A stretch of 64,000 nt of DNA from Thiotrichales bacterium. Its GTDB lineage: Bacteria > Pseudomonadota > Gammaproteobacteria > Beggiatoales > Beggiatoaceae. Below, piece after piece: positions 1-64,000 of the stretch. The position numbers and the translations under genes are program-made. A model generated the notes under the pieces. The model saw only the letters and a list, made by a program, of their open reading frames with translations, did no database searches and was not told the origin of the DNA. Location of the stretch: positions 248,433 to 312,432 of the forward strand of contig JADGDE010000002.1 in assembly GCA_016745035.1 (NCBI GenBank). Reading direction: 5' to 3'. The first letter of the stretch is position 1, and every line of letters begins with the position of its first letter.

Positions 1-60
1 CAAACAATAGACGATGTAGTTTCATTATAATCTACCTAAAATCAAGAAAAAGGGAGTGGG

Positions 61-1812
61 TTAATCTGAGTCGCCAGGATCACAACAGCGATAGTTTAAC
101 CATTGCATCAAGACTTGCTCAAGTGTTTTCAACTTCACAGGCTTACTAATATAGTCATCCATTTGTGCCTCAATACAACGCTCACGATCCCCTTCTAAAG
201 CATTAGCCGTCATCGCTATCACCGGGATATGGTGTTTTTCTTGTTGATGCTCATGGCGACGAATCATCGCTGTGGCAGTATAGCCATCCATGATCGGCAT
301 TTCGCAATCCATCAAGACCAAGTCGTAATGTTCTTGATAAATTTTTTCGATTGCCTCCTGACCATTATTGGCAATTTCTAAGTCAAGGTTAAGTTTGTGG
401 AGCATTTCCACGCCCACCCGTTGGTTAAAGAGATTATCTTCAACCAGTAAAATGCGTTTATTGGACTTGAGCGGCACATCAAACTGCGGCACTTGTAAAT
501 TAGGCGCTTCGGGCACTTGGCTTTTTTGTTGTTCACCCAGCATCGAGACTAAAACCGTATGTAAACGTTCGCGGTTAATCGGTTTTGGTAAGCTGGGAAT
601 GGGATGAGCACAACTGGGTCTGTCTTGATAAGGGCTACTGGTGCAAAGCATCATCAAAGGCACCGGATGGGCGGCGAGGATATTACGCAAATGATTGTAC
701 AATCGCCCATCGAGCGTTTGATCTAAATGGTAATCGAGAATGATACCATTCCAGTATTGTAGCGGTGTACTGCTAAGTTGCTCTTCGACTTGTTCAACTT
801 GGTCACAAATATGGTAACAAATACCCCATTGTTCTAGGTATTGGGTCAATACTTGGCGGTGGGTATTATTACCTTGTACCACCAATAAAGTCCGATCTCT
901 GAGTTTAGGCTCAGCTTGCCAAACAGGGCGATCCTCTGGTGCTTCAAAGTTTAATTTGAACCAAAAGCAACTGCCTTGCCCTTCGGTGGAATTGTAATCT
1001 AATTCACCATTCATGCATTTGATCAATTCATAGCTAAGCGGGATACCCAGACCACTGGTTTCACGGGGTTTGTCGGTAAAGTTACTGGCTTGAGCAAAAT
1101 GATCGAATAAATACTCGCGTTGATCCTCTTTGATGCCAATCCCGGTATCTTCTACTTCAAAATGGATTTGGTAAGGCTGCCCCTCAAGACTGCCAACCCG
1201 AATAGTAATTTGTCCCTCGGAGGTAAATTTAATCGCATTATTGATTAAATTACTCAATACTTGTCGGAAACGCACTTGATCACCGACAACCCAGTCAGGG
1301 GTGTCTGGGCTAATAATACAAGCAATATCTAAGCCCTTGGTAAAGGCATTATCAGCAAATAAATTGGTGACCTCTTCAACGGCATTATGTAAGTTAAAGT
1401 CTAGATTATTTAACGTTAACGTACCCGCTTCGAGGCGATAAATATCCAGTAAGTTATTCAGTAATGCCATCAAGGTGTTGCCAGCTTTATTGGCAACGCC
1501 TAATAATGAACGTTGATGCGTGCTTAATTTGGAATCTAATACCAAACTCAACATACCTAAAATACCATTCATAGGGGTGCGAATTTGATGACTCATGCTG
1601 GCTAAAAACTCTGATTTAGCACGGTTAGCTGCATCAGCGGCGGCTTTTTCGTGTTGCAATTCACTATGAGAGTTTTCTGAGGAATGGTTACAGGCTTGTA
1701 AGGCTGCTTTGGCTTCTTGTAATTGCAGTAATAATTTTTGGTTTTCTTGTTCTAGTATTGCAATTTTTTTCTCTACATCGCCATCATTTGCATCATCCAT
1801 AATGTTTGGCAT
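61..1812 (-). CDS. Hybrid sensor histidine kinase with two receiver domains
   Basis: Soluble hybrid kinase with no membrane segment. Numbering from the upstream ATG at 1827: coiled coil about 17-75, HisKA around 75-140, HATPase_c about 185-295 (N-box [20 protein letters not shown]), a degenerate receiver about 312-430 (Asp365 in ILDYHL) and a canonical receiver about 457-577 (VEDN, Asp507 in LMDCEMP, Lys in SKPV). I start it at 1812 because GGAGGGG lies just upstream of that ATG; the ATG at 1827 would add five residues. The phospho-acceptor motif reads SHQIRTP instead of SHEIRTP, so the acidic residue that normally assists autophosphorylation is Gln. It probably relays phosphate to an HPt protein elsewhere; no partner is adjacent. 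Family assignment is firm, input signal unknown. Confidence 0.9.
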
Positions 1813-2204
1813 TTCCCCTCCGGTCATTTATCTATAAAACAAGGCGCGAGAAAAAACCTTTGCTCCTTGTAAAAATCTTTAACAGCTAAGATTCACGATT
1901 CTAGCATGTTTTAATGCTATTTTTGCGCACTAAACTGTTTAAGCTCAGTTTGGGGTCAATATTTTGCAGAATCTTAGAGCAATGACAAGACCAGCAAAAA
2001 CCAGCTTAAGCGCGATTAATCCCCGTTTTTAGCAAGTAACTGATGTTACGCACTAAGCTGGTTATCACAATAGTGTGATTTTCCACCTGCCTAGTGAAGC
2101 TTAGCCTTTGCGTAACATCAGCAAGGAAAGGAAAATTGTATTACAAAATACAGCCCTCGAATGGCGTATCAATGCCAATCGAGGCAGTAGAAAATTTAGA
2201 AGCG
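1813..2204. other. Intergenic region, 390 bp
   Basis: Apart from the short inverted-repeat element at 2040-2121 I see no RNA gene, ORF or clear terminator. The stretch 1855-2038 is unassigned. Confidence 0.5.
2040..2121. repeat. MITE-like inverted-repeat element, short form (copy A)
   Basis: 82 bp, begins CTGATGTTACGCA and ends TGCGTAACATCAG, a perfect 13-bp terminal inverted repeat. It lacks the central block (CCGCCATTGCTGCACGG plus hairpin) of the 132-bp form. The inner half-sites CACAATAGTGTG and CCTGCCTAGTG are shared with the other copies in the window. Confidence 0.9.
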
Positions 2205-2810
2205 TTAGTGTTTTTCCACCGAGTGATAGATTTTTTCCATCCACGCATAGAGCACGCCGGAGAGCAAAAACACCACATGGATAATCACCATCCACATGAT
2301 GACGCGGTCGTCCATATTATCCTTTTTAATTTGGATAAAGGCTTTTAGGAGTTCAATCGAAGAAATAGCGACAATCGAGCCGATGACTTTGAGCTTCATC
2401 GCTGTGTAGTCAATTTTGCCCATCCACTCAGGTCTATCGACATGGTCGGTGACCATATCAATTTTAGAAACAAAGTTTTCATAACCACTGAAAATAATCA
2501 TCAACAATAAATTGGTCACCAAAACCAAGTCCACTAAACTTAAGACCGCTAAAATAATCGCCGACCCATCGTCAGTTAATACGTTCGGAACCATATGTAA
2601 CAGTTCTTGCCCGAATTTGACGGTCAAAATTAACAGCGCTATCACCAAGCCAAGATATAAAGGCGCTAAAATCCAACGGCTGTGAAATAAGATCGCTTCA
2701 ATAAAATGCTCTAACCACATCAAGCTGCGGATACTGAAGCTCGGTGGCTGACAAGGCGGACATTCTTTTTCAGTTGTTTCCGCTGGCAATCCTTGCTTTT
2801 GCTCTTCCAT
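2205..2810 (-). CDS. yqhA: UPF0114 (YqhA-like) integral membrane protein
   Basis: 201 aa, matching the UPF0114/TIGR00645 family in length and pattern. About three to four hydrophobic segments are visible: roughly residues 46-66, 83-107, 142-160 and 174-192. The segment after the first helix (LEHFIEAILFHSRW region) and the motif NFVSKID are typical of the family. The first 30 residues are charged and Cys/Pro-rich. It lies 12 bp downstream of rpiA on the same strand, so the two are probably cotranscribed. No biochemical function is established for the family; a role in the cytoplasmic membrane is all that can be said. Confidence 0.85.
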   Translation of the reverse strand: MEEQKQGLPAETTEKECPPCQPPSFSIRSLMWLEHFIEAILFHSRWILAPLYLGLVIALLILTVKFGQELLHMVPNVLTDDGSAIILAVLSLVDLVLVTNLLLMIIFSGYENFVSKIDMVTDHVDRPEWMGKIDYTAMKLKVIGSIVAISSIELLKAFIQIKKDNMDDRVIMWMVIIHVVFLLSGVLYAWMEKIYHSVEKH

Positions 2811-2822
2811 GCTCAGCCCCTT

Positions 2823-3479
2823 TTACTCAACCACCTTAACGCCATTATCACTGCCAAGCAGTAAAATATCGGCAGGGTCAGCGGCGAATAAACCATTGGT
2901 GACCACACCGACAATTTGATTCAATTGGGTTTCGATTTTGACAGGCTCTTCAATTTGCCAATGATGCACATCGAGAATGATATTGCCATTATCGGTGGTA
3001 AAGCCCTCGCGCAACACCGGTTGTCCACCGAGTTTGACGATTTCACGCGCCACATAGCTGCGCGCCATCGGAATCACTTCGATAGGCAAGGGGAAAGCGC
3101 CGAGGGTATCGACCAATTTGCTATCATCAGCAATACAAACAAAACGGTCACTGGCAGCGGCAACGATTTTTTCCCGGGTCAGCGCGCCACCACCACCTTT
3201 AACTAAGTGTAAGTGATGGTTAGATTCATCTGCACCATCAATATAGACCGAAATCGCATCGACGGCATTTAAGTCAAATACAGGAATCCCATGACCACGT
3301 AGACGCTCAGCTGAGGCTTCAGAGCTGGCAACTGTGCCGTCGATTTTGCCCTTGATGCCCGCGAGTTCATCAATAAAACAATTGGCGGTGCTACCTGTGC
3401 CGACACCGATAATTGTCCCGGGGACAACGTGTTCTAAAGCGGCTTTAGCCACTTGTTGTTTTTTCTCTTCTGGAGTCAT
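2823..3479 (-). CDS. rpiA: Ribose-5-phosphate isomerase A
   Basis: 218 aa, full length. Interconverts ribose 5-phosphate and ribulose 5-phosphate in the non-oxidative pentose phosphate pathway. Recognisable motifs are [13 protein letters not shown] (phosphate loop), [16 protein letters not shown] with the catalytic acidic residues, [12 protein letters not shown] with the catalytic Lys, and the C-terminal ending [13 protein letters not shown]. The start is supported by AAGGA about 8 bp upstream. It heads a likely two-gene unit with the UPF0114 gene. A MITE-like element starts 37 bp upstream of its ATG, in the space shared with the divergent NHL gene, so any promoter must lie in or next to the repeat. 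Confidence 0.97.
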
Positions 3480-3516
3480 TTCTGTATCCTTATGAAAATA
3501 TGTTGATTGTTAATTT

Positions 3517-3643
3517 CTGATGTTACGCACTAAGCCAGTTTTTGCCACAAAAGGTGCTTTTCCACTTGCCTAGTGGTACAGCCGTGGAGCAATGGCGGTT
3601 TTTTGGCTTGTTAAAGCCTTGAGAAGCCTTTGCGTAACATCCG
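3517..3643. repeat. MITE-like inverted-repeat element, long form (copy B)
   Basis: 127 bp in the divergent gap between rpiA and the NHL protein gene. Left end CTGATGTTACGCA, right end TGCGTAACATCCG (one mismatch in the terminal repeat). It contains the central AGCAATGGCGG block; the inner hairpin is degraded (TTGGCTTGTTAAAGCC). No clear flanking direct repeat. Confidence 0.85.
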
Positions 3644-3752
3644 CTTAGTGTGATGATTTTCTAAATTCAAACTTGCCACTTTAACGCTTGTTGCTGTAAA
3701 TGTAAAAGTCTACAATGATAGCCGCCATATTTTAATCCACGAAGGGGAGCAA

Positions 3753-6700
3753 ATGTACCGCCTAAGCCTGTTGTTATTTAGCTATTTTTTACTCAGTTCT
3801 AGCCTTATGGCTGCCCCGATTGCTTATCAAATCAACCCTGTTGCGGGCAATGGCGAGTTGGGCTATAACAGCACGCTAGAAGCGCTTGAAACCCCATTTA
3901 ATTTACCCGTGGCTTTGGCTGAAGATGCCGCTGGCAACCTTTACATTGCCGATCAATATAATCATCGTATTCGCAAAATCAATCACGCAGGAGAAATCAG
4001 TGATGTGGCTGGCACAGGCACGGCAGGCTATAGCGGTGATAATGCCCCTGCCCTAGAAGCTGAATTAAATCTGCCTAGTGCACTGGTTTTTGACGCTGAT
4101 GGCAGTTTATATATTGCTGACAGTGGCAACCATGTGGTGCGTAAAATAGACTCCGAGGGCGTGATTAGCACGGTTGTCGGTAATGGCACAGCCGGCAGTG
4201 AGGGTAATAATACAGCGGGTGTTGATGCCCAACTCAATAACCCTCAAGGCTTAGCTTTTGATAGCGCTGGGCGCTTGTATATTAGTGATACCAATAACCA
4301 CCAGATTCGTTGGCTAGATACCGATGGCACGCTGTACTTGCTCGCAGGCAATAAAGAAGGCTTTGCAGGTGATAATGATCAGCTAGAAAAAGTCCGTTTG
4401 AGTTATTCCAAAGGCTTGGCTTTCAATGCACAAGGGCGTTTATTTATTGCTGACAGCGGCAACCACCGGATTCGTTTTCTCAATGCCCAATCACAATTAG
4501 AAACTGTAGCTGGTGAGGGAACGCCTGGTTTCTCTGGTGATGGTGGGGCAGCAACAAAAGCCCATTTACGCAAACCGCACCGGATTAGTTTTGACAAAAA
4601 CGGCGTGCTATATATTGCTGACAGTGATAATCACCGCATTCGACAAGTCGAAAACGGCATGATTAGCACTATCGCAGGCAGCGGCCCTACCGAGGTGGCT
4701 AACGGCGCGTATGGATTACTTCAAGGCGAGGGCAGTTTGGCAGCGCTAAACACGCCTTATGGTTTGCTTGCCAGTGAGGATAAAATTTATATTGCCGATA
4801 GTCGTAACCAGCGTATTCGAGCCTTAACCCCCAGCACTGAGACCAGCCGAGGCATAAAAACTATTGCGGGTAGTGGCAAAACGGGTTTACGTCAAGGTGG
4901 CTTTGCGGGAGAGCGCGTTGCTGCGCTGCAAGCACGATTAAACGTCCCCAGTGCGGTTGCTGTCGATAGCCAAGGCAAGACCTATATTGCTGATACCGCG
5001 AATCATCGCATTCGTCAAATTGATTCCCAAGGCGTGATTACAACCGTCGCAGGCATTGGAACCAGCGGTTATAGTGGCGATGGCAAAGCGGCAACCAAAG
5101 CGCAGTTACAACGCCCGGCGGGTTTGGCTATCGATGCCCAAGACCGCTTGTATATCAGCGATAGCGGCAACCATGTGGTTCGTCGCCTTGATAAAGGTAT
5201 GATTGAAACCATCGCCGGTAGCGGTGTCTCTGGTAAAGACCAAGAAACCATGCCTGCACCATTGGCGCGTTTTCACCGCCCTTTAGGCCTCGCTTTTGCA
5301 GCGGATGGCAGTTTATACATTGCCGATGCTGCCAACCATCAAATCAAGCGCTTAGTTGCCGAACAAGTTGAAATTGTCGCGGGCAGTGGTTACAAAGGCT
5401 TTGCCGGCGACGGTGGCAAGGCACTGGCAGCCAAATTCAATAAACCCAACGATGTTGCTTTTGATAGCGAGGGCAATTTATATATCAGCGACCAAGGCAA
5501 TAATCGCATTCGTCGTCTCGATAGTGAAGGCATGATTAACACCGTTTTAGGCACAGGCAAAAAACGCTACAGTCAAAACGGTATGGTGGCGAGCGAAACG
5601 CCTTTAGCCGCACCTGCGGGCTTAAAAATTGCCGCTGATTACCTTTATTTCAGCGAATTTTATAGCGACCGGGTTCGGGTTTTGCGCTTGGGCGCTGAGA
5701 CGTTAAGTACCTTTGCTGGCGCTGGGGTGATGGGCTTTAATGGTGATAATAATAGCGCTAGCAGCAGCCAGTTATACGCCCCCACAGGTTTGGCGATCAA
5801 TCCACACAGCCAAACCTTGCTTGTTGCCGATACCTACAATCACCGAGTCCGCAGCGTGCCTTTGTTAGCAAAGGTCAGCAAAGCCACGGAGCCAGAGACC
5901 GATGTAAGCGCAGAGATTGCCCCTGTCACTGAGCCAGAGGAGAGCGAACCAGCCGTCGAGCCTGAAACCAAGCCAGAGGAAATAGAGAAACCTGAATCTG
6001 AGGAAAAAGCAGACACACCTTCATCCGAGCCAATCACAGTGGATAGCAACACAGCAGCAGCTATCAATACAGAAACAGATGAGACAACAAAACCGACAAA
6101 CAGTACAACAGAGGAAAAAGCGAGTAACACCAGCGAGCAAGCCAGCACCAATGATACGGTCGATAGCAAGGACGAGCCAAACACGGTAAGCGTTGAAAAA
6201 CCCAGCGATAGCAAGCCCACAGCCGTTGTCACGCCACCAGTGAGTTTGCCTGCTGTGTTAGTCAAAAACCCTGCTGATACGCCTTATATGCAGCAAGACT
6301 TTGCTTGCCAATCACTGACCCACCCACAAGTGATTGCCCTCGATAAGTCTTACCAAGGCACAGCGCTATTGGATGAAATCAACCAACTGGATTTATTCAA
6401 ACAACAAGGCTGGCAAATGCAGCAAGTACCTAAAACGGGCTATTTACGTTTGAATCAAGATAATTTACGTTTGGCATTATGGCCCTTGCAATTGCACCAA
6501 CAAAAAAATCCAGCGGGCTTAGATGTCAGCGCCAATCAAGTCACCCGCTTTTATTTCAAAAAAGATCTGGTCTTGACCGCGCAGCCTGCTGCGCAAGCGC
6601 TGTGTGAATTACAAGGGCATTTTGCCGCGCAAGGGTATCCGCTGTTGCGTATGAATGCCGCAGGTAATATTCAAATAGGTAACTCAGAGCGCCCGATTGC

Positions 6701-7094
6701 TTTGAGTATGCGTCCGGATTGGATTTCCACCGAAGTCGCCGAGGGCGTATTCCCCGGGATTTTACTCAGCAATGCCTTATTTCCAGCCCAGCAGCTCGCT
6801 ATCGCTCAGGTATTTGTCGATGAGAAAAGTCGTTTACGGCGACAGTTTTTCTACCCCATGCCAGCGTTTGATTTAAGCCCTTATGTACAACAGTTGCAAA
6901 CCCCACCTTTTGAGCCGTTACAATTCAGCTATCAAGGTAAAGATTATCAAGGTTGGTTGGATGTTCATGTACAGAACGCGCCGCGTAGCAACCGTTTAGA
7001 AGTAAAATCTGTAGAGGATTTTAATGGGGATGGGCAAGCGGATTGGCGGATTGATTATCCACAAGGCTTTAGTCAATTACTGTTTGCAGAATAA
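3753..7094 (+). CDS. Secreted NHL-repeat (beta-propeller) protein with acidic linker and C-terminal domain
   Basis: 1113 aa. Residues 1-21 form a signal peptide ending SLMAAP, so export is expected. Twelve NHL-type repeats (pattern LYIADxxNHRIRxI followed by AGxGxxGxxGD) fill about residues 40-710, enough for two six-bladed propellers. A linker of about 120 residues rich in Glu, Thr, Ser and Pro follows (about 710-830). The C-terminal 280 residues form an unrecognised domain with two Cys, ending in DFNGDGQADWRIDYP, which resembles a Ca-binding DxNxDGxxD loop. AAGGGGAG before the ATG supports the start. It is convergent with ppk1. Propellers of this type usually bind proteins or ligands; no enzymatic motif is seen. 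Confidence 0.85.
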   Translation: MYRLSLLLFSYFLLSSSLMAAPIAYQINPVAGNGELGYNSTLEALETPFNLPVALAEDAAGNLYIADQYNHRIRKINHAGEISDVAGTGTAGYSGDNAPALEAELNLPSALVFDADGSLYIADSGNHVVRKIDSEGVISTVVGNGTAGSEGNNTAGVDAQLNNPQGLAFDSAGRLYISDTNNHQIRWLDTDGTLYLLAGNKEGFAGDNDQLEKVRLSYSKGLAFNAQGRLFIADSGNHRIRFLNAQSQLETVAGEGTPGFSGDGGAATKAHLRKPHRISFDKNGVLYIADSDNHRIRQVENGMISTIAGSGPTEVANGAYGLLQGEGSLAALNTPYGLLASEDKIYIADSRNQRIRALTPSTETSRGIKTIAGSGKTGLRQGGFAGERVAALQARLNVPSAVAVDSQGKTYIADTANHRIRQIDSQGVITTVAGIGTSGYSGDGKAATKAQLQRPAGLAIDAQDRLYISDSGNHVVRRLDKGMIETIAGSGVSGKDQETMPAPLARFHRPLGLAFAADGSLYIADAANHQIKRLVAEQVEIVAGSGYKGFAGDGGKALAAKFNKPNDVAFDSEGNLYISDQGNNRIRRLDSEGMINTVLGTGKKRYSQNGMVASETPLAAPAGLKIAADYLYFSEFYSDRVRVLRLGAETLSTFAGAGVMGFNGDNNSASSSQLYAPTGLAINPHSQTLLVADTYNHRVRSVPLLAKVSKATEPETDVSAEIAPVTEPEESEPAVEPETKPEEIEKPESEEKADTPSSEPITVDSNTAAAINTETDETTKPTNSTTEEKASNTSEQASTNDTVDSKDEPNTVSVEKPSDSKPTAVVTPPVSLPAVLVKNPADTPYMQQDFACQSLTHPQVIALDKSYQGTALLDEINQLDLFKQQGWQMQQVPKTGYLRLNQDNLRLALWPLQLHQQKNPAGLDVSANQVTRFYFKKDLVLTAQPAAQALCELQGHFAAQGYPLLRMNAAGNIQIGNSERPIALSMRPDWISTEVAEGVFPGILLSNALFPAQQLAIAQVFVDEKSRLRRQFFYPMPAFDLSPYVQQLQTPPFEPLQFSYQGKDYQGWLDVHVQNAPRSNRLEVKSVEDFNGDGQADWRIDYPQGFSQLLFAE

Positions 7095-7098
7095 TGGC

Positions 7099-7143
7099 AA
7101 GCGCGGCTAAAGTCGCGCCTGCGGGACTCAAGTCCCGGCGCTT
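7099..7143. terminator. Branched inverted repeat between convergent genes
   Basis: Outer arms AAGCGC/GCGCTT enclose two small stems, GCGCG/CGCGC and GGGACT-ca-AGTCCC. It sits exactly between the stops of the NHL gene and ppk1 and could end transcription from both sides; there is no strong T-run, so it may instead be an interspersed cruciform repeat. Confidence 0.5.
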
Positions 7144-9455
7144 TACTTAGCTTTGTTCCGCGACTTCTTACGTTTGCCCCCGGTTGCCAGTTTGTTTTTC
7201 TTCAACTGCCGGGCTTTGCGGTGTTTATTGTCATAAAAGGCAATCATGTGTGCTTGCGAAGAGATATGATCCGCATCCTCTTCAACGGCTAAACACGAGC
7301 TGCCATCGGCTTGCATTTCCCAACGACTGCGTTTGTCTTGCAGTTGGGTATCCAAAATCATTCGCAACTCACCTTTTAACTCGGCTTGATCTACCGGTGT
7401 CACGACCTCGACCCGGCTTTCTAAATTACGCTGCATCGCATCAGCCGAGCCAATATAATATTCGTCCGCGCCTTGATTACGGAAATAATAAATCCGTGAA
7501 TGCTCAAGAAAACGCCCGACCAAACTATAAATATGGATGTTGTCGGAAAAGCCCACGACACCAGGACGTAAACGACAAGTATCCCGGATAATCAAATCAA
7601 TCCGTACCCCACTGCAAGCGGCTTGGTACAGTGCTTTAGTGACATCGGCATCTTCTAGGGCATTCATTTTGAATTGAATCAACCCAGGGTTTTTCTCGGT
7701 GTGTAGTTTTGCCTCACGCTTGATATAGTCTATCAAGGTATTTTTCAAAATCTTTGGCGAGGGCAGGATTTTTTTGTATTGACGCTGTGGCGTATAGCCG
7801 GTGGTCAAATAATTAAACAACTGGGTTAAATCTGCGCCTAAATCCTGATCGCAGGTGAGCAAACCTAAGTCACTGTAAAGCCGCGCGGTATCGGCGTGAT
7901 AGTTACCTGTGCCGATGTGGGCATAACAGCGAATTTTGTTATAGCTATAATCTTGGCGCACCACCAAAATCACTTTGGAGTGGGTTTTTAGCCCGACAAT
8001 GCCATAGGTGACATGAATCCCGGCTTCTTCCATCCGGCTTGCCCAGCGAATGTTCGCCGCTTCATCAAAACGGGCTTTGAGTTCGACCCCGACGGCGACT
8101 TGCTTACCGTTGCGTGCAGCTCTGATTAAGTAATCGATGACTTTTGTGCCGCTGGAGGTGCGGTAAAGGGTCATTTTAATCGCTCGGACTTTGGGATCAT
8201 CCGCCGCTTCACGTAAAAAGCGTTCTACCGAAGTCGAGAAAGATTGGTAGGGGTGATGCAATAAAATCGAGCCATGCTCACGAATGGCGTGGAAAATACT
8301 CGGCGCATCGTGTAACAAAGGATGATCGGTGGGGAAATGCGGCTTATCGTGTAATTCTGGGAGTTTCAGCCCGGCAAGCTGGAACAAATCACACATGCCC
8401 ATCATGCCCTCGACCGCAAATACGTCGTTTTCCTCATCGAGACCTAATTCTGCGGCAAGCATCCCCTTATGCATCGTGGTCATGCTGTCTTGTACTTGCA
8501 AACGGACGATGGGCGCAAAACGCCGATCACGCAGCTCCGATTCAATCATGCTGAGTAAATCATCGGCATTGTCTTCGTTGCGCTCAGTATTCGCATTGCG
8601 GGTGACGCGGAAGGTTTCACAACTTAAAATTTCGACATCAGGAAAGAGTAAATCCAAGTTACTGGCAACCACATCTTCAATCGGTACAAAATGGTTTTTA
8701 TCTTCGTTGATTTGTAAAAACCGTGGTACACCCGCACCGACGGGAATTTTTACCCGCGCCATGGTTGGCAAAGGCGCATTTTTCGGGCGCAAGGTCACTA
8801 AAAGGTTTAGGGATAAATTAGAAATAAACGGGAAAGGATGCGCCGGATCCATGCCTTGCGGGGTCAAGAGCGGAAAAATATTTTCAAAATACTGATCGCG
8901 CAATTTCGTTTGGATTTTACTATCGATCTGCGAATAACGGTGGACGACAATGTCCTCTTGCTCTAACTGCTTAAGTAATTTGCTCAAAAACTTGCGCTTG
9001 TCTTTTTCCAGCAATTTAACCATGTGATAGCAATCATCGGTTTGCTGTTGTGGTGTTCGGCCATCAACGGTGACGCTTTGAATCCCCGCGCCAACCAATT
9101 GTTTTAGCCCACCGATGCGTTTCATAAAAAACTCATCGAGGTTATTGCTGACAATGGCGATAAATTTCAGGCGCTCTAAGAGGGGGTTGCGGGGATCTTG
9201 CGCCTCGTTCAATACCCGCTGATTAAAACTCAGCCAGGTTAATTCGCGGTTAAGATAAAGTTCAGCATCATCCAAGCTTGTCTCTGCGGCAATTTCTTTG
9301 CTGCGACACAACGCTTCGGTATAACGGAATTTTGGCTCTGTTTGCCCCATCGCTGATTCATCCAAGGTTGTTACGTTAAGCTCAAGCCCCAAAGCAATGA
9401 TGTCGATAATTAAGTCACCATTGCTCGGCAAGATAAAAAGATAAGCATACACCAT
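7143..9455 (-). CDS. ppk1: Polyphosphate kinase 1
   Basis: 770 aa as read from 9455. Makes polyphosphate from the ATP gamma-phosphate, reversibly. The N-domain begins at YLNRELTWLSFNQRVLNEA; the two phospholipase D-like catalytic domains carry the histidines in GLKTHSKV (about residue 493, phospho-His) and EHSRIYYF (about residue 650). The C-terminus is Lys/Arg-rich. The first 35 residues precede the usual family start; MGQTEPKF, starting at 9350, is a plausible alternative, but neither start has a strong ribosome-binding site. It is divergent from the STAND gene and convergent with the NHL gene, so it is probably monocistronic. Identification is certain, the start is not. Confidence 0.96.
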   Translation of the reverse strand: MVYAYLFILPSNGDLIIDIIALGLELNVTTLDESAMGQTEPKFRYTEALCRSKEIAAETSLDDAELYLNRELTWLSFNQRVLNEAQDPRNPLLERLKFIAIVSNNLDEFFMKRIGGLKQLVGAGIQSVTVDGRTPQQQTDDCYHMVKLLEKDKRKFLSKLLKQLEQEDIVVHRYSQIDSKIQTKLRDQYFENIFPLLTPQGMDPAHPFPFISNLSLNLLVTLRPKNAPLPTMARVKIPVGAGVPRFLQINEDKNHFVPIEDVVASNLDLLFPDVEILSCETFRVTRNANTERNEDNADDLLSMIESELRDRRFAPIVRLQVQDSMTTMHKGMLAAELGLDEENDVFAVEGMMGMCDLFQLAGLKLPELHDKPHFPTDHPLLHDAPSIFHAIREHGSILLHHPYQSFSTSVERFLREAADDPKVRAIKMTLYRTSSGTKVIDYLIRAARNGKQVAVGVELKARFDEAANIRWASRMEEAGIHVTYGIVGLKTHSKVILVVRQDYSYNKIRCYAHIGTGNYHADTARLYSDLGLLTCDQDLGADLTQLFNYLTTGYTPQRQYKKILPSPKILKNTLIDYIKREAKLHTEKNPGLIQFKMNALEDADVTKALYQAACSGVRIDLIIRDTCRLRPGVVGFSDNIHIYSLVGRFLEHSRIYYFRNQGADEYYIGSADAMQRNLESRVEVVTPVDQAELKGELRMILDTQLQDKRSRWEMQADGSSCLAVEEDADHISSQAHMIAFYDNKHRKARQLKKNKLATGGKRKKSRNKAK

Positions 9456-9579
9456 TAGTGTATTTTAGGCGATATGGCTTTGCTGGCAGCCCTTATTTAT
9501 GAACGCAAGGCCACGTCGAAATTCAGTGAAAAATACGTTATAATGCTTACGTTTAAGCAAGCTCAATCAAGGATATGCG

Positions 9580-11556
9580 ATGACCGTAAGAACTGCTCCC
9601 AGTTTGGCAATATTTGATAGCACGGACGCTGATATTTTCTTTGGTAGAGAGACCATCTGCCAAACAATATTTGAGCACTTACAAGCGGTTTGGGACCATG
9701 ATTATCAAGCTCTAAGTTTGATTGGTGCAGCAGATTCGGGCAAAACTTCCTTGGTGCGCGCAGGTGTGCTGCCGCGCTTAGCACAAGCCCCGGAAAATTG
9801 GCAAATTATCCATTTTTCTTGTTGCCAAACTGATATTCACGCCGAACTCATTAAAACCGTCTTAGCCAGCTTGCCTACTGAGGCTGGAGAAGGGCTGGAT
9901 GTTGATCACCTTTTACAAAGCCTCAAAGAACAACCAGAAAAAGCCCCGGTTTTATTACAAACCAGCCTGCAATTAACCGCCACTCATGATGATGACAATC
10001 CGCCGCTGACCTTGTTGGTTATCGACCCCCTCGAGGTGGTTTTCCAAAAAAATTACACGGAAGCCGAACAAAATCACTTTTTTGAATTATTACAAATATT
10101 TGCCAAAATTGATGGCATTGCCGTACTTAGCGTGCTTGATGAAGCCTATCTTGAGATGGCGAAAACCTCCCCAGCACTGGCGGTTTTATGGGAACAATCG
10201 GCAACCTTAAACTTAGTGCCTATGGACGAAGCGGCTTTGCTTTCGATGATGGAAAAAACGGCCGATTACTATAATGTTAGTTTTGAAATTGATGGCGATA
10301 AAAGCCGCCGCCTTGATAATGAAATTGCTCAAGCAGCTGATGGTTGTCAATTGAGCCAGTTAAATTATTTACTCGCCAAGCTGTATGAAAAAGATGCTAA
10401 AAAATCGGTTTTGACTTACCAAAGTTATCAAGACTTGGAAGGTCTGAATGCCTTTCAGCGCCAAATACAGCGTTTATGGCAACGTTATCCAGCTAATATT
10501 CACGTCTCTTGTCGCAGTTTTATCAGTAAGTTATCGGCAGAAACCCATTTAGGGCATGTGCGTGTGTACACGCCCTTAAACAAATTACGCCAAACGCCAA
10601 GACAGCGGCATTTGTGTGAAGACATGCAAAAATACGGGTTGTTACATGCCGATGCTAATAAGCGCGTACACCTTAATTACCCTGTGTTCTCAGCATTACA
10701 AAGCTGTGCTATTCAACAAGATACGTCGAACATTGCACCTATCGCTGTTGCTAAGCCCGATCCTAAACCCAGCGTTGCTGCCACAGCTGCGCCACCAAGC
10801 CCCAAACCTGTTATGCCTGACTTACAAAACTCTCATTCTCCTAACTGTGACACCGTAGCAGAGGAAGTTCATAAAGGAATGCGTCTACTGATGTGGACGA
10901 TTCGCTTATTCGTGTTATTTTTACTCATCGTCTTTGTCTGGGCTGTGTGGGTGAATTATATTGACCCTGCCGAAGAACCGACGGTTTACAATACCCCGAT
11001 TGAGCGCAATACAGAAAAAGATCAAGTGGTAACCAACGAACAACTACGGGTCAGTGACTCACCACGCGCGAGTCAAAATGAGATTAGTATTGAAACACTT
11101 AATAGACCTAGCCTTGATGCCGATGAAGCCTTATTTGATAATCAAGGGCACAGCAGTGAGTTTTATCTCAGCACCATTGAAGACTACAAAAAACAATGGC
11201 AAAAAACCCCAACGTTGTTGATTGAAAAAGCTTTGATGGACAATTATATTGCCTTGGGTAAAGCGCATGAGCGGGAAAATAAAGCCATTTATGCCAGCAC
11301 GGCTTACCGGAATGCCAGTGATTATGCCAATACCGTTTTGCGTAAAGACCGCAGTGCTTCGGTGCTAGCCAGTGTCGCAGATTTACAAGAGTCTTTGGGT
11401 GACTTGTTGAAAAAAGACGGAGATGTGCAAGCGGCATGGCAGGCATATCAACAAGCTTATAGTTTGCGCCAGTCTCAATGGCAACTGGGTGTTACAACTG
11501 AATTACAACAAGATTTGCATGATTTGCGACAAAAAATGTTGAATATCAATCAATAA
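9580..11556 (+). CDS. Membrane-anchored STAND NTPase with C-terminal helical repeats
   Basis: 658 aa. The N-terminal P-loop module reads FFGRE (about 21-25), then Walker A GAADSGKTS (49-57) followed by LVRAGVLPRL, and Walker B LLVIDPLE (about 145-152). This order (FxGRE, GxxxSGKSSLVRAGLLP) is the signature of the novel-STAND 1 NTPases. A Pro/Ala-rich stretch near 395-415 leads to one transmembrane helix (about 434-458). The C-terminal 150 residues are helical with TPR-like spacing (KALMDNYIALGKAHE, AWQAYQQAYSLRQ) and should be periplasmic if the NTPase is cytoplasmic. AAGGA precedes the ATG. STAND proteins usually act as signal-triggered switches; effector and ligand are unknown here. Confidence 0.8.
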   Translation: MTVRTAPSLAIFDSTDADIFFGRETICQTIFEHLQAVWDHDYQALSLIGAADSGKTSLVRAGVLPRLAQAPENWQIIHFSCCQTDIHAELIKTVLASLPTEAGEGLDVDHLLQSLKEQPEKAPVLLQTSLQLTATHDDDNPPLTLLVIDPLEVVFQKNYTEAEQNHFFELLQIFAKIDGIAVLSVLDEAYLEMAKTSPALAVLWEQSATLNLVPMDEAALLSMMEKTADYYNVSFEIDGDKSRRLDNEIAQAADGCQLSQLNYLLAKLYEKDAKKSVLTYQSYQDLEGLNAFQRQIQRLWQRYPANIHVSCRSFISKLSAETHLGHVRVYTPLNKLRQTPRQRHLCEDMQKYGLLHADANKRVHLNYPVFSALQSCAIQQDTSNIAPIAVAKPDPKPSVAATAAPPSPKPVMPDLQNSHSPNCDTVAEEVHKGMRLLMWTIRLFVLFLLIVFVWAVWVNYIDPAEEPTVYNTPIERNTEKDQVVTNEQLRVSDSPRASQNEISIETLNRPSLDADEALFDNQGHSSEFYLSTIEDYKKQWQKTPTLLIEKALMDNYIALGKAHERENKAIYASTAYRNASDYANTVLRKDRSASVLASVADLQESLGDLLKKDGDVQAAWQAYQQAYSLRQSQWQLGVTTELQQDLHDLRQKMLNINQ

Positions 11557-11563
11557 AGCAGCT

Positions 11564-11581
11564 AGCGCCCGTAAGGGCGCT
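11564..11581. terminator. Hairpin between convergent genes
   Basis: Perfect 7-bp stem AGCGCCC/GGGCGCT with a GTAA loop, between the stop of the STAND gene (11556) and the stop of the radical SAM gene (11588). Probably a shared terminator, though without a long T-run. Confidence 0.6.
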
Positions 11582-11587
11582 TGCCTA

Positions 11588-12205
11588 TTAGCCGACAATA
11601 TCCAATACCCGACGGCGAAATTTCACCCCTTTTGCCTTAGCGATATGTTCACAGGCAACAATATCCACCCCTTCTAAACCATCAACCGCACTGGCGGTGA
11701 CATCCTTGATGTGTTGTGGTGCAAGCTCGATAAATTCTAAGACAGCAGCATAAGAGCCTTTAAGTGCCGGTTTGCAATGTTGGTCATATATGCTTTCATT
11801 TTGGGCATTCAGGGAAATGGAGAGGGCATCGACACATTCGCCTAAGTCGGGAAGAATATTGCGTTTATTGACTTTATTACCTAAACCATCGGTATTAATC
11901 CGCACTTGACCACCATTGTCTTTAATGTAATGGGCGATTTCCAACAGAGGTTTTAGGCGTAAAGTCGGCTCACCAAAACCGCAAAAAACAAATTGCTTAA
12001 AATTGGCAAAGTCACGGGGATCGCCTAATTGCGCCTTAATTTCTTCAACCTCTGGGCGCACAGGCAAACTTAAGTCATATTCATGAACTTGATGACTGTC
12101 TTGGCTGAATTTGGGGCAAAATTGGCAAGAGAGGGTGCAACGGTCAGTTAAATTGATATAACGGCTCTCACCGATGTCATAGACCAGTTGAAGTGCTTGA
12201 GACAT
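11588..12205 (-). CDS. TatD-associated radical SAM protein
   Basis: About 205 aa from MSQALQL at 12205; an in-frame GTG at 12238 would add 11 residues. The N-terminus carries the radical SAM cluster motif CTLSCQFC (CxxxCxxC), followed by FCGFGEPTLRLKPLLEIA and INTDGLGN, the layout of the small family often encoded beside tatD nucleases (TIGR04038-like). It should bind a 4Fe-4S cluster and cleave S-adenosylmethionine; the substrate is unknown. No tatD gene is adjacent here. The promoter side is a 520-bp gap holding two copies of the window's inverted-repeat element. Confidence 0.8.
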   Translation of the reverse strand: MSQALQLVYDIGESRYINLTDRCTLSCQFCPKFSQDSHQVHEYDLSLPVRPEVEEIKAQLGDPRDFANFKQFVFCGFGEPTLRLKPLLEIAHYIKDNGGQVRINTDGLGNKVNKRNILPDLGECVDALSISLNAQNESIYDQHCKPALKGSYAAVLEFIELAPQHIKDVTASAVDGLEGVDIVACEHIAKAKGVKFRRRVLDIVG

Positions 12206-12393
12206 AGTATATATTCGCTTATGAAAAGGTTTGCGCACGAAAAAGCGCAGTATCAGTTTATCTGCTCAATATGGTGAAAACAGGATAATAAAGCAAGGGC
12301 TTATCGCCTGTGGTTGAGCACTATTAAATATAGGTGTTCATCATGTCTATTCTTTTTCGTATATTTTAGGACAATCAAAACTTATTTTACTAG

Positions 12394-12440
12394 GCGTTAC
12401 GCACTAAGCTAATTTTTTGTCTCAATTAGCCTAAGAATAA
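12394..12440. repeat. Fragment of the MITE-like element (copy C')
   Basis: Only the left half is present (GCGTTACGCACTAAGCT, then TTTTTTGTCTCA), resembling the 85-bp subfamily seen at 35905-35989. It lies 11 bp from an intact copy. Confidence 0.6.
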
Positions 12441-12450
12441 AAATTAAATG

Positions 12451-12582
12451 CTGATGTTACGCAAAGGCTTCTTTTTCTACCTTAAGGGTAGAAAAAACCG
12501 CCATTGCTGCACGGCTAAACTTCACTAGGCAGGTGGAAAATCACACTATTGTGATAAAAACCGGCTTAGTGCGTAACATCAG
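12451..12582. repeat. MITE-like inverted-repeat element, full 132-bp form (copy C)
   Basis: Perfect ends CTGATGTTACGCA/TGCGTAACATCAG. Internal order: AAGGC, hairpin TTTCTACCTT-AAGGGTAGAAA, CCGCCATTGCTGCACGG, CACTAGGCAGGTGG, CACACTATTGTG, GCTTAGTG. It is flanked by the exact direct repeat TTAAATG (12444-12450 and 12583-12589), as expected from transposition. The rest of the 12239-12759 gap shows nothing else. Confidence 0.92.
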
Positions 12583-12759
12583 TTAAATGTTTTTCCGCTC
12601 GGAAATTATCGTCAACTTTTGGTTAAAAATGGCGCTCAAGATACTCTTTTATCATTTCTTTATTGAACTTGCCAATACCTCCAATCTGCCCTTGTTAAAC
12701 AAAAGTTTTAGGCAGACTTGGATGCAAGACTTTTTGCACAATTATTTGTTTGCCTAAAT

Positions 12760-13362
12760 TTATTTTTCCGAAAACACACCACCATAACGATAGGTCAAAC
12801 CCCATAGCGGGTGGATAATATCAAAATCCAATTTTAAGCCGCCATCAGCCAAAGCCGATTCGATAATCCTTGCTTTGCCTAACAATAGCCAATCTGGCAA
12901 TGATAGGGACAATGCCCCCCAACGCCATAAATAACCATTGCTACGAAAAACCAAGGCTTGCTTATCAACGCTGAGTTTTAGGCGAATACTCAAGCCCCAA
13001 CCCACGGACTCAATGATTTCATTGTCTTGCAGATATTGCATCCGCGAGATAAATCGCCGTGTACGCCCGGGAAATTTAAACTGGCGTTGCCAAAATAACT
13101 GGTCGCTATCGGCTTTTGTCTGCGTATGGATTTCTACGGCAATATCTTTACCCCGTTGGTGCATCAATGCGCCGGTTAAACGCGCTGCCCAAATCAGCGG
13201 CAAGACCCGATTGGGATACTCAACATACATGCGTCCATTCAGGAGACAATCGGCATTTGTGTAACTGGCTAAACCGTAATGCTGGCGAATCGGGGTGGCG
13301 AGTTTGTCCCAATCAGCGCCTAGGGCTTGTTGGATAATAGATAAGGGGTGTTTAGTGGACAT
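12760..13362 (-). CDS. DUF4166 domain protein
   Basis: 200 aa, matching the DUF4166 family in length and ending (HPLWGLTYRYGGVF). No signal peptide or membrane helix is seen. It is the last gene of a four-gene minus-strand run (SDR-DoxX, DUF2269, DCC, DUF4166), starting 12 bp after the stop of the DCC gene with GGAGCG upstream of its ATG. Genes of this family are often found with DoxX-like or NAD-dependent epimerase genes. The function is unknown; the context suggests a shared pathway at the membrane, possibly oxidative or lipid related, but that is inference. Confidence 0.75.
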   Translation of the reverse strand: MSTKHPLSIIQQALGADWDKLATPIRQHYGLASYTNADCLLNGRMYVEYPNRVLPLIWAARLTGALMHQRGKDIAVEIHTQTKADSDQLFWQRQFKFPGRTRRFISRMQYLQDNEIIESVGWGLSIRLKLSVDKQALVFRSNGYLWRWGALSLSLPDWLLLGKARIIESALADGGLKLDFDIIHPLWGLTYRYGGVFSEK

Positions 13363-13374
13363 GATGACGCTCCT

Positions 13375-13794
13375 TTATAAAAAACGTGCTTGAATGGCGG
13401 CACTGGGCAACAAGCATTGTTGGCGTTTACCAAATAAGCGATAACGATTGCGGGCAATACGGTCATAGCAATAATCCCGAACAGGGCGCGGACAGAGAAA
13501 AGCAAACGCTGCAAACAATCGCCAACCCCAGCCAAATTGTTGAACAATGCGTAAAAAAGCACTGGAGCGCGTGTATACATGTCCGGCTTGAATATAGACC
13601 ATGGTGTCATACTGTTCGGTCGGCAAACCGAGACGCTGGAGCAATGTTTGTCCGGCGGCAGATTGTACCGAGGCAAACTTAAAGCGCGCCTTGGGATCGC
13701 GGCGAATAACAAAAAATACCCAAGCGCTACAAAGCACACAAATGCCATCGAATAAAATAATATCGCTGTCTGTTACGGTGAGATAGGTTTTCAT
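13375..13794 (-). CDS. DCC-family thiol-disulfide oxidoreductase-like protein (DUF393)
   Basis: About 139 aa from MKTYLTV; an ATG two codons upstream (13800) is also possible, but GAGG is better spaced for 13794. The N-terminus holds the diagnostic DGICVLCSAW (DGxCxLC) motif with the putative redox cysteines, followed by DPKARFKFASVQS and a C-terminal part with FLCPRPVRDYCYDRIARNRYRLFG, all standard for DUF393/YuxK-like proteins. It starts about 10 bp after the stop of the DUF2269 gene and precedes the DUF4166 gene, so it is part of the operon. Probably a cytosolic thiol-redox protein; its partner is unknown. Confidence 0.85.
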   Translation of the reverse strand: MKTYLTVTDSDIILFDGICVLCSAWVFFVIRRDPKARFKFASVQSAAGQTLLQRLGLPTEQYDTMVYIQAGHVYTRSSAFLRIVQQFGWGWRLFAAFAFLCPRPVRDYCYDRIARNRYRLFGKRQQCLLPSAAIQARFL

Positions 13795-13803
13795 CTGCAT
13801 ACC

Positions 13804-14268
13804 TCAACTGGGTTTAAATACCATTAAAGCCACCACCAAAATCATGGCAATAAAAGCGGGGACACCAAGCCAAAACCACAGGCGGGCATAGCGTTGATAA
13901 CATGCTGGCAAAGCGGTATTTGTTTTCACTGCTAAAATAGCCATATCGCGCATTTGAATTTGCAGCCAGACCACCGGCAGCCAACACAAGCCCGCCAGCA
14001 AATAAAGCCATAAACTCCAAAAGACCCAAGTCGTCGTCCACGGCATTTGGCTTAGAGATAAAAGCCACAAACCAGTCAAAGGCTGAATAATCACCGTCGG
14101 GGTGGTAAACAACCAATCGGCTAACACCACTTGGCGATTCACCTCAGCGATCACGATGAGATTGCCGCGCCTATCACTCATCCACTTATAAAAGGCACTG
14201 CCTAAACCCATACCGAATAACACAATAGCACTGAGAATATGAATCCATTTCAAACTTAAATACAACAT
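13804..14268 (-). CDS. DUF2269 family integral membrane protein
   Basis: About 154 aa from MLYLSLKWIHILSA; a longer reading from 14361 is unlikely because it would overlap the preceding gene. The chosen ATG lies 2 bp after the TAG of the SDR gene, with CGGAG about 9 bp upstream inside that gene's end, so translation is probably coupled. Four hydrophobic helices are visible and the first carries the family pattern KWIHILSAIVLFGMGLGSAFY. DUF2269 proteins are small membrane proteins of unknown role. Operon membership is clear. Confidence 0.8.
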   Translation of the reverse strand: MLYLSLKWIHILSAIVLFGMGLGSAFYKWMSDRRGNLIVIAEVNRQVVLADWLFTTPTVIIQPLTGLWLLSLSQMPWTTTWVFWSLWLYLLAGLCWLPVVWLQIQMRDMAILAVKTNTALPACYQRYARLWFWLGVPAFIAMILVVALMVFKPS

Positions 14269-14270
14269 GG

Positions 14271-15557
14271 CTAGCTCCGATTTTTTTCGAGTTGCAATAA
14301 CACCAAGCTGGCGACAAGCAAGGGTAAATTTTTGACCACCGAGCCGAAGGGGTCGAGCCAAAAGGCGGGTAAAAACCAGCTAATCAACAAGGTATAGAGC
14401 AACATGGTCGTTATTTGTAAGTAAATCGCAGGTGCAAGCCAACGCTGGCTAAATAGGGCAAGCCCCAACGCGCAATCCAATGCCGCTGCGCCATAGAGCA
14501 GCAGGGGCGCGAGGGCATCGGCAATGCCCATATCGGCTAACAAAGCATAACTTTGCGCCACCGGATAGCCAAAAGCCGAGACCCAGCCTGCGCTAATCCA
14601 AGTGATGGCAATACTCAAGCGCAATAAAGGGCGCAGCCAATACAAACGGCAAAACTGCTGCGTTGCCATGCTCGGCGGGTATTGGGCTAGGGCTTGTTGC
14701 AGACTTAAGGGCTGGAAAGAAAAAAGACGGCTAAATTCGCTAACATCCGCAGTGCTGCCGCGTTGCAACATCCGCAAGCTCTCACGGCTTAATAAACTGT
14801 GTTGAAACAACTCCGCCAGCCATGCCAAAGCCATCGATAGCCACAGGGGCACAGCAATAAAGCGTAATCTCCCCAGCCCTAAATGCTGACGTAACAGGCT
14901 TAAATAATCCCGCAAACTGACAGACTCTGCCCCGACGGCGTTTATGATTTGCTTAGCGCTGACCTTGCCTTCAACACAAGCGACCAAAGGCCGACTTAAA
15001 TCTTCTATATGAATCGGCTGTATGCGCTGCGAGCCACCCCCTGGCAATAATTGCACAGGCATCGCCGCCAAGGCATTAAACAAAGTAAAACTATGCCCGC
15101 CCTCGCCATAAACCAAAGACGGGCGGACAATATACCAATCTAAATCCTGCTGCATCAGGGCTTGGTCGGCGGCATATTTACTCAAGTGATAAGGACTTTG
15201 CGCTTGTTCATCCGCTCCAAGCGCCGATATTTGTACTATGCGTTTTACCCCGACTTGCGCAGCGGCAGCAAATAAAGCTATTGGGGCTTGCGTATGAATG
15301 CGCTCAAAATCAGTTGATGTCTGGGGTTGAAAAATACCGACGGCATTGACGACGACATCGACTTGCTGCAAACGCGGTAGCCACGTTGATATATCCGTAT
15401 CACGGCTGAAATCACACACAATCAATTCCGTTTCTGCATCAAACATATCCGCTTTAGCTTGATGCACACAGGCAAGCAGATGATGCCCGCACTGGCGCAA
15501 ACGCTGATATAAGGCTTTACCAATAAAACCACTAGCGCCGGTAAGTAAGATATTCAT
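14271..15557 (-). CDS. NAD(P)-dependent epimerase/reductase fused to a DoxX-like membrane domain
   Basis: 428 aa. Residues 1-290 form an extended/atypical SDR Rossmann protein: nucleotide loop TGASGFIG (7-14), and a YxxxK-type catalytic pair in PYHLSKYAADQAL. Residues about 300-425 carry four hydrophobic helices of the DoxX-like type (DoxX_3). Such fusions are known, often with DUF4166. AGAGG lies before the ATG. It heads the four-gene operon, and a palindrome ATTTCT-N8-AGAAAT is centred about 30 bp upstream of its start. The substrate is unknown; NDUFA9- or complex-I-assembly-like SDRs and quinone or lipid modification are possible but unproven. Confidence 0.85.
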   Translation of the reverse strand: MNILLTGASGFIGKALYQRLRQCGHHLLACVHQAKADMFDAETELIVCDFSRDTDISTWLPRLQQVDVVVNAVGIFQPQTSTDFERIHTQAPIALFAAAAQVGVKRIVQISALGADEQAQSPYHLSKYAADQALMQQDLDWYIVRPSLVYGEGGHSFTLFNALAAMPVQLLPGGGSQRIQPIHIEDLSRPLVACVEGKVSAKQIINAVGAESVSLRDYLSLLRQHLGLGRLRFIAVPLWLSMALAWLAELFQHSLLSRESLRMLQRGSTADVSEFSRLFSFQPLSLQQALAQYPPSMATQQFCRLYWLRPLLRLSIAITWISAGWVSAFGYPVAQSYALLADMGIADALAPLLLYGAAALDCALGLALFSQRWLAPAIYLQITTMLLYTLLISWFLPAFWLDPFGSVVKNLPLLVASLVLLQLEKNRS

Positions 15558-15577
15558 AAAAACCTCTTTTAACAGTT

Positions 15578-15597
15578 ATTTCTGTAAAAACAGAAAT
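15578..15597. promoter_or_regulatory. Palindromic operator candidate upstream of the SDR-DoxX operon
   Basis: ATTTCT-N8-AGAAAT, extended by one base pair on each inner side (G/C, then T/A). It lies 21-40 bp upstream of the operon start codon. The same half-sites with the same 8-bp spacing occur upstream of the GbsR-like regulator at 16268-16287. A second, shorter palindrome AGAAATTTCT is at 15615-15624. Confidence 0.6.
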
Positions 15598-15636
15598 TAA
15601 AAGATAAAAAACCTAGAAATTTCTGCTAGTCCTAGC

Positions 15637-15694
15637 TTTTACTGCTCCAACTCGTTCCCACGCTCTGGCGTGGGAACGAGTTGGAGCAGTAAAA
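15637..15694. repeat. Perfect 27-bp-stem hairpin repeat (GTTCCCACGC/GCGTGGGAAC core)
   Basis: Arms of 27 bp pair perfectly around a TCTG loop; the outer ends are TTTTACTGCTCC and GGAGCAGTAAAA. Situated just after the GbsR-like gene and before the operon it may control, it could stop read-through. A related arm (GGGAACGAGTTGGAG then TAGTAAAATC) occurs in the small element nested at 28676-28787, so it is an interspersed repeat. Confidence 0.8.
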
Positions 15695-15726
15695 TCAGAG
15701 CTGTTAATGTCGTATACAGCCGCCCC

Positions 15727-16257
15727 TCAAGTCTTATTCGGCAACCACTTCATCACTTTACTGCCCAATTTTGCCAATTTTAGCAATACCGGGTTGGGCA
15801 GTTTGCGCACATCTTCATACCAATGGCTCATCAACTCGACAAACACCAGCATGTCTTCAATGGCTTTGCCAACGGCTTTATCGCTGTTTTTATCATCGCT
15901 GGATTGTAAATGTAAATCACGTAACAAGGTCAAAGTCGGGTCAATTTCGCGCTGCTTACGCCCCTCGACTACCCGATTAAACATTTCTTGCACATCTTTA
16001 AGGGCGACGAAATGATCGCGCCTATCGCCAAGTACATGGCTGATTTGCACCAGTTTCCAGCTTTGTAATTCCTTTAAGCTGGTAGAGACATTGGAACGCG
16101 CCAAACCCAATGCCTCGGCAATGGTTTCAGCAGGCAAAGGGTCTTTGCTTAAATACAACAGCGCATGAATTTGTGCCACCGAGCGATTGACTCCCCAGCG
16201 GGTTCCCATCTCGCCCCAATGCAAAATAAAGCGTTCCATTGTCGGTGTTATTTTCAT
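15727..16257 (-). CDS. GbsR/MarR family transcriptional regulator
   Basis: 176 aa. A winged helix-turn-helix fills about residues 10-85: the opening GEMGTRWGVNRSVAQIHALL and the recognition-helix region ETIAEALGLARSNVSTSLKEL are typical of GbsR-type MarR relatives, which respond to small molecules. The C-terminal half is helical (dimerisation). It lies directly upstream of, and on the same strand as, the SDR-DoxX operon, with a strong hairpin between them. Copies of ATTTCT-N8-AGAAAT precede both this gene and the operon, which points to autoregulation plus control of the four-gene operon. The effector is unknown. No clear ribosome-binding site. Confidence 0.88.
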   Translation of the reverse strand: MKITPTMERFILHWGEMGTRWGVNRSVAQIHALLYLSKDPLPAETIAEALGLARSNVSTSLKELQSWKLVQISHVLGDRRDHFVALKDVQEMFNRVVEGRKQREIDPTLTLLRDLHLQSSDDKNSDKAVGKAIEDMLVFVELMSHWYEDVRKLPNPVLLKLAKLGSKVMKWLPNKT

Positions 16258-16266
16258 TATTTATGT

Positions 16267-16288
16267 AATTTCTGAAATAAAAGAAATT
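16267..16288. promoter_or_regulatory. Palindromic operator candidate upstream of the GbsR-like gene
   Basis: AATTTCT-N8-AGAAATT, 10-31 bp upstream of the regulator's start codon. Same half-sites and spacing as the palindrome at 15578-15597. It would overlap the promoter or leader and block expression when bound. Confidence 0.58.
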
Positions 16289-16336
16289 AGATTTTAGCAA
16301 GACATCAACCTCATTTGCAAACTTTTGACAATATAA

Positions 16337-16446
16337 CTGATGACCTCTCAATACCCCAAACCACCATTGCTACACGGCTAAACACGACTAGGTTGGTAGG
16401 AAATTACTTTAATTGTGGCAAAAACTGGCTTAGTGCCTCACATCAA
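16337..16446. repeat. Degenerate MITE-like element (copy D)
   Basis: Both ends are damaged (CTGATG... and ...CACATCA), but the inner order CCACCATTGCTACACGGCTAA, GACTAGGTTGGTAGGAAA, TTAATTGTGGCAAAAACTGGCTTAGTG clearly follows the 132-bp form. It occupies most of the 350-bp gap before cysS. Downstream, AAGCCTTTGCGT at 16564-16575 may be one more end fragment. Confidence 0.75.
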
Positions 16447-16607
16447 AATATAAAATCGAGAATGCTTGTTGTGAAGCATCCTAGTTTGAATAAGCACCGC
16501 AAATCGCCTAAGATAGCGGCTTTGTATCCGGGGAGATAATATTCTCCTTATTTTGTTTTGACCAAGCCTTTGCGTTTGGCAACAATCACCTTGAAAGAAA
16601 ATCCAAC

Positions 16608-17987
16608 GTGCTAAGCATTTACAATACCCTCACCCGCGAAAAAGCCCCATTTAAACCCATCACCGCTAATAAAGTTAATATGTATGTGTGTGGTATGACG
16701 GTCTATGATTATTGTCATGTCGGTCATGCGCGGGTAATGGTGGTATTTGATACCGTGGTGCGTTATCTGCGTGAGCAGGGCTATGATGTCACCTATGTGC
16801 GCAACATCACTGATATTGACGATAAAATCATCAAACGCGCGCAAGAAAATGGCGAAGACTTTGCCGCACTGACCGAGCGTTTTATCGATGCCATGCACGA
16901 AGATGAGCGTGCCTTAAACGTTTTAGCCCCAGATAAAGAACCCCGCGCCACCGACTCCATGCCAGAGATTATCACTATGGTGCAAACCTTGATGGATAAA
17001 GGTCTCGCTTATGTTGGCGATAATAATGATGTTTATTACAAAGTAAAATCTTTCGAGAAATATGGTTGCTTATCGGGTAAAAATATCGATGACTTGCAAG
17101 CGGGCAGCCGCGTTGCTGTGGCTGATCATAAACACGACCCTTTAGATTTTGTACTCTGGAAAGCCGCCAAAGCAGGCGAACCTGCGTGGGATTCTCCTTG
17201 GGGTCAAGGTCGCCCCGGTTGGCATATTGAATGTTCGGCGATGTCGACCCAAAGCTTGGGCAATCATTTTGATATTCACGGTGGCGGCATGGATTTACAA
17301 TTCCCGCATCATGAAAATGAAATTGCCCAATCTGAGGGGGCAACGGGCGAGACTTTTGTCAATTTATGGATGCACAATGGTTTTGTGCGTATTAATGATG
17401 AAAAAATGTCCAAGTCTTTGAATAATTTTTTCACTGTTCGCACTGTGCTGGAGAATTATCCAGCCGAAGTCTTGCGCTATTTTATTTTGACCAGCCATTA
17501 TCGCAGCCCACTGAATTATTCTAATCAAAACCTTGATTATGCCCAGCAAGCCCTGACACGTTTGTATACCGCCTTGCGGGATTTGCCAAAGGCAGATGCT
17601 GGCCATGAAGGTGATTTTTCCGAGCGTTTTTATGCTGCGATGGATGATGACTTTAATACCTCCGATGCTTTAGCGGTTTTATTTGATTTGGCGCGTGAAA
17701 TCAACCGTTTAAAGAGCGAAGACTTGGAAAAAGCCGCAGCAATGGGCAGTTTATTACGCCAGCTAGCACAAGTTTTAGGGATTTTACAAGGCAATGCCGA
17801 TGAGTTTTTACAAGGCGCAAACAATGCCGAGGTGGCAGAAATTGAAGCCTTAATTCAAAAACGTAATCAAGCCCGTGCTGATAAAGATTGGGCAACGGCG
17901 GATGCCGTTCGGGACGAATTACAAGCGCGGCAAATTATCTTAGAAGATCATGCCGGTGGCACGCGCTGGCGTAAAAACCTCGATTAA
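16608..17987 (+). CDS. cysS: Cysteinyl-tRNA synthetase
   Basis: 459 aa, normal length for class Ia CysRS. Charges tRNA-Cys. The HIGH signature is HVGHAR (about 38-43), preceded by [11 protein letters not shown] with the first zinc-binding Cys; other zinc ligands are in WHIECSAMS and [13 protein letters not shown] is the KMSKS loop. The DALR-like anticodon-binding helices and basic tail (GTRWRKNLD) are present. The start codon is GTG at 16608. It opens a plus-strand run that continues into the PilZ gene after 9 bp. No T-box or other leader is seen. Confidence 0.97.
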
Positions 17988-17996
17988 AGGATGACT

Positions 17997-18584
17997 ATGC
18001 AAGAGCGGCGACGCTATAAAAGGGAAGTGCTAGCCTTATATTTACCGATTTTTTCGCTAGATTCGGGCAAAGTATTGGGCTATTTAGGGGACTTATCCGA
18101 TCACGGTTTGATGCTGGTCTCGGATCAAAGTTTGGAGATCCAAACCGAGTTCCGTTTAGGCGTAAAACTCGAAAGTGCCAAACAAGATTTACAATACGAG
18201 GACTTAAAAGCCTTGCGTATTGAATGTACGGCACAAAGCCGCTGGCAAACGCCGATGGGCGAGGGTTTGTTTAGCGTCGGCTTTATGTTTACCGAAATCA
18301 GCGACACAGCTTTGATGGGTATTCGTTTTTTAATTAAAACTCTCAGCAACAGCCAATATGCGGAAACCTTGTTTCACTTGGATGAATCCTTAGATATTCA
18401 AACCCGTGATCGAGTGGCGGCGCATGTGAAGAGTTATCTGGGGATTAAATCGGTGAACTTTGAGCCAGAAATTCCGCATTTGATGATTGTAAAATATGAA
18501 AAAAGCCAATTTAATGCCTTGGCAATCCAGCAACAATTATTAACCCAAGGTATTGAAGCTGAAATTGTTAAACTGCACAATTAA
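17997..18584 (+). CDS. PilZ-domain protein with C-terminal ferredoxin-like/HMA-like segment
   Basis: 195 aa from 17997; the ATG at 17991 would add two residues, but AAAGG is better spaced for the second. The c-di-GMP-binding signature is near the N-terminus: RRYKRE (RxxxR) followed about 30 residues later by GDLSDHGLML (D/NxSxxG). A beta-rich PilZ fold covers about 3-125. Residues 140-195 (QTRDRVAAHVKSYLGIKSVN...LTQGIEAEIV) show a beta-alpha-beta-beta-alpha-beta pattern like heavy-metal-associated domains but without CxxC. It probably senses c-di-GMP. It lies between cysS and a small secreted protein whose start overlaps its end. Confidence 0.82.
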   Translation: MQERRRYKREVLALYLPIFSLDSGKVLGYLGDLSDHGLMLVSDQSLEIQTEFRLGVKLESAKQDLQYEDLKALRIECTAQSRWQTPMGEGLFSVGFMFTEISDTALMGIRFLIKTLSNSQYAETLFHLDESLDIQTRDRVAAHVKSYLGIKSVNFEPEIPHLMIVKYEKSQFNALAIQQQLLTQGIEAEIVKLHN

Positions 18585-18990
18585 GCCATTATTATTGGGG
18601 CTGTTTCTCAGTTATGAATTACACGCCGCCGAGGGCTTAGCGCGGCTGTTTTTTTCTGCCAGTGAACGCGAGCAGCTTGAGCATGTTGAGCGGCGTTCGC
18701 AAGCAGAAATTGATGCTATCAAAGCCAAATCGGAGGTTAAAGCCGCGATTCCAGTGTGGCTGCAAGTCAACGGTCTGGTCATTCGTGAAGGGCATGACAA
18801 CGCAGTTTGGATTAACGGACAACAAGATTTACAACAAGCAGGGGTACAAATTGATGCGCAAAACCCCGACGGGGTCTCTATTCCCATCCAATTAATTGAT
18901 ACACAAATACAAATTCAGTTAAAACCCGGTCAACGACTTAATACCCAAAGCGGGGAAGTCTTAGAAAATTTTCAAAACACAAACGAATAA
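18553..18990 (+). CDS. Small secreted protein, MshK-like by appearance
   Basis: Up to 145 aa; start codons are TTG at 18553 or TTG at 18565, both inside the end of the PilZ gene, since no ATG gives the signal sequence. An export signal (LLLGLFLSYELHAA) is followed by a charged helix (SASEREQLEHVERRSQAEIDA) and a small beta domain, VWLQVNGLVIREGHDNAVWINGQ. The 'V-NG-V-R..G..VWING' pattern resembles MshK/PilP-like pilus-assembly periplasmic proteins. The overlap with the PilZ gene and the 2-bp gap to the protease gene imply cotranscription. Function is inferred only; no pilus genes are in view. Confidence 0.65.
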   Translation: MKLKLLNCTIKPLLLGLFLSYELHAAEGLARLFFSASEREQLEHVERRSQAEIDAIKAKSEVKAAIPVWLQVNGLVIREGHDNAVWINGQQDLQQAGVQIDAQNPDGVSIPIQLIDTQIQIQLKPGQRLNTQSGEVLENFQNTNE

Positions 18991-18992
18991 TC

Positions 18993-20174
18993 ATGCAAAT
19001 GTCTTCTGTTACCCTCAAATCAAGTCTGCTTCTTTATTGTCTTTTATTTATTTTTCAACAAACCAGCCTTGCTGGCGATACCCGCCGAATTATTGGTGGG
19101 CGCGATGCCATCAGTGGCGATTGGCCGTGGATGGTCTCTATCAATAGCCGTTATGGCGTACATTGTGGTGGCAGTTTGGTTGCACCGCATTGGGTGGTCA
19201 CTGCCGCGCATTGTTTTGATGGTATTGCCAATCCCAGTCAAGATTTGAGTATTTATCTTAATTTTATTGATCAACTGCGCCTTGATAGTGCTGACAAACA
19301 CACAATCAAACAAGTGTTTGTCCACCCGCAGTGGGATACCTACAATATGGATTCCCCTTATGATATTGCGATGGTGCAATTAGAAACCGCCAGCGAGCAA
19401 ACCCCCGTTTATGCTGACATAGCCGATCATTCTCAGATTGAAACAGGGCGCTTAACTCAAGCCCTAGGTTGGGGGGTTACTAAGGCTGGCAGCTATGCCA
19501 ATAGCCGTTATTTACAGCAAGTTACCTTACCTGTGGTCGGCTTGGAAAAATGCCAAGCGGCTTATGATGGCATTTATACTTTGTTTGATGGGCAATTGTG
19601 CGCAGGTCTTGAATCTGGTGGCAAAGATGGCTGCGCTGGTGACAGTGGCGCGCCTTTAATTGGACATGATGGCAATGACTGGCGTTTATTGGGCTTATCG
19701 AGTTTTGGCGGTACGATTGAAACTCCTTGTGCGGGGGTGGGCTTGTACGGGGTTTATAGTCGGGTGCATTATTACCGTGATTTTATGCGCCAACATCTCT
19801 ATCAGCGTTTGAGCTTTAGCCATAGCGACAAGCCAACAATAGGGACACATTTTAGCTTAGACTTAGCAGAACAAAACGATGTGCCACGCCCAGATGTGGA
19901 TTTGTGGGTTTTATTAGAAGTCTTAGAGACTCAACAAGCCTATTTTTTAGGCGGCGGCAAAGCGGATAGCCCTCTACTAAGTGAGACTCCTCAAGTCTGG
20001 CAAACAAATATTGACAGCCAAGAGCGCTCACAAGCTTTATTATCACTAACTTTGCCCCAAGGTTTAGCCGGAGATTATCGGGTTTATGCGGTTTATATTG
20101 ATACTGGCAAAGCCTTAGAGAGCCGCTATCAGCGTAGCGAAATCGCTGTACATTCTTTTACTATCGTGGATTAG
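18993..20174 (+). CDS. Secreted trypsin-like serine protease (S1 family)
   Basis: 393 aa. Signal peptide about 1-27 (LLLYCLLFIFQQTSLAGD), then the activation-site-like IIGGRDAISGDWPWMVSI. The catalytic triad is visible: His in TAAHC (about 70), Asp in DIAMVQL (about 124), Ser in GDSGAP (about 216). The Cys pairs CGGSL/AAHC, LCAGL and GCAGDS fit S1 disulfides, and GKDGCAGDSG places a Lys/Asp-type pocket residue six before the catalytic Ser. The extra C-terminal 120 residues form a beta-rich domain of unknown role. It follows the small secreted gene by 2 bp. Bacterial S1A proteases are uncommon; substrates are unknown. Confidence 0.9.
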   Translation: MQMSSVTLKSSLLLYCLLFIFQQTSLAGDTRRIIGGRDAISGDWPWMVSINSRYGVHCGGSLVAPHWVVTAAHCFDGIANPSQDLSIYLNFIDQLRLDSADKHTIKQVFVHPQWDTYNMDSPYDIAMVQLETASEQTPVYADIADHSQIETGRLTQALGWGVTKAGSYANSRYLQQVTLPVVGLEKCQAAYDGIYTLFDGQLCAGLESGGKDGCAGDSGAPLIGHDGNDWRLLGLSSFGGTIETPCAGVGLYGVYSRVHYYRDFMRQHLYQRLSFSHSDKPTIGTHFSLDLAEQNDVPRPDVDLWVLLEVLETQQAYFLGGGKADSPLLSETPQVWQTNIDSQERSQALLSLTLPQGLAGDYRVYAVYIDTGKALESRYQRSEIAVHSFTIVD

Positions 20175-20178
20175 CCTC

Positions 20179-20643
20179 ATGTTTCATTGCGTGTTGTATC
20201 AACCAGAAATCCCCCCGAACACGGGCAATATTATTCGACTGTGTGCCAACAGCGGCTGTTATCTACACTTGATTCACCCACTGGGTTTTGATTTTGATCA
20301 CAAAAAACTCAAACGCGCCGGGCTGGATTATCATGAATTTGCCAATGTCGCACAATATCCAAGTTTTCTCGATTTTTTAGACAAAGCCGACTTTAATCAA
20401 CTCTACGCTTGCTCGACCAAAGGCAGTTGTCGCCACAGCAGCCCTAGCTACGAAGAAGGCGATGCCTTTATTTTTGGCCCGGAAACGCGAGGTTTGCCAG
20501 CGGATGTGTTAAGCCATCCGCACATGAATGAGATCATTCGCGTGCCCATGCAATCCGGTAGCCGCAGCATGAACTTATCCAACACAGTGGCGATTATTTT
20601 ATTTGAAGCTTGGCGACAGGTGGATTTTGCCGGTGGGCGTTAG
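20179..20643 (+). CDS. trmL: tRNA (cytidine(34)-2'-O)-methyltransferase
   Basis: 154 aa, the usual length of TrmL, a SPOUT-class enzyme that 2'-O-methylates the wobble nucleotide of tRNA-Leu isoacceptors. Motifs: EIPPNTGNIIRLCANSG at the N-terminus, and the trefoil-knot SAM-binding elements FGPETRGLP, IRVPMQSGSRSMNLSNTVAIILFEAWRQ. The start is 4 bp after the protease stop. The end overlaps the likely GTG start of the PqiA-like gene. Confidence 0.95.
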   Translation: MFHCVLYQPEIPPNTGNIIRLCANSGCYLHLIHPLGFDFDHKKLKRAGLDYHEFANVAQYPSFLDFLDKADFNQLYACSTKGSCRHSSPSYEEGDAFIFGPETRGLPADVLSHPHMNEIIRVPMQSGSRSMNLSNTVAIILFEAWRQVDFAGGR

Positions 20644-21925
20644 ACCTTGGCTTAAACTCAGCTTTGGCTGGCTGCTGTTAGCGTTGATCATCGCCCTGAC
20701 GGCGCACACGGTAGACTTATCGCAGCAACTCAAACAGCACAAACTCAATGCCGCTGAACTCAACAGCATCAAATATGGTTTATTGGATGCGGGTTTGTGG
20801 GTCAAGCAAGTCAATACCATTCTCGCCAACCGCATTGATGCCTTTGAACTCACGGATAAAAACCGCCCCGAAGTCCGCGCCCAAATCGAAAAAGCCCTTG
20901 ATACCCTGATAAAAAAAGTCGAGCAATATTTACGGCGTGAAAACAGCAAAGACAAAAGTTTTTGGGGCAAAATCAAAGGTGCAGTTAAGCAAGGCACACA
21001 AGATTTTTTAATCGATTTTAAAAAAATTCGCCGCCAAATTCCCGATTATGCCACCAGTATTTTGGCGGAGATGAACAAGCCCGAATCAAAACGACAACTC
21101 AAAGCCGAGTTACAAAGCTTTTTGACCGATATGGCTAACGCCACCTTTACGCCCTTAGATCGCAGCTATTACAACCGCTTGCTGAAGCAATATCAGGCAA
21201 CAGATTTAAACCAAGCCAATCAAACGATTAACACTCAAGTCCAGCAGCTAGAACAGCAAATGCAGCTCTATGCCCAAGTGATTATCAGTCTACTTGCCCT
21301 GTTGTTTTTGTGGTTACTCTACCCCTTTTATCCCTTAAGCAGCGGTTCTATGTGGATCCTCAGCCTTGGCAGTATTTGTTTATTGGTCGGCGGTGTGCTA
21401 ACACCGATGATTGAAGTTGAGGCAAAAATCAGCCAATTACAGTTTGCCTTGTTCGGGGAATTTGTCCAATTTAACAATCAAGTTTTATATTTCCAAAGCA
21501 AAAGCATTTTGGATGTGGTGATGATTTTGGTACAAACAGGCAAAAACGATATGATTTTTGTCGGCGCGTTGATTTCGATTTTTAGTATCTTGTTTCCTTT
21601 TAGCAAACTGATTTGTAGCTTTTTATATTTTTACAATATCGGTCCGGCGCGGCGCTGGGGTATTTTGCGATTTTTTGCCCTCAAATCGGGAAAATGGTCG
21701 ATGGCTGATGTGTTTGTGGTCGCTATTTTTATGGCTTATATTGGCTTTAGTGGGCTGATTTCCAGCCAACTGGCAGGGCTGAACCAATCGAGCCAAAGCC
21801 TTGAAGTCCTGACCACCAACGGCACAGATTTACAAATCGGCTTTTTCCTATTTTTAAGCTTTTGCTTTGCTAGCCTAATCGTCTCCAGTTTGCTAGAAAA
21901 AAACCATATCGTGATTAAAACCTAA
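20633..21925 (+). CDS. PqiA-like (paraquat-inducible protein A family) membrane protein
   Basis: About 430 aa starting with GTG at 20633 (an upstream TTG at 20603 would overlap trmL more deeply). One N-terminal helix (about residues 8-27) is followed by a long, charged, mostly helical extracytoplasmic segment (about 30-220), then four helices. The PqiA hallmark is in the C-terminal half: FPFSKLICSFLYFYNIGPARRWG...LKSGKWSMADVFVVAIFMAYIGF. PqiA family proteins work with MCE-domain transporters in envelope lipid traffic. The insertion of a large soluble region before the second helix is unlike E. coli PqiA. No MCE gene is adjacent; mlaFED lies 10 kb away. Confidence 0.75.
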   Translation: MGVRPWLKLSFGWLLLALIIALTAHTVDLSQQLKQHKLNAAELNSIKYGLLDAGLWVKQVNTILANRIDAFELTDKNRPEVRAQIEKALDTLIKKVEQYLRRENSKDKSFWGKIKGAVKQGTQDFLIDFKKIRRQIPDYATSILAEMNKPESKRQLKAELQSFLTDMANATFTPLDRSYYNRLLKQYQATDLNQANQTINTQVQQLEQQMQLYAQVIISLLALLFLWLLYPFYPLSSGSMWILSLGSICLLVGGVLTPMIEVEAKISQLQFALFGEFVQFNNQVLYFQSKSILDVVMILVQTGKNDMIFVGALISIFSILFPFSKLICSFLYFYNIGPARRWGILRFFALKSGKWSMADVFVVAIFMAYIGFSGLISSQLAGLNQSSQSLEVLTTNGTDLQIGFFLFLSFCFASLIVSSLLEKNHIVIKT

Positions 21926-21933
21926 GACCCCCT

Positions 21934-22479
21934 ATGTCCATACACCAAATGCAAATCCGCTTTGTCGGTATCGAAGATCGCCTGCTGTTGCGCATCAATA
22001 CCAAAGACCACAACGAGTTCCGACTCTGGATCACCCGCCGCTATTGCAAACAACTGCGAAAAGTGCTCGATCAACTGCTTGATCAAAGTAGCCAAGCGAG
22101 CTTACAAAGCAGCGCCTCAGCCCCTAGCATTGCCCCCAGCTCCGATGCCGCCGCTGCCGCAGTGCGTCACTTTGAACAAGAACAAGCCTTATCTAAAGCC
22201 GATCTGAAAGCCGAATATCAACAAAGCCCGGATCAAAAACTGCCTTTGGGCGAGCAACCGATTTTACTCTCAAAACTGGCCATCAAACCCAAAGACGATG
22301 GCAGCCATATTGTCTGTATGCATCCCAAAGACGGGCAAGGGCTAGAAATTGCCATGAACAAAGAACTATTACACACCTTTAGCCACATTATCGAAGAAGG
22401 CATTAAACGCAGCGATTGGGATTTGGACACGCCATCCCCATCTTTGTCTTTCCACACAAGTTCCCAACTGAGTCATTAA
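21934..22479 (+). CDS. Conserved hypothetical protein
   Basis: 181 aa, soluble, no signal peptide. The N-terminal part (IRFVGIEDRLLLRINTKDHNEFRLWITRRYC) and the C-terminal part (ILLSKLAIKPKDDGSHIVCMHPKDGQGLEIAMNKELLHTFSHIIEEG) look like two halves of one beta-alpha unit, separated by a low-complexity Ser/Ala stretch (about 48-75). I recognise the pattern as a conserved proteobacterial family without assigned function. It sits 8 bp after the PqiA-like gene and 13 bp before the SseB-like gene, so it belongs to the same transcript. Confidence 0.7.
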   Translation: MSIHQMQIRFVGIEDRLLLRINTKDHNEFRLWITRRYCKQLRKVLDQLLDQSSQASLQSSASAPSIAPSSDAAAAAVRHFEQEQALSKADLKAEYQQSPDQKLPLGEQPILLSKLAIKPKDDGSHIVCMHPKDGQGLEIAMNKELLHTFSHIIEEGIKRSDWDLDTPSPSLSFHTSSQLSH

Positions 22480-22492
22480 AAGCGAGCCAAGC

Positions 22493-22918
22493 ATGAGCGA
22501 TATAGCAAATTTCACCCCCACCAATGAGATCGAAAAAGCCTTAGTCGCCGCCCAAACAGGTGAAATTGATGTCGATGACTTTATGCAACAACTGCTCGGC
22601 GCACAGTTATTCGTGCCGGTTGAAGACAAGCAAAAAGTCGCAGGGCTACAAACCACGACCAAAGCGAAATTTTTATCCTTAGAAGACGAAGACGGGCAAT
22701 CGGTCTTGATTGCCTTTTCTGCCCCAGAGCGTGGACAAGGTTTCTTACAAGACTTCCCCGACTACCAAGGCGGCTTATTGGTCGATATTCCGTGGTTAAT
22801 TGAAAAACTCGGTGTCGGTTTTGGCATCAGTCTCAATCCGGGTTTGCCGGTCGGTTTTGATTTAGAAGCCAATATGCTGGAAATGATTGCCGCACAAATG
22901 CAAGCGGCTGATGAATAA
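22493..22918 (+). CDS. SseB-like N-terminal domain protein
   Basis: 141 aa. The layout (NEIEKALVAAQTGEIDVDDFMQQLLGAQLFVPVED, later VLIAFSAPERGQGFLQDFPDYQGGLLVDIPWLIEKL, GFGISLNPGLPVGFDLEA) matches the SseB N-terminal domain family, small cytosolic proteins of poorly known function. No catalytic motif is evident. Its last eight bases overlap the ATG of anmK (ATGAATAA), suggesting translational coupling. Confidence 0.75.
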   Translation: MSDIANFTPTNEIEKALVAAQTGEIDVDDFMQQLLGAQLFVPVEDKQKVAGLQTTTKAKFLSLEDEDGQSVLIAFSAPERGQGFLQDFPDYQGGLLVDIPWLIEKLGVGFGISLNPGLPVGFDLEANMLEMIAAQMQAADE

Positions 22919-24032
22919 ACCTGAATATTATATTGGGCTGATGTCCGGCACCAGCGTTGATAGCATCGACGCGGTGCTGGTAGATTTTTCCCATCAGCCG
23001 CTACGGCTAGTCGCCAGTTACCAACAAGCTTGGTCAGCCGAATTTAAGCAAGCCCTGCTCGACTTGAGTCAGCTAAAACGCGACCCCAGTCTTGCAGAAA
23101 TACTGCATTTAGACACCCAAGCCGCCGAGGGTTTTATCATTGCGGTGCAAGGCTTACTTAAAAAAGCCCAAATCCCCGCCAGCGAGATTCGCGCAATTGG
23201 TTCCCACGGACAAACCCTCTATCATCGCCCACCGACCCAAACAGCCCAAGGCAACACATGGCAAATCGGTGATGCTCACTTAATCGCCGCTAAAACCGGG
23301 ATTTTAACTGTCGCCGACTTTCGCCGCGCGGATATGGCTGTTGGTGGACAAGGTGCGCCGCTCGTGCCGACTTTTCATCAATATTTATTTGCGCAAACGC
23401 CCAACACCGCCGCGCTCAATATCGGCGGCATGGCGAATGTCAGTATTTTAGAAAATGACCCACATGAATTAATCGGCTTTGACACCGGGCCTGGCAACGG
23501 GCTGATGGATGCATGGATACAACAACAGCAAGGGCAAGCCTATGACAAAGATGGCGCGTGGGCAGCGACAGGCACAATACAGCAAGACGTATTAAACGCA
23601 CTGTTAGCCGACGCATATTTTCAACGCCCTTTGCCTAAAAGCACTGGGCGCGATTACTTCAATCTCGCGTGGCTAAGACAGCGTTACCCTAAACTTGATA
23701 GCCTCAAGCCTGCGGATGTTCAAGCCAGCCTCCAAGCCCTCAGCGCACAAAGCATTGTCGATGCCCTCAAACCCTATAAACTGGCGCAATTGCTGGTTTG
23801 TGGTGGCGGCGTACACAACCAAGGGTTGATGCAAGCCTTAAGCAAACAAAGCCCTTATCCGGTGCGCTCCAGCGCTGATGTCGGTGTAGACCCCGACTGG
23901 CTAGAAGCCTGTTGTTTTGCATGGTTAGCACAACAGCGCTTATTAGAAAAACCGGCTAATAGCCCCAGTGTGACAGGAGCAAGTCAACGGGTATTGTTGG
24001 GGGTGTTGTATCATCGTGCTACGGGAATGTAG
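22911..24032 (+). CDS. anmK: Anhydro-N-acetylmuramic acid kinase
   Basis: About 373 aa starting at ATG 22911, overlapping the end of the SseB-like gene. Cleaves and phosphorylates 1,6-anhydro-MurNAc in cell-wall recycling. Family motifs: GLMSGTSVDSIDAVLVDF (phosphate-binding loop), SHGQTLYHRP, ADFRRADMAVGGQGAPLVPTFH, NIGGMANVS, GFDTGPGNGLMDAW, and CGGGVHNQGLM. The upstream start at 22887 is unlikely because the family begins close to the SGTSVD motif. It is last in the cysS-to-anmK run and its TAG lies in a strong hairpin. Confidence 0.95.
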   Translation: MNKPEYYIGLMSGTSVDSIDAVLVDFSHQPLRLVASYQQAWSAEFKQALLDLSQLKRDPSLAEILHLDTQAAEGFIIAVQGLLKKAQIPASEIRAIGSHGQTLYHRPPTQTAQGNTWQIGDAHLIAAKTGILTVADFRRADMAVGGQGAPLVPTFHQYLFAQTPNTAALNIGGMANVSILENDPHELIGFDTGPGNGLMDAWIQQQQGQAYDKDGAWAATGTIQQDVLNALLADAYFQRPLPKSTGRDYFNLAWLRQRYPKLDSLKPADVQASLQALSAQSIVDALKPYKLAQLLVCGGGVHNQGLMQALSKQSPYPVRSSADVGVDPDWLEACCFAWLAQQRLLEKPANSPSVTGASQRVLLGVLYHRATGM

Positions 24033-24054
24033 AGCCGTAGCACGGCTACGGCTC
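24032..24054. terminator. Hairpin at the end of anmK
   Basis: Perfect 10-bp stem GAGCCGTAGC/GCTACGGCTC starting on the last base of the anmK stop codon. The same hairpin with a longer stem recurs after thiC at 38814-38842, so it is a repeated terminator or REP-like unit. Confidence 0.65.
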
Positions 24055-24390
24055 ATCGAAGCCCCATTATGCAAATCTAACCCGCTTTTTGTGTTGGGGC
24101 TTTGTTGACGTAGAGATGTAGCAGTGTTTTACAGGGAATGCCCCTATGAAGATTCTATTGCTCATCCATCACGCCCTTAAACTAAGTATTTTTGAGTAGC
24201 CCAACCAACAACAGCAGCGGGAAAAGATATAATATATTCCAAAAGATTTGATTCATAAATAGATATCAATAAGGTTAAATTTAAAATTTAATTATTATTT
24301 TTTAAGTAGATAGATTATTTTAATTGAATTATATACACATGATATTACTATATTCATGGTATTTAAAAATAATTCAATTAATCAACTTAT
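24055..24390. other. AT-rich intergenic region, 336 bp
   Basis: Becomes strongly AT-rich from about 24190, continuous with the AT-rich end of the NACHT gene. AAGCCCCA/TGGGGCTT arms with a long loop occur near 24059-24104. I see no ORF or RNA gene. Confidence 0.5.
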
Positions 24391-27300
24391 CTAGGTTATT
24401 TTATTATTATCTTTAAGCAACTGTGCCATACTATAATCAATTCTAGTTCTAGCGTATCTATATAAATCAAAATCTTCACATGCTTTGTGCCATAAACTAA
24501 TATTTTTTACAATATAATTATTTTTTGATTGACCATATAAAAAATCAATCATAAGTCCAAATATCACACCAAGTAGTACGCCTAGAATGGAAGAAAATAC
24601 AATAACTATCATGTAATTTGCTCCGCATCCTGAAATTAAATTACATATTAATAAAAGGGATACAAATACACTTAAAGATAAAGTATTTATTGTTACAATA
24701 TATACATTATATTTTATTGTAGAAAATAGCGTAACTATTAGATAAAAAATAAAAAATATTGATGCTTTAGTCATAATGAAATACGAAAATATGGCTATTA
24801 ATGCTCCAATAACAGAACCTAACATTATTCCTATAACGATACTAGATATAGCCAATGCAAAGGCAAATGTTTTTATATTAATAAATGCTATAACACCAAC
24901 TAAAACACCTATTGAGGCACTCAATGTGGATGTGATTTTCACCACATTTATTAAGCTAAATTCATAGAAAATCATAGCTATAGAAATAATAAAAGATATA
25001 ATATGAGAATATATATTTATAAGTAAATATTTGGCAATATCTTTTCTATTATCTACATGAAATAAACTAATCAGCCATGCTGATATTTTTGTTGAAAACC
25101 ATATTCCTGTAGATATAAATATATTTTTCCATTGAAAACTAATAGATAGTTGTCCTAACACTAGTATATTCCATAACGAAGTGGCTAGGCTTTTACGGTT
25201 ATTATTTTTTTTCTGTAAATTTATTTTAACTAATTCTATAAACAACTTCATACTGTCTCCAGAGTTGTATAGATGATTTAATTTAAAATTCCAAGAGTTT
25301 TTTAAGGAATTCCCACTAACTTTATTTGTTATATTTTCTGAAAAAATATCACTAATAACCTGTGCTTGTAACAACTCCATATAAGATTTATGCGCAAACT
25401 TAAAACTCCCATCTTTACTCAAGTCATTAACTAATAAACCACAAGAACGCACATCCGTTTCAATGCTATCGATAATTTCTAGCCGCTTCTCTTTCCAATT
25501 CAAGCGCTTTTGGCTGCATAAGGGTAATGCCTTTTCTTCACAGCTGACATTGCAGGAGACTGCCTCGGGCATTATGGTGGTTAAACGCCGTACTACTTCT
25601 TGTAATTGCTGCTTGCTGATTTGATTCGGTAATTCATGGACTGCCATATAAGCAGCAACCCCCGCCATAAAATAGCGCCGCTCGGCACTATTCAACACCA
25701 TAAATCTGCGTTTATTTTGTTTAGCTTGTTGTCGAGCTAAGGTATGTTTTATAAATAAATCAATCACTAAGGCAGAGTTAATATCATTGCGTTTAAATAA
25801 TTTTTCCTTTCTCCACAATACTGCAACGTTATAAAGTAGAGAGGGGCGCGCTACCACTTCCAAAAAGTTAGGTTGTTTCTCAGCCATCGCTATAATCTGT
25901 ATCTGTGTTTTTTCAGGGAATGGACGTAAGCTATCTTTGATTTGTTTACTATGAAAAGGTGCAAGATATAAAGTTTGAGTATGTAACTCATCCCCCAAAG
26001 CACGACGGAGTTCATAACTATCCAAAAAGAAGTTTGGACGACCGGTGATAATAATTTTCGCCTCTTCGGTATTGGCTTGCCAAAGGCTATTAAAATGCGC
26101 TAGGCGCGATTCGGTATCGCCGCTTAAATCAATTTCATCAAAACCTTCAAAAATTAGCAATAAACGCCCAGCATAATGTAAATGCAGCAAAGCTTGTGGG
26201 TCTATACGGTAAGTTTTTGCCCATAAAGCGAGCAATTCATCCACTGCCAAGGTGCGCAGCGTGCGCCCGCGTAATTCAATCAAAATCGGAATCCGCGCCT
26301 TTTTTCCTGCTTGAATGTCTTGTGCTAAGTGATAACTTAGCAGCAAAGAGCTGGTGCTTTTGCCCTGACCATATTCGCCCAAAACCGCCAGTTGTCGACG
26401 TGTCGATAAAGCTAGCCAATCTTTGATATAGCTTTCTAAACTTTGCTGGCTGCGTTTGCCCTTTTTTTCGGTGCTATAAAACGAGGGGGTATAGCAATCG
26501 GCAAGGGTAAAAGGGCTATCGACCAGAGTTTGGCGCTCGACTCGATAGTTTAAATCGGTGAAATAATCAGTAAAATCTACTAACTTTTCTAGCAGCTTGT
26601 CTTGATCGGTGTAGCAGAGCTGAATCGTGTCATCTTGGCGTGATTTTTTTCGGCAAGGCTGAGCGCTGGCGCTGATGATTTCAATATGTGGGGTATTGCG
26701 TTGGCTGGCGACTTGCCTTGCATAGTTTTTAAGGGTATTTAATTCAATCGTGTTCGGTGCATCATTTTGACAAACCAGTAGTACCAATGCTCCGGTGTTT
26801 TTTTCTTCACCGAGCCAGCAGTGTTTGGCGGGGTCATAGTCTTCAAATAGATAAGTGCGATTATTCAATAACCATAGGTCTTTGGCACGTTCATGCCATG
26901 CTAAGGTTTCAGGAATATCTAGGCGTTTTTGTGCCTCGGGCTCGGCATTATAAGCTTGCAGTTGTTCGGCTTTATCTGTGCGGCGGCTGAGTAATAAGGC
27001 ACTATCCATTAATAAATTAGGCGTAGATCCACTTTGTGCTTGTTTGTGTTGAGCAAGGCTTTTACACCCGTTCCAATTTAAAAAAACTTTGTAAAATAAA
27101 TAAAACACCCCAGCAAGCAGCAGCGCGGTTAATACTGCCTCCAGTGGCGATAGCGAGGCATCGGTCAATTTTATTTCGATACCGAAGGGCTTTAATAAAG
27201 CACTGAGGAGCATTTGAGCCAGCGAGGCATTGCCTTGTAGCGCGAGGATGTAAATACCAACCAAGCCTGTGATGCCAACAAAGCCAAAAAAAGCAAAATA

Positions 27301-27417
27301 CTCGCGGGTGTATTGATTGCGTTTCCAATACAAATACGGTGGGCTGAGGCTTAGAAAAATAATCCCCAGCACTAATGCAAAAAAGAACCAATCAGTGGAG
27401 TTTGTGCTTAAATTCAT
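24391..27417 (-). CDS. NACHT-domain STAND NTPase with membrane helices at both ends
   Basis: 1008 aa. Two or three N-terminal helices (about 10-30, 43-60, 90-110) precede a soluble region (115-340). The NACHT NTPase has Walker A GEYGQGKS (347-354), Walker B LLLIFEGFDEID (419-430) with the family's acidic pair, sensor TGRPNFF (458-464), and the terminal FKFAHKSYMELLQAQ. Residues about 770-960 are many hydrophobic helices. The last third (24391 to about 25450) is very AT-rich, whereas the NTPase part matches its neighbours. Bacterial NACHT proteins are NLR-like switches, several of them anti-phage. An anti-phage role here is inference; the upstream gap holds only a repeat fragment. Confidence 0.85.
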   Translation of the reverse strand: MNLSTNSTDWFFFALVLGIIFLSLSPPYLYWKRNQYTREYFAFFGFVGITGLVGIYILALQGNASLAQMLLSALLKPFGIEIKLTDASLSPLEAVLTALLLAGVFYLFYKVFLNWNGCKSLAQHKQAQSGSTPNLLMDSALLLSRRTDKAEQLQAYNAEPEAQKRLDIPETLAWHERAKDLWLLNNRTYLFEDYDPAKHCWLGEEKNTGALVLLVCQNDAPNTIELNTLKNYARQVASQRNTPHIEIISASAQPCRKKSRQDDTIQLCYTDQDKLLEKLVDFTDYFTDLNYRVERQTLVDSPFTLADCYTPSFYSTEKKGKRSQQSLESYIKDWLALSTRRQLAVLGEYGQGKSTSSLLLSYHLAQDIQAGKKARIPILIELRGRTLRTLAVDELLALWAKTYRIDPQALLHLHYAGRLLLIFEGFDEIDLSGDTESRLAHFNSLWQANTEEAKIIITGRPNFFLDSYELRRALGDELHTQTLYLAPFHSKQIKDSLRPFPEKTQIQIIAMAEKQPNFLEVVARPSLLYNVAVLWRKEKLFKRNDINSALVIDLFIKHTLARQQAKQNKRRFMVLNSAERRYFMAGVAAYMAVHELPNQISKQQLQEVVRRLTTIMPEAVSCNVSCEEKALPLCSQKRLNWKEKRLEIIDSIETDVRSCGLLVNDLSKDGSFKFAHKSYMELLQAQVISDIFSENITNKVSGNSLKNSWNFKLNHLYNSGDSMKLFIELVKINLQKKNNNRKSLATSLWNILVLGQLSISFQWKNIFISTGIWFSTKISAWLISLFHVDNRKDIAKYLLINIYSHIISFIISIAMIFYEFSLINVVKITSTLSASIGVLVGVIAFINIKTFAFALAISSIVIGIMLGSVIGALIAIFSYFIMTKASIFFIFYLIVTLFSTIKYNVYIVTINTLSLSVFVSLLLICNLISGCGANYMIVIVFSSILGVLLGVIFGLMIDFLYGQSKNNYIVKNISLWHKACEDFDLYRYARTRIDYSMAQLLKDNNKIT

Positions 27418-27470
27418 TGTCTTATATCCAATTTATTCGGAGCTTCAGCTTTTCAACGTGTTTTTATTTA

Positions 27471-27528
27471 TCTGAATTGTGGTTTTCCATTTGCCCAGTG
27501 ATATTTAGCCGTGGAGCAATGGCGGTTA
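27471..27528. repeat. Fragment of the MITE-like element (copy E)
   Basis: Right half only: GAATTGTGG, TTTTCCATTTGCCCAGTGATATTTAGCC, GTGGAGCAATGGCGGTT. It ends at the stop codon of the MFP gene, so part of that gene's 3' boundary derives from the repeat. Confidence 0.7.
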
Positions 27529-28581
27529 TTTGTCATGCTTTGATGTGGGGCAAGCAGGCTCAGCATTCACCGTCTCACCCGCTTCTATTTGTTGTTGTCC
27601 ATAGACCATAACTAAGCTATCAGGGCTTAAATCTTTAACTTTAACGCTGCGCCCTGCTAAGGCTGCGGGTAGCGGGTGAAATTGGGCGATATTGTCTTTG
27701 TTCACCCACATCAAGCCTAAGGTTTGTTCGCGGCTAACGACATAATTTGCAGGCAGGTTTTTTTGTGGGTTTTGCCATTGTAATAAGGCTTGCAAACCCA
27801 CAGGCGGCACGGGTGTGCTAGCTTCTAAAATCACTTGATATAAATGTCGCTTGGCTTCGAGCTGGGGCAAAATACTATAGAGGCTCACAGGGTAGCTTTG
27901 TGCCCCATCTTTGAGTTGTAAGTGCTCCGCGTTTTTGAGGCTGTGTTGTTGGCTTTTGTCTAAAAAAGCATGGATTTCGACTTGCTCTGGGTCAAGTAGC
28001 TTAAACAAGGGCTGTCCTGCGTTTATCCATGCACCTGTGCCGATGTGTTTTACCACAATCACACCGCTAAACGGGGCTTTTATGTTGGTTTTGCCAATAT
28101 TGTGGGCAAGTTGTTGTTGTTGGACTTTGAGGCTTTGTTGGTCGGCGTTAAGGCTGGCGAGTTCTGCCTCGCGCTGGCGTAACACTTGTTCGGATATGCC
28201 ATTTTTAGCATGGAGTTTTTTTGCTTGTCTGCGTTGGTAGCGAGCCAGTTTGATTTGTGCTTGAATGCCTTTGAGCTTGGCGCTTAGCTGTTCGGCTTGT
28301 AGTTTGAGGTCAGTGGCATCGATGGCGGCAAGCAAGTCTCCCGCTTTCACTGGCTGTCCTGTGTAGCTAACATTGAGTTGTCGCAATTTGCCTGCGATTT
28401 CACTGCTAATCTCGGTTTGTTCGCGGGCATGTACGCTAGCACTGACTTGTTGTTGGCTATGCTGCAATAATTGCGACAGTGGGCAAGTACCAACTGTTTG
28501 GGGGGCTGCGGCGTAAAGCGGCAGGGCATAACTTAAAAAAACGGCGGTAATATATTTATGAGTCGAGAGCATTTTATTCAA
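27526..28581 (-). CDS. Periplasmic adaptor (membrane fusion protein) of an efflux system
   Basis: 351 aa. N-terminal signal sequence (YITAVFLSYALPLYAAAP). Biotinyl-lipoyl half-motifs EISSEIAGKLRQLNVSYTGQPVKAGDLLAAID and KAPFSGVIVVKHIGTGAWINAGQPLFKLLD bracket a coiled coil (about 90-165), followed by beta-barrel and membrane-proximal domains: the RND-type MFP/HlyD layout. It would link an inner-membrane pump to an outer-membrane channel, but neither gene is adjacent. It could serve a pump encoded elsewhere. The stop codon abuts the repeat fragment at 27471-27528. Confidence 0.85.
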   Translation of the reverse strand: MNKMLSTHKYITAVFLSYALPLYAAAPQTVGTCPLSQLLQHSQQQVSASVHAREQTEISSEIAGKLRQLNVSYTGQPVKAGDLLAAIDATDLKLQAEQLSAKLKGIQAQIKLARYQRRQAKKLHAKNGISEQVLRQREAELASLNADQQSLKVQQQQLAHNIGKTNIKAPFSGVIVVKHIGTGAWINAGQPLFKLLDPEQVEIHAFLDKSQQHSLKNAEHLQLKDGAQSYPVSLYSILPQLEAKRHLYQVILEASTPVPPVGLQALLQWQNPQKNLPANYVVSREQTLGLMWVNKDNIAQFHPLPAALAGRSVKVKDLSPDSLVMVYGQQQIEAGETVNAEPACPTSKHDK

Positions 28582-28634
28582 TAAGTCAACGGCGAGCCAT
28601 CATCACGATAAACGCATTGAGGGCTATTAAATAA

Positions 28635-28833
28635 CTGATGTGACACACTAAGCTGTTTTTGTCACTGTAAAGTGATACCAATTTTAATATTAATAGCTCC
28701 GATTTTACGCGCCGCTGGAGCGACGCAATACGCATTCCCAAGCTAGAGCTTGGGAACGAGTTGGAGTAGTAAAATCTAGGATTGGTATGATTTTCCATTT
28801 GCCTAGTCGTATGTAGCTTTTGCGTCACATCAG
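28635..28833. repeat. Short-form MITE-like element interrupted by a second element (copy F)
   Basis: Ends CTGATGTGACACA and TGCGTCACATCAG. Removing 28676-28787 plus one TGA copy leaves an 84-bp short form very like copy A. Lies in the 297-bp gap between the MFP gene and the 84-aa gene. Confidence 0.82.
28676..28787. mobile_element. Nested 112-bp element with TACCAAT ends
   Basis: Ends TACCAAT and ATTGGTA are inverted repeats; TGA is present once in intact relatives of the host element and occurs on both sides here (28673-28675, 28788-28790), a 3-bp target duplication. The interior carries TCCCAAGCTAGAGCTTGGGA and an arm shared with the hairpin at 15637-15694. No ORF. Confidence 0.68.
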
Positions 28834-28878
28834 TCAAGAATGTTCATTCGAGCCAAGTTCGGCTCAGTATCTGAGGCT

Positions 28879-29133
28879 TTAATTTTTCTTTTTCTTCAAT
28901 GCCCGCAGTGCATCAACACCTTTGCAGCGTTGAGCATAGACAATGGCTAGTTTTTTGTTGAGCTGTTGGCGTTTTTCTGGATCTTGTTCTTGCGCCAACT
29001 TATGTTTAAGGGTTCTTTCTTTTTTTTTCAGTTTATCCAAAATCTCCTTGAAACATTTGGTTTTTTTATATTGTTCAGCTTGATCGGCTGAGAGAAACCT
29101 TTGAACAATTTTTAAAAGCTTGGGAGTTTTCAT
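28879..29133 (-). CDS. Small basic helical protein, hypothetical
   Basis: 84 aa, very rich in Lys, with heptad-like helical segments (about 20-60: KCFKEILDKLKKKERTLKHKLAQ) and a poly-Lys end. GAGG precedes the ATG. It lies 15 bp after the Na/Pi symporter-like gene on the same strand, so the two probably share a transcript. No family recognised; a nucleic-acid- or polyphosphate-binding role would fit the charge but is a guess. Confidence 0.6.
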   Translation of the reverse strand: MKTPKLLKIVQRFLSADQAEQYKKTKCFKEILDKLKKKERTLKHKLAQEQDPEKRQQLNKKLAIVYAQRCKGVDALRALKKKKN

Positions 29134-29148
29134 AGCAACCTCACCGGG

Positions 29149-30939
29149 TTAACTGACTTGTCGGGAAACTTCTTGCATTTCGTCATTATCAAGGACAAGG
29201 CTGCGCTCTAGGGTTTTCATGTCAATATCTCCTGTTGCAAACAAAACTTCGCCCATTTTGATTAAGTTTTTGCTGACACCTTGAGCATAGGAGGTATCGT
29301 TCATCAGCGAGGTAGCCATCTCTGCGCTGATTTTACCTTCATGAATCAGACGCTCTAATGTGCCATCTGCGGTGGTGTCGTTTGCCTCTATCTCTAGTTT
29401 GATGTTGTCGAGTTCGAGAATATCGCCCCCGGCTTTGGCTTCTTCTAAATGTCGCAAAACTGATAATAATTGTATTCTAATTTTATTATATTCACCACGA
29501 ATATGTGGGTTATTAGAAATAATATAACGGCTGAGATTTTTGTGTAAATGTTGGGTGTGCTTGATCGCCTCGACAATATCGCGCCCAACGGTGCGCAGTT
29601 CAAATAATTCGTTGCCATGTTCGGCGGTCATTTGTGCTTGAGCGCGGCTGATAAAGGCGACAATATCGCTATATAAGCCTTTGACATTGCGGTTATATTT
29701 GTCGTTTATATCAATGGGGATCGGCTTTTGATTATGGGCGATAACGCTCTTTGGGTCTTGGTCAGAGAGAATATCATGCTTATGTAAATTTAAGCCGTGG
29801 GCAATGATGGTGAAAGCATTGTCATACAAATGTAAGGTTTCTTTGCGGATGGATTCAATTGCAGTGTCAGAAATTGCCTCGGCGGCAGGGTCAAGGTATT
29901 TGGGCGTGGCAACCGAAACTTTTTTCTCTGGCATCAGTTTCATTAAAAAATTGACTAATTGGTGGGTAAAAGGAATCATGACAAGGATGCCGATGCTATT
30001 AAAAATGGTATGGAAAACTGCCAGTTTCAGGGTGTAATCATCAGCGGCAATTCCGACCCAAAGGGCAAAACCATCGACACTAGCCATGATTTGGTAAATG
30101 AAAACAATCGCAATAATGGCGGTGACCAGATTAAAAATCAGATGTGCCATCGCTAAGCGTTTGCCTTGAATATTGGCACTGAGCGAGCCGATAATCGCGG
30201 TAATGGTTGTGCCAACATTCGCGCCAATGGCAAGAGCTAAGCCATTTTCGTAGGTGATTTGTTCAGCGGCAAGGGCGGTGATAATAATCACCAAGGTTGC
30301 ATGGCTGGATTGCATAATCACCGTGGCGGCAATACCTAAAAGGGCAAACAGAAACAAACCCGGATAACCTGCAACAGCAAAATCTTTGAGGTCGATGGTG
30401 GTTCTAAAAGCTTCAAAGCCCTCTTTCATATAATGAATACCAAGAAATAAAAAGCCCAAGCCTGCGAGAATATAACCCAGCCCTTTGAGGCTGCGGGATT
30501 TTTGGAAAATCATAATAATACCAAACACTAACATCGGCATGGCATAGGCAGAAATTTTAACTTTTAAGCCAAAACCGGCAATTAACCAAGCACCTGTGGT
30601 CGTGCCCAGGTTTGCACCAAAAATGATACCCACCCCAGCCGCTAGCCCGATAAGCCCAGCGCTTAAAAAAGAAATGGTAATCACAGAGACCAAGGAGCTA
30701 GATTGCATCAAGGTGGTGGAAATAACCCCAAAACTGAGGCTTTTCCAAAGTTTGTCAGTGGTTTTTTGCAGCAATTTTTCAAGAATACCGCCAGTAAAGG
30801 CTTTGAAGCCCTCTTCCATGAACAGCATCCCAAAGAGGAAAATAGCTACCCCAGCGGCAATTTCTTTGAAATCTGGGCTGATCCAAAAGCCATAGGTGAG
30901 AATGAGGAAAATGGTGGGGAGAAATATATTTTTTATCAT
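29149..30939 (-). CDS. Na/Pi cotransporter family protein with PhoU-like C-terminus
   Basis: 596 aa. Two inverted Na_Pi_cotrans repeats carry the QSS signatures MQSSSLVSV and MQSSHATLV, each paired with a GANLGTTTGA/GANVGTTITA motif. About eight to ten membrane helices span residues 1-335. The C-terminal 240 residues are a helical PhoU-like domain. Expected role is sodium-coupled phosphate transport at the inner membrane, though some relatives are involved in other ion or regulatory functions. The adjoining 84-aa basic protein gene is downstream in the same unit. Confidence 0.88.
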   Translation of the reverse strand: MIKNIFLPTIFLILTYGFWISPDFKEIAAGVAIFLFGMLFMEEGFKAFTGGILEKLLQKTTDKLWKSLSFGVISTTLMQSSSLVSVITISFLSAGLIGLAAGVGIIFGANLGTTTGAWLIAGFGLKVKISAYAMPMLVFGIIMIFQKSRSLKGLGYILAGLGFLFLGIHYMKEGFEAFRTTIDLKDFAVAGYPGLFLFALLGIAATVIMQSSHATLVIIITALAAEQITYENGLALAIGANVGTTITAIIGSLSANIQGKRLAMAHLIFNLVTAIIAIVFIYQIMASVDGFALWVGIAADDYTLKLAVFHTIFNSIGILVMIPFTHQLVNFLMKLMPEKKVSVATPKYLDPAAEAISDTAIESIRKETLHLYDNAFTIIAHGLNLHKHDILSDQDPKSVIAHNQKPIPIDINDKYNRNVKGLYSDIVAFISRAQAQMTAEHGNELFELRTVGRDIVEAIKHTQHLHKNLSRYIISNNPHIRGEYNKIRIQLLSVLRHLEEAKAGGDILELDNIKLEIEANDTTADGTLERLIHEGKISAEMATSLMNDTSYAQGVSKNLIKMGEVLFATGDIDMKTLERSLVLDNDEMQEVSRQVS

Positions 30940-31123
30940 AGTCTTGTGTGTGATGCTTACAAAGGTTTGGCTTTGCCTGTTTTGTTATCCGTAGGTTTGT
31001 TTAGCTTAGTATATCGTTAAGCTATACAACTTTGCTTACATAATGCTTTATTGCACCAATAAATCAAGTCCTGAATAGATATGAGGGTATTTTTATTCGA
31101 CAAGACTTCGTGTTGTTACGTCT

Positions 31124-31255
31124 CTGATGTTACGCAAAGGCTTTTTTTTCTGCCTTAAGGGCAGAAAAAACCGCCATTGCTGCACGGCTAAGCTTCACTA
31201 GGCAAGTGGAAAATCACACTATTGTGATAAAAACCAGCTTAGTGCGTAACATCAG
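31124..31255. repeat. MITE-like inverted-repeat element, full 132-bp form (copy G)
   Basis: Perfect 13-bp ends and a complete interior with the hairpin TTTCTGCCTT-AAGGGCAGAAA. Flanked by the 8-bp direct repeat TTACGTCT (31116-31123 and 31256-31263). It ends 26 bp before the first possible mlaF start codon. The rest of the 30940-31281 gap shows nothing else. Confidence 0.93.
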
Positions 31256-31281
31256 TTACGTCTCTACATTTTAGCGCTAAT

Positions 31282-32127
31282 ATGCTAAGCTTTCGCCCAC
31301 TTAAAAAACAGCGAAGCAGCAGGATGAAGCCAGCCAACAGCGAGCAGCTTGTCGAGATAAAGGACTTATGCTTTTATCGTGGTGAGCGTGCCATTTTTGA
31401 CCATATCAACATGTCGATCCCGCGTGGAAAAATCACCGCGATCATGGGGCCGAGTGGCACAGGTAAAACCACCCTTTTGCGCCTGATTGGTGGACAAATT
31501 ATCCCCGAGCAAGGCGAGGTTTGGGTCGATGGTGAACACATCGGCGAACTCAGCCACAAGGGCTTATATCAATTGCGTAAACGCATGGGGATTTTATTCC
31601 AAAGCGGTGCGCTGCTCACCGACCTTAATGTCTTTGACAATGTTGCCTTTCCCCTGCGTGAACACAGCGATTTACCCGACGCTTTGATTAAAACCTTGGT
31701 GCATATGAAACTGCAAAGTGTCGGTTTGCGTGGGGCGGTCAAACTCATGCCCTCGGAGTTATCGGGCGGGATGGCACGGCGGGTGGCACTGGCGCGGGCA
31801 ATTGCCTTGGATCCGATGATACTTTTGTATGATGAGCCATTTACCGGGCAAGACCCGATCAGTTTTGGGGTTTTAGCGCGTTTGATTCGTAGCCTCAATG
31901 ATGCTCTACAACTGACCAGCGTGATTGTCTCTCATGATGTGCAAGAAACTTGTGAAATTGCCGATTATCTCTACATTATCGCCAATGGCAAAGTGGTCGG
32001 ACAAGGCACGCCTGAGGAGCTGTATCAAAGTGATTCACCGTGGGTGCAGCAGTTCCTAAAAGCCAAACCCGATGGCCCAGTGCCATTTCATTATCCTGCC
32101 CCTGATTATGCCGAGGATTTAATCTGA
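31282..32127 (+). CDS. mlaF: MlaF-like phospholipid ABC transporter ATPase
   Basis: Up to 281 aa; MKPANSEQ at 31324 is an alternative start closer to the usual length. ATPase of the MlaFEDB transporter, which moves phospholipids between the inner membrane and the periplasmic carrier to keep outer-membrane asymmetry. Walker A GPSGTGKTT, Q-loop LFQSGALLTDLNVFDNVAFPL, signature LSGGMARRVALARAI, Walker B ILLYDEPFTGQDP and H-loop SHDVQE are intact. The stop overlaps the mlaE ATG by one base. A MITE-like copy lies immediately upstream. Confidence 0.95.
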   Translation: MLSFRPLKKQRSSRMKPANSEQLVEIKDLCFYRGERAIFDHINMSIPRGKITAIMGPSGTGKTTLLRLIGGQIIPEQGEVWVDGEHIGELSHKGLYQLRKRMGILFQSGALLTDLNVFDNVAFPLREHSDLPDALIKTLVHMKLQSVGLRGAVKLMPSELSGGMARRVALARAIALDPMILLYDEPFTGQDPISFGVLARLIRSLNDALQLTSVIVSHDVQETCEIADYLYIIANGKVVGQGTPEELYQSDSPWVQQFLKAKPDGPVPFHYPAPDYAEDLI

Positions 32128-32900
32128 TGTTTGGTTTTTTCCAACGCCAAGGACAAGCAGTTTTTGCCACCTTTGCCCGTTTGGGGCGTGCGAGTTTTTT
32201 CCTCTGGCATAGTTTAATTGGTATTTTCAGTCTGATTAAACGCCCTTTGCTACTCATCCAACAATTGCATTATGTTGGCGTGCGCTCTTTGAGCATTATT
32301 TTGGTTTCGGGTTTATTTGTCGGCATGGTTTTGGGGTTGCAAGGCTATACCATTTTAGTCAACTTTGGCGTGACCGAATCGCTTGGGGTGATGGTCTCGC
32401 TAACGCTGGTGCGAGAATTAGGACCTGTGCTGACCGCGATTTTATTTGCTGGACGCGCAGGCTCGGCTTTAGCGGCAGAAATCGGCTTGATGAAAAGCAC
32501 CGAGCAACTCTCGGCGATGGAAATGATGGCGGTAAATCCTCTGCACCGGATTATCGCCCCGCGTTTACTTGCGGGAATTATTTCTGTGCCGCTTTTAACT
32601 TTGATCTTTAATGCTGTCGGTTTTTTGGGCGGGCATGTAGTGGTAGTAAGCTTACTCGGCGTTGATGTCGGTTCTTATTGGGGCACAGCTGATAGTGTTG
32701 ATTTTTATAATGATGTCATGAACGGCATCATCAAAAGCATGGTTTTTGGTTTTGTGGTGACTTGGATTGCTGTGTTTGAGGGCTACGATACCGCTCCCAC
32801 CGCTGAGGGCGTTAGCCGTGCAACCACCCGCACCGTGGTCAATGGCGCACTTGCGACCTTGGGACTCGATTTTATCCTCACCGCTTTAATGTTTAGCTAG
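32127..32900 (+). CDS. mlaE: MlaE-like permease of the phospholipid ABC transporter
   Basis: 257 aa, five to six hydrophobic helices. Family motifs VGVRSLSIILVSGLFVGMVLGLQGY, SLTLVRELGPVLTAILFAGRAGSALAAEIGLMKSTEQ and NPLHRIIAPRLLAG are present. Inner-membrane permease of the Mla system. Its start overlaps the mlaF stop (TGATG), indicating coupled translation; mlaD follows after 9 bp. Confidence 0.96.
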   Translation: MFGFFQRQGQAVFATFARLGRASFFLWHSLIGIFSLIKRPLLLIQQLHYVGVRSLSIILVSGLFVGMVLGLQGYTILVNFGVTESLGVMVSLTLVRELGPVLTAILFAGRAGSALAAEIGLMKSTEQLSAMEMMAVNPLHRIIAPRLLAGIISVPLLTLIFNAVGFLGGHVVVVSLLGVDVGSYWGTADSVDFYNDVMNGIIKSMVFGFVVTWIAVFEGYDTAPTAEGVSRATTRTVVNGALATLGLDFILTALMFS

Positions 32901-32909
32901 GACAGATTC

Positions 32910-33371
32910 ATGAAACAAACTCAACAAATGGAAATTGCCGTTGGTTTTTTCTTTAGCTTAAGCCTGTTAGCGCTATTATTGCTGGCACTGAAGGTCAGTA
33001 ATTTAGGCAGTTTTATCGCCAATGACAGCTATCAAGTCGAGGCATATTTTTCTAATATTGGCGGTTTGAAATTAAAGTCGCCGGTGAAAATGTCGGGCGT
33101 GCGCGTTGGTGAAGTGGCGGCAATTGATTTTGATAGCGAGCGCTATGAAGCCAAAGTCACGCTAAGTATCAAAGCTGCCTTTGATAAAATCCCTGCTGAT
33201 AGCAGTGCCAGTATTTTTACCTCAGGTTTACTGGGTGAGCAATACATTGGCTTAGATGTCGGTGGCGATGATATGTTTTTGACTGAAGGTGATCAAATCG
33301 AATTAACCCAATCAGCAGTGGTCTTAGAGCGTTTAATTGGGCAGTTTTTATATCAAAAAGCCAGTGAATAA
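32910..33371 (+). CDS. mlaD: MlaD-like MCE-domain lipid-binding protein
   Basis: 153 aa, normal length. One N-terminal anchor helix (about 8-27) and a single MCE domain (about 38-120: YQVEAYFSNIGGLKLKSPVKMSGVRVGEVAAI, ASIFTSGLLGEQYIGLDVGG). It should form the periplasmic hexameric ring of the Mla transporter. The operon ends here: mlaC and mlaB, which usually follow, are absent and alr lies convergently 22 bp downstream. Confidence 0.95.
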   Translation: MKQTQQMEIAVGFFFSLSLLALLLLALKVSNLGSFIANDSYQVEAYFSNIGGLKLKSPVKMSGVRVGEVAAIDFDSERYEAKVTLSIKAAFDKIPADSSASIFTSGLLGEQYIGLDVGGDDMFLTEGDQIELTQSAVVLERLIGQFLYQKASE

Positions 33372-33392
33372 AATAGTGGTACTTGAGCGCGC

Positions 33393-34469
33393 TTATTCAA
33401 AACACTTTTGCACTCGCGGCGTAATATTGCTTAACAATTCATAAGAAATTGTGCCCGCTGCCTCAGCAATGCGTTCCACTGCCAAGTGATTACCCCATAA
33501 TTCGACCAAATCGCCGATTTGCGCTTGCGGACAGCTGCGTAAATCCACCGCAATCATATCCATCGACACCCGCCCAATCAAAGGCACAGTTTGTCCGTGT
33601 AAATACACAGGCGTACCGCTGGGGGCGTGGCGCGGATAGCCATCGCCATAACCGACAGCAACAACCCCGATAGGCATGGTCTCAGGGCTTGTCCATGTCG
33701 CGCCATAACCAACACTCTCACCTGTTGCAATAGTTTTGCGGGCAATTAAGCGGCTTTGTAAAGACATCACCGCTTTCAGCCCTAAATCAGCGGCAGTTTT
33801 ATCCTGTAGGGGTGACGCACCGTAGAGCATAATGCCGGGGCGCACCCAATCAGCATGACTTTGCGCCCAAGCGCACACGCCTGCGGAATTGGCTAAGGAG
33901 CGCTCGCCTGCCAAGCCTTGAGTCAAGGTTTGGAAGCGTTGAATTTGCCCTTGGGTTTGGGCATTATCCGGCTCGTCAGCACAGGCAAAATGGGTCATTA
34001 AATTCACAGGCTGTTGGACTTGTTTGCAAGCCAATGCCGCCAGTGCCGCAGGCACATCGGTGGGCAAAAAACCCAAGCGGTGCATTCCCGTGTCAATTTT
34101 GAGCCAGACTTTCAACGCTGTATTAATGGGGGCTTGGCGCAGTTGTTCAATTTGGGCTTGATGATGTACCACTGTCCAAACCTTGAGTGCCGCAAGCTTG
34201 GGAAGCTCATCGGCACTGAAAAAGCCTTCTAATAAAATAATCGGCTTAGAAATTCCCAAAGCGCGGATTTGTTCGGCTTCACAGAGGTTAAGAACGGCAA
34301 AAGCATCGACATGCGGAGTCAGCGCGCGAACACAATCATTTAAACCATGCCCATAAGCATTGGCTTTAATCGCCGCCATGATGCGTGAGTGCGGGGAAAA
34401 ATCACGCACTCGCAGGGCATTATGCACCAGATGATTGAGCTGTATGGTCGCCCGCAGCGGTCTACTCAT
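33393..34469 (-). CDS. alr: Alanine racemase
   Basis: 358 aa. PLP enzyme making D-alanine for peptidoglycan. The PLP Lys is in AAIKANAYGHG (about residue 36), and the second catalytic residue, Tyr, in SVGYGATW (about 255). PLP-phosphate contacts and the C-terminal beta domain (GRVSMDMIAVDL, GDLVELWG) are intact. Its ATG overlaps the argA stop by 4 bp, so alr is probably translated by reinitiation after argA. Confidence 0.97.
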   Translation of the reverse strand: MSRPLRATIQLNHLVHNALRVRDFSPHSRIMAAIKANAYGHGLNDCVRALTPHVDAFAVLNLCEAEQIRALGISKPIILLEGFFSADELPKLAALKVWTVVHHQAQIEQLRQAPINTALKVWLKIDTGMHRLGFLPTDVPAALAALACKQVQQPVNLMTHFACADEPDNAQTQGQIQRFQTLTQGLAGERSLANSAGVCAWAQSHADWVRPGIMLYGASPLQDKTAADLGLKAVMSLQSRLIARKTIATGESVGYGATWTSPETMPIGVVAVGYGDGYPRHAPSGTPVYLHGQTVPLIGRVSMDMIAVDLRSCPQAQIGDLVELWGNHLAVERIAEAAGTISYELLSNITPRVQKCFE

Positions 34470-35782
34470 AAGCCCGCACTCAAGGTTTTGATAAAAATTT
34501 TAGATTGCCGTTGATAGTTATAGAGCTGTTTTTTTGCCATCGGTAAATCTTCTAATTCGGCAGCGATAAAACCACGTTCTTGAAACCAATGGGCGGTGCG
34601 GGTGGTCATGACAAATAAATGTTCGATTTGCTGTGCTTGGGCTTGCTGTTCCATAAAGGCAAGCAGAGCATCGCCGCGCTTAGTGCCATGATAACGCGGA
34701 TGAACGGCAACACAGGCAAGCTCGGCCATTTTTTCATCCAAATAAGGATATAAAGCCGCACAGGCGATAATCACGCCATCACGTTCTTGGACAACAAAAT
34801 AAGCAATTTCGGTCTCGAGTTTTTCCCGTGAACGTTTCACCAACACCCCCGCCTTTTCTAAGGGGGCAATCAAGGCAATAATGCCGCCGACATCATCAAT
34901 TTGTGCTTGGCGTAGGTTCTCAAAGGGGTCTTTACTGAGCATCGTCCCCACCCCATCGCGGCTGAATAATTCCAGTAACAAACCGCCATCGAGTTGGCGT
35001 TCGACAAAATGCACCCGTTCGACACCATTTTCACAAGCACGAATGGCATTTTTTAATTGCCTGTGTAAGTCTGCTTCTAGGCTTTGTTCTGCAAGTAATT
35101 GTGTCGCCGTTTGCATGGTCAAGTAACCGCTATGGCTAAGCGTGCCCGTGCTCTCGCTGAGGCTAACCCATTTATTCGCTTTGAGGGCAATGGCAACTGA
35201 GGTAGCGACATCTTCGATAGCAAGGTTAAAAATCTCTCCTGAGGGCGAATAGCCCAAGGGTGAAATCAAGACAATCGAGCCATGATTTAACTGCCGTTGT
35301 AATTCGGCATTATCAACCCGCCGCACTTCACCGGTATATTTAAAATCAATCCCGTGACGCACGCCAACGGGTTTAGCGGTGATAAAATTCCCTGAGCTGA
35401 TTTTGATTTTTGCTGCATGTAGGGGTGAATTGCTCAAACCCATAGATAACAGCGCTTGGATTTCGCTACTGATTTGCCCGCAAGCACTTTTAACATGCTC
35501 AAGAGCAGTATTATCGGTGATACGCAGCCCATCGGCGTATTGTTGCGCGGCCAAGCCGCCTTGTTCAAGGTTGCGCTCAATGCGCAAGCGCGTGCCGTGA
35601 ACTAAAACCAGATGAATACCCAAATTACTTAATAGGGCAATATCGTGCATTAAATGGCGAAAATTGGCGCTATCAACCGCCGCGCCATCAAAAGAGATAA
35701 CAAAGGTTTTGCCATGGTGGGCATGAATATAGGGCGAGGCATGACGAAACCATGCGACGAATTGTTGATCATTATCGGTCAT
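34466..35782 (-). CDS. argA: N-acetylglutamate synthase (ArgA, bifunctional fold)
   Basis: About 438 aa from MTDNDQQF (the upstream ATG at 35797 would add five residues). First step of arginine synthesis: acetyl-CoA plus glutamate. The N-terminal amino-acid-kinase domain (about 20-280: FVISFDGAAVD, LVLVHGTRLRIE) is the arginine-binding regulatory part; the C-terminal GNAT domain (about 295-438: ACVAVHPRYHGTKRGDALLAFME) is catalytic. Length and order match classical ArgA. It is upstream of alr with a 4-bp overlap, an unusual pairing of arginine and cell-wall genes. Confidence 0.96.
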   Translation of the reverse strand: MTDNDQQFVAWFRHASPYIHAHHGKTFVISFDGAAVDSANFRHLMHDIALLSNLGIHLVLVHGTRLRIERNLEQGGLAAQQYADGLRITDNTALEHVKSACGQISSEIQALLSMGLSNSPLHAAKIKISSGNFITAKPVGVRHGIDFKYTGEVRRVDNAELQRQLNHGSIVLISPLGYSPSGEIFNLAIEDVATSVAIALKANKWVSLSESTGTLSHSGYLTMQTATQLLAEQSLEADLHRQLKNAIRACENGVERVHFVERQLDGGLLLELFSRDGVGTMLSKDPFENLRQAQIDDVGGIIALIAPLEKAGVLVKRSREKLETEIAYFVVQERDGVIIACAALYPYLDEKMAELACVAVHPRYHGTKRGDALLAFMEQQAQAQQIEHLFVMTTRTAHWFQERGFIAAELEDLPMAKKQLYNYQRQSKIFIKTLSAGL

Positions 35783-35904
35783 GAGACAAAGGCGCAATAA
35801 AAGAGCGCGATTTTAGCCCTTTAGTTTAACTTAGGCAAAGGCTACATAAAGTTCTATGCTATAAAATCGCAAATAAACGCGAATGAAGCAGATATTTTTG
35901 ATAA

Positions 35905-35989
35905 CTGATGTTACGCACTGATCGTTTTTTTGTCTCATTATTCAAGTTTTTTACTTGTCTAGTGATACTTAGCCTTTGCGTAACATCAG
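35905..35989. repeat. MITE-like inverted-repeat element, 85-bp subfamily (copy H)
   Basis: Ends CTGATGTTACGCA and TGCGTAACATCAG. The interior differs from the 132-bp family (TTTTTGTCTCATTATTCAAG, TTACTTGTCTAGTGATACTTAGCC) and matches copy I at 42066-42128 in reverse. It lies 8 bp from the stop of the GNAT cassette gene, where an attC would be expected. Confidence 0.88.
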
Positions 35990-35997
35990 TTACTAGT

Positions 35998-36444
35998 TTA
36001 ATCTCTCCCGAAATTGACTTTGAATTCTAGACGAAGCACTTGTTCTCCGGTTTGCTTATGCTTCTTTTCCTCAACAAATTTAAATCCATATTTCTCGTAA
36101 AAATTACGACCAACTAGGTTATTTTTAAACACCTCAACAACTAGATCTCCATGAAGTTCTTGGGCTTTATCTACCATCATTTTACCGAGCTTCTTTCCGT
36201 GTTCAATGGGCTGGAGGAATAGTCCCCCGATTTCATTTCCAATGAGTGCAATAAACCCAATAACTTCATTATCATCCACTACCACCCATGTTTCAGCATT
36301 AGGGAGATATAGTTCCCGTACATTAATTTTTTCCTGAGCTTGAAAATCTTTTGGTAGGAATGGGTGAGCAATTTCTTGTGTGTTTTCCCAAGCGGACAAA
36401 ACAGCCTCTACGTCTGAATCTTGATATTTTCGAATTGTGGGCAT
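35998..36444 (-). CDS. GNAT family N-acetyltransferase (integron cassette gene)
   Basis: About 148 aa from MPTIRKYQDSD; GAGGAAAG precedes this ATG, and the ATG five codons upstream (36459) lies right against the attC end. GNAT motif A is IGGLFLQPIEHGKKLGKMMVDKA, and the C-terminal FYEKYGFKFVEE is typical of PhnO/YjaB-like acetyltransferases. It probably acetylates a small amine or protein N-terminus; the substrate is unknown. It is the last cassette in the array and is separated from the M23 cassette by attC 36462-36529. Base composition is lower in G+C than that of the housekeeping genes around it. Confidence 0.85.
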   Translation of the reverse strand: MPTIRKYQDSDVEAVLSAWENTQEIAHPFLPKDFQAQEKINVRELYLPNAETWVVVDDNEVIGFIALIGNEIGGLFLQPIEHGKKLGKMMVDKAQELHGDLVVEVFKNNLVGRNFYEKYGFKFVEEKKHKQTGEQVLRLEFKVNFGRD

Positions 36445-36461
36445 TTCTACTTTCCTCATTT

Positions 36462-36529
36462 GCTAACGCCCAACTCAGCGGTAAATTGAAACACAGTGTC
36501 AATTTATCCGTTACAGTTGCTTGTTATGC
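36462..36529 (-). other. Integron attC recombination site (attC1)
   Basis: Minus strand runs from GCATAACAAGCAAC to GTTGGGCGTTAGC with an inner imperfect inverted repeat (GGATAAATTGA / TCAATTTACC). The outer arms TAACaaGCaAC and GTTgGGcGTTA are the imperfectly matched core sites expected of attC. 68 bp. The stop codon of the M23 cassette gene lies in its first core site, as is common in cassettes. Confidence 0.85.
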
Positions 36530-37213
36530 ATTTATTCGCTGCCTTCTTGCAGGAATACCATTTAATACTTTCACCCATTTTTCATCCTCATATATTTGGT
36601 AACTTTTGAAGGAGCACGGCAGGCCTTTGGCTTCTAGTAGGTTTGGCCCATCCATAAGTTGAAAGTGAAGATGAGGCGCTGTCGAATTACCTGAGTGACC
36701 AACTTGTGCCAGCTCTTGTCCTTCAGATACCCTATCGCCTTTTGATATCTTTATTGAAGCCGTTTTTGCGTGTGCAATGAGTGAAAAAAAGCCTTCATCA
36801 CTTTTAAGAATAATGTAATTTCCCAACACACATTGCAAATCCTCGTTGCTATTTGCCTGAAATAAAAGCCCGTTTTTTATAACGATTGCCAGGTCACGGA
36901 CCATATGAACTGGGTTTCGCTCCACAAGCCCATCTTTTGTTTCGATAACTTCTCCACTAAAAGGAGCGTATATTGGCTGTGACCAACAATAAGTATCGCT
37001 TAAAGCAACACCAAAAACCAAGCTTTGGAATGTTGATGTTTTATAAAATTTGTACCCTTTTTCTTTCCTCCAATCTATTTGTAAAAAGTCATATGCGTAT
37101 CTCTGACCGAGCTGATTTGTTCCGTGGCTTGGCACTTTGTATCCCGGAGTGTTGACAGGACACCATTCTCCTTTTAGGGGAAAGCTCACCGAAATTGGGT
37201 CAATTTTTTCCAA
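36524..37213 (-). CDS. M23-family peptidase-like protein (integron cassette gene)
   Basis: 229 aa starting with TTG (GAGAGG about 9 bp upstream). LytM/M23 zinc motifs are present: HGTNQLGQRYAYDF (HxnD) and HLHFQLMD (HxH), with an intervening beta core (SQPIYAPFSGEVIETKDG, GNYIILKSDEGFFSLIAHA, KGDRVSEGQELAQVGHSGNSTAPHLHF). This is the peptidoglycan-endopeptidase fold. No signal peptide is visible, so it is either cytoplasmic or exported another way. It lies between attC2 (upstream) and attC1 (downstream), a complete one-gene cassette. Its role could be toxin-like, lytic or unrelated to cell walls. Confidence 0.85.
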   Translation of the reverse strand: MEKIDPISVSFPLKGEWCPVNTPGYKVPSHGTNQLGQRYAYDFLQIDWRKEKGYKFYKTSTFQSLVFGVALSDTYCWSQPIYAPFSGEVIETKDGLVERNPVHMVRDLAIVIKNGLLFQANSNEDLQCVLGNYIILKSDEGFFSLIAHAKTASIKISKGDRVSEGQELAQVGHSGNSTAPHLHFQLMDGPNLLEAKGLPCSFKSYQIYEDEKWVKVLNGIPARRQRINA

Positions 37214-37239
37214 TGTAGTCCTCTCTGTTTATTTGCATA

Positions 37240-37304
37240 CATAACGCCCCGCCTCACAGGAGAGTGAGCGTAGCGAACGATTCCTGTGGAGGCGCTTGTT
37301 AGGC
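37240..37304 (-). other. Integron attC recombination site (attC2)
   Basis: Minus strand: GCCTAACAAGCGCCTC, CACAGGA, a 20-nt centre, TCCTGTG, AGGCGGGGCGTTATG. Core sites RYYYAAC (GCCTAAC) and GTTATG, plus a 7-bp inner inverted repeat CACAGGA/TCCTGTG and paired AAGCGCCTC/AGGCGgggCGTT arms. 65 bp. The stop of the upstream cassette gene lies inside it. Confidence 0.92.
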
Positions 37305-38547
37305 ATTTTGCGAATATTCAGCTGATATTTCATGACCCATAACATCTACAGTATCACCCTCCGTGAATATAAAATCTGGATGTATTGACGGATTAGAGAA
37401 ATAGTTATGAACACCTCTAAAAGACCTGCTGCTTGTTTTAAACTCAATGTCTTCATCAAGAATGTAGCCGTATCGCTTAAACCCCTTTCCAAGGGTGTCG
37501 CTACCTCGTGACGACTTTTTAGGTATCCCTACCTAAAAACTACTCGCAAACGCGACGTTATCTTAGCCCTGATTCGTCCGTGTCACCTCCCAGCCTACGT
37601 ATACCATTGCAGCACAAGCTGCTCGGTACACCTCCGGCATGAAGGCTCTCACATGACTTTACGGCAATCATACCGCTGCGCTCAGGCTACACTCCCTAGC
37701 GCTCATATACGCCTTCTCGGTCGGCATTGCCTATCACGGACTAAACGCCTTCGCGCGATCGCGCTTTCCATGGCGGTCAGCGATAGAGTCCATCCTCACC
37801 CTGAGGATAATTTTCATATTTTACTTCGTTGTATTTACTATCTAGTATTTTTATGAATGCCTTTTCCGCATCTGCTATTAGCCACACTTTATTTATAGCT
37901 GTCAGTAGTTCAATATCATCTTCAAAACCATATTGTGATATTTGAAGTTCTTCAATATCGAAAAAGAAAATATATATTTCATCAGTCAGGCGTCCTGTTG
38001 GAGTGATTTGCGTTTCATTGCTTAGTATCTTTGTTCTATTTTTATGTCCGTTCTTAAATAGCCTAGAAAAACTATCTTGTTTAGTTGAAATGCCAACATA
38101 ATAGAGTTCGTATTTAGTGAACTTACGAATATCAAACTCACCTTTGATTACAAACCTTCCTCGCCATATGTCGTATAGTAATTTATCCGTTGTTGCCCAA
38201 TATAGTAATGAATCGGTACTTTTTTCATTTTTTACTTCCCATATTTTAAATATTTGCGGGCCTATCTCGAACTCGACATTTTTATCAGAACATAAAACAA
38301 TATCATCCAATTGAACTGAAAGCCTCGGTTGAATTACATTACCCATCGACAGTGTAAATTCGAAGCAATAAGTTTTTTCATTTATAGAGTAATCTTTAAA
38401 TAGGACTTCTTGTCTCTGTGCCAGCATGTATAACTTGCTTCTGCTTATATATTCACGAGCTTCTTTTTCTTCCCATAGCCATTCAGCAGATTGGTTTGAT
38501 ACAGGGGGGTATACCAGTTGTAAGAAATTAATTAGTGCTTTCATCAT
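37299..38547 (-). pseudogene. Integron cassette gene with GIY-YIG-like domain, split by a 274-bp insertion
   Basis: The 5' part (38547 to 37783) encodes about 255 residues and the insertion then adds a stop (Arg, stop at 37777). The 3' part (37508 to 37299) continues in frame as RGSDTLGKGFKRYGYILDED and ends in AEYSQNA inside attC2. Joining at the CG shared by both junctions restores one ORF of about 325 codons (GEDGLYR-GSDTLGKGF). The centre (KYELYYVGISTKQDSFSRLFKNGHKNRTKIL) resembles GIY-YIG-type nuclease-like proteins; SKYNEVKYENYP fits the same family's C-terminal part. Function unknown. The start has two adjacent ATGs (MMKAL). Confidence 0.75.
37509..37782 (-). mobile_element. 274-bp structured non-coding insertion in the cassette gene
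   Basis: Bounded by CG on both sides (37507-37508, 37781-37782). Higher in G+C than the gene it splits and without a meaningful ORF. Many stems: TTTTTAGGTA-TCCC-TACCTAAAAA (37516-37539), GCAGC/GCTGC within GTACC/GGTAT, TCGC-GTTT-GCGA, GGCA-ATGCC, and a GCGCGATCGCGC palindrome (37753-37764). It looks like a folded-RNA mobile element. A HEARO/omega-RNA-type (IscB-associated) solo element is my best guess, with low confidence; a degenerate intron or a palindrome-associated element is possible. Confidence 0.6.
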
Positions 38548-38553
38548 TCTTGT

Positions 38554-38560
38554 GCCTAAC
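38554..38560 (-). other. Core site at the head of the cassette array
   Basis: GTTAGGC on the minus strand, seven bases from the start codon of the split cassette gene, where the GTTRRRY end of an attI or preceding attC is expected. A GTTAACTGTTA stretch precedes it. No clean partner arm could be found, so attI and attC cannot be told apart. Confidence 0.4.
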
Positions 38561-38813
38561 TAACAGTTAACCCGATCCGTATATCCTTCCATTTTGAATA
38601 GTGATTCATATCTCAAAGCCTTAAACAATAACTTTTTCTAACGGGATATCATGCCAAAATGCGAGTTATACAGAAAACCATAAAACTTTTTGTTGCTTAT
38701 TGTTGCAAACTTAGCTGGATGGTACAAGTAATTGAACCGTAGCACTCGTGGGCTGAGGCTTTGGTGGCATATTTTGAAGGGCGTTTGGATTGGGTAAGTT
38801 TACAGGCGTGGCT
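38561..38813. other. Region between cassettes and thiC
   Basis: No integrase gene. On the plus strand 38750-38815 reads as AEALVAYFEGRLDWVSLQAWL then stop, which looks like the tail of a lost gene, but nothing upstream continues it. Confidence 0.3.
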
Positions 38814-38842
38814 GTAGAGCCGTAGCACTGCTACGGCTCTAC
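38814..38842. terminator. Hairpin after thiC
   Basis: Perfect 13-bp stem GTAGAGCCGTAGC/GCTACGGCTCTAC with an ACT loop, 15 bp past the thiC stop. Same unit as the hairpin at 24032-24054. Confidence 0.65.
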
Positions 38843-38856
38843 GTACGGCGTACGGC

Positions 38857-40779
<1,923 letters not shown>

Positions 40780-40820
40780 TCATTATGGGGTAACAAAGAC
40801 CATCTCAAAAGGGGGGAGGG

Positions 40821-40847
40821 AAAAGTGCCAAAGCGATACTTTGGCAC
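40821..40847 (-). terminator. Rho-independent terminator of leuB
   Basis: Minus strand: GTGCCAAAG-TATCG-CTTTGGCAC followed by TTTT. It begins about 10 bp after the leuB stop, so most leuB transcripts should end before thiC. Confidence 0.8.
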
Positions 40848-40856
40848 AAAGGTATT

Positions 40857-41945
40857 TTATTGTAAGCGCGCCCGCAAGCTGTTGACGACGGCATCACCCA
40901 TCGCTGAGCAACTAATCGCGCTGTCGCCCTCGGCACAAATGTCTGCGGTTCGCAGTCCTTGGGTGAGTACATCAGAGACCGCGGCCTCGACTTTGTCTGC
41001 CGCCTCTGCCATCCCTAAGGAATAACGCAGAAGCATCGCCACTGATAAAATCGTTGCCAGTGGGTTTGCTTGGTCTTTGCCAGCAATATCGGGGGCAGAG
41101 CCGTGAATTGGCTCATACATGCCTTTGTTGTTCACATCTAACGAAGCTGAGGGCAACATGCCGATAGAACCGCTGAGCATGGAGGCCAAATCGGAGAGAA
41201 TATCGCCGAACATATTGGTGGTCACCATCACATCGAATTGTTTTGGCGCACGGACTAATTGCATTGCCGCGTTGTCGACATACATATGGCTGAGTTCAAC
41301 ATCGGGGTAATCTTTGTGGACTTCGTTCATGATTTCGCGCCACAATTCGGTGCATTCGAGGACGTTGGCTTTATCGACTGAACACAAACGCTTATCGCGT
41401 TTTTGGGCGCTACTAAAGGCAACATGAGCAATGCGACGAATTTCGCTTTCGCTATAAACCAAGGTGTTATAGCCTTGGCGCTCGCCATTATCTAAGGTAC
41501 GCACGCCGCGAGGTTGACCGAAATAAATCCCGCCTGTGAGTTCGCGGACGATAAGAATATCCAAGCCTGCAACCACTTCGGGTTTTAAAGTGGAGGCATT
41601 TGCTAATTGCTCGAATAATAAAGCGGGGCGTAAGTTGGCAAATAAGTCTAATTCAGCACGTAAGCCCAATAAGCCTTTTTCTGGGCGAATGGCAATGTCT
41701 AAGTTTTCCCACTGATAGCCGCCGACTGCACCGAGTAACACCGCATCAGAGGCTTTAGCCAATTCGAGGGTTTCAGCGGGTAAAGGGCCGCCTGTGGCAT
41801 CAATTGCAGCACCGCCGACCAAGCCTGTGGGCAAGTCTAAGCTTAAGCCCATGTCTTGCTGTAAAACGGCCAATACTTTTTCGGCTTGGGCAACGATTTC
41901 AGGGCCGATACCGTCCCCTGCTAAAATAGCAATCTGATGACTCAT
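40857..41945 (-). CDS. leuB: 3-isopropylmalate dehydrogenase
   Basis: 362 aa. Oxidatively decarboxylates 3-isopropylmalate in leucine synthesis with NAD and a divalent metal. Motifs: [50 protein letters not shown], and [34 protein letters not shown] with the metal-binding aspartates. It is encoded without leuC/leuD next to it. Its first 20 codons and about 100 bp upstream have a decayed duplicate at 43498-43660. Confidence 0.97.
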
Positions 41946-42065
41946 GAATTCATTTCCATAGGATAAAAATAAAACAATGCAGCTTAATGGGTTGCGGGGG
42001 CTTATGCAAGTGTATCTGTGCTACCATGCCGAGATTAAGAGCAGGCTTTAGGGTGTTTTTAATCA

Positions 42066-42128
42066 TTGATGTGACGCAAAGTATCACTAGGCAGGTAAAA
42101 AACTTGAATAATGAGACGTAACATCAAT
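42066..42128. repeat. MITE-like element, 85-bp subfamily, deleted (copy I)
   Basis: TTGATGTGACGCAAAG ... ACGTAACATCAA. The interior TATCACTAGGCAGGTAAAAAACTTGAATAATGAGAC is the reverse of copy H with the left inner part missing. It sits in the divergent gap between leuB and the membrane protein gene. Confidence 0.8.
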
Positions 42129-42182
42129 TAATAATATCTAAACGGCTTAACACATGAGTAATTGTTTAGAAATCAAATTTAT

Positions 42183-43355
42183 ATGGAAAATATACATCAA
42201 TTAAACACACGGGAATGGTGGTTTTTTATTGTTAGCACGATTTTTCTTTCCATATGGATCATTGCTGCAGCCTACTCTTCTCCAATCTATAACTGGGATT
42301 TAATTCCTTATGTTGCCTCGGCATTAAGTTATGAAATAACAGACCCAACGCTATTACATAAAACTACGTATGACAGCATTAAAGCCACTGTGCCTGAACC
42401 TATTTTTGCGGCTTTAATCAGTGGTGCATATCCTCAACATATGTTTGAAAATGCCAAAGATTTTATCAGTCAGCTAAATTTTTATGAAATCAAGCCGTTA
42501 TATATTTATCTGATCTATATCCTCAGCAGTATGGGTGTCCCTTTAGTTGCGGCAACCTTGGTTATTTCCAGTCTATCGGTGATCGCTGCCAATATACTTA
42601 TTTATCATTGGTTAAGTCGATACTTGTCTGTTTATATCGCCTTTTTGGTCACTATCTGTGTGTCCGTTGCCTCAAGATTGGCTGATTTATCTAGGGCTTC
42701 AACACCGGATGCGTTATCAGCATTGGTTATATTAATAGCGCTTTACTTATTAATAGAAAAAAAACTATTTAAAACAACCTTGGTGTTATTAATTTTATCT
42801 TTATTTATTCGCTACAATAATATTATCTTTGTTGGCTTGTTTATGTTGTATTACATGTATTTTGATTTTTTAGCTAAAGCTAAGTTTAAATTTAGTTTTG
42901 TTCATGCTGCATTTATAGTCAGTATCTTCTCTTATTTTTTAATTAAAATGATTTACCAACCCTATGGTTGGTGGGTTTTATTTCATCATGGTTTTGTGAG
43001 TTATATTTATAATCCTGTAGGATTTGATGTGCCATTTTCATTGGCTCTATATATTGAAGCGCTGAAAACGGCTGCACTGTCTTTGTTTTTAGGCGGTGTG
43101 TCTTTACCCTCTGTGATTTATGGTTTTATACTCATTTCCATTATTGCTTTACATAACAGTAACTCATTAGTAAGACGATATAATTTTTTGATATATATTA
43201 TTTATTTGAATTTTAGTGCTTATTTTTTCTTGTTTCCCGGCATTGCGCAATGGGATAGATTTTTTACACCTTTTTATGTGCTAGTCACTATTTTTGCTAT
43301 CATCAATTACCGTAACAAAGGATTAACTGCCACAGCCTCCACATCAAAGGCATGA
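42183..43355 (+). CDS. Integral membrane protein, GT-C glycosyltransferase-like topology
   Basis: About 390 aa from ATG 42183 (a TTG at 42162 gives seven more). Around ten hydrophobic helices; the first is at about 10-35. A YNWDLIPYV motif follows the first helix, in the place where GT-C enzymes carry an acidic catalytic loop, and LADLSRASTPDALSALVIL lies mid-protein. This layout resembles polyprenol-dependent GT-C mannosyl/arabinosyl-type transferases, but no family is firmly recognised. Lower G+C than leuB. It lies between leuB and a decayed leuB copy. Confidence 0.6.
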   Translation: MENIHQLNTREWWFFIVSTIFLSIWIIAAAYSSPIYNWDLIPYVASALSYEITDPTLLHKTTYDSIKATVPEPIFAALISGAYPQHMFENAKDFISQLNFYEIKPLYIYLIYILSSMGVPLVAATLVISSLSVIAANILIYHWLSRYLSVYIAFLVTICVSVASRLADLSRASTPDALSALVILIALYLLIEKKLFKTTLVLLILSLFIRYNNIIFVGLFMLYYMYFDFLAKAKFKFSFVHAAFIVSIFSYFLIKMIYQPYGWWVLFHHGFVSYIYNPVGFDVPFSLALYIEALKTAALSLFLGGVSLPSVIYGFILISIIALHNSNSLVRRYNFLIYIIYLNFSAYFFLFPGIAQWDRFFTPFYVLVTIFAIINYRNKGLTATASTSKA

Positions 43356-43497
43356 ATGTCGTGCTGACAAAGGGTGAATGACTATTTTTTATTCATTTGC
43401 TGGGATTTTTGGAAAAGATGCTAGCGAGGATTAATTTCACACTACTCGACTTCGATTAACGCCCCCCGTACCTTCTCCCCCGTAAACTTAACCACCC

Positions 43498-43660
43498 TTT
43501 TTTGGTTTGGGCAATGATTTTAGAGCTGATGTCACCCCTAATAAAATAGTATTTTCATGAGGTATCAATTTATTTTTATCAAGATAAAAATAAAACGATG
43601 CAACTTCATAGATTGTGATGGAATCATTTAAGTGTGTCTGTGATACCATTTCAGATTTGA
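43498..43660 (-). pseudogene. Decayed copy of the leuB 5' end and upstream region
   Basis: Minus strand from 43558 downward (ATGAAAATACTATTTTATTAG...) aligns with the first about 20 codons of leuB: shared blocks include CTATTTTA, AGGGG and TTGCCCAAxCC, ending in AAAAAG. Upstream, GATAAAAATAAAAC and GTGTxTCTGTGxTACCAT align with 41962-42040. Frameshifts and stops rule out function. Below 43498 the minus strand continues with VVKFTGEKVRGALIEVE then stop (to about 43446), which is not leuB and is unassigned. Confidence 0.7.
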
Positions 43661-43684
43661 TAAAAAAACTCATCGCGTTCTAAA

Positions 43685-45307
43685 GTGGAGAGCCGCATCT
43701 TGATAAAACTTAAATGGCCCATTACTTACTTATTGCTTGCGATAATACCGTTATTTTTTTTAGGGCAATTTATCAGTAAAGATGTATGGCTTTATGATGA
43801 TCTAGGCATATTAAAAGGTATTGTTGAACATGGCATTTGGGCGCATTTTTACCACGCGGGCGTTTGGCAAAATTTAAGTCCATCTAATCTCACGCCATGG
43901 GTGATGGCATCTTATGGTTTTGACTGGTATATCAGTGGCTTAGATTCTACATTTTATTATCAACATCAATTAATTTCATTTGCAGTGGTGCTGCTGTTAG
44001 CTTTTGCAATCTTTAAGCGTTTTTTTCCCACTTGGGTTAGTGCAGTCAGCCTATTATTGTTTGTGATTTCCTTGCCAACGGCTAATGTTCTGCAACTTTT
44101 AATGACACGGCATTATCTTGAAGGGCTAGGTTTTAGTTTAATCGCTATTTGGGCTTATTTACAATCATGGTCAAGTCCACAACAAGCACTTAAGTACACG
44201 ATGTTAGGCGTATTGGCTTATATCTTGGCAGCGACAGCCAAAGAAATTTATTTACCCTTGGTATTTTTATTGGCGTTATTGCCGCCTTATTTTCAAGTAA
44301 AACAATGGCAAGACTATGCTTGGCGCTTAGCACCTTATGCTATTGTTGCAACGCTATACACGCTTTGGCGATCTTATATGCTGCCGTCAGGGCAACTTAT
44401 TCGTGGTTATGGGGAAATAGTCCCCGAATTAGATTGGTCAGCGCTTGCTGAAAATACGGTGAATTTATTGGCTTGGCAAGCTGTGTGGCAATGGGGAATC
44501 GCCCTTGTCGTTTTTCTCGGCTTGTTTGGCTTATTATGTCAACAACGACGCTGGGCTGCTTGTCGCTTAAGTATCGGTGTGGCGCTCTTGGTTTTCTTAC
44601 CTTTATTACCCGTTTTATCGATTTTATCTTCACGGTATTTATTTTTACCCTATTTTATTTTTTGTGTGGCGATTGCGGCTTTTTTATCGTTATTGCAACA
44701 ACGTCAACACATATACCTTGCCATTCTGGTATCGATAAGCCTGTTTGCAAGTCAGGGTTATAGTTTACAAAAAGGACAGGGTGTTTTTCAGCAACAAGCA
44801 GCTTTAGAACAAATTCGGACAGAAATTGCTTTTTTACTCAATAATAAGCAACCCGGTTGGTTAATCAACCCGGCCGCTACTTATAATGCACTGCCCAGCT
44901 TACGGGTTTCAAGCGCAGGCGTGCAGGCATGTTATGACCCCTGTGGCTGTTCTATTCAAGCAAATGACTCACTATATCAATACACGCAAGGCAAGATTAA
45001 ACCCCTTGTTATGGATTTAGACCATTGTCAGCAACGCCCTTTAGAAAAAATGCAATTTCATTTTGATGGCACTTATTTGCATTGGGTTTTTGCCGATACT
45101 GAAGTATCACAATATGGTATATCCATTGATCAGCCCAGCTTTTTTCATCCGGTACAGGCTGTGGGTAAATATCCTCTAAATCAAAATATTTTAAAAAATT
45201 TAGAACGCATTATATTGAAATATAAAACACATACAGGAAAAGTCTTTTATACGCCGCCCGTTTTTATTCCGCATAAATTAAAACATTGGTCCTATCCGGA
45301 AAAATAG
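43685..45307 (+). CDS. Large integral membrane protein, GT-C-like
   Basis: 540 aa, GTG start. About ten to eleven helices in residues 12-365, with the loop SKDVWLYDDLGILKGIVEHG after the first helix (acidic residues as in GT-C glycosyltransferases), then a soluble C-terminal domain of about 165 residues containing a CYDPCGCSI cysteine cluster. Probably an extracytoplasmic sugar transferase or a polymer-related protein; no specific family recognised. It is preceded by the decayed leuB copy, so its divergent position to leuB is mirrored. Confidence 0.6.
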   Translation: MESRILIKLKWPITYLLLAIIPLFFLGQFISKDVWLYDDLGILKGIVEHGIWAHFYHAGVWQNLSPSNLTPWVMASYGFDWYISGLDSTFYYQHQLISFAVVLLLAFAIFKRFFPTWVSAVSLLLFVISLPTANVLQLLMTRHYLEGLGFSLIAIWAYLQSWSSPQQALKYTMLGVLAYILAATAKEIYLPLVFLLALLPPYFQVKQWQDYAWRLAPYAIVATLYTLWRSYMLPSGQLIRGYGEIVPELDWSALAENTVNLLAWQAVWQWGIALVVFLGLFGLLCQQRRWAACRLSIGVALLVFLPLLPVLSILSSRYLFLPYFIFCVAIAAFLSLLQQRQHIYLAILVSISLFASQGYSLQKGQGVFQQQAALEQIRTEIAFLLNNKQPGWLINPAATYNALPSLRVSSAGVQACYDPCGCSIQANDSLYQYTQGKIKPLVMDLDHCQQRPLEKMQFHFDGTYLHWVFADTEVSQYGISIDQPSFFHPVQAVGKYPLNQNILKNLERIILKYKTHTGKVFYTPPVFIPHKLKHWSYPEK

Positions 45308-45323
45308 TAAATGATGTTCGTTA

Positions 45324-45388
45324 CTGATGTTACACCTAGGTGTCTTTTTTCTATTTAAAGGTAAAAACTGATAAATTCGTAACATGAG
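45324..45388. repeat. Degenerate MITE-like element (copy J)
   Basis: CTGATGTTACACC ... TTCGTAACATGAG, about 65 bp with a diverged interior. It lies 79 bp before an intact copy in the same 317-bp gap upstream of dapD; nothing else is seen there. Confidence 0.6.
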
Positions 45389-45466
45389 TTAATTAGCAAA
45401 CAGCCCTATATCACCTCGTTATAAAATACGCTATCATAAAGGGTTAGAATTGCTATTTTTTATTTA

Positions 45467-45598
45467 CTGATGTTACGCAAAGGCTTCTTTTTCTGCCTTA
45501 AAGGCAGAAAAAACCGCCATTGCTGCACGGCTAAGCTTCACTAGGCAGGTGGAAAATCACACTGTTGTGATAAAAACCAAGTTAGTGCGTAACATCAG
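45467..45598. repeat. MITE-like inverted-repeat element, full 132-bp form (copy K)
   Basis: Perfect 13-bp ends; interior nearly identical to copy G. Flanked by the exact direct repeat TTATTTA (45460-45466 and 45599-45605). It ends 26 bp before the dapD start, so the ribosome-binding region lies just outside the element. Confidence 0.94.
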
Positions 45599-45624
45599 TT
45601 ATTTATTGAGGAAATACACGGATT

Positions 45625-46446
45625 ATGGAACAGTTGCAAAGCATCATTGATAATGCCTTTGAAAATCGCGCAGAAATTACCCCGAAAACGGCAACGGCTG
45701 AACTCAAAGCAGCGGTTGATGAAGTGATTCAATTGTTAGACAGCGGACAACAACGGGTTGCTGAAAAACAAGGCGATAGCTGGGTTGTGAATGAATGGCT
45801 GAAAAAAGCGGTGCTGTTATCTTTCCGCATTAATGACAATGTCGTTATTCGTGATGGCTATACCCAATATTACGATAAAGTCCCCCCTAAATATGCAGAT
45901 TACAACAGCCGTGATTTTGCCGAAGCTGGCGTGCGGGTTGTGCCCTCAGCTAATGCCCGCCGTGGCGCATACATAGCACCTGGTACGGTACTCATGCCTT
46001 CTTATGTCAATATCGGCGCTTATGTTGATAGCGGCACGATGGTTGACACTTGGGCAACTGTGGGTTCTTGTGCCCAAATCGGTAAAAACGTCCATCTCTC
46101 TGGTGGTGTCGGTATCGGTGGCGTGTTAGAGCCTTTACAAGCTGCGCCCACTATTATTGAAGATAATTGCTTTATTGGTGCGCGTTCTGAAGTGGTTGAA
46201 GGCGTGATTGTCGGTGAAGGGGCTGTCATTTCTATGGGCGTTTATATCGGTAAAAGTACCCGTATTTATAATCGCATGACTGGCGAAATCAGCTATGGTT
46301 ATATTCCACCGGGTTCTGTGGTGGTCTCTGGTAATTTACCTTCTAAAGATGGCACTTATAGCTTGTATTGCGCTGTGATCGTTAAGCAAGTGGATGCCAA
46401 AACTTTGAGTAAAGTTGGAATTAATGCGTTGTTGCGTGATATATAG
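45625..46446 (+). CDS. dapD: Tetrahydrodipicolinate N-succinyltransferase
   Basis: 273 aa, standard length. Transfers succinyl from succinyl-CoA in the lysine/diaminopimelate pathway. N-terminal helical domain (about 1-100), then the left-handed beta-helix with hexapeptide repeats ([39 protein letters not shown]) and the acyl-CoA-binding end ([21 protein letters not shown]). GAGG lies upstream of the ATG. Single-gene unit between two repeat elements. Confidence 0.97.
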
Positions 46447-46505
46447 TTGATGTTACGCACAGGCTTCTTGAGTCTATTAGGGTATTAAAAAGCGTTTGCG
46501 TGGGC
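46447..46505. repeat. Fragment of the MITE-like element (copy N)
   Basis: One end only, TTGATGTTACGCACAGGCTTCTT, beginning at the dapD stop codon; the other end is lost. Confidence 0.5.
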
Positions 46506-46512
46506 GCTTGGT

Positions 46513-47676
46513 TTATTGACTGACCAAGCGCACATAACGCAAATAGTGGCGATTTCCTTGATAATCATTACCATTTTTAAATAAAACATTCCAAACTTTG
46601 TCTGTGCCAGCCACAAGAGATGCTGACCAAAATACATCCACAGGCGTATTTGGAAAAACATCCTGATCTAAAGTTGGGTAACTCGCCCCTTCAGGACAAG
46701 GCTCTAGCTCTTCTTTGCCCCAGTAATTGAGTTTAGCTTGGTTATCACACCGAACTAAGGTGCGTAACTCCGTGATACTTGGCAAACGCCAGTTTTTTCC
46801 ATGCAGACGTTGCCTTAGGGTTTTGGCACTGTCCCAATTCATTTTTTGTGCTTCTCCTTTGCAGGTTTCTCCATTCCAACGTTGTCCGGTGGCACAGCGC
46901 ATCCATAATAGCCCCGTATTTTTGTCCAAAACCAGCCCATGATCTTTTAATTGGTAACGTTTGAGCGCTTTTTCTTTTTTGAAAGAGGAGGATGTGGATA
47001 TGTGTTTTGATAGCACGGGATAATAATGATTAGCCGCATGAATATAGCTATTTTTGAGACTTAAACCTGTGGTGTTAATACCGACTTCAATAAAGACCGG
47101 GTGGGTTTTTTGGCTGCTAAAAGCTTGTTTTGCCGCATCTGGAGGAATATTGATATAAGGTGCTTGATAATCAATATGAGGAAATAGGTGTTTTATAGCT
47201 GTGCCCCAGCTGAGTTGTAGACGCAAACGACTGCTGTCGGGATCGTAATCAATCATATTGGCATTGCCTGCTTGGTAATAGTCTAGTTTTGCCTGTTCTG
47301 CGACTGTTTCCCTCTCGCCTTTACCCCACCAGCCTCCGAGCCATTGTTTGGTCGAATGCCATGTGCTGTCAAAAAAACCTTGTTGACCGATGACTAAATT
47401 AAGTTTTTTTTCAAGGGCTTGCCATGCTTTTTTTTGCTCACTGGCAAATTCCTCTGAGGTTTGAAATTGCCCGCGCTGCTGTGCTTTAATGCGTTTGAGT
47501 TCATCTTCAACTTCTAACCAAACCGTGCTGCTGTCTTTGACCAAGTTGGGTTTTGGCGTTGGGTTTTGTGCCATCAAGCGGCGGTATTCTTTCATCAAGG
47601 TATTGATATCTGTGTTGCTCGCTTGGCTGGTACATGAGAACAGACCTAGAGCCAACACAAAAACAGTTTTTAACAT
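46513..47676 (-). CDS. Exported DUF1566 (Lcl C-terminal-like) domain protein
   Basis: About 387 aa from MLKTVFVLALGLFSC; an ATG five codons upstream is less likely. The signal sequence ends LGLFSC-TSQAS, which could be a lipobox. The middle is helical and basic. Residues about 245-387 form a DUF1566 domain: LVLDKNTGLLWMRCATGQ, WRLPSITELRTLVRC, FWSASLVAGTDKVWNVLFKNG, YLRYVRLV. Such domains occur in bacterial surface and lipoprotein-type proteins. It is 21 bp downstream of the M48 peptidase gene, so the two may be cotranscribed with the DUF898 gene. Confidence 0.8.
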   Translation of the reverse strand: MLKTVFVLALGLFSCTSQASNTDINTLMKEYRRLMAQNPTPKPNLVKDSSTVWLEVEDELKRIKAQQRGQFQTSEEFASEQKKAWQALEKKLNLVIGQQGFFDSTWHSTKQWLGGWWGKGERETVAEQAKLDYYQAGNANMIDYDPDSSRLRLQLSWGTAIKHLFPHIDYQAPYINIPPDAAKQAFSSQKTHPVFIEVGINTTGLSLKNSYIHAANHYYPVLSKHISTSSSFKKEKALKRYQLKDHGLVLDKNTGLLWMRCATGQRWNGETCKGEAQKMNWDSAKTLRQRLHGKNWRLPSITELRTLVRCDNQAKLNYWGKEELEPCPEGASYPTLDQDVFPNTPVDVFWSASLVAGTDKVWNVLFKNGNDYQGNRHYLRYVRLVSQ

Positions 47677-47697
47677 AAGATAGCATTCCAATAATTT

Positions 47698-48735
47698 TTA
47701 GGGTTCGATATTTTTCCACTCTCCCTGCTCAAAAGCAACAGTCCGTTCTTTGGTTTGGGGATGGGAGGAAATATATTGAAAGCGTGCCTCAGCGGCTTCG
47801 CTGCCAGCACTGAGACGGTTCATGATATTGGCAAAATGTTGGGTTTCTAAACCGTGTTGTTTCAGGTAATCAAAGGCAAATTTATCTGCCTCGGTTTCAA
47901 AATCACGCGAGTATTTACTTTCAATTAATATGGGCGGCAAGGCGGCTAAAAAGCCTGCCGAGGAGCCAATATCACCTGCGACCAAGGAGACAATAATAAA
48001 TACCGCCGAGCTTTGCAAAACTGTGCGCAAACTGTGGCGGTGTTGTACGTGCCCGATTTCATGTGCCAAAATCGCATAGAGTTCGCGGTCATCCTCAGCA
48101 AGTGCGACCAGTTCATCGGTCATGACTATCGTCCCTGAGGGCAGGGCAAAGGCATTAGCGCCAATTTCTGGACTGGCGCGAAATTGTAAATTATAAGGGT
48201 GTGAATGTTGAATCTGTGCCAACATTTGCTCAAAGCCTTGGCGTAATTGTGCTTGGCGATCCTCTTCCAAATCAGATGGCTCAAAAATCCAATCATCCAA
48301 ACTCTCTAGTGCATGGCTGCCAAGCATTTGATCCGTTTCGGTGGGGATATTGTAGGCAATGTGTTTGGATAACACCGGCAAGCCTTGGGTGAAAAACACC
48401 CACGTAAAAGCTGCGGTGATAATTAATGCCAGTGCCGCATAACTAAACTTACTCTCCAGTGTATAGGCTAAAGATGCGCCTTTTTGTAGTTTTTTATCTG
48501 CTAGCCACGCATCAACCCAATCATTGTCTTCAACTTCATATTGTCCCCCTTGGGGGATAGCAAGCTGTCTGGGAATATTGCCTACCCGTGCCGAGACTTG
48601 TAATTGCTCGGCTTTATAATGGGCGCTGCGATGGGTATGGGTGACGACTAAAGCCCCGGTGTCACCCACTGATAAATACACCGTTTCTGGGCGGGCGCTT
48701 TTGCCATCATAAAATAGGGCTTCAATCGTACTCAT
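47698..48735 (-). CDS. M48 family metallopeptidase
   Basis: 345 aa. Zinc motif HEIGHVQH (about 223-230) with the third ligand in FETEADKFAFDYL. One helix at about 95-115, another around 240-270. The N-terminal 90 residues form a small domain common to YfgC/M48 proteins paired with DUF898. Membrane-associated protease likely involved in envelope protein quality control. It starts 2 bp after the stop of the DUF898 gene, a recurrent genomic pair. Confidence 0.88.
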   Translation of the reverse strand: MSTIEALFYDGKSARPETVYLSVGDTGALVVTHTHRSAHYKAEQLQVSARVGNIPRQLAIPQGGQYEVEDNDWVDAWLADKKLQKGASLAYTLESKFSYAALALIITAAFTWVFFTQGLPVLSKHIAYNIPTETDQMLGSHALESLDDWIFEPSDLEEDRQAQLRQGFEQMLAQIQHSHPYNLQFRASPEIGANAFALPSGTIVMTDELVALAEDDRELYAILAHEIGHVQHRHSLRTVLQSSAVFIIVSLVAGDIGSSAGFLAALPPILIESKYSRDFETEADKFAFDYLKQHGLETQHFANIMNRLSAGSEAAEARFQYISSHPQTKERTVAFEQGEWKNIEP

Positions 48736-48737
48736 GT

Positions 48738-50009
48738 TTATATGCCAATATCAATATCCATAAAATCACCAAACTCTTCACCAGTGGCACTGAGTTTTTC
48801 TTGTTCTTGGGCAACCACCGCTTGCAAGTCACCTGTGGCTAACAGACTAATGCAGTTGAGGCGATAACGTGCAAGGCGAATTTGCGCCCACGGAATCAGT
48901 AAACCGAATGAGAGTAAAATACCAAAAATATTGCTCAAATAGATAAAAAACAAGGGCAAGGTTTCCAGTTCTGATTTCAGTCGGTGTTGACCAATATAGC
49001 TGTGATTGAGGCTCAAGTTAGCAATACGAACGCTGATATGGACATAAATGAAGAAAAACAACACATAGATAGAAAAGACGATGCTGCTGGCAAAGCCACT
49101 TATTGCCTCTAAGAGTTTTATTTGTTCTTCATTGGGTTCACAGGCACATTTATCGGGATCACTACTGGTAGTCATGTCTGGCGCAGTTTCGTTATCAACG
49201 CTGGGATCAATGATGTCAGCATCATCTGGGTTAGCTGCTTCTGGGGCAGGGTCTATTTGCAACTGGGGTGACTCATCGCTATATTCGCCCTCGGCTTGTT
49301 CAGAAAAGAATTGTTCAAAATCTATCATCGAAGAAAATAATTTTGGGTCGGCAAATTGCTTGACCACAAACGCCAATGAGGCGATATATAAAATAAAGAC
49401 TAAGATGAAGAGCATATAAGCGCGGAAATATTCACCATAAAATTGCCCTGCCGTTGCGCCAAATTGAAATTCTAACTGTCCATATTGGTGTTCGGCAATC
49501 AGTAAGTTTTGCCGTGCGCGGGCAAATAAGGGATAAGCCAGACCAAGCGTAATGAAGGTTAATAAGCCGTAGAGAATAAAAACGACAAGGGCTTGGCGAT
49601 AGCTGGCTTTATATTGAAAACGGATGTGCTGATAGGCGCTATTTTGGGCATTAAAACGCACAGCGCTGACAAATAAAAACGGCAAAATCAGCAAAAACAG
49701 CACGGTGAAAATCGGTTCTGCCAGTGGTTCAATTTGGATCACGGCACCTGCAGCGAATAACACCCCGACAGCCAGTAATCGCCCTTTAAGGATTTGCATC
49801 GGTTGCGCTAGATAAGTAAAGCGCCCACCTGCAAGGGTGGTGTTACCATAAAAATAGCGCTTCTTGCGTACTTTTGCCCAAGCCGAATAGATCCCTAAAC
49901 TCAAAATACTTAGGATCATATTCACAATCCAGATTTTGAAATATTCGCCGGCTTTACCAGTAAAAATAAATTTTTCTTTTTTATAGTTTATAGAATTATT
50001 TTCAATCAT
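48738..50009 (-). CDS. DUF898 (YjgN-like) membrane protein
   Basis: 423 aa. Family motifs: FIFTGKAGEYFKIWIVNMILSILSLGIYSAWAKVRKKRYFYGNT at the N-terminus and SFGLLIPWAQIRLARYRLNCI near the C-terminus. About eight helices. A long acidic insert (about 225-280; NPDDADIIDPSVDNETAPDM) lies between helices and is not typical. YjgN-type proteins commonly neighbour an M48 peptidase, as here. Function unknown; inner membrane. Confidence 0.85.
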   Translation of the reverse strand: MIENNSINYKKEKFIFTGKAGEYFKIWIVNMILSILSLGIYSAWAKVRKKRYFYGNTTLAGGRFTYLAQPMQILKGRLLAVGVLFAAGAVIQIEPLAEPIFTVLFLLILPFLFVSAVRFNAQNSAYQHIRFQYKASYRQALVVFILYGLLTFITLGLAYPLFARARQNLLIAEHQYGQLEFQFGATAGQFYGEYFRAYMLFILVFILYIASLAFVVKQFADPKLFSSMIDFEQFFSEQAEGEYSDESPQLQIDPAPEAANPDDADIIDPSVDNETAPDMTTSSDPDKCACEPNEEQIKLLEAISGFASSIVFSIYVLFFFIYVHISVRIANLSLNHSYIGQHRLKSELETLPLFFIYLSNIFGILLSFGLLIPWAQIRLARYRLNCISLLATGDLQAVVAQEQEKLSATGEEFGDFMDIDIGI

Positions 50010-50078
50010 GATTTACTCTCAAGTACAATTCAATGCAACACGGGCATTGTAGAGATTTTTACTCAATTAAGCGACGTG

Positions 50079-53000
50079 CTAAAGCAAAATTTCTTCAATA
50101 CCTTCTTGGCTCACTTGCTCTACAAAAGTTTTTTGCCAATGTTCTCCCAAGATTTGTTCGGCAAGATTGACCACAATATACTCGGTACGAATATTGACAT
50201 CATCACGATAGCGTGCCAAGCCTTGTTGGCAGGCGGGGCAACTGGTGAGCACGGTCACGGTTTCGTTTGCTTGCACCCCCAAGCTTTGGATATTATCGCT
50301 CAATTCTTGTAATTTTCGCGAGCGCACTTGGGTGGCAATATCTGGGCGAGCAACGGCAAACGTACCCGACTCACCACAACATCTATCCGAGAGTGTGACC
50401 TTGCGCCCAAGCAAACGACTGGCGACCTCGGTGGGTTGGTGGCGTTTCATCGGTGTATGGCAGGGGTCGTGGTATAAATACGTCGGACTCTCCGCTTGGT
50501 GCGGCAAGGCAATGCCTTTTTCTAATAAAAACTCGTGAATATCCAATAGCTGACAACCGGGGAAAATTTGCTCAAACTCATATTTCAGCAATTGATCCAT
50601 GCACGTCCCACAAGAGACCAATACGGTTTTAATATCCAAATAATTGAGGGTATTGGCAATGCGGTGGAACAAAATCCGGTTAGCGGTGCTGATTTGCTGC
50701 CCCTGAACTTGCTCACCGCCCGCCGCTTGTGGATAGCCGCAGCATAAGTAGCCGGGGGGCAACACGGTTTGTACGCCGGTATGGTAAAGCATCGCCAAAC
50801 TGGCGAGACCAATTTCACTAAACAAGCGCTCCGATCCACAACCGGGGAAATAAAACACCGCTTCGCCATTTTCTTGGGTTTTTTGGGGATTACGCAAAAT
50901 CGGCACTTTGCGCTCGTCCTCGAGTTGTAATAATTGCCGTAGCGGTTTGTGGGCAAGCCCCGTGGGCAAGGGTTTATCAATAAAATGTACTACTTGCTCG
51001 ATCATCTGCGGCTTCGCCGTGGTTTTTTTCGGAATGCTGGCAGTTTTCGGGGTCAGTTTGTGATATAGCCAACTGCCCGTGCGCTGCGCATAATAACCCA
51101 TGCGAATCATTAAGAGGCGCATCGTCCCAATCACCCGTGGATGAGTGCTATTGAGAAACTGCATCGACAACCATTGCCCTAAATTGGTTTTTTTCTTACC
51201 GTGGGCTTTGAGAATTTCACGCATTTTCACTGTGACATCACCAAAATCAATATTCACCGGACACGGATTAAGGCAGCGATGGCAAACGGTGCAATGGTCG
51301 GCAACATCATGCAAAGCGGCATAATGCTCCAGCGCAATGCCTCGGCGGGTTTGTTCTTCATACAAAACCGCCTCGATTAACAAGCCAGTGGCAAGGATTT
51401 TATTTCGAGGTGAATAGAGCAAATTGGCTTTGGGCACATGGGTGGTGCAATGCGGTTTACATTTGCCACAGCGCAAGCAATCTTTAATCTCGGTATTTAA
51501 GTCCCCTAGCGCCGTGGCTTCTAAAATTAAAGCCTCTTGTGATAATAGCCGCAATGAAGGTGTGTAGGCCTGTTCTAGCTCGCTGCCTTGCAATAATTTG
51601 CCGCGATTAAAATAGCCTTTGGGATCGCAGCTTTCTTTATAGGCAGCGAAGGCATCGCGTTTGTCTTGATCTAAAAACTGCCATTTGGTGATCCCAATGC
51701 CATGCTCGCCAGAAATCACCCCGCCCAAATCAATCGCCAATTTCATAATTCGCTCGACCAATATTTCAGCGGTGTGCAACATGTGATAATCGTGGGAATT
51801 GACGGGGATATTGGTATGCACGTTACCATCGCCCGCGTGCATATGCAGGGCGACAAACAAGCGGCTGGCGCGTTTGTCGGCGTGAATTTCATCAAAACTT
51901 TGTCGTAGTTCGACAAATTGATCGCCAGGGAATATTTCTTTTAAGGGTTTTTCGATATATTGACGATAAGAGACCCGCAAAGCATGGGTTTGTAGCAAAT
52001 AAAACAAGCTGGCTTCGCGTTGTTCTTGCAATTCGGGGTGTTCATCCAACAATTGCGGGTGATGTAATAATTCCTCGTCCATGTGTTCGAGCAAATATTG
52101 CCAGCGTTGCTGTACTTGGGTGATTAAAGCAATTGCCCGTTGCTGCTTGGCGTTAATAACTTTCTCAGCTTCGGGATCGGTGGCGACATGCAAGGTTTGC
52201 GGGTCACTGTCTAAATAAGCCAACACCGCTTTAACCGTATCAATTTTATTCAGAATCGATTGCTCGATATTCATATGCTCGATGCCGTCGCTATAATCCG
52301 CCAGCTTCGGCAAAGGAATCACCACGTCTTCATTGACTTTAAAGGCATTGGTGTGTGCGGCAATCGCCGCCGTGCGTTTGCGCTCAGCCCAAAAACGTGT
52401 CCGTGCTTCGGGACTGGTGGCGATAAAGCCCTCGCCTTGGCGTTTTTCGCAATATTCGGTGACGGCTATGGCAGCTTGCTCAACGCTGTCAGGATTATCG
52501 CCACTGATGTCAGCGACCAGCAGCATTTTGGGTAATTCTGAGCGGTTGGATTTGGTGCTATAACGCACGGCTTTGATATAGCGCTCATCAAGGTGTTCCA
52601 GCCCTGCAAGCATTACGCCTGATTGTTGTTCAAGGTGATCTATAATTTCGACAATCGCAGGCACTGCTTCACGCACTTGTCCAAAAAACTCCAAACACAC
52701 CGTACAAGCATGTTTGGCTTGCTGATGAACAATAAAGCTCGCTGAGCTAATTAGCCCATCACAACCTTCTTTTTGTACCCCGGGTAGGGCTTGCAAGAGT
52801 TTGTCGGTGACATCTTTGCCTAGCCCTTGCTTGCGCAAGCTTGCACCTGCCATGCTCAAGATTTCAGGCGGATTTAAGGCAGTTTTGCCATCTAAGGCAT
52901 AGCGACTGAGACGAAAACTCACCTCGGCTTGGCAATGAATTTTGCCCAAATTATGATTGAGTCGTTCTACTTCCAGCCAGTGTAATTGCTGTTCTTGATA

Positions 53001-53939
53001 ATGGTGTTCTGGGGTACTGGGCACTAACATACGCCACGAAGCGAGGTTATCTAAGGTTGTGCCCCATAACACGGCTTTTTTACCGCCAGCGTTCATAGCA
53101 ATATTACCACCGATGGTGGAGGCATCTTGTGAGGTGGGGTCTACGGCGAAAATATAGCCCGATTTAGCCGCCATTTTCGAGAGTTCGACTGTCACCGCAC
53201 CCGCTTCAGCACGAATACAAGGCACAGCCGTATCTACGCCCACCAAGCTTTGCTTTTTAACAGGGGTAACATGATTGAGTTTTTCGGTATTGAGAACGAT
53301 GCTATTGGCGTGCAAGGGCACGGCGCTACCCGTGTAACCTGTGCCGCCACCCCGGGGAATAATCGGGAAACCCAGTTCAATGCAGGCATTGACTAAATAA
53401 CCTAGCTCTGCTTCGGTATCTGGGGTTAAGACCGCTAATGGCATTTCCACCCGCCAGTCAGTGGCATCGGTGGCGTGAGAAACGCGGCTAAGCCCATCAA
53501 AATTGATATTATCGCTAGCCGTATGGGGTTTTAAGGCTTTTTTCAGTTGTTTGCGCCATTGCCCTTGTTGAATTAAATCTTGCTCAAAGCGCTCGACCGC
53601 TGTTTCTGCCAAAGCGAGTAGGTCTAAAGCCCGTTGGTTATTGTCAGCACGGTTGCGGATTTGCTGTAAGCGGTGATAAATCGCCCCTATCAAGGCATCA
53701 CGACGCGCTTTGTTTTGCAATAAGTCATCTTGAATAAAAGGATTGCGCTGGATAACCCACATATCCCCCAACACTTCAAACAACATCCGCGCCGAACGCC
53801 CGGTGCGCCGTTCTGTTCGCAAAGATTCGATGATGCCCCAGCCTGCTTTACCTAGAAAACGTAAAATGATTTCACGGTCAGAAAAAGAAGTATAGTTATA
53901 GGGGATCTCGCGGATACGCATCGCGCTGTCTTGTTTCAT
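50079..53939 (-). CDS. DUF3683-type FAD-linked oxidase fused to Fe-S/CCG domains
   Basis: 1286 aa, normal for this proteobacterial fusion family. N-terminal DUF3683 (1-130), FAD_binding_4 (about 165-330; IIPRGGGTGYTGSAVPLH), FAD-oxidase C domain (to about 780, including ALHMHAGDGNVHTNIPV), two 4Fe-4S motifs CLRCGKCKPHC (about 820) and CTVCHRCLNPC (about 890), then two CCG domains (GYLCCGYP about 1060; DRCCGESG about 1185). The domain order is GlcD plus GlpC/GlcF fused, so it likely oxidises a 2-hydroxy acid and passes electrons to the quinone pool. The substrate is unknown. Alternative start at Met7. Confidence 0.9.
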   Translation of the reverse strand: MKQDSAMRIREIPYNYTSFSDREIILRFLGKAGWGIIESLRTERRTGRSARMLFEVLGDMWVIQRNPFIQDDLLQNKARRDALIGAIYHRLQQIRNRADNNQRALDLLALAETAVERFEQDLIQQGQWRKQLKKALKPHTASDNINFDGLSRVSHATDATDWRVEMPLAVLTPDTEAELGYLVNACIELGFPIIPRGGGTGYTGSAVPLHANSIVLNTEKLNHVTPVKKQSLVGVDTAVPCIRAEAGAVTVELSKMAAKSGYIFAVDPTSQDASTIGGNIAMNAGGKKAVLWGTTLDNLASWRMLVPSTPEHHYQEQQLHWLEVERLNHNLGKIHCQAEVSFRLSRYALDGKTALNPPEILSMAGASLRKQGLGKDVTDKLLQALPGVQKEGCDGLISSASFIVHQQAKHACTVCLEFFGQVREAVPAIVEIIDHLEQQSGVMLAGLEHLDERYIKAVRYSTKSNRSELPKMLLVADISGDNPDSVEQAAIAVTEYCEKRQGEGFIATSPEARTRFWAERKRTAAIAAHTNAFKVNEDVVIPLPKLADYSDGIEHMNIEQSILNKIDTVKAVLAYLDSDPQTLHVATDPEAEKVINAKQQRAIALITQVQQRWQYLLEHMDEELLHHPQLLDEHPELQEQREASLFYLLQTHALRVSYRQYIEKPLKEIFPGDQFVELRQSFDEIHADKRASRLFVALHMHAGDGNVHTNIPVNSHDYHMLHTAEILVERIMKLAIDLGGVISGEHGIGITKWQFLDQDKRDAFAAYKESCDPKGYFNRGKLLQGSELEQAYTPSLRLLSQEALILEATALGDLNTEIKDCLRCGKCKPHCTTHVPKANLLYSPRNKILATGLLIEAVLYEEQTRRGIALEHYAALHDVADHCTVCHRCLNPCPVNIDFGDVTVKMREILKAHGKKKTNLGQWLSMQFLNSTHPRVIGTMRLLMIRMGYYAQRTGSWLYHKLTPKTASIPKKTTAKPQMIEQVVHFIDKPLPTGLAHKPLRQLLQLEDERKVPILRNPQKTQENGEAVFYFPGCGSERLFSEIGLASLAMLYHTGVQTVLPPGYLCCGYPQAAGGEQVQGQQISTANRILFHRIANTLNYLDIKTVLVSCGTCMDQLLKYEFEQIFPGCQLLDIHEFLLEKGIALPHQAESPTYLYHDPCHTPMKRHQPTEVASRLLGRKVTLSDRCCGESGTFAVARPDIATQVRSRKLQELSDNIQSLGVQANETVTVLTSCPACQQGLARYRDDVNIRTEYIVVNLAEQILGEHWQKTFVEQVSQEGIEEILL

Positions 53940-53966
53940 GAGTTTGTCGTTTGAGGGTGTTCGTGA

Positions 53967-55625
53967 TTAGGCGAAGAGTTTAGCGTGTTTCAGCCAGTAG
54001 GTGTGCATTTTTCCCTTACCTTTAATGTCGATAAGTCCACGCGACTCACACTGAAAACGTTTTTCGATGGCTTGATAGGTCGATTGGCTGACTTGGATCA
54101 TATCAGCTCTGCCTTGAGATTCCATGCGGCTAGCGATATTGACCGTATCGCCCCATAAATCATAATTAAATTTATATTTACCAATAATGCCCGCCACCAC
54201 AGGCCCTGTGTGGATACCAACCCGAATTTGATAGTCGGTGTGGTTTTGGCTGTTAAGGCGAGAGATAGCATCGAGCATGTCGATGGACATCTCGGCGACT
54301 ACGAGTGCATGGTTAGGCAATTCGGTCGGCACACCACCAACGAGCATATAGGCATCGCCAATGGTTTTGATTTTCTCCAGCCCATAGAGTTCGGCGAGAA
54401 TATCAAAAGCGTGAAAAATTTCATTAAGCTGTTTGACCAAGTCCACTGGAGAAATTTGACTCGATAAGGAGGTAAAACCGACAATATCGGCAAACAAAAC
54501 CGTTGCCTCATTGAAGCTATCAGCAATGGTGTTTTCGCCTTGCTTAAGCCTTTCAGCAATCGCTTGCGGTAAAATATTGAGCAGCAATTGTTCGGATTTT
54601 TCTTGCTCTTGTTTGAGTTGCTCGATAAACGCTTGCTCACGATCGCGCAGGTGTTTTTGTTCCAAATATGCATTGATTTTGGCGCGCAAAATCACCGGAT
54701 TAAAGGGTTTTTGTAAATAATCTTGTGCGCCCATTTCGATACAACGCACCACACTATCAATTTCATCTAGGGCAGAAATAATTAATACTGGCAAACGCGC
54801 CAGCTTTTCATCTGCTTTTAAGCGCTCAAGGACATCATAGCCGTTCATATCCGGCATAATTAAATCCAATAATACCAGCTCAATATCATCCAATTCCGCC
54901 AGTAATTTCAAAGCCTGTTTACCGCTGTCAGCTTGGCTGACTTGATAACCATAACGCCCCAGTTGCCGTGAGAGCAAATCACGGTTACTGCTTTTATCAT
55001 CGACAATTAAAATATGTCCGGTTTCATCTTGAGCAACGCGGGCTTTATATTTTTCTAGTTTGGGGTGATGTAGGCTTAATATATTGCTATCGAGTAAGCT
55101 TGGTTGCTCTAATTCTTCGAGTTTAGGTACGGGTTTGTCTACCTGCGTAAACTGCAATAAAGCATCAACCAAGCCTAAGAGATGGTGACCTGCATTGAGA
55201 ATATTTTCGATATTGCCTTTGATAGTTTGGTTTGCGACCAAATCTTCGCAGTCTTCGAGGAGCATTTCCGAATAGCCAACCACCGCATTAATCGGGGTGC
55301 GTAAATCATGGCGCACGGTGGCGGAAAAATAGCTAAAGTCGATGGTTTGTCCTTCAGCAGGTGGCGAGAACAACTCATCTAAGAGTAAACGCATTTGCTC
55401 GATGGCAGATTGGATTTTGCCAACATCAGCAATCATGGCGGTGCGGGTCGCGTCTGCCCCCTGCTGGGGCGGGGATAATAATTCCAGCAGGGTATGGGCA
55501 TGAATCAAGATGGTGCGAACAGAGATGCGTAACTGAGTCTCAAAGTCTTGTGCTGTAACTTGTTTATTCGCGGAAAAAACAGGGGTTTGTTCTTGCATCT
55601 TGGAAAATCTATGGGTATCGGACAT
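53967..55625 (-). CDS. HisKA-like/receiver/adenylate cyclase fusion protein
   Basis: 552 aa, soluble. Order: helical segment (about 25-90), HisKA-like dimerisation domain with VRHDLRTPINAVVGYSEML (His106), receiver (about 204-325; Asp254 in LLDLIMPDM, Lys in QKPF), coiled coil and class III cyclase (about 373-550). There is no HATPase_c after HisKA, so it cannot autophosphorylate alone. The cyclase has metal Asp380 and Asp424, and Lys420 plus Asp489 at the specificity sites, so adenylate cyclase is expected. AGGTG lies upstream. It is downstream of the stand-alone receiver gene. Confidence 0.88.
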   Translation of the reverse strand: MSDTHRFSKMQEQTPVFSANKQVTAQDFETQLRISVRTILIHAHTLLELLSPPQQGADATRTAMIADVGKIQSAIEQMRLLLDELFSPPAEGQTIDFSYFSATVRHDLRTPINAVVGYSEMLLEDCEDLVANQTIKGNIENILNAGHHLLGLVDALLQFTQVDKPVPKLEELEQPSLLDSNILSLHHPKLEKYKARVAQDETGHILIVDDKSSNRDLLSRQLGRYGYQVSQADSGKQALKLLAELDDIELVLLDLIMPDMNGYDVLERLKADEKLARLPVLIISALDEIDSVVRCIEMGAQDYLQKPFNPVILRAKINAYLEQKHLRDREQAFIEQLKQEQEKSEQLLLNILPQAIAERLKQGENTIADSFNEATVLFADIVGFTSLSSQISPVDLVKQLNEIFHAFDILAELYGLEKIKTIGDAYMLVGGVPTELPNHALVVAEMSIDMLDAISRLNSQNHTDYQIRVGIHTGPVVAGIIGKYKFNYDLWGDTVNIASRMESQGRADMIQVSQSTYQAIEKRFQCESRGLIDIKGKGKMHTYWLKHAKLFA

Positions 55626-55657
55626 CAGTCACCTAGGCGATACACCGGATGCTAGAC

Positions 55658-56017
55658 TTATAGCAAGGTTTCGATTTTGCCCAATAAACGCGGTAATTCG
55701 ATAGGCTTGGTATCGTAGTCATCACAGCCAGCCTCCAATGCTTGCTCGCGGTCGCCTGCCATTGCGTGTGCCGTTAAAGCAATCACCGGAATGCTGCGGG
55801 TGGCATCATCCGCTTTTAATTCTTTGGTTGCCGTCCAGCCGTCTTTAACCGGTAGACTCATATCCATTAAAATTAAATCCGGTTGTTCTGAATGCGCCAT
55901 TTCGACACCTTGCCCACCATCAACGGCCATGATGATGTCATAACCTTTACGTTTGAGGCGGCGAGAAAGCATGTCTCGGTTCATTTCATTGTCTTCAACC
56001 AGCAATATTTTTGCCAT
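55658..56017 (-). CDS. Stand-alone response regulator receiver (CheY/DivK-like)
   Basis: 119 aa, a single receiver domain: VEDNEMNRDML, phospho-acceptor Asp in LILMDMSLPVKDGW (about 52), Thr in ALTAHAM and Lys in DTKPIELP (position 4 is T where K usually follows). AGGAG precedes the ATG. It lies 32 bp upstream of the HisKA-REC-cyclase gene and 290 bp after the large hybrid kinase gene. Likely a phosphate shuttle between HPt domains of the kinase and its targets. Confidence 0.92.
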   Translation of the reverse strand: MAKILLVEDNEMNRDMLSRRLKRKGYDIIMAVDGGQGVEMAHSEQPDLILMDMSLPVKDGWTATKELKADDATRSIPVIALTAHAMAGDREQALEAGCDDYDTKPIELPRLLGKIETLL

Positions 56018-56304
56018 TATTGACTCCTAGAAGTTCATCTTTATTGTCTTTAGAATCGGGTGTGCTATCGCAGTATCTCAACGGTAGTCATTCAAGCATC
56101 AGTACATCTCGGTCGGTGACCATTGTCGCCTTACATAACCTTGTTTATAAACTAAGCGCCTGAAACATTGTGCTAAATTCCAACCGTTTTCTCAATAGTG
56201 CGTCCATACTGTTCACACTAGATCTAGCAAACGGGTGTCATTTTACTGTTTTTTTAGCGATAAGGCTATTTCTATAGATAAAATCCTAAATTTAAGCTAC
56301 GGAT
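56018..56304. other. Intergenic region, 287 bp
   Basis: Separates the large kinase gene from the receiver gene on the same strand; probably holds the promoter of the receiver gene. No repeat element or RNA gene recognised. Confidence 0.4.
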
Positions 56305-59300
56305 TTAATCTAGTTTGACCTCAATTTGATAAATTTGTTGCGCTTGAGCTTTACCTTTAAGATTGACGCTTTCACCAGCGATGATGGGCGGTTTTTTATC
56401 CCAATCTTGGAGTGCTAAATAAACACTCTTAGAAATAATAATTTTATCTTTACTGGCGATATTGGTTAGACGTGAAGCCACGTTTACCGTGTCACCAATC
56501 ACCGTATAGTTCATATAATTGGGCGAACCGACATTGCCGACAATCATATCACCTTTGTTGACACCAATGCCGAGTCCGACCTCGCCATGGTATTTTTGTC
56601 GCCAATTCACTTGAATTTCGGCAAACTCTTGTTGCATTTCCAACGCTGCTTGGATAGCTTTACGGGTTGGGTAGTTGACCGAAAACGGCACACCAAAGCC
56701 AATTAGGAGGCAATCGCCTGCCATATTAAAAATCGTGCCTTCATGGCGATATGCTACCCGCGTGAGCATGGAGAAGAAATCATTGAGTAAAGACACAACT
56801 TCCAAAGGTTGCAAGCTTTCAGATAAAGCGGTAAATCCACGTAAATCCGCAAATAAAACCACAGCATCTTGACGATTGCGCTTATTGGTCAACGCCAATT
56901 CGGCTTTTTCTGGATTAACTAAAATTTTATCGACCAGCGCAGGGGAAATGTAACGCTTGAACATATTGGTTAATTGTTCATGATGCGCTGACTCTAGGGC
57001 TTTGCGTGCTTGTTGATAACGCAGTAACGAGCGCACGCGGGCGAGTAATTCTTCGCGGTTAATCGGTTTGGATAAAAATTCATCTGCGCCGGCTTTAATG
57101 CCCTCGATTCTATCGGACTGCCCTTCAAGCGCGGTAATCAATACCACTGGCATCAACACGCTTTGAGGGTCATTTTTAATCCGTCGACAAACTTCAAAAC
57201 CATCCATCCCCGGCATCATTACGTCTAAAAGTACCATGTCGGGTTGGTTGATCATGATTTTATCTAAGGCATCCAAACCACTGTTAGCGGTAATGACTTG
57301 ATAATTTTCTTCGACTAGATAGTTGCCTATGATCAAGGTTTCATAAGGTTGATCATCAACAATTAAAATTTTCTTTTGCTCTTGAATCCGTAATTCATCA
57401 ACCGTTTGTTCTTGTTCTAATGAAACAACAGGCTGGGTTTCGACCTCTGCTGTTTCCTCATCATCAGATGCAGGGGCATAGCTGAAGCTGTCGGCATTAT
57501 TTTGTTGTAATTTATTTAAAAGTTGCTTAAAGGCATGGTGTGTTTGATCATAAGCCTGTTCGATAGGCTCTAAACATTGTTTTTTATCGCCCAATTCTCC
57601 CGTTTTACTCACCTGTTCCAAATGTTGACAATGGTTTGCCAGCTCACTTGCACCTAGGTTTGCGCTACTGGATTTGAGCGTATGGGCAGCTAGATTGACA
57701 TTATTATGATTCTGAGCATCACAAGCGGAACGCAAATCTTGCATGAGCTGCTCGCTACTTTCCAAGTAAGTTTCAATCAATTCAGACATGATTTCAGGGT
57801 CGTTATCACCGACCAATACTTGCATAGCATTTTCAAAAATAGATACTAATTGTGAATCATTATTTGAAGCATGGTTCGGTTCGTCGTCAGGTTGTGCATT
57901 ATCTGCTGTACTGTCATCCTCTTCTTCCAAATTGACCATTTGCTTCAATACACGGATAACTTGTTGGTATAAGGCTAATGCTTCGTCTAAAGGCGCTTGT
58001 GCTGCACTTAAATCGCCGGCACGTCCTTTGAATTCTAAATCTTTGCACAATTCGCTCAAGCGCTGCGCCCCTAAGCTGCCACTACTTGATTTTAAACTAT
58101 GTGCTGCCCGTTGCATTTGTTCTGGGTTGTTAGCGTCCCAAGCCGTTTGCATTTCTCCGGTCAGTTGTTGACCACCATCAAGATAGGCTTGCACTAATTC
58201 GGTCATAATATCCATATCACCAGCGGTGATTTCATTCATTGCCGCCACAATGTCGTCTTTTAATGCTGGGTCAATACTATTGCTATTAGCTTGGACGTGC
58301 TTATCATCATTCGTCGTCGTAACACTGAGATCTTCAGCATCGTTAGCTTCTTCTGCTGCCGGAGGTTCTATCATCGCCAGTAATTCGGGATTATGCGTTA
58401 CACAACGTTCAAGCCCTTCTTGTAGTGCTTGTTTTTTTACCGGTTTAGAAATGTAATCATCCATGCCCGCTTCGAGACATTTTTCGCGATAACCTTGCAT
58501 CGCATGAGCCGTCATGGCGATGATATAGGGGCGTTCTTTAGCATCAGGATAACGTTTATGAATTTCCTTGGTTGCTTGCATCCCATCCATCACCGGCATT
58601 TGCACGTCCATGAAAATGGCATGGTAGCTATTTTGTTCTAACAAGCTCAGTGCCTCAGCCCCATGATTGGCAATATCAACGCTAAAACCCAGTTTGCTTA
58701 ACAACAATGCAGCCACTTTTTGATTGGTTTTATTATCTTCAACTAATAATAAATTCAATTCCTTGGGCAAACTCACATTGGATTGTATACGTTTTTCTTT
58801 TGAAAGCACATTCACCGAATTGGTTGAGAAAATTTTATCTAAACCTTTAAATAAGGCATGTAATTTCAATGGCTTAACTAAGTGGGCTATCAAGATATTT
58901 TCATCCGCTTCCCGTAAGCGATAACCTAGCTGACTGAGTAATGCCACGGGGGTTTGATGTAAATGTTTCACTGTTTTTGCAAACTCAATCCCCTCGATAT
59001 GACTATCCAACATTTGATCACAGATTAATAAATCCACGGGGGTTTGTGGAGATTGGATATAATCCAAGGTTTCTTCTGTGGTATTGAAACTCGTGACTTG
59101 GCAGCCTAAAAAGTTTAATTGTGCTTTGAGGGAATGATGCGTGCCTGCGTGAGGACATAAAATGACAATTTGTTTTTGTTGCCACACATCGGGGCTGCGC
59201 CAAGCAAAATTGGTACTATTGGGTTCTGCCTTAGGTACAACAATGGTGAATTTGAAAATAGCTCCGGTCTCGTTACCGGTATTTTTTTCTAGCCAAATGC

Positions 59301-60798
59301 CACCGCCCATTAACTGACACAATTGCTTACTAATGACCAAACCTAAGCCTGTGCCACCATAACGTCGGGTGCTGGATGAATCAATTTGGCTAAAGGACTT
59401 AAATAAACGTTCGGCATCTTCGGCACTGATACCAATGCCACTGTCTTGAACACAAAATTCTAGCTGTAACTGTTGTTTTGCTAAACTTTGCATTTTTATT
59501 GATAAGCTAACTTGCCCAACATCAGTAAATTTCACCGCATTATTGAGTAAATTAATTAAAATTTGCCGCAGACGAATAATATCGCCAATGACTTCTGGTA
59601 TATCTTGCGGTTCAAAATTAACCACCAATTCTAAATTTTTCTCCACCACTTTTGGCGTAATAATATCTAACGCAGATTCAACACAGTCACGAATGCTAAA
59701 GACATCATGTGCCAACTCTAATTTATCCGCATCAATTTTAGAAAAATCTAAAATGTCGTTAATTAAACGGATTAGAGAATCGCCACTGGTACGTGCTGTA
59801 CGGAGCATATCTAATTGTTCATCACTCAATTTGGTGTCAAACAACATGTCGATCATACCGATAACCCCGTTCATCGGTGTGCGAATTTCATGACTCATAT
59901 TGGCGAGGAAAGCACTTTTAGCGCGCGCAGCAACCACAGCCGCATCTTTAGCGGCTTTAAGATCGGTGATGGTATATTGCAGACGCTCATTGGTATTGGA
60001 GAGGTCTTTGGTACGAGCGCTGACTAAAGATTCGAGTTGATCACGATGATCTTTGAGCTGTTGATCCCGTTGTTCTACGCGGGTCAACATTTGATTAAAG
60101 GTGGTGACTAACTCGCCTAATTCATCATTATTAAAGCGTTTAGCCCGCAGTGAATAATCATTATGGGCGCGGACTTGGTTAGCAACATGAATTAATTGAC
60201 TTAAGGGATGAGAAATCACCCGTTGCAGGCGTTTGGCAATCAAAAAACCAATAAAACTACTGATAACAAAAACCAGTAAACTGAAGATAAGAAAGTTCTT
60301 TAACAGGATAATCAAAGGCGTGGTACGCGCTTGTATATATAAAATCCCGTGAATTTTATTTTTCTTATCGGTTAAATTATGAAATTCATAAACGTAAGGT
60401 GCGGTCAAATCATGGTTATCTGCCATTAACGCTTGCGCTTTTTCAGGATTAAAAAAACTCGTTTCAGCTTGGCTATCGACTCTGACATAACGACTGAGTT
60501 CTTTGCCCTTGGCATCATAAACCGCAGCAGAAATGACATTCGGCTCAATCTCTAAACTGCTTAATTGTTTAGAAATTTGTTCTGTGTCTTTGAAACGAAT
60601 CGCAACCTGGGTGTGAAAAGCAATACTTTTTGCGTGAATTTTGAGGGCGGTGAGTTTTTCATCACGAAGATTATGCGCCTGATTGAAGGCAAAAAAGGCG
60701 GAGGCAAGCAAGAGAGAGAACATATTGATCACCATCATCATGATGATCAGTTTGTTTTTGATGCGTGTATCAGCAAAGCGTTGGCGGATACTCATCAA
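56305..60798 (-). CDS. Giant hybrid histidine kinase with two HPt domains and a C-terminal class III cyclase
   Basis: 1497 aa. Order: TM1 (17-38), periplasmic segment (40-160), TM2 (165-188), HAMP (190-243), coiled coil, HisKA (His303 in SHEIRTP), HATPase_c (about 405-520), degenerate receiver (545-655), receiver (683-800, Asp731), HPt (845-915, His900), HPt (985-1060, His1039), receiver (1143-1260, Asp1192), cyclase (about 1308-1495). Cyclase metal Asp1318 and Asp1362 are present; the residue aligned with the adenine-selecting Lys is Asn (IFNMAGD). A whole phosphorelay plus nucleotide output in one chain. Start overlaps the stop of the YfiR-like gene. Confidence 0.93.
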
Positions 60799-61412
60799 GG
60801 TGCTCCGCAGTGACTATCTTTACTTAAATCAACCAACTCAAGTAGGGCACTTGCGACCCCCACTTTAGCTTGTTCAAGACGAGGATATTGCATATGTAAA
60901 TTAATTCGATCACCAATAGATACTTCAAATTGCACCATGCCACAATATTCGGTGAAATCCTCCATATCAGACACGGTTAAAACAGCATGGTTGCTTAATA
61001 CATTTAATAGATCTTTCATATCGACTAAGTCTTGTATGTCATCGTGTATAAATAAAATGTGACATGAACTGGCTTGTTCTAGCACTTGCTGATCTTTATC
61101 GAGTAGTTTTTTCGCCAATGCACTCTCAAATTCGACAATTTCTAACGGATGTCCATCTTCGGTGTTCACCTCGGAATCTACGGTGGTGTGTAAGGCAACA
61201 AGCAGAGCCTCATGTCCGCCGAGAACACAGATATTAAAAGGACTATCATCGCCAAGACGTTCCTCAGGCCAGGTCATAAATGAGCTGAAATTATAGAGAA
61301 ACACTGCCTCAAGCTCTTCAAGCGTCGCCGCAGGCGTTGCACTGATTAGCCCGCCATGCAATGAAATGCAAAATAGCAAGAACAGCTTGTAAAAATGTTT
61401 AAGTTTTTTCAT
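60795..61412 (-). CDS. YfiR-like periplasmic protein (DUF4154)
   Basis: 205 aa. Signal peptide (about 1-25: [15 protein letters not shown]), then the DUF4154/YfiR pattern: [58 protein letters not shown]. In Pseudomonas YfiR is a periplasmic inhibitor of a membrane c-di-GMP cyclase. Here it is translationally coupled (4-bp overlap) to the giant kinase, whose 120-residue periplasmic segment is the natural partner. It probably controls that kinase's activity in response to envelope or redox state. Confidence 0.88.
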
Positions 61413-61785
61413 AAAAAATGTAAAAATTATGCAACACAGATTTTAATGTTTAGTATCTGAGTTACAGTCAATCACTAAATCATTACGCATGGGACTGCAT
61501 ATCTAAAGCCCATAATGTAATACCGCAGTTATGGTTGTTCATAAATATTAAGATTCCAAACCAAAGTGGATCTATGCTGTTGCAATCAATAGCGCCCGTT
61601 AGCACAAGGATAAAACCAATCATTGCCTTGTTTATCGTTCATGATTCAAGCACGCTATATTGCCCTAAAACTGCTTGGGCGGTATGTTAGCATTTGTCTG
61701 TGTGCAAATCACCTGTAATTTTATAAAATTCTGTGTTTAACAGGGCATTGTTACACAATAATAGCCTAGGCATGACAGCAAGTTA
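61413..61785. other. Intergenic region, 373 bp
   Basis: Between cysQ and the YfiR-like gene, both on the minus strand. Expected to hold the promoter of the signalling operon. No ORF, RNA gene or copy of the repeat family seen. Confidence 0.4.
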
Positions 61786-62616
61786 TCAAACTTGTGAGGC
61801 TAAATACGCCTCAAGACAGCTTAACCAATCTGGGTGCGTTTGACTAAAAGTCAAAAAATAAGGATTAAGTAAACTATCTTTGCCATTATAAGGTAAACGT
61901 TCACGGGCTAAATTGGTCAACTGCCCACCTGCTTCCTCGACCACACATTGCGCCGCTGCCGTATCCCATTCCGATGTCAGTCCCAAACGCGGGTATAAAT
62001 CAGCTTTACCCTCAGCCACCAGACACATTTTCAAAGAGCTGCCGATACTCATGCGTTTAATATCGCCAAGGCAAGACATAAAGTCTTCTAAAGCCCCAGA
62101 ACCATGAGAGCGACTGCCGGCAATGCTTAACTGCCCCGATTGCCACGGACGCACTTGGATTTTCTCCGCCTCAGCATTGGCTGTTGCGCGTTTATATGCC
62201 CCTGTACCTGAGGCGGCATAATACACCACACCCGTAACAGGTACTAATACCACACCAATCACCGGAAAGCCCTGATGGATGAGCGCAATATTAACGGTAA
62301 ACTCATCATTGCGTTTAATAAACTCTTTGGTGCCATCGAGCGGATCTATCAACCAATACGTTTGCCATTGTTGCCGCTCACTATAAGGAATATCTGCCGC
62401 TTCTTCAGACAAAATAGGAATATCTGCTGTGAGTTCAGCTAATGCCTGACAAATAATTTCGTGCGAAGCCTTATCTGCCCGCGTGAGAGGAGAATCATCA
62501 CCTTTGGTTTCCACAGCAAAATCATCACTGTGATAAACAGCCAAAATGGCATCGGCTGCTTGCTCAGCAATTGTCACTAATGCAGGTAATAAACGCGCAT
62601 AATCAGCTGTATTCAA
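61786..62616 (-). CDS. cysQ: 3'(2'),5'-bisphosphate nucleotidase CysQ
   Basis: 276 aa, start TTG at 62616 with GAGGA about 8 bp upstream. Inositol-monophosphatase superfamily: GDDSPLTRADKASHE, LSEEAADIPY, metal site WLIDPLDGTKEFI and EWDTAAAQCVVEEAGG. Hydrolyses PAP and PAPS, limiting build-up from sulfate assimilation. Single gene; a repeat copy ends 28 bp from the start codon on the promoter side. Confidence 0.95.
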   Translation of the reverse strand: MNTADYARLLPALVTIAEQAADAILAVYHSDDFAVETKGDDSPLTRADKASHEIICQALAELTADIPILSEEAADIPYSERQQWQTYWLIDPLDGTKEFIKRNDEFTVNIALIHQGFPVIGVVLVPVTGVVYYAASGTGAYKRATANAEAEKIQVRPWQSGQLSIAGSRSHGSGALEDFMSCLGDIKRMSIGSSLKMCLVAEGKADLYPRLGLTSEWDTAAAQCVVEEAGGQLTNLARERLPYNGKDSLLNPYFLTFSQTHPDWLSCLEAYLASQV

Positions 62617-62643
62617 AATCGATCCTCAACTCAATGATATTTA

Positions 62644-62774
62644 CTGATATTACGCAAAAGCTTTCTTTTTGCCCCAAAAGGCAAAAAAACCGCCATTACT
62701 GCACGGCTGAATACCACTATGCAGGTGGAAAATCCGCCTATGGTGGCAAAAACTGTGTTAGTGCGTAACATCAG
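62644..62774. repeat. MITE-like inverted-repeat element, full form (copy L)
   Basis: 131 bp: CTGATATTACGCA ... TGCGTAACATCAG (one mismatch), hairpin CTTTTTGCCCC-AAAAGGCAAAAA, CCGCCATTACTGCACGG. Flanked by ATATTTA (62637-62643) and ATATTTG (62775-62781), six of seven matching. Between cysQ and copy M. Confidence 0.88.
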
Positions 62775-62910
62775 ATATTTGCAAAAAACAGAACTCATAT
62801 TCTAGCATTAAATCAGCATATATTTTTATCTCATTGTGCAAAAACCAGAGAGCAAAACTCCAGCTATCATAGTGAATTGAACGCGCTTACGTTACAATAG
62901 CAACGCTAAA

Positions 62911-63040
62911 CGGATGTTACGCATTAAGCCTGTTTTGCCACAATAAGGGGCTTTTCATCTGCTCTATGGTATTTAGCTGTGAAGTAATGGCTTCTTTCTG
63001 TGCTTTAAAGGCACAGAAAGAAGCCTTGGCGTAACATCCG
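62911..63040. repeat. MITE-like inverted-repeat element, long form (copy M)
   Basis: 130 bp, ends CGGATGTTACGCA and GGCGTAACATCCG, a variant with CGG instead of CTG at both tips. The central hairpin is CTTTCTGTGCCTTT-like (CTTCTTTCTGTGC/GCACAGAAAGAAG, 62991-63024). It lies 49 bp before aceE, opposite in orientation to copy L. Confidence 0.88.
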
Positions 63041-63053
63041 TAGGCAAGTTTTA

Positions 63054-63071
63054 CGCCCTAATGGTAGGGCG
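63054..63071 (+). promoter_or_regulatory. Hairpin in the aceE leader
   Basis: CGCCCTA-ATGG-TAGGGCG, a perfect 7-bp stem ending 17 bp before the aceE ATG. It could mask or position the ribosome-binding site, which is otherwise weak; function unknown. Confidence 0.45.
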
Positions 63072-63088
63072 CGATAAATGGATAACGT

Positions 63089-64000
63089 ATGGATATAGAA
63101 AATCAAACAACGGATGTCGATCCGATTGAAACCCAAGAATGGCTGGATGCCTTAGCATCAGTTATTTCCCACGAAGGCGGCGAGCGCGCACATTACCTGC
63201 TAGAACGCCTTATCGACCAAACACGGCGCTCTGGGGTACATTTTCCTCACAGCCAAAACACCGCTTACCTCAACACCATTCCTGTTCAGCAACAAGAACC
63301 CTCGCCTGGAGATTTGGACAAAGAATGGCGTATTCGCTCTTGGATTCGTTGGAATGCCTTGGCCATGGTGGTACAAGCCAACCGTAAAAGCAGCGAATTA
63401 GGCGGGCATATCGCCTCGTTTGCCTCTTCGGCGACCCTTTATGACATCGGCTTTAACCACTTTTTCCACGCTCCCAGCCACGACCACGGCGGCGACTTGG
63501 TCTTCTTCCAAGGTCATTCCGCCCCCGGTATTTACGCCCGTGCTTTTCTCGAAGGCCGTATCACCGAAGAGCAAATGAATAACTTCCGCCAAGAAGTCGA
63601 AAACGATGGTTTGTCCTCTTACCCTCATCCGTGGTTAATGCCGGACTTTTGGCAATTCCCCACCGTCTCGATGGGGCTAGGGCCGATTATGGCAATTTAC
63701 CAAGCGCGGTTTATGAAATACCTCTACCACCGCCAATTGGCAGAAACCTCGCAGCGTAAAGTCTGGGTGTTTGCAGGTGACGGTGAAATGGACGAGCCAG
63801 AATCACTCGGCGCTATCAGCCTTGCCGGACGCGAAAAACTCGATAACCTGATTTTCGTGGTCAACTGTAACTTACAACGCCTCGATGGACCCGTGCGTGG
63901 CAATGGCAAAATTGTCCAAGAACTTGAAGGCAGCTTCCGAGGCGCAGGCTGGAATGTGATTAAAGTGGTTTGGGGTTCTTATTGGGATCCTTTGCTTGCC
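63089..64000 (+). CDS. aceE: Pyruvate dehydrogenase E1 component (5' part)
   Basis: 304 codons are present and the gene runs off the window end. ThDP-dependent homodimeric E1, decarboxylating pyruvate and acetylating the lipoyl group of E2. Visible: [30 protein letters not shown] at the N-terminus, [20 protein letters not shown], and the ThDP/Mg motif [14 protein letters not shown] followed about 25 residues on by [11 protein letters not shown]. The start at 63089 is the first ATG in frame. aceF and lpd should follow outside the window. Confidence 0.96.

Follow-up and report, generated by a model that had tools for sequence, protein, structure and literature searches.

The short palindromic repeats dispersed through this DNA are very probably MITEs, and what moved them in trans is likely to have been a Tn5-like DDE transposase, encoded by a 1.1-kb insertion sequence that shares their ends. 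A preliminary description of the window (the whole stretch of 64,000 nucleotides analysed here) had read them as MITE-like, and this reading is upheld by the existence of the same-ended partner and by target duplications of 7-8 bp. The elements combine the usual attributes of the class: they are shorter than 500 bp, contain no transposase gene, have 13-bp terminal inverted repeats and duplications of fixed length, occur in many copies, and share their ends with an autonomous partner.

The 13-mer CTGATGTTACGCA, allowing up to 3 mismatches, has 39 matches in the window compared to 16.6 expected (sd 3.8), and none of 100 shuffles reached 39. All 15 places proposed earlier for the family carry the element (Table 1): 11 copies are two-ended and four are fragments or one-ended, the places 16337 and 46447 having a single end only. 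A strict profile scan (E <= 1e-4) alone finds 10 of the 15 places. The two size classes first described are borne out, with full forms of 127-132 bp and short forms of 82-85 bp; two further copies measure 62 bp (at 42066) and 65 bp (at 45324), and the copy at 28635 reaches 199 bp because another element is nested inside it. The copies had also been placed in gaps between genes or at gene ends, in a window free of transposases. The placement holds for the 10 window copies compared with the calls of a heuristic gene caller, of which none lies inside a gene and one shares 42 bp with the end of a gene. As for transposases, whole-genome searches with PF01609 and with the partner transposase gave no match within the window.

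Table 1. Copies of the element family in the 64-kb window.
Feature	Positions	Strand	Basis
Short form MITE, 82 bp	2040..2121	-	both ends exact; profile match
Full-form MITE, 127 bp	3517..3643	-	both ends; profile match
Fragment with damaged left end, next to copy 12451	12394..12437	-	by eye
Full-form MITE, 132 bp, 7-bp duplication TTAAATG	12451..12582	+	both ends; sequence; profile match
MITE without left end	16338..16446	+	profile match (16347-16446 at E 2e-14)
Interior MITE fragment, overlaps gene end	27451..27553	-	profile match E 4e-10
MITE, different repeat element nested at about 28676-28787	28635..28833	-	both ends, <=2 mismatches; sequence
Full-form MITE, 132 bp, 8-bp duplication TTACGTCT	31124..31255	+	both ends; sequence
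Short form MITE, 85 bp	35905..35989	-	both ends
Degenerate short copy, 62 bp	42066..42127	+	both ends, <=3 mismatches
Degenerate short copy, 65 bp	45324..45388	+	both ends, <=2 mismatches
Full-form MITE, 132 bp, 7-bp duplication TTATTTA	45467..45598	+	both ends; sequence; profile match
One-ended fragment, right border uncertain	46447..46490	+	left end, <=1 mismatch; repeat family D3
Full-form MITE, 131 bp	62644..62774	+	both ends; profile match
Full-form MITE, 130 bp	62911..63040	-	both ends; profile match

The family is abundant beyond the window. The whole genome, likely that of a relative of the giant sulfur bacteria, contains 340 exact 13-bp ends, compared to none for the reversed control; there are at least 150 full-length copies, and extrapolation gives about 470 elements in it, fragments counted in. 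The spans of 66 end pairs are mostly 62-133 bp, and four (one of them nested) are 173-223 bp. Perfect target duplications of 7 bp were found for 20 pairs and of 8 bp for 12 (32/66), and short-form MITEs carry duplications of their own. No pair has a perfect duplication of 5, 6, 9 or 10 bp, and the frequency of perfect 4-bp duplications (4/66) is the same as in the control. A perfect 7-8 bp duplication is absent from the remaining 34 pairs, as expected of old copies and equally of copies that never transposed.

A search for an insertion sequence with matching ends succeeded, yielding a relic in the same genome, outside the window, and intact elements in relatives. The relic (812 bp, L094:1262-2073) has near-identical ends, the right one being one base off the MITE end, and a broken transposase gene. 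Intact relatives of about 1.1 kb, some of them within the same GTDB family, have the same 13-bp ends, duplication length and TTANTAA target as the MITEs, and the end is common to a cyanobacterium (L128) and methanotrophs (L144, Methylobacter tundripaludum, whose transposase is intact). The 13 partners measured end to end, not all with an intact gene, are 1095-1191 bp long. Their duplications are mostly 7 bp and in some cases 8 bp; it should be noted that most of the 56 named records gave no clean end pair plus a perfect duplication. NCBIfam assigns the transposase to IS701 (NF049921, IS701_2): all four intact partners scanned exceed the cut-off of 250 bits, with 325-380 bits, whereas the two pieces of the relic transposase score 171.9 and 54.7 bits, under the cut-off. 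The YREK residues (Y271, R274, E278 and K285) are invariant in 18/18 transposases, and a model of the partner transposase is Tn5-like; a search by sequence against solved structures gave no match at E 0.01.

Under the mechanism that we propose, the transposase of the 1.1-kb insertion sequence would have moved the MITEs in trans by a Tn5-type cut-and-paste reaction, for which the 13-bp ends may suffice. Two probes from the MITE interior matched nothing within the insertion sequences read, which have the ends alone in common with the MITEs. Because only the ends match, the copies do not resemble a shrunken insertion sequence, and we rejected an origin by internal deletion of those read. In genome G032, the MITEs and the insertion sequence of that genome have, by eye, TTCCAAAAG in common after the end, and this genome may be an exception. 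By eye, the short class appears to derive from the full form by modular deletion and not to be a separate family.

Across the GTDB family, 32 of 42 genomes carry the 13-bp end, with a maximum of 739 exact copies; counts from the MITE profile search of relatives, where they come to 150 per genome, mean at least 150, and a match in G105 (30 bp, E 3e-4) was not borne out by the profile model. Since the same ends enclose other interiors in other genera, in the wider family it acts like a common ticket that differing palindromic cargoes have used. A broader proposal, which we regard as decidedly doubtful, is that in the family of the giant sulfur bacteria the end is a family-wide currency taken up repeatedly by unrelated palindromic interiors, one swarm per lineage, and that in the lineage of the source genome the interior became a selected hairpin at transcript 3' ends, maintained through paired changes in three genera.

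The position of the copies raises a related explanation, namely that these are former MITEs now retained for a role at the transcript level, as structured elements (processing sites or terminators) at gene 3' ends; we consider it quite unlikely. Among 82 elements, 76 are intergenic, four are within gene calls and two were not placed. In same-strand gaps, the upstream stop codon is no more than 20 bp away for 24/47 copies and the downstream start for 1/47, each compared to 6.8 under random placement; the insertion-sequence list used with this count comprised 7-bp duplications only, the 8-bp ones being left out. Such proximity suits a transcript role, but the TAA in the target and the loss of harmful insertions likewise predict it. 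The target TTANTAA includes TAA; therefore, an insertion may rebuild a stop codon. Most copies are indeed found outside genes, and many directly follow a stop codon, whether through targeting, selection or both. Folding also speaks for the transcript role. The 38 distinct left hairpins (from 56 copies, 6 of which were dropped for a missing anchor) average -9.5 kcal/mol compared to -4.8 (sd 0.45) for arm-swapped chimeras, none of 100 chimera sets being as low, showing that paired changes maintain the hairpin in three genera, though not in all copies; seven window copies, one of them on both strands, fold at z -3.5 to -8.4, and two copies contain terminator-like sites on the minus strand. Conversely, the 85-bp forms have no hairpin module, the left hairpin is weak or absent in some full copies (two of those kept fold at 0.0), and RNAalifold detected almost no covariation in a 24-row alignment, which we attribute to misaligned subfamily hairpins; the later MITE alignment left out two shorter rows of the earlier one. 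Orientation is mixed, and the types of gap point away from termination, as convergent gaps hold 5/76 intergenic copies, where gap lengths predict about 8, and divergent gaps hold 24/76, where about 16 are predicted, the wrong direction for a terminator. A bidirectional terminator is not supported as the main role: few copies are convergent, and the one region scanned has 32 terminator-like sites against an expectation of 21.4, with 2 lying in full copies.

Another question is whether the MITEs still move, by means of an intact transposase that is missing from the draft assembly or arrives from relatives. The assembly has 90 contigs, intact relatives of the insertion sequence exist in the same GTDB family, 15 of 42 sampled full copies have a close partner at >=95% identity, and identity to the window query reaches 98% genome-wide (40 of 477 candidates scored). 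However, the top neighbour identity among the 42 sampled copies is 97%, tandem neighbours at L227 aside, and the transposase matches in the source genome are five stretches with open frames of 38-193 residues, intact relatives having about 350. None of the five stretches is near a contig end, and this genome yielded no intact transposase. Present mobility is thus unlikely; because all transposase copies found are broken or partial, the family is probably stranded and its movement over, barring an intact copy missing from the assembly. The 42 genomes of the GTDB family include no other genome of the source genus for a comparison of insertions between strains. A further rival is that the copies are REP-type intergenic palindromes moved by a REP-associated (HUH) enzyme: the elements are dense, palindromic and mostly intergenic, as such repeats would be, but their ends are common to a DDE insertion sequence and 32/66 pairs have perfect 7-8 bp duplications, which makes that origin extremely improbable. 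HUH enzymes are not known to make a target duplication.

The interpretation as MITEs moved in trans names a likely mover for a swarm of bacterial MITEs as dense as this one and links the swarm to an insertion-sequence group of the Tn5-like kind. The nature of these intergenic palindromes is reduced to a testable pair, two 13-bp ends and one enzyme, and the family offers a way of reading the repeat-rich genomes of giant sulfur bacteria. Rfam at the gathering threshold gave no match in the window, and the 13-mer was not found printed in the text of the literature searched; judged by these two checks, the family appears to be a new, unusually abundant addition to a well-known MITE class.

The tandem TAACTGA heptamers of Beggiatoaceae (PMC4679880) resemble the present family in that a MITE end joined to its target spells TAACTGA; of the 138 TAACTGA in 744 kb of the source genome, 58 are junctions of this kind. 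They differ in being tandem, as the source genome has 0 tandem pairs. The counts of ends and of tandem repeats across 42 genomes have a rank correlation of rho 0.41 (p 0.006, kinship ignored). An origin of the heptamer arrays (MacGregor 2015) as MITE excision footprints is not established: of 36 arrays in fetched loci of relatives, counted with overlapping loci, 0 continue into a MITE end, and the two end-richest genomes are array-poor (G032, 5; G000, 0).

Bacterial MITEs such as ERIC, Correia, RUP/BOX, QMITE2 and Chunjie (PMC10969869) are likewise short, palindromic and intergenic, with terminal inverted repeats and direct repeats; QMITE2 has 7-9 bp repeats and lies mainly within 3' untranslated regions, pneumococcal elements nest in one another, and ERIC reaches 711 copies in Photorhabdus. 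The present family differs from them in end sequence, partner enzyme and interior, and the terms IS4 and IS701 have 0 occurrences in the available text of that review. The hupL MITE of Thiomargarita nelsonii (260/439 contigs; PMC4853749) is also a Beggiatoaceae MITE, but by its description the inverted repeat is 19 bp long and the direct repeats are 10 bp. Elements of IS701_2 (NF049921) share the 13-bp ends, 7-8 bp duplications and TTANTAA targets, and differ in being autonomous, 1.1 kb long and equipped with an interior absent from the MITE. We rejected the IS701 family as defined in PMC2266710, since it requires a 4-bp duplication (7-8 bp in the partner) and no complete YREK motif (complete here). 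According to the same text, the partner shares with the ISPepr1 subgroup of IS4 the YREK motif, 7-8 bp duplications, AT-rich targets and CT at the tip; it is shorter than the 1500-1600 bp given for that subgroup, and by eye it agrees at 6 of the 8 conserved positions of the end.

Matches to the 13-bp terminal end of the short palindromic element (MITE) named in the preliminary description number 39 in the window with up to three mismatches, compared to 16.6 expected, and both ends are present at 11 of the 15 places listed there, the remaining four being one-ended or fragments. In the whole genome (G000; 4,184,469 bases, 90 contigs, 99.6% complete), the exact end occurs 340 times (168 on one strand, 172 on the other), and the reversed 13-mer, used as a control, has 0 matches. 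A 132-base query detected at least 40 full or near-full copies (95-100% identity) in the best 40 of 477 candidates, and a covariance model built from 24 copies yielded a full-length match in all 150 scored candidates; thus, the proposed profile search does find the family elsewhere in the genome, with at least 150 full-length copies. Because 72 elements were counted in 640 kb (contigs C11, 1-400000, and C22, 1-240000), the genome total is extrapolated to be about 470, including fragments. A different repeat is nested in one window copy (see the table), and its 15-bp probe has six further sites in 640 kb.

Among 66 end pairs in 744 kb, perfect flanking repeats of 7 bp were found at 20 and of 8 bp at 12, whereas repeats of 5, 6, 9 and 10 bp were absent and those of 4 bp (four pairs) were as frequent as in the control; 34 pairs have no perfect 7-8 bp repeat. 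As these duplications show, the MITE copies arrived by insertion, and new copies land next to older ones, as in the C22 example. Three copies in locus L227 and two in L228 are arranged head to tail, neighbours being separated by just one 7-8 bp target. Repeated insertion and duplication by recombination are equally likely for L227, because two adjacent copies there are identical by eye. The symmetrised duplication consensus is TTANTAA both in 20 MITEs and in 14 insertion sequences, six of which have variant ends.

These insertion sequences are the probable partners of the MITEs; they have the 13-bp ends or close variants of them, and their transposase is a Tn5-like DDE enzyme. One with the same terminal repeats, which the preliminary description proposed to look for, was recovered from G000 with PF01609 as a relic (locus L094), the right end of which is one base off. 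Its two open transposase pieces (72 and 185 residues) both match NF049921 (NCBIfam IS701_2) with scores below the cut-off. Since intact relatives are about 1.1 kb long, about 0.3 kb is missing from the middle of the relic. The transposase is present in 23 of the 115 genomes searched, including G000, where the five matching stretches lie in frames that stay open for 38-193 residues. G032 (TCAATAA) and G039 (TTAATAA) are among the genomes with an intact element that is bounded on each side by the exact 13-mer and flanked by a 7-bp duplication. Named genomes with such elements include Methylobacter tundripaludum (L144), Polaromonas glacialis (L160), a Gammaproteobacteria MAG (L129) and a Xenococcaceae cyanobacterium (L128, duplication TTATAAA); in Limnohabitans (L177), the ends are identical and the target is duplicated, but a stop interrupts the aligned stretch. 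The end scan covered 56 stretches, from 80 kept of 304 confirmed, and many of the 56 have no clean end pair or no perfect duplication; some relatives (L101, L106, L136) have end variants of 1-3 bases.

Positions of the features in the window, contig C22 and two fetched loci of G000
Sequence	Positions	Feature	Remarks
window	3753-7094	long ORF	six 51-base direct repeats at 165-540 spacing; perhaps, as a guess, a putative beta-propeller type repeat protein
window	15645-15696	related core of nested repeat	
window	28676-28787	nested repeat, in MITE at 28635	ends TACCAAT/ATTGGTA, core TTCCCAAGCTAGAGCTTGGGAACGAG
window	28879-29133	small ORF	weakly matches a family of type III secretion needle proteins (E 5e-4, under the cut-off)
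C22	30648-30872	region with MITE copy between two ATAGTAA	copy immediately ahead of older copy
L094	238-1250	IS5-like element adjoining relic	NF033581, E 4e-15, below cut-off
L094	1262-2073	partner relic, 812 bp	exact 13-mer at start, complement at finish except one base
L122	1300-2000	one of the five transposase stretches	similarity stops after about 100 residues

The exact end is found in 32 of the 42 genomes of the GTDB family (e.g., G032, 739; G035, 338; G037, 194; G022, 139), with one match in total for the reversed control. The 42 genomes fall in 25 genera, which agrees with the 25 given in the available text of PMC11172852 for Beggiatoaceae, the likely identity of this family. End pairs 90-120 bases apart occur in five of eight genomes searched, and the interiors between them differ by eye from that of the G000 MITE. 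A TTC box follows at about six bases (95%, 95%, 88%) in the 76 ends of the loci fetched for these end pairs; it is less clear in the two end types of G000. Tandem TAACTGA heptamers are abundant (overlapping pairs: G017, 679; G039, 738; G025, 254) and correspond to the repeats described as unexplained in the accessible part of MacGregor 2015 (PMC4679880); no such array continues into a MITE end in the fetched loci.

Two MITE-interior probes were absent from the insertion sequences read, and the covariance model did not find the interior in eight other genomes. A diverged interior is present in two other genera (G013, 11 matches; G015, 17). A G013 query matches six of the 42 family genomes: G000, G013, G015, G006 (one 30-bp match only), G001 and G035. 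Because the last two match only its first 38 bases (85-87%), the left edge is more widespread than the whole interior.

The interior consists of a hairpin flanked by constant parts, the arms varying in concert. All eight window sequences folded (seven copies, one on both strands) were better than each of 200 shuffles. The mean for 38 distinct hairpins was -9.5 kcal/mol, compared to -4.8 for chimeras, none of 100 being as low; relatedness among copies inflates tests of this type. The hairpin has been lost from some copies, and repair templated by a hairpin would produce the same paired arm changes without selection. For gene context, genes were placed with our own heuristic caller. Of 82 elements in 704 kb, 76 are intergenic, four lie inside gene calls and two are unplaced. 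Same-strand, divergent and convergent gaps contain 47, 24 and 5 copies (52, 16 and 8 expected from gap lengths that include the elements themselves). In same-strand gaps, the upstream stop is at most 20 bp away for 24 of 47 copies, compared to 6.8 at random (0 of 2000 trials reached 24), and the downstream start is that close for one copy (6.8 at random). Insertion into the target, which contains TAA, can restore the stop codon, and selection would remove insertions close to start codons; both would produce this distribution.

Short palindromic bacterial MITEs are a known kind, according to the part of the review available (PMC10969869). The 13-mer is not printed in the text of the literature searched, mostly outside subscription journals and without ISfinder. 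The family itself was not encountered in that literature either; its place within this known kind is well supported. Among the matches listed for MITEs with Beggiatoaceae or IS4/IS701, the sole close case is the hupL MITE of Thiomargarita (PMC4853749), which differs in repeat lengths in the text available. Under the portion of the family definitions at hand (PMC2266710), IS701 was rejected for the partner on duplication, YREK and size, and the partner fits in part the ISPepr1 subgroup.
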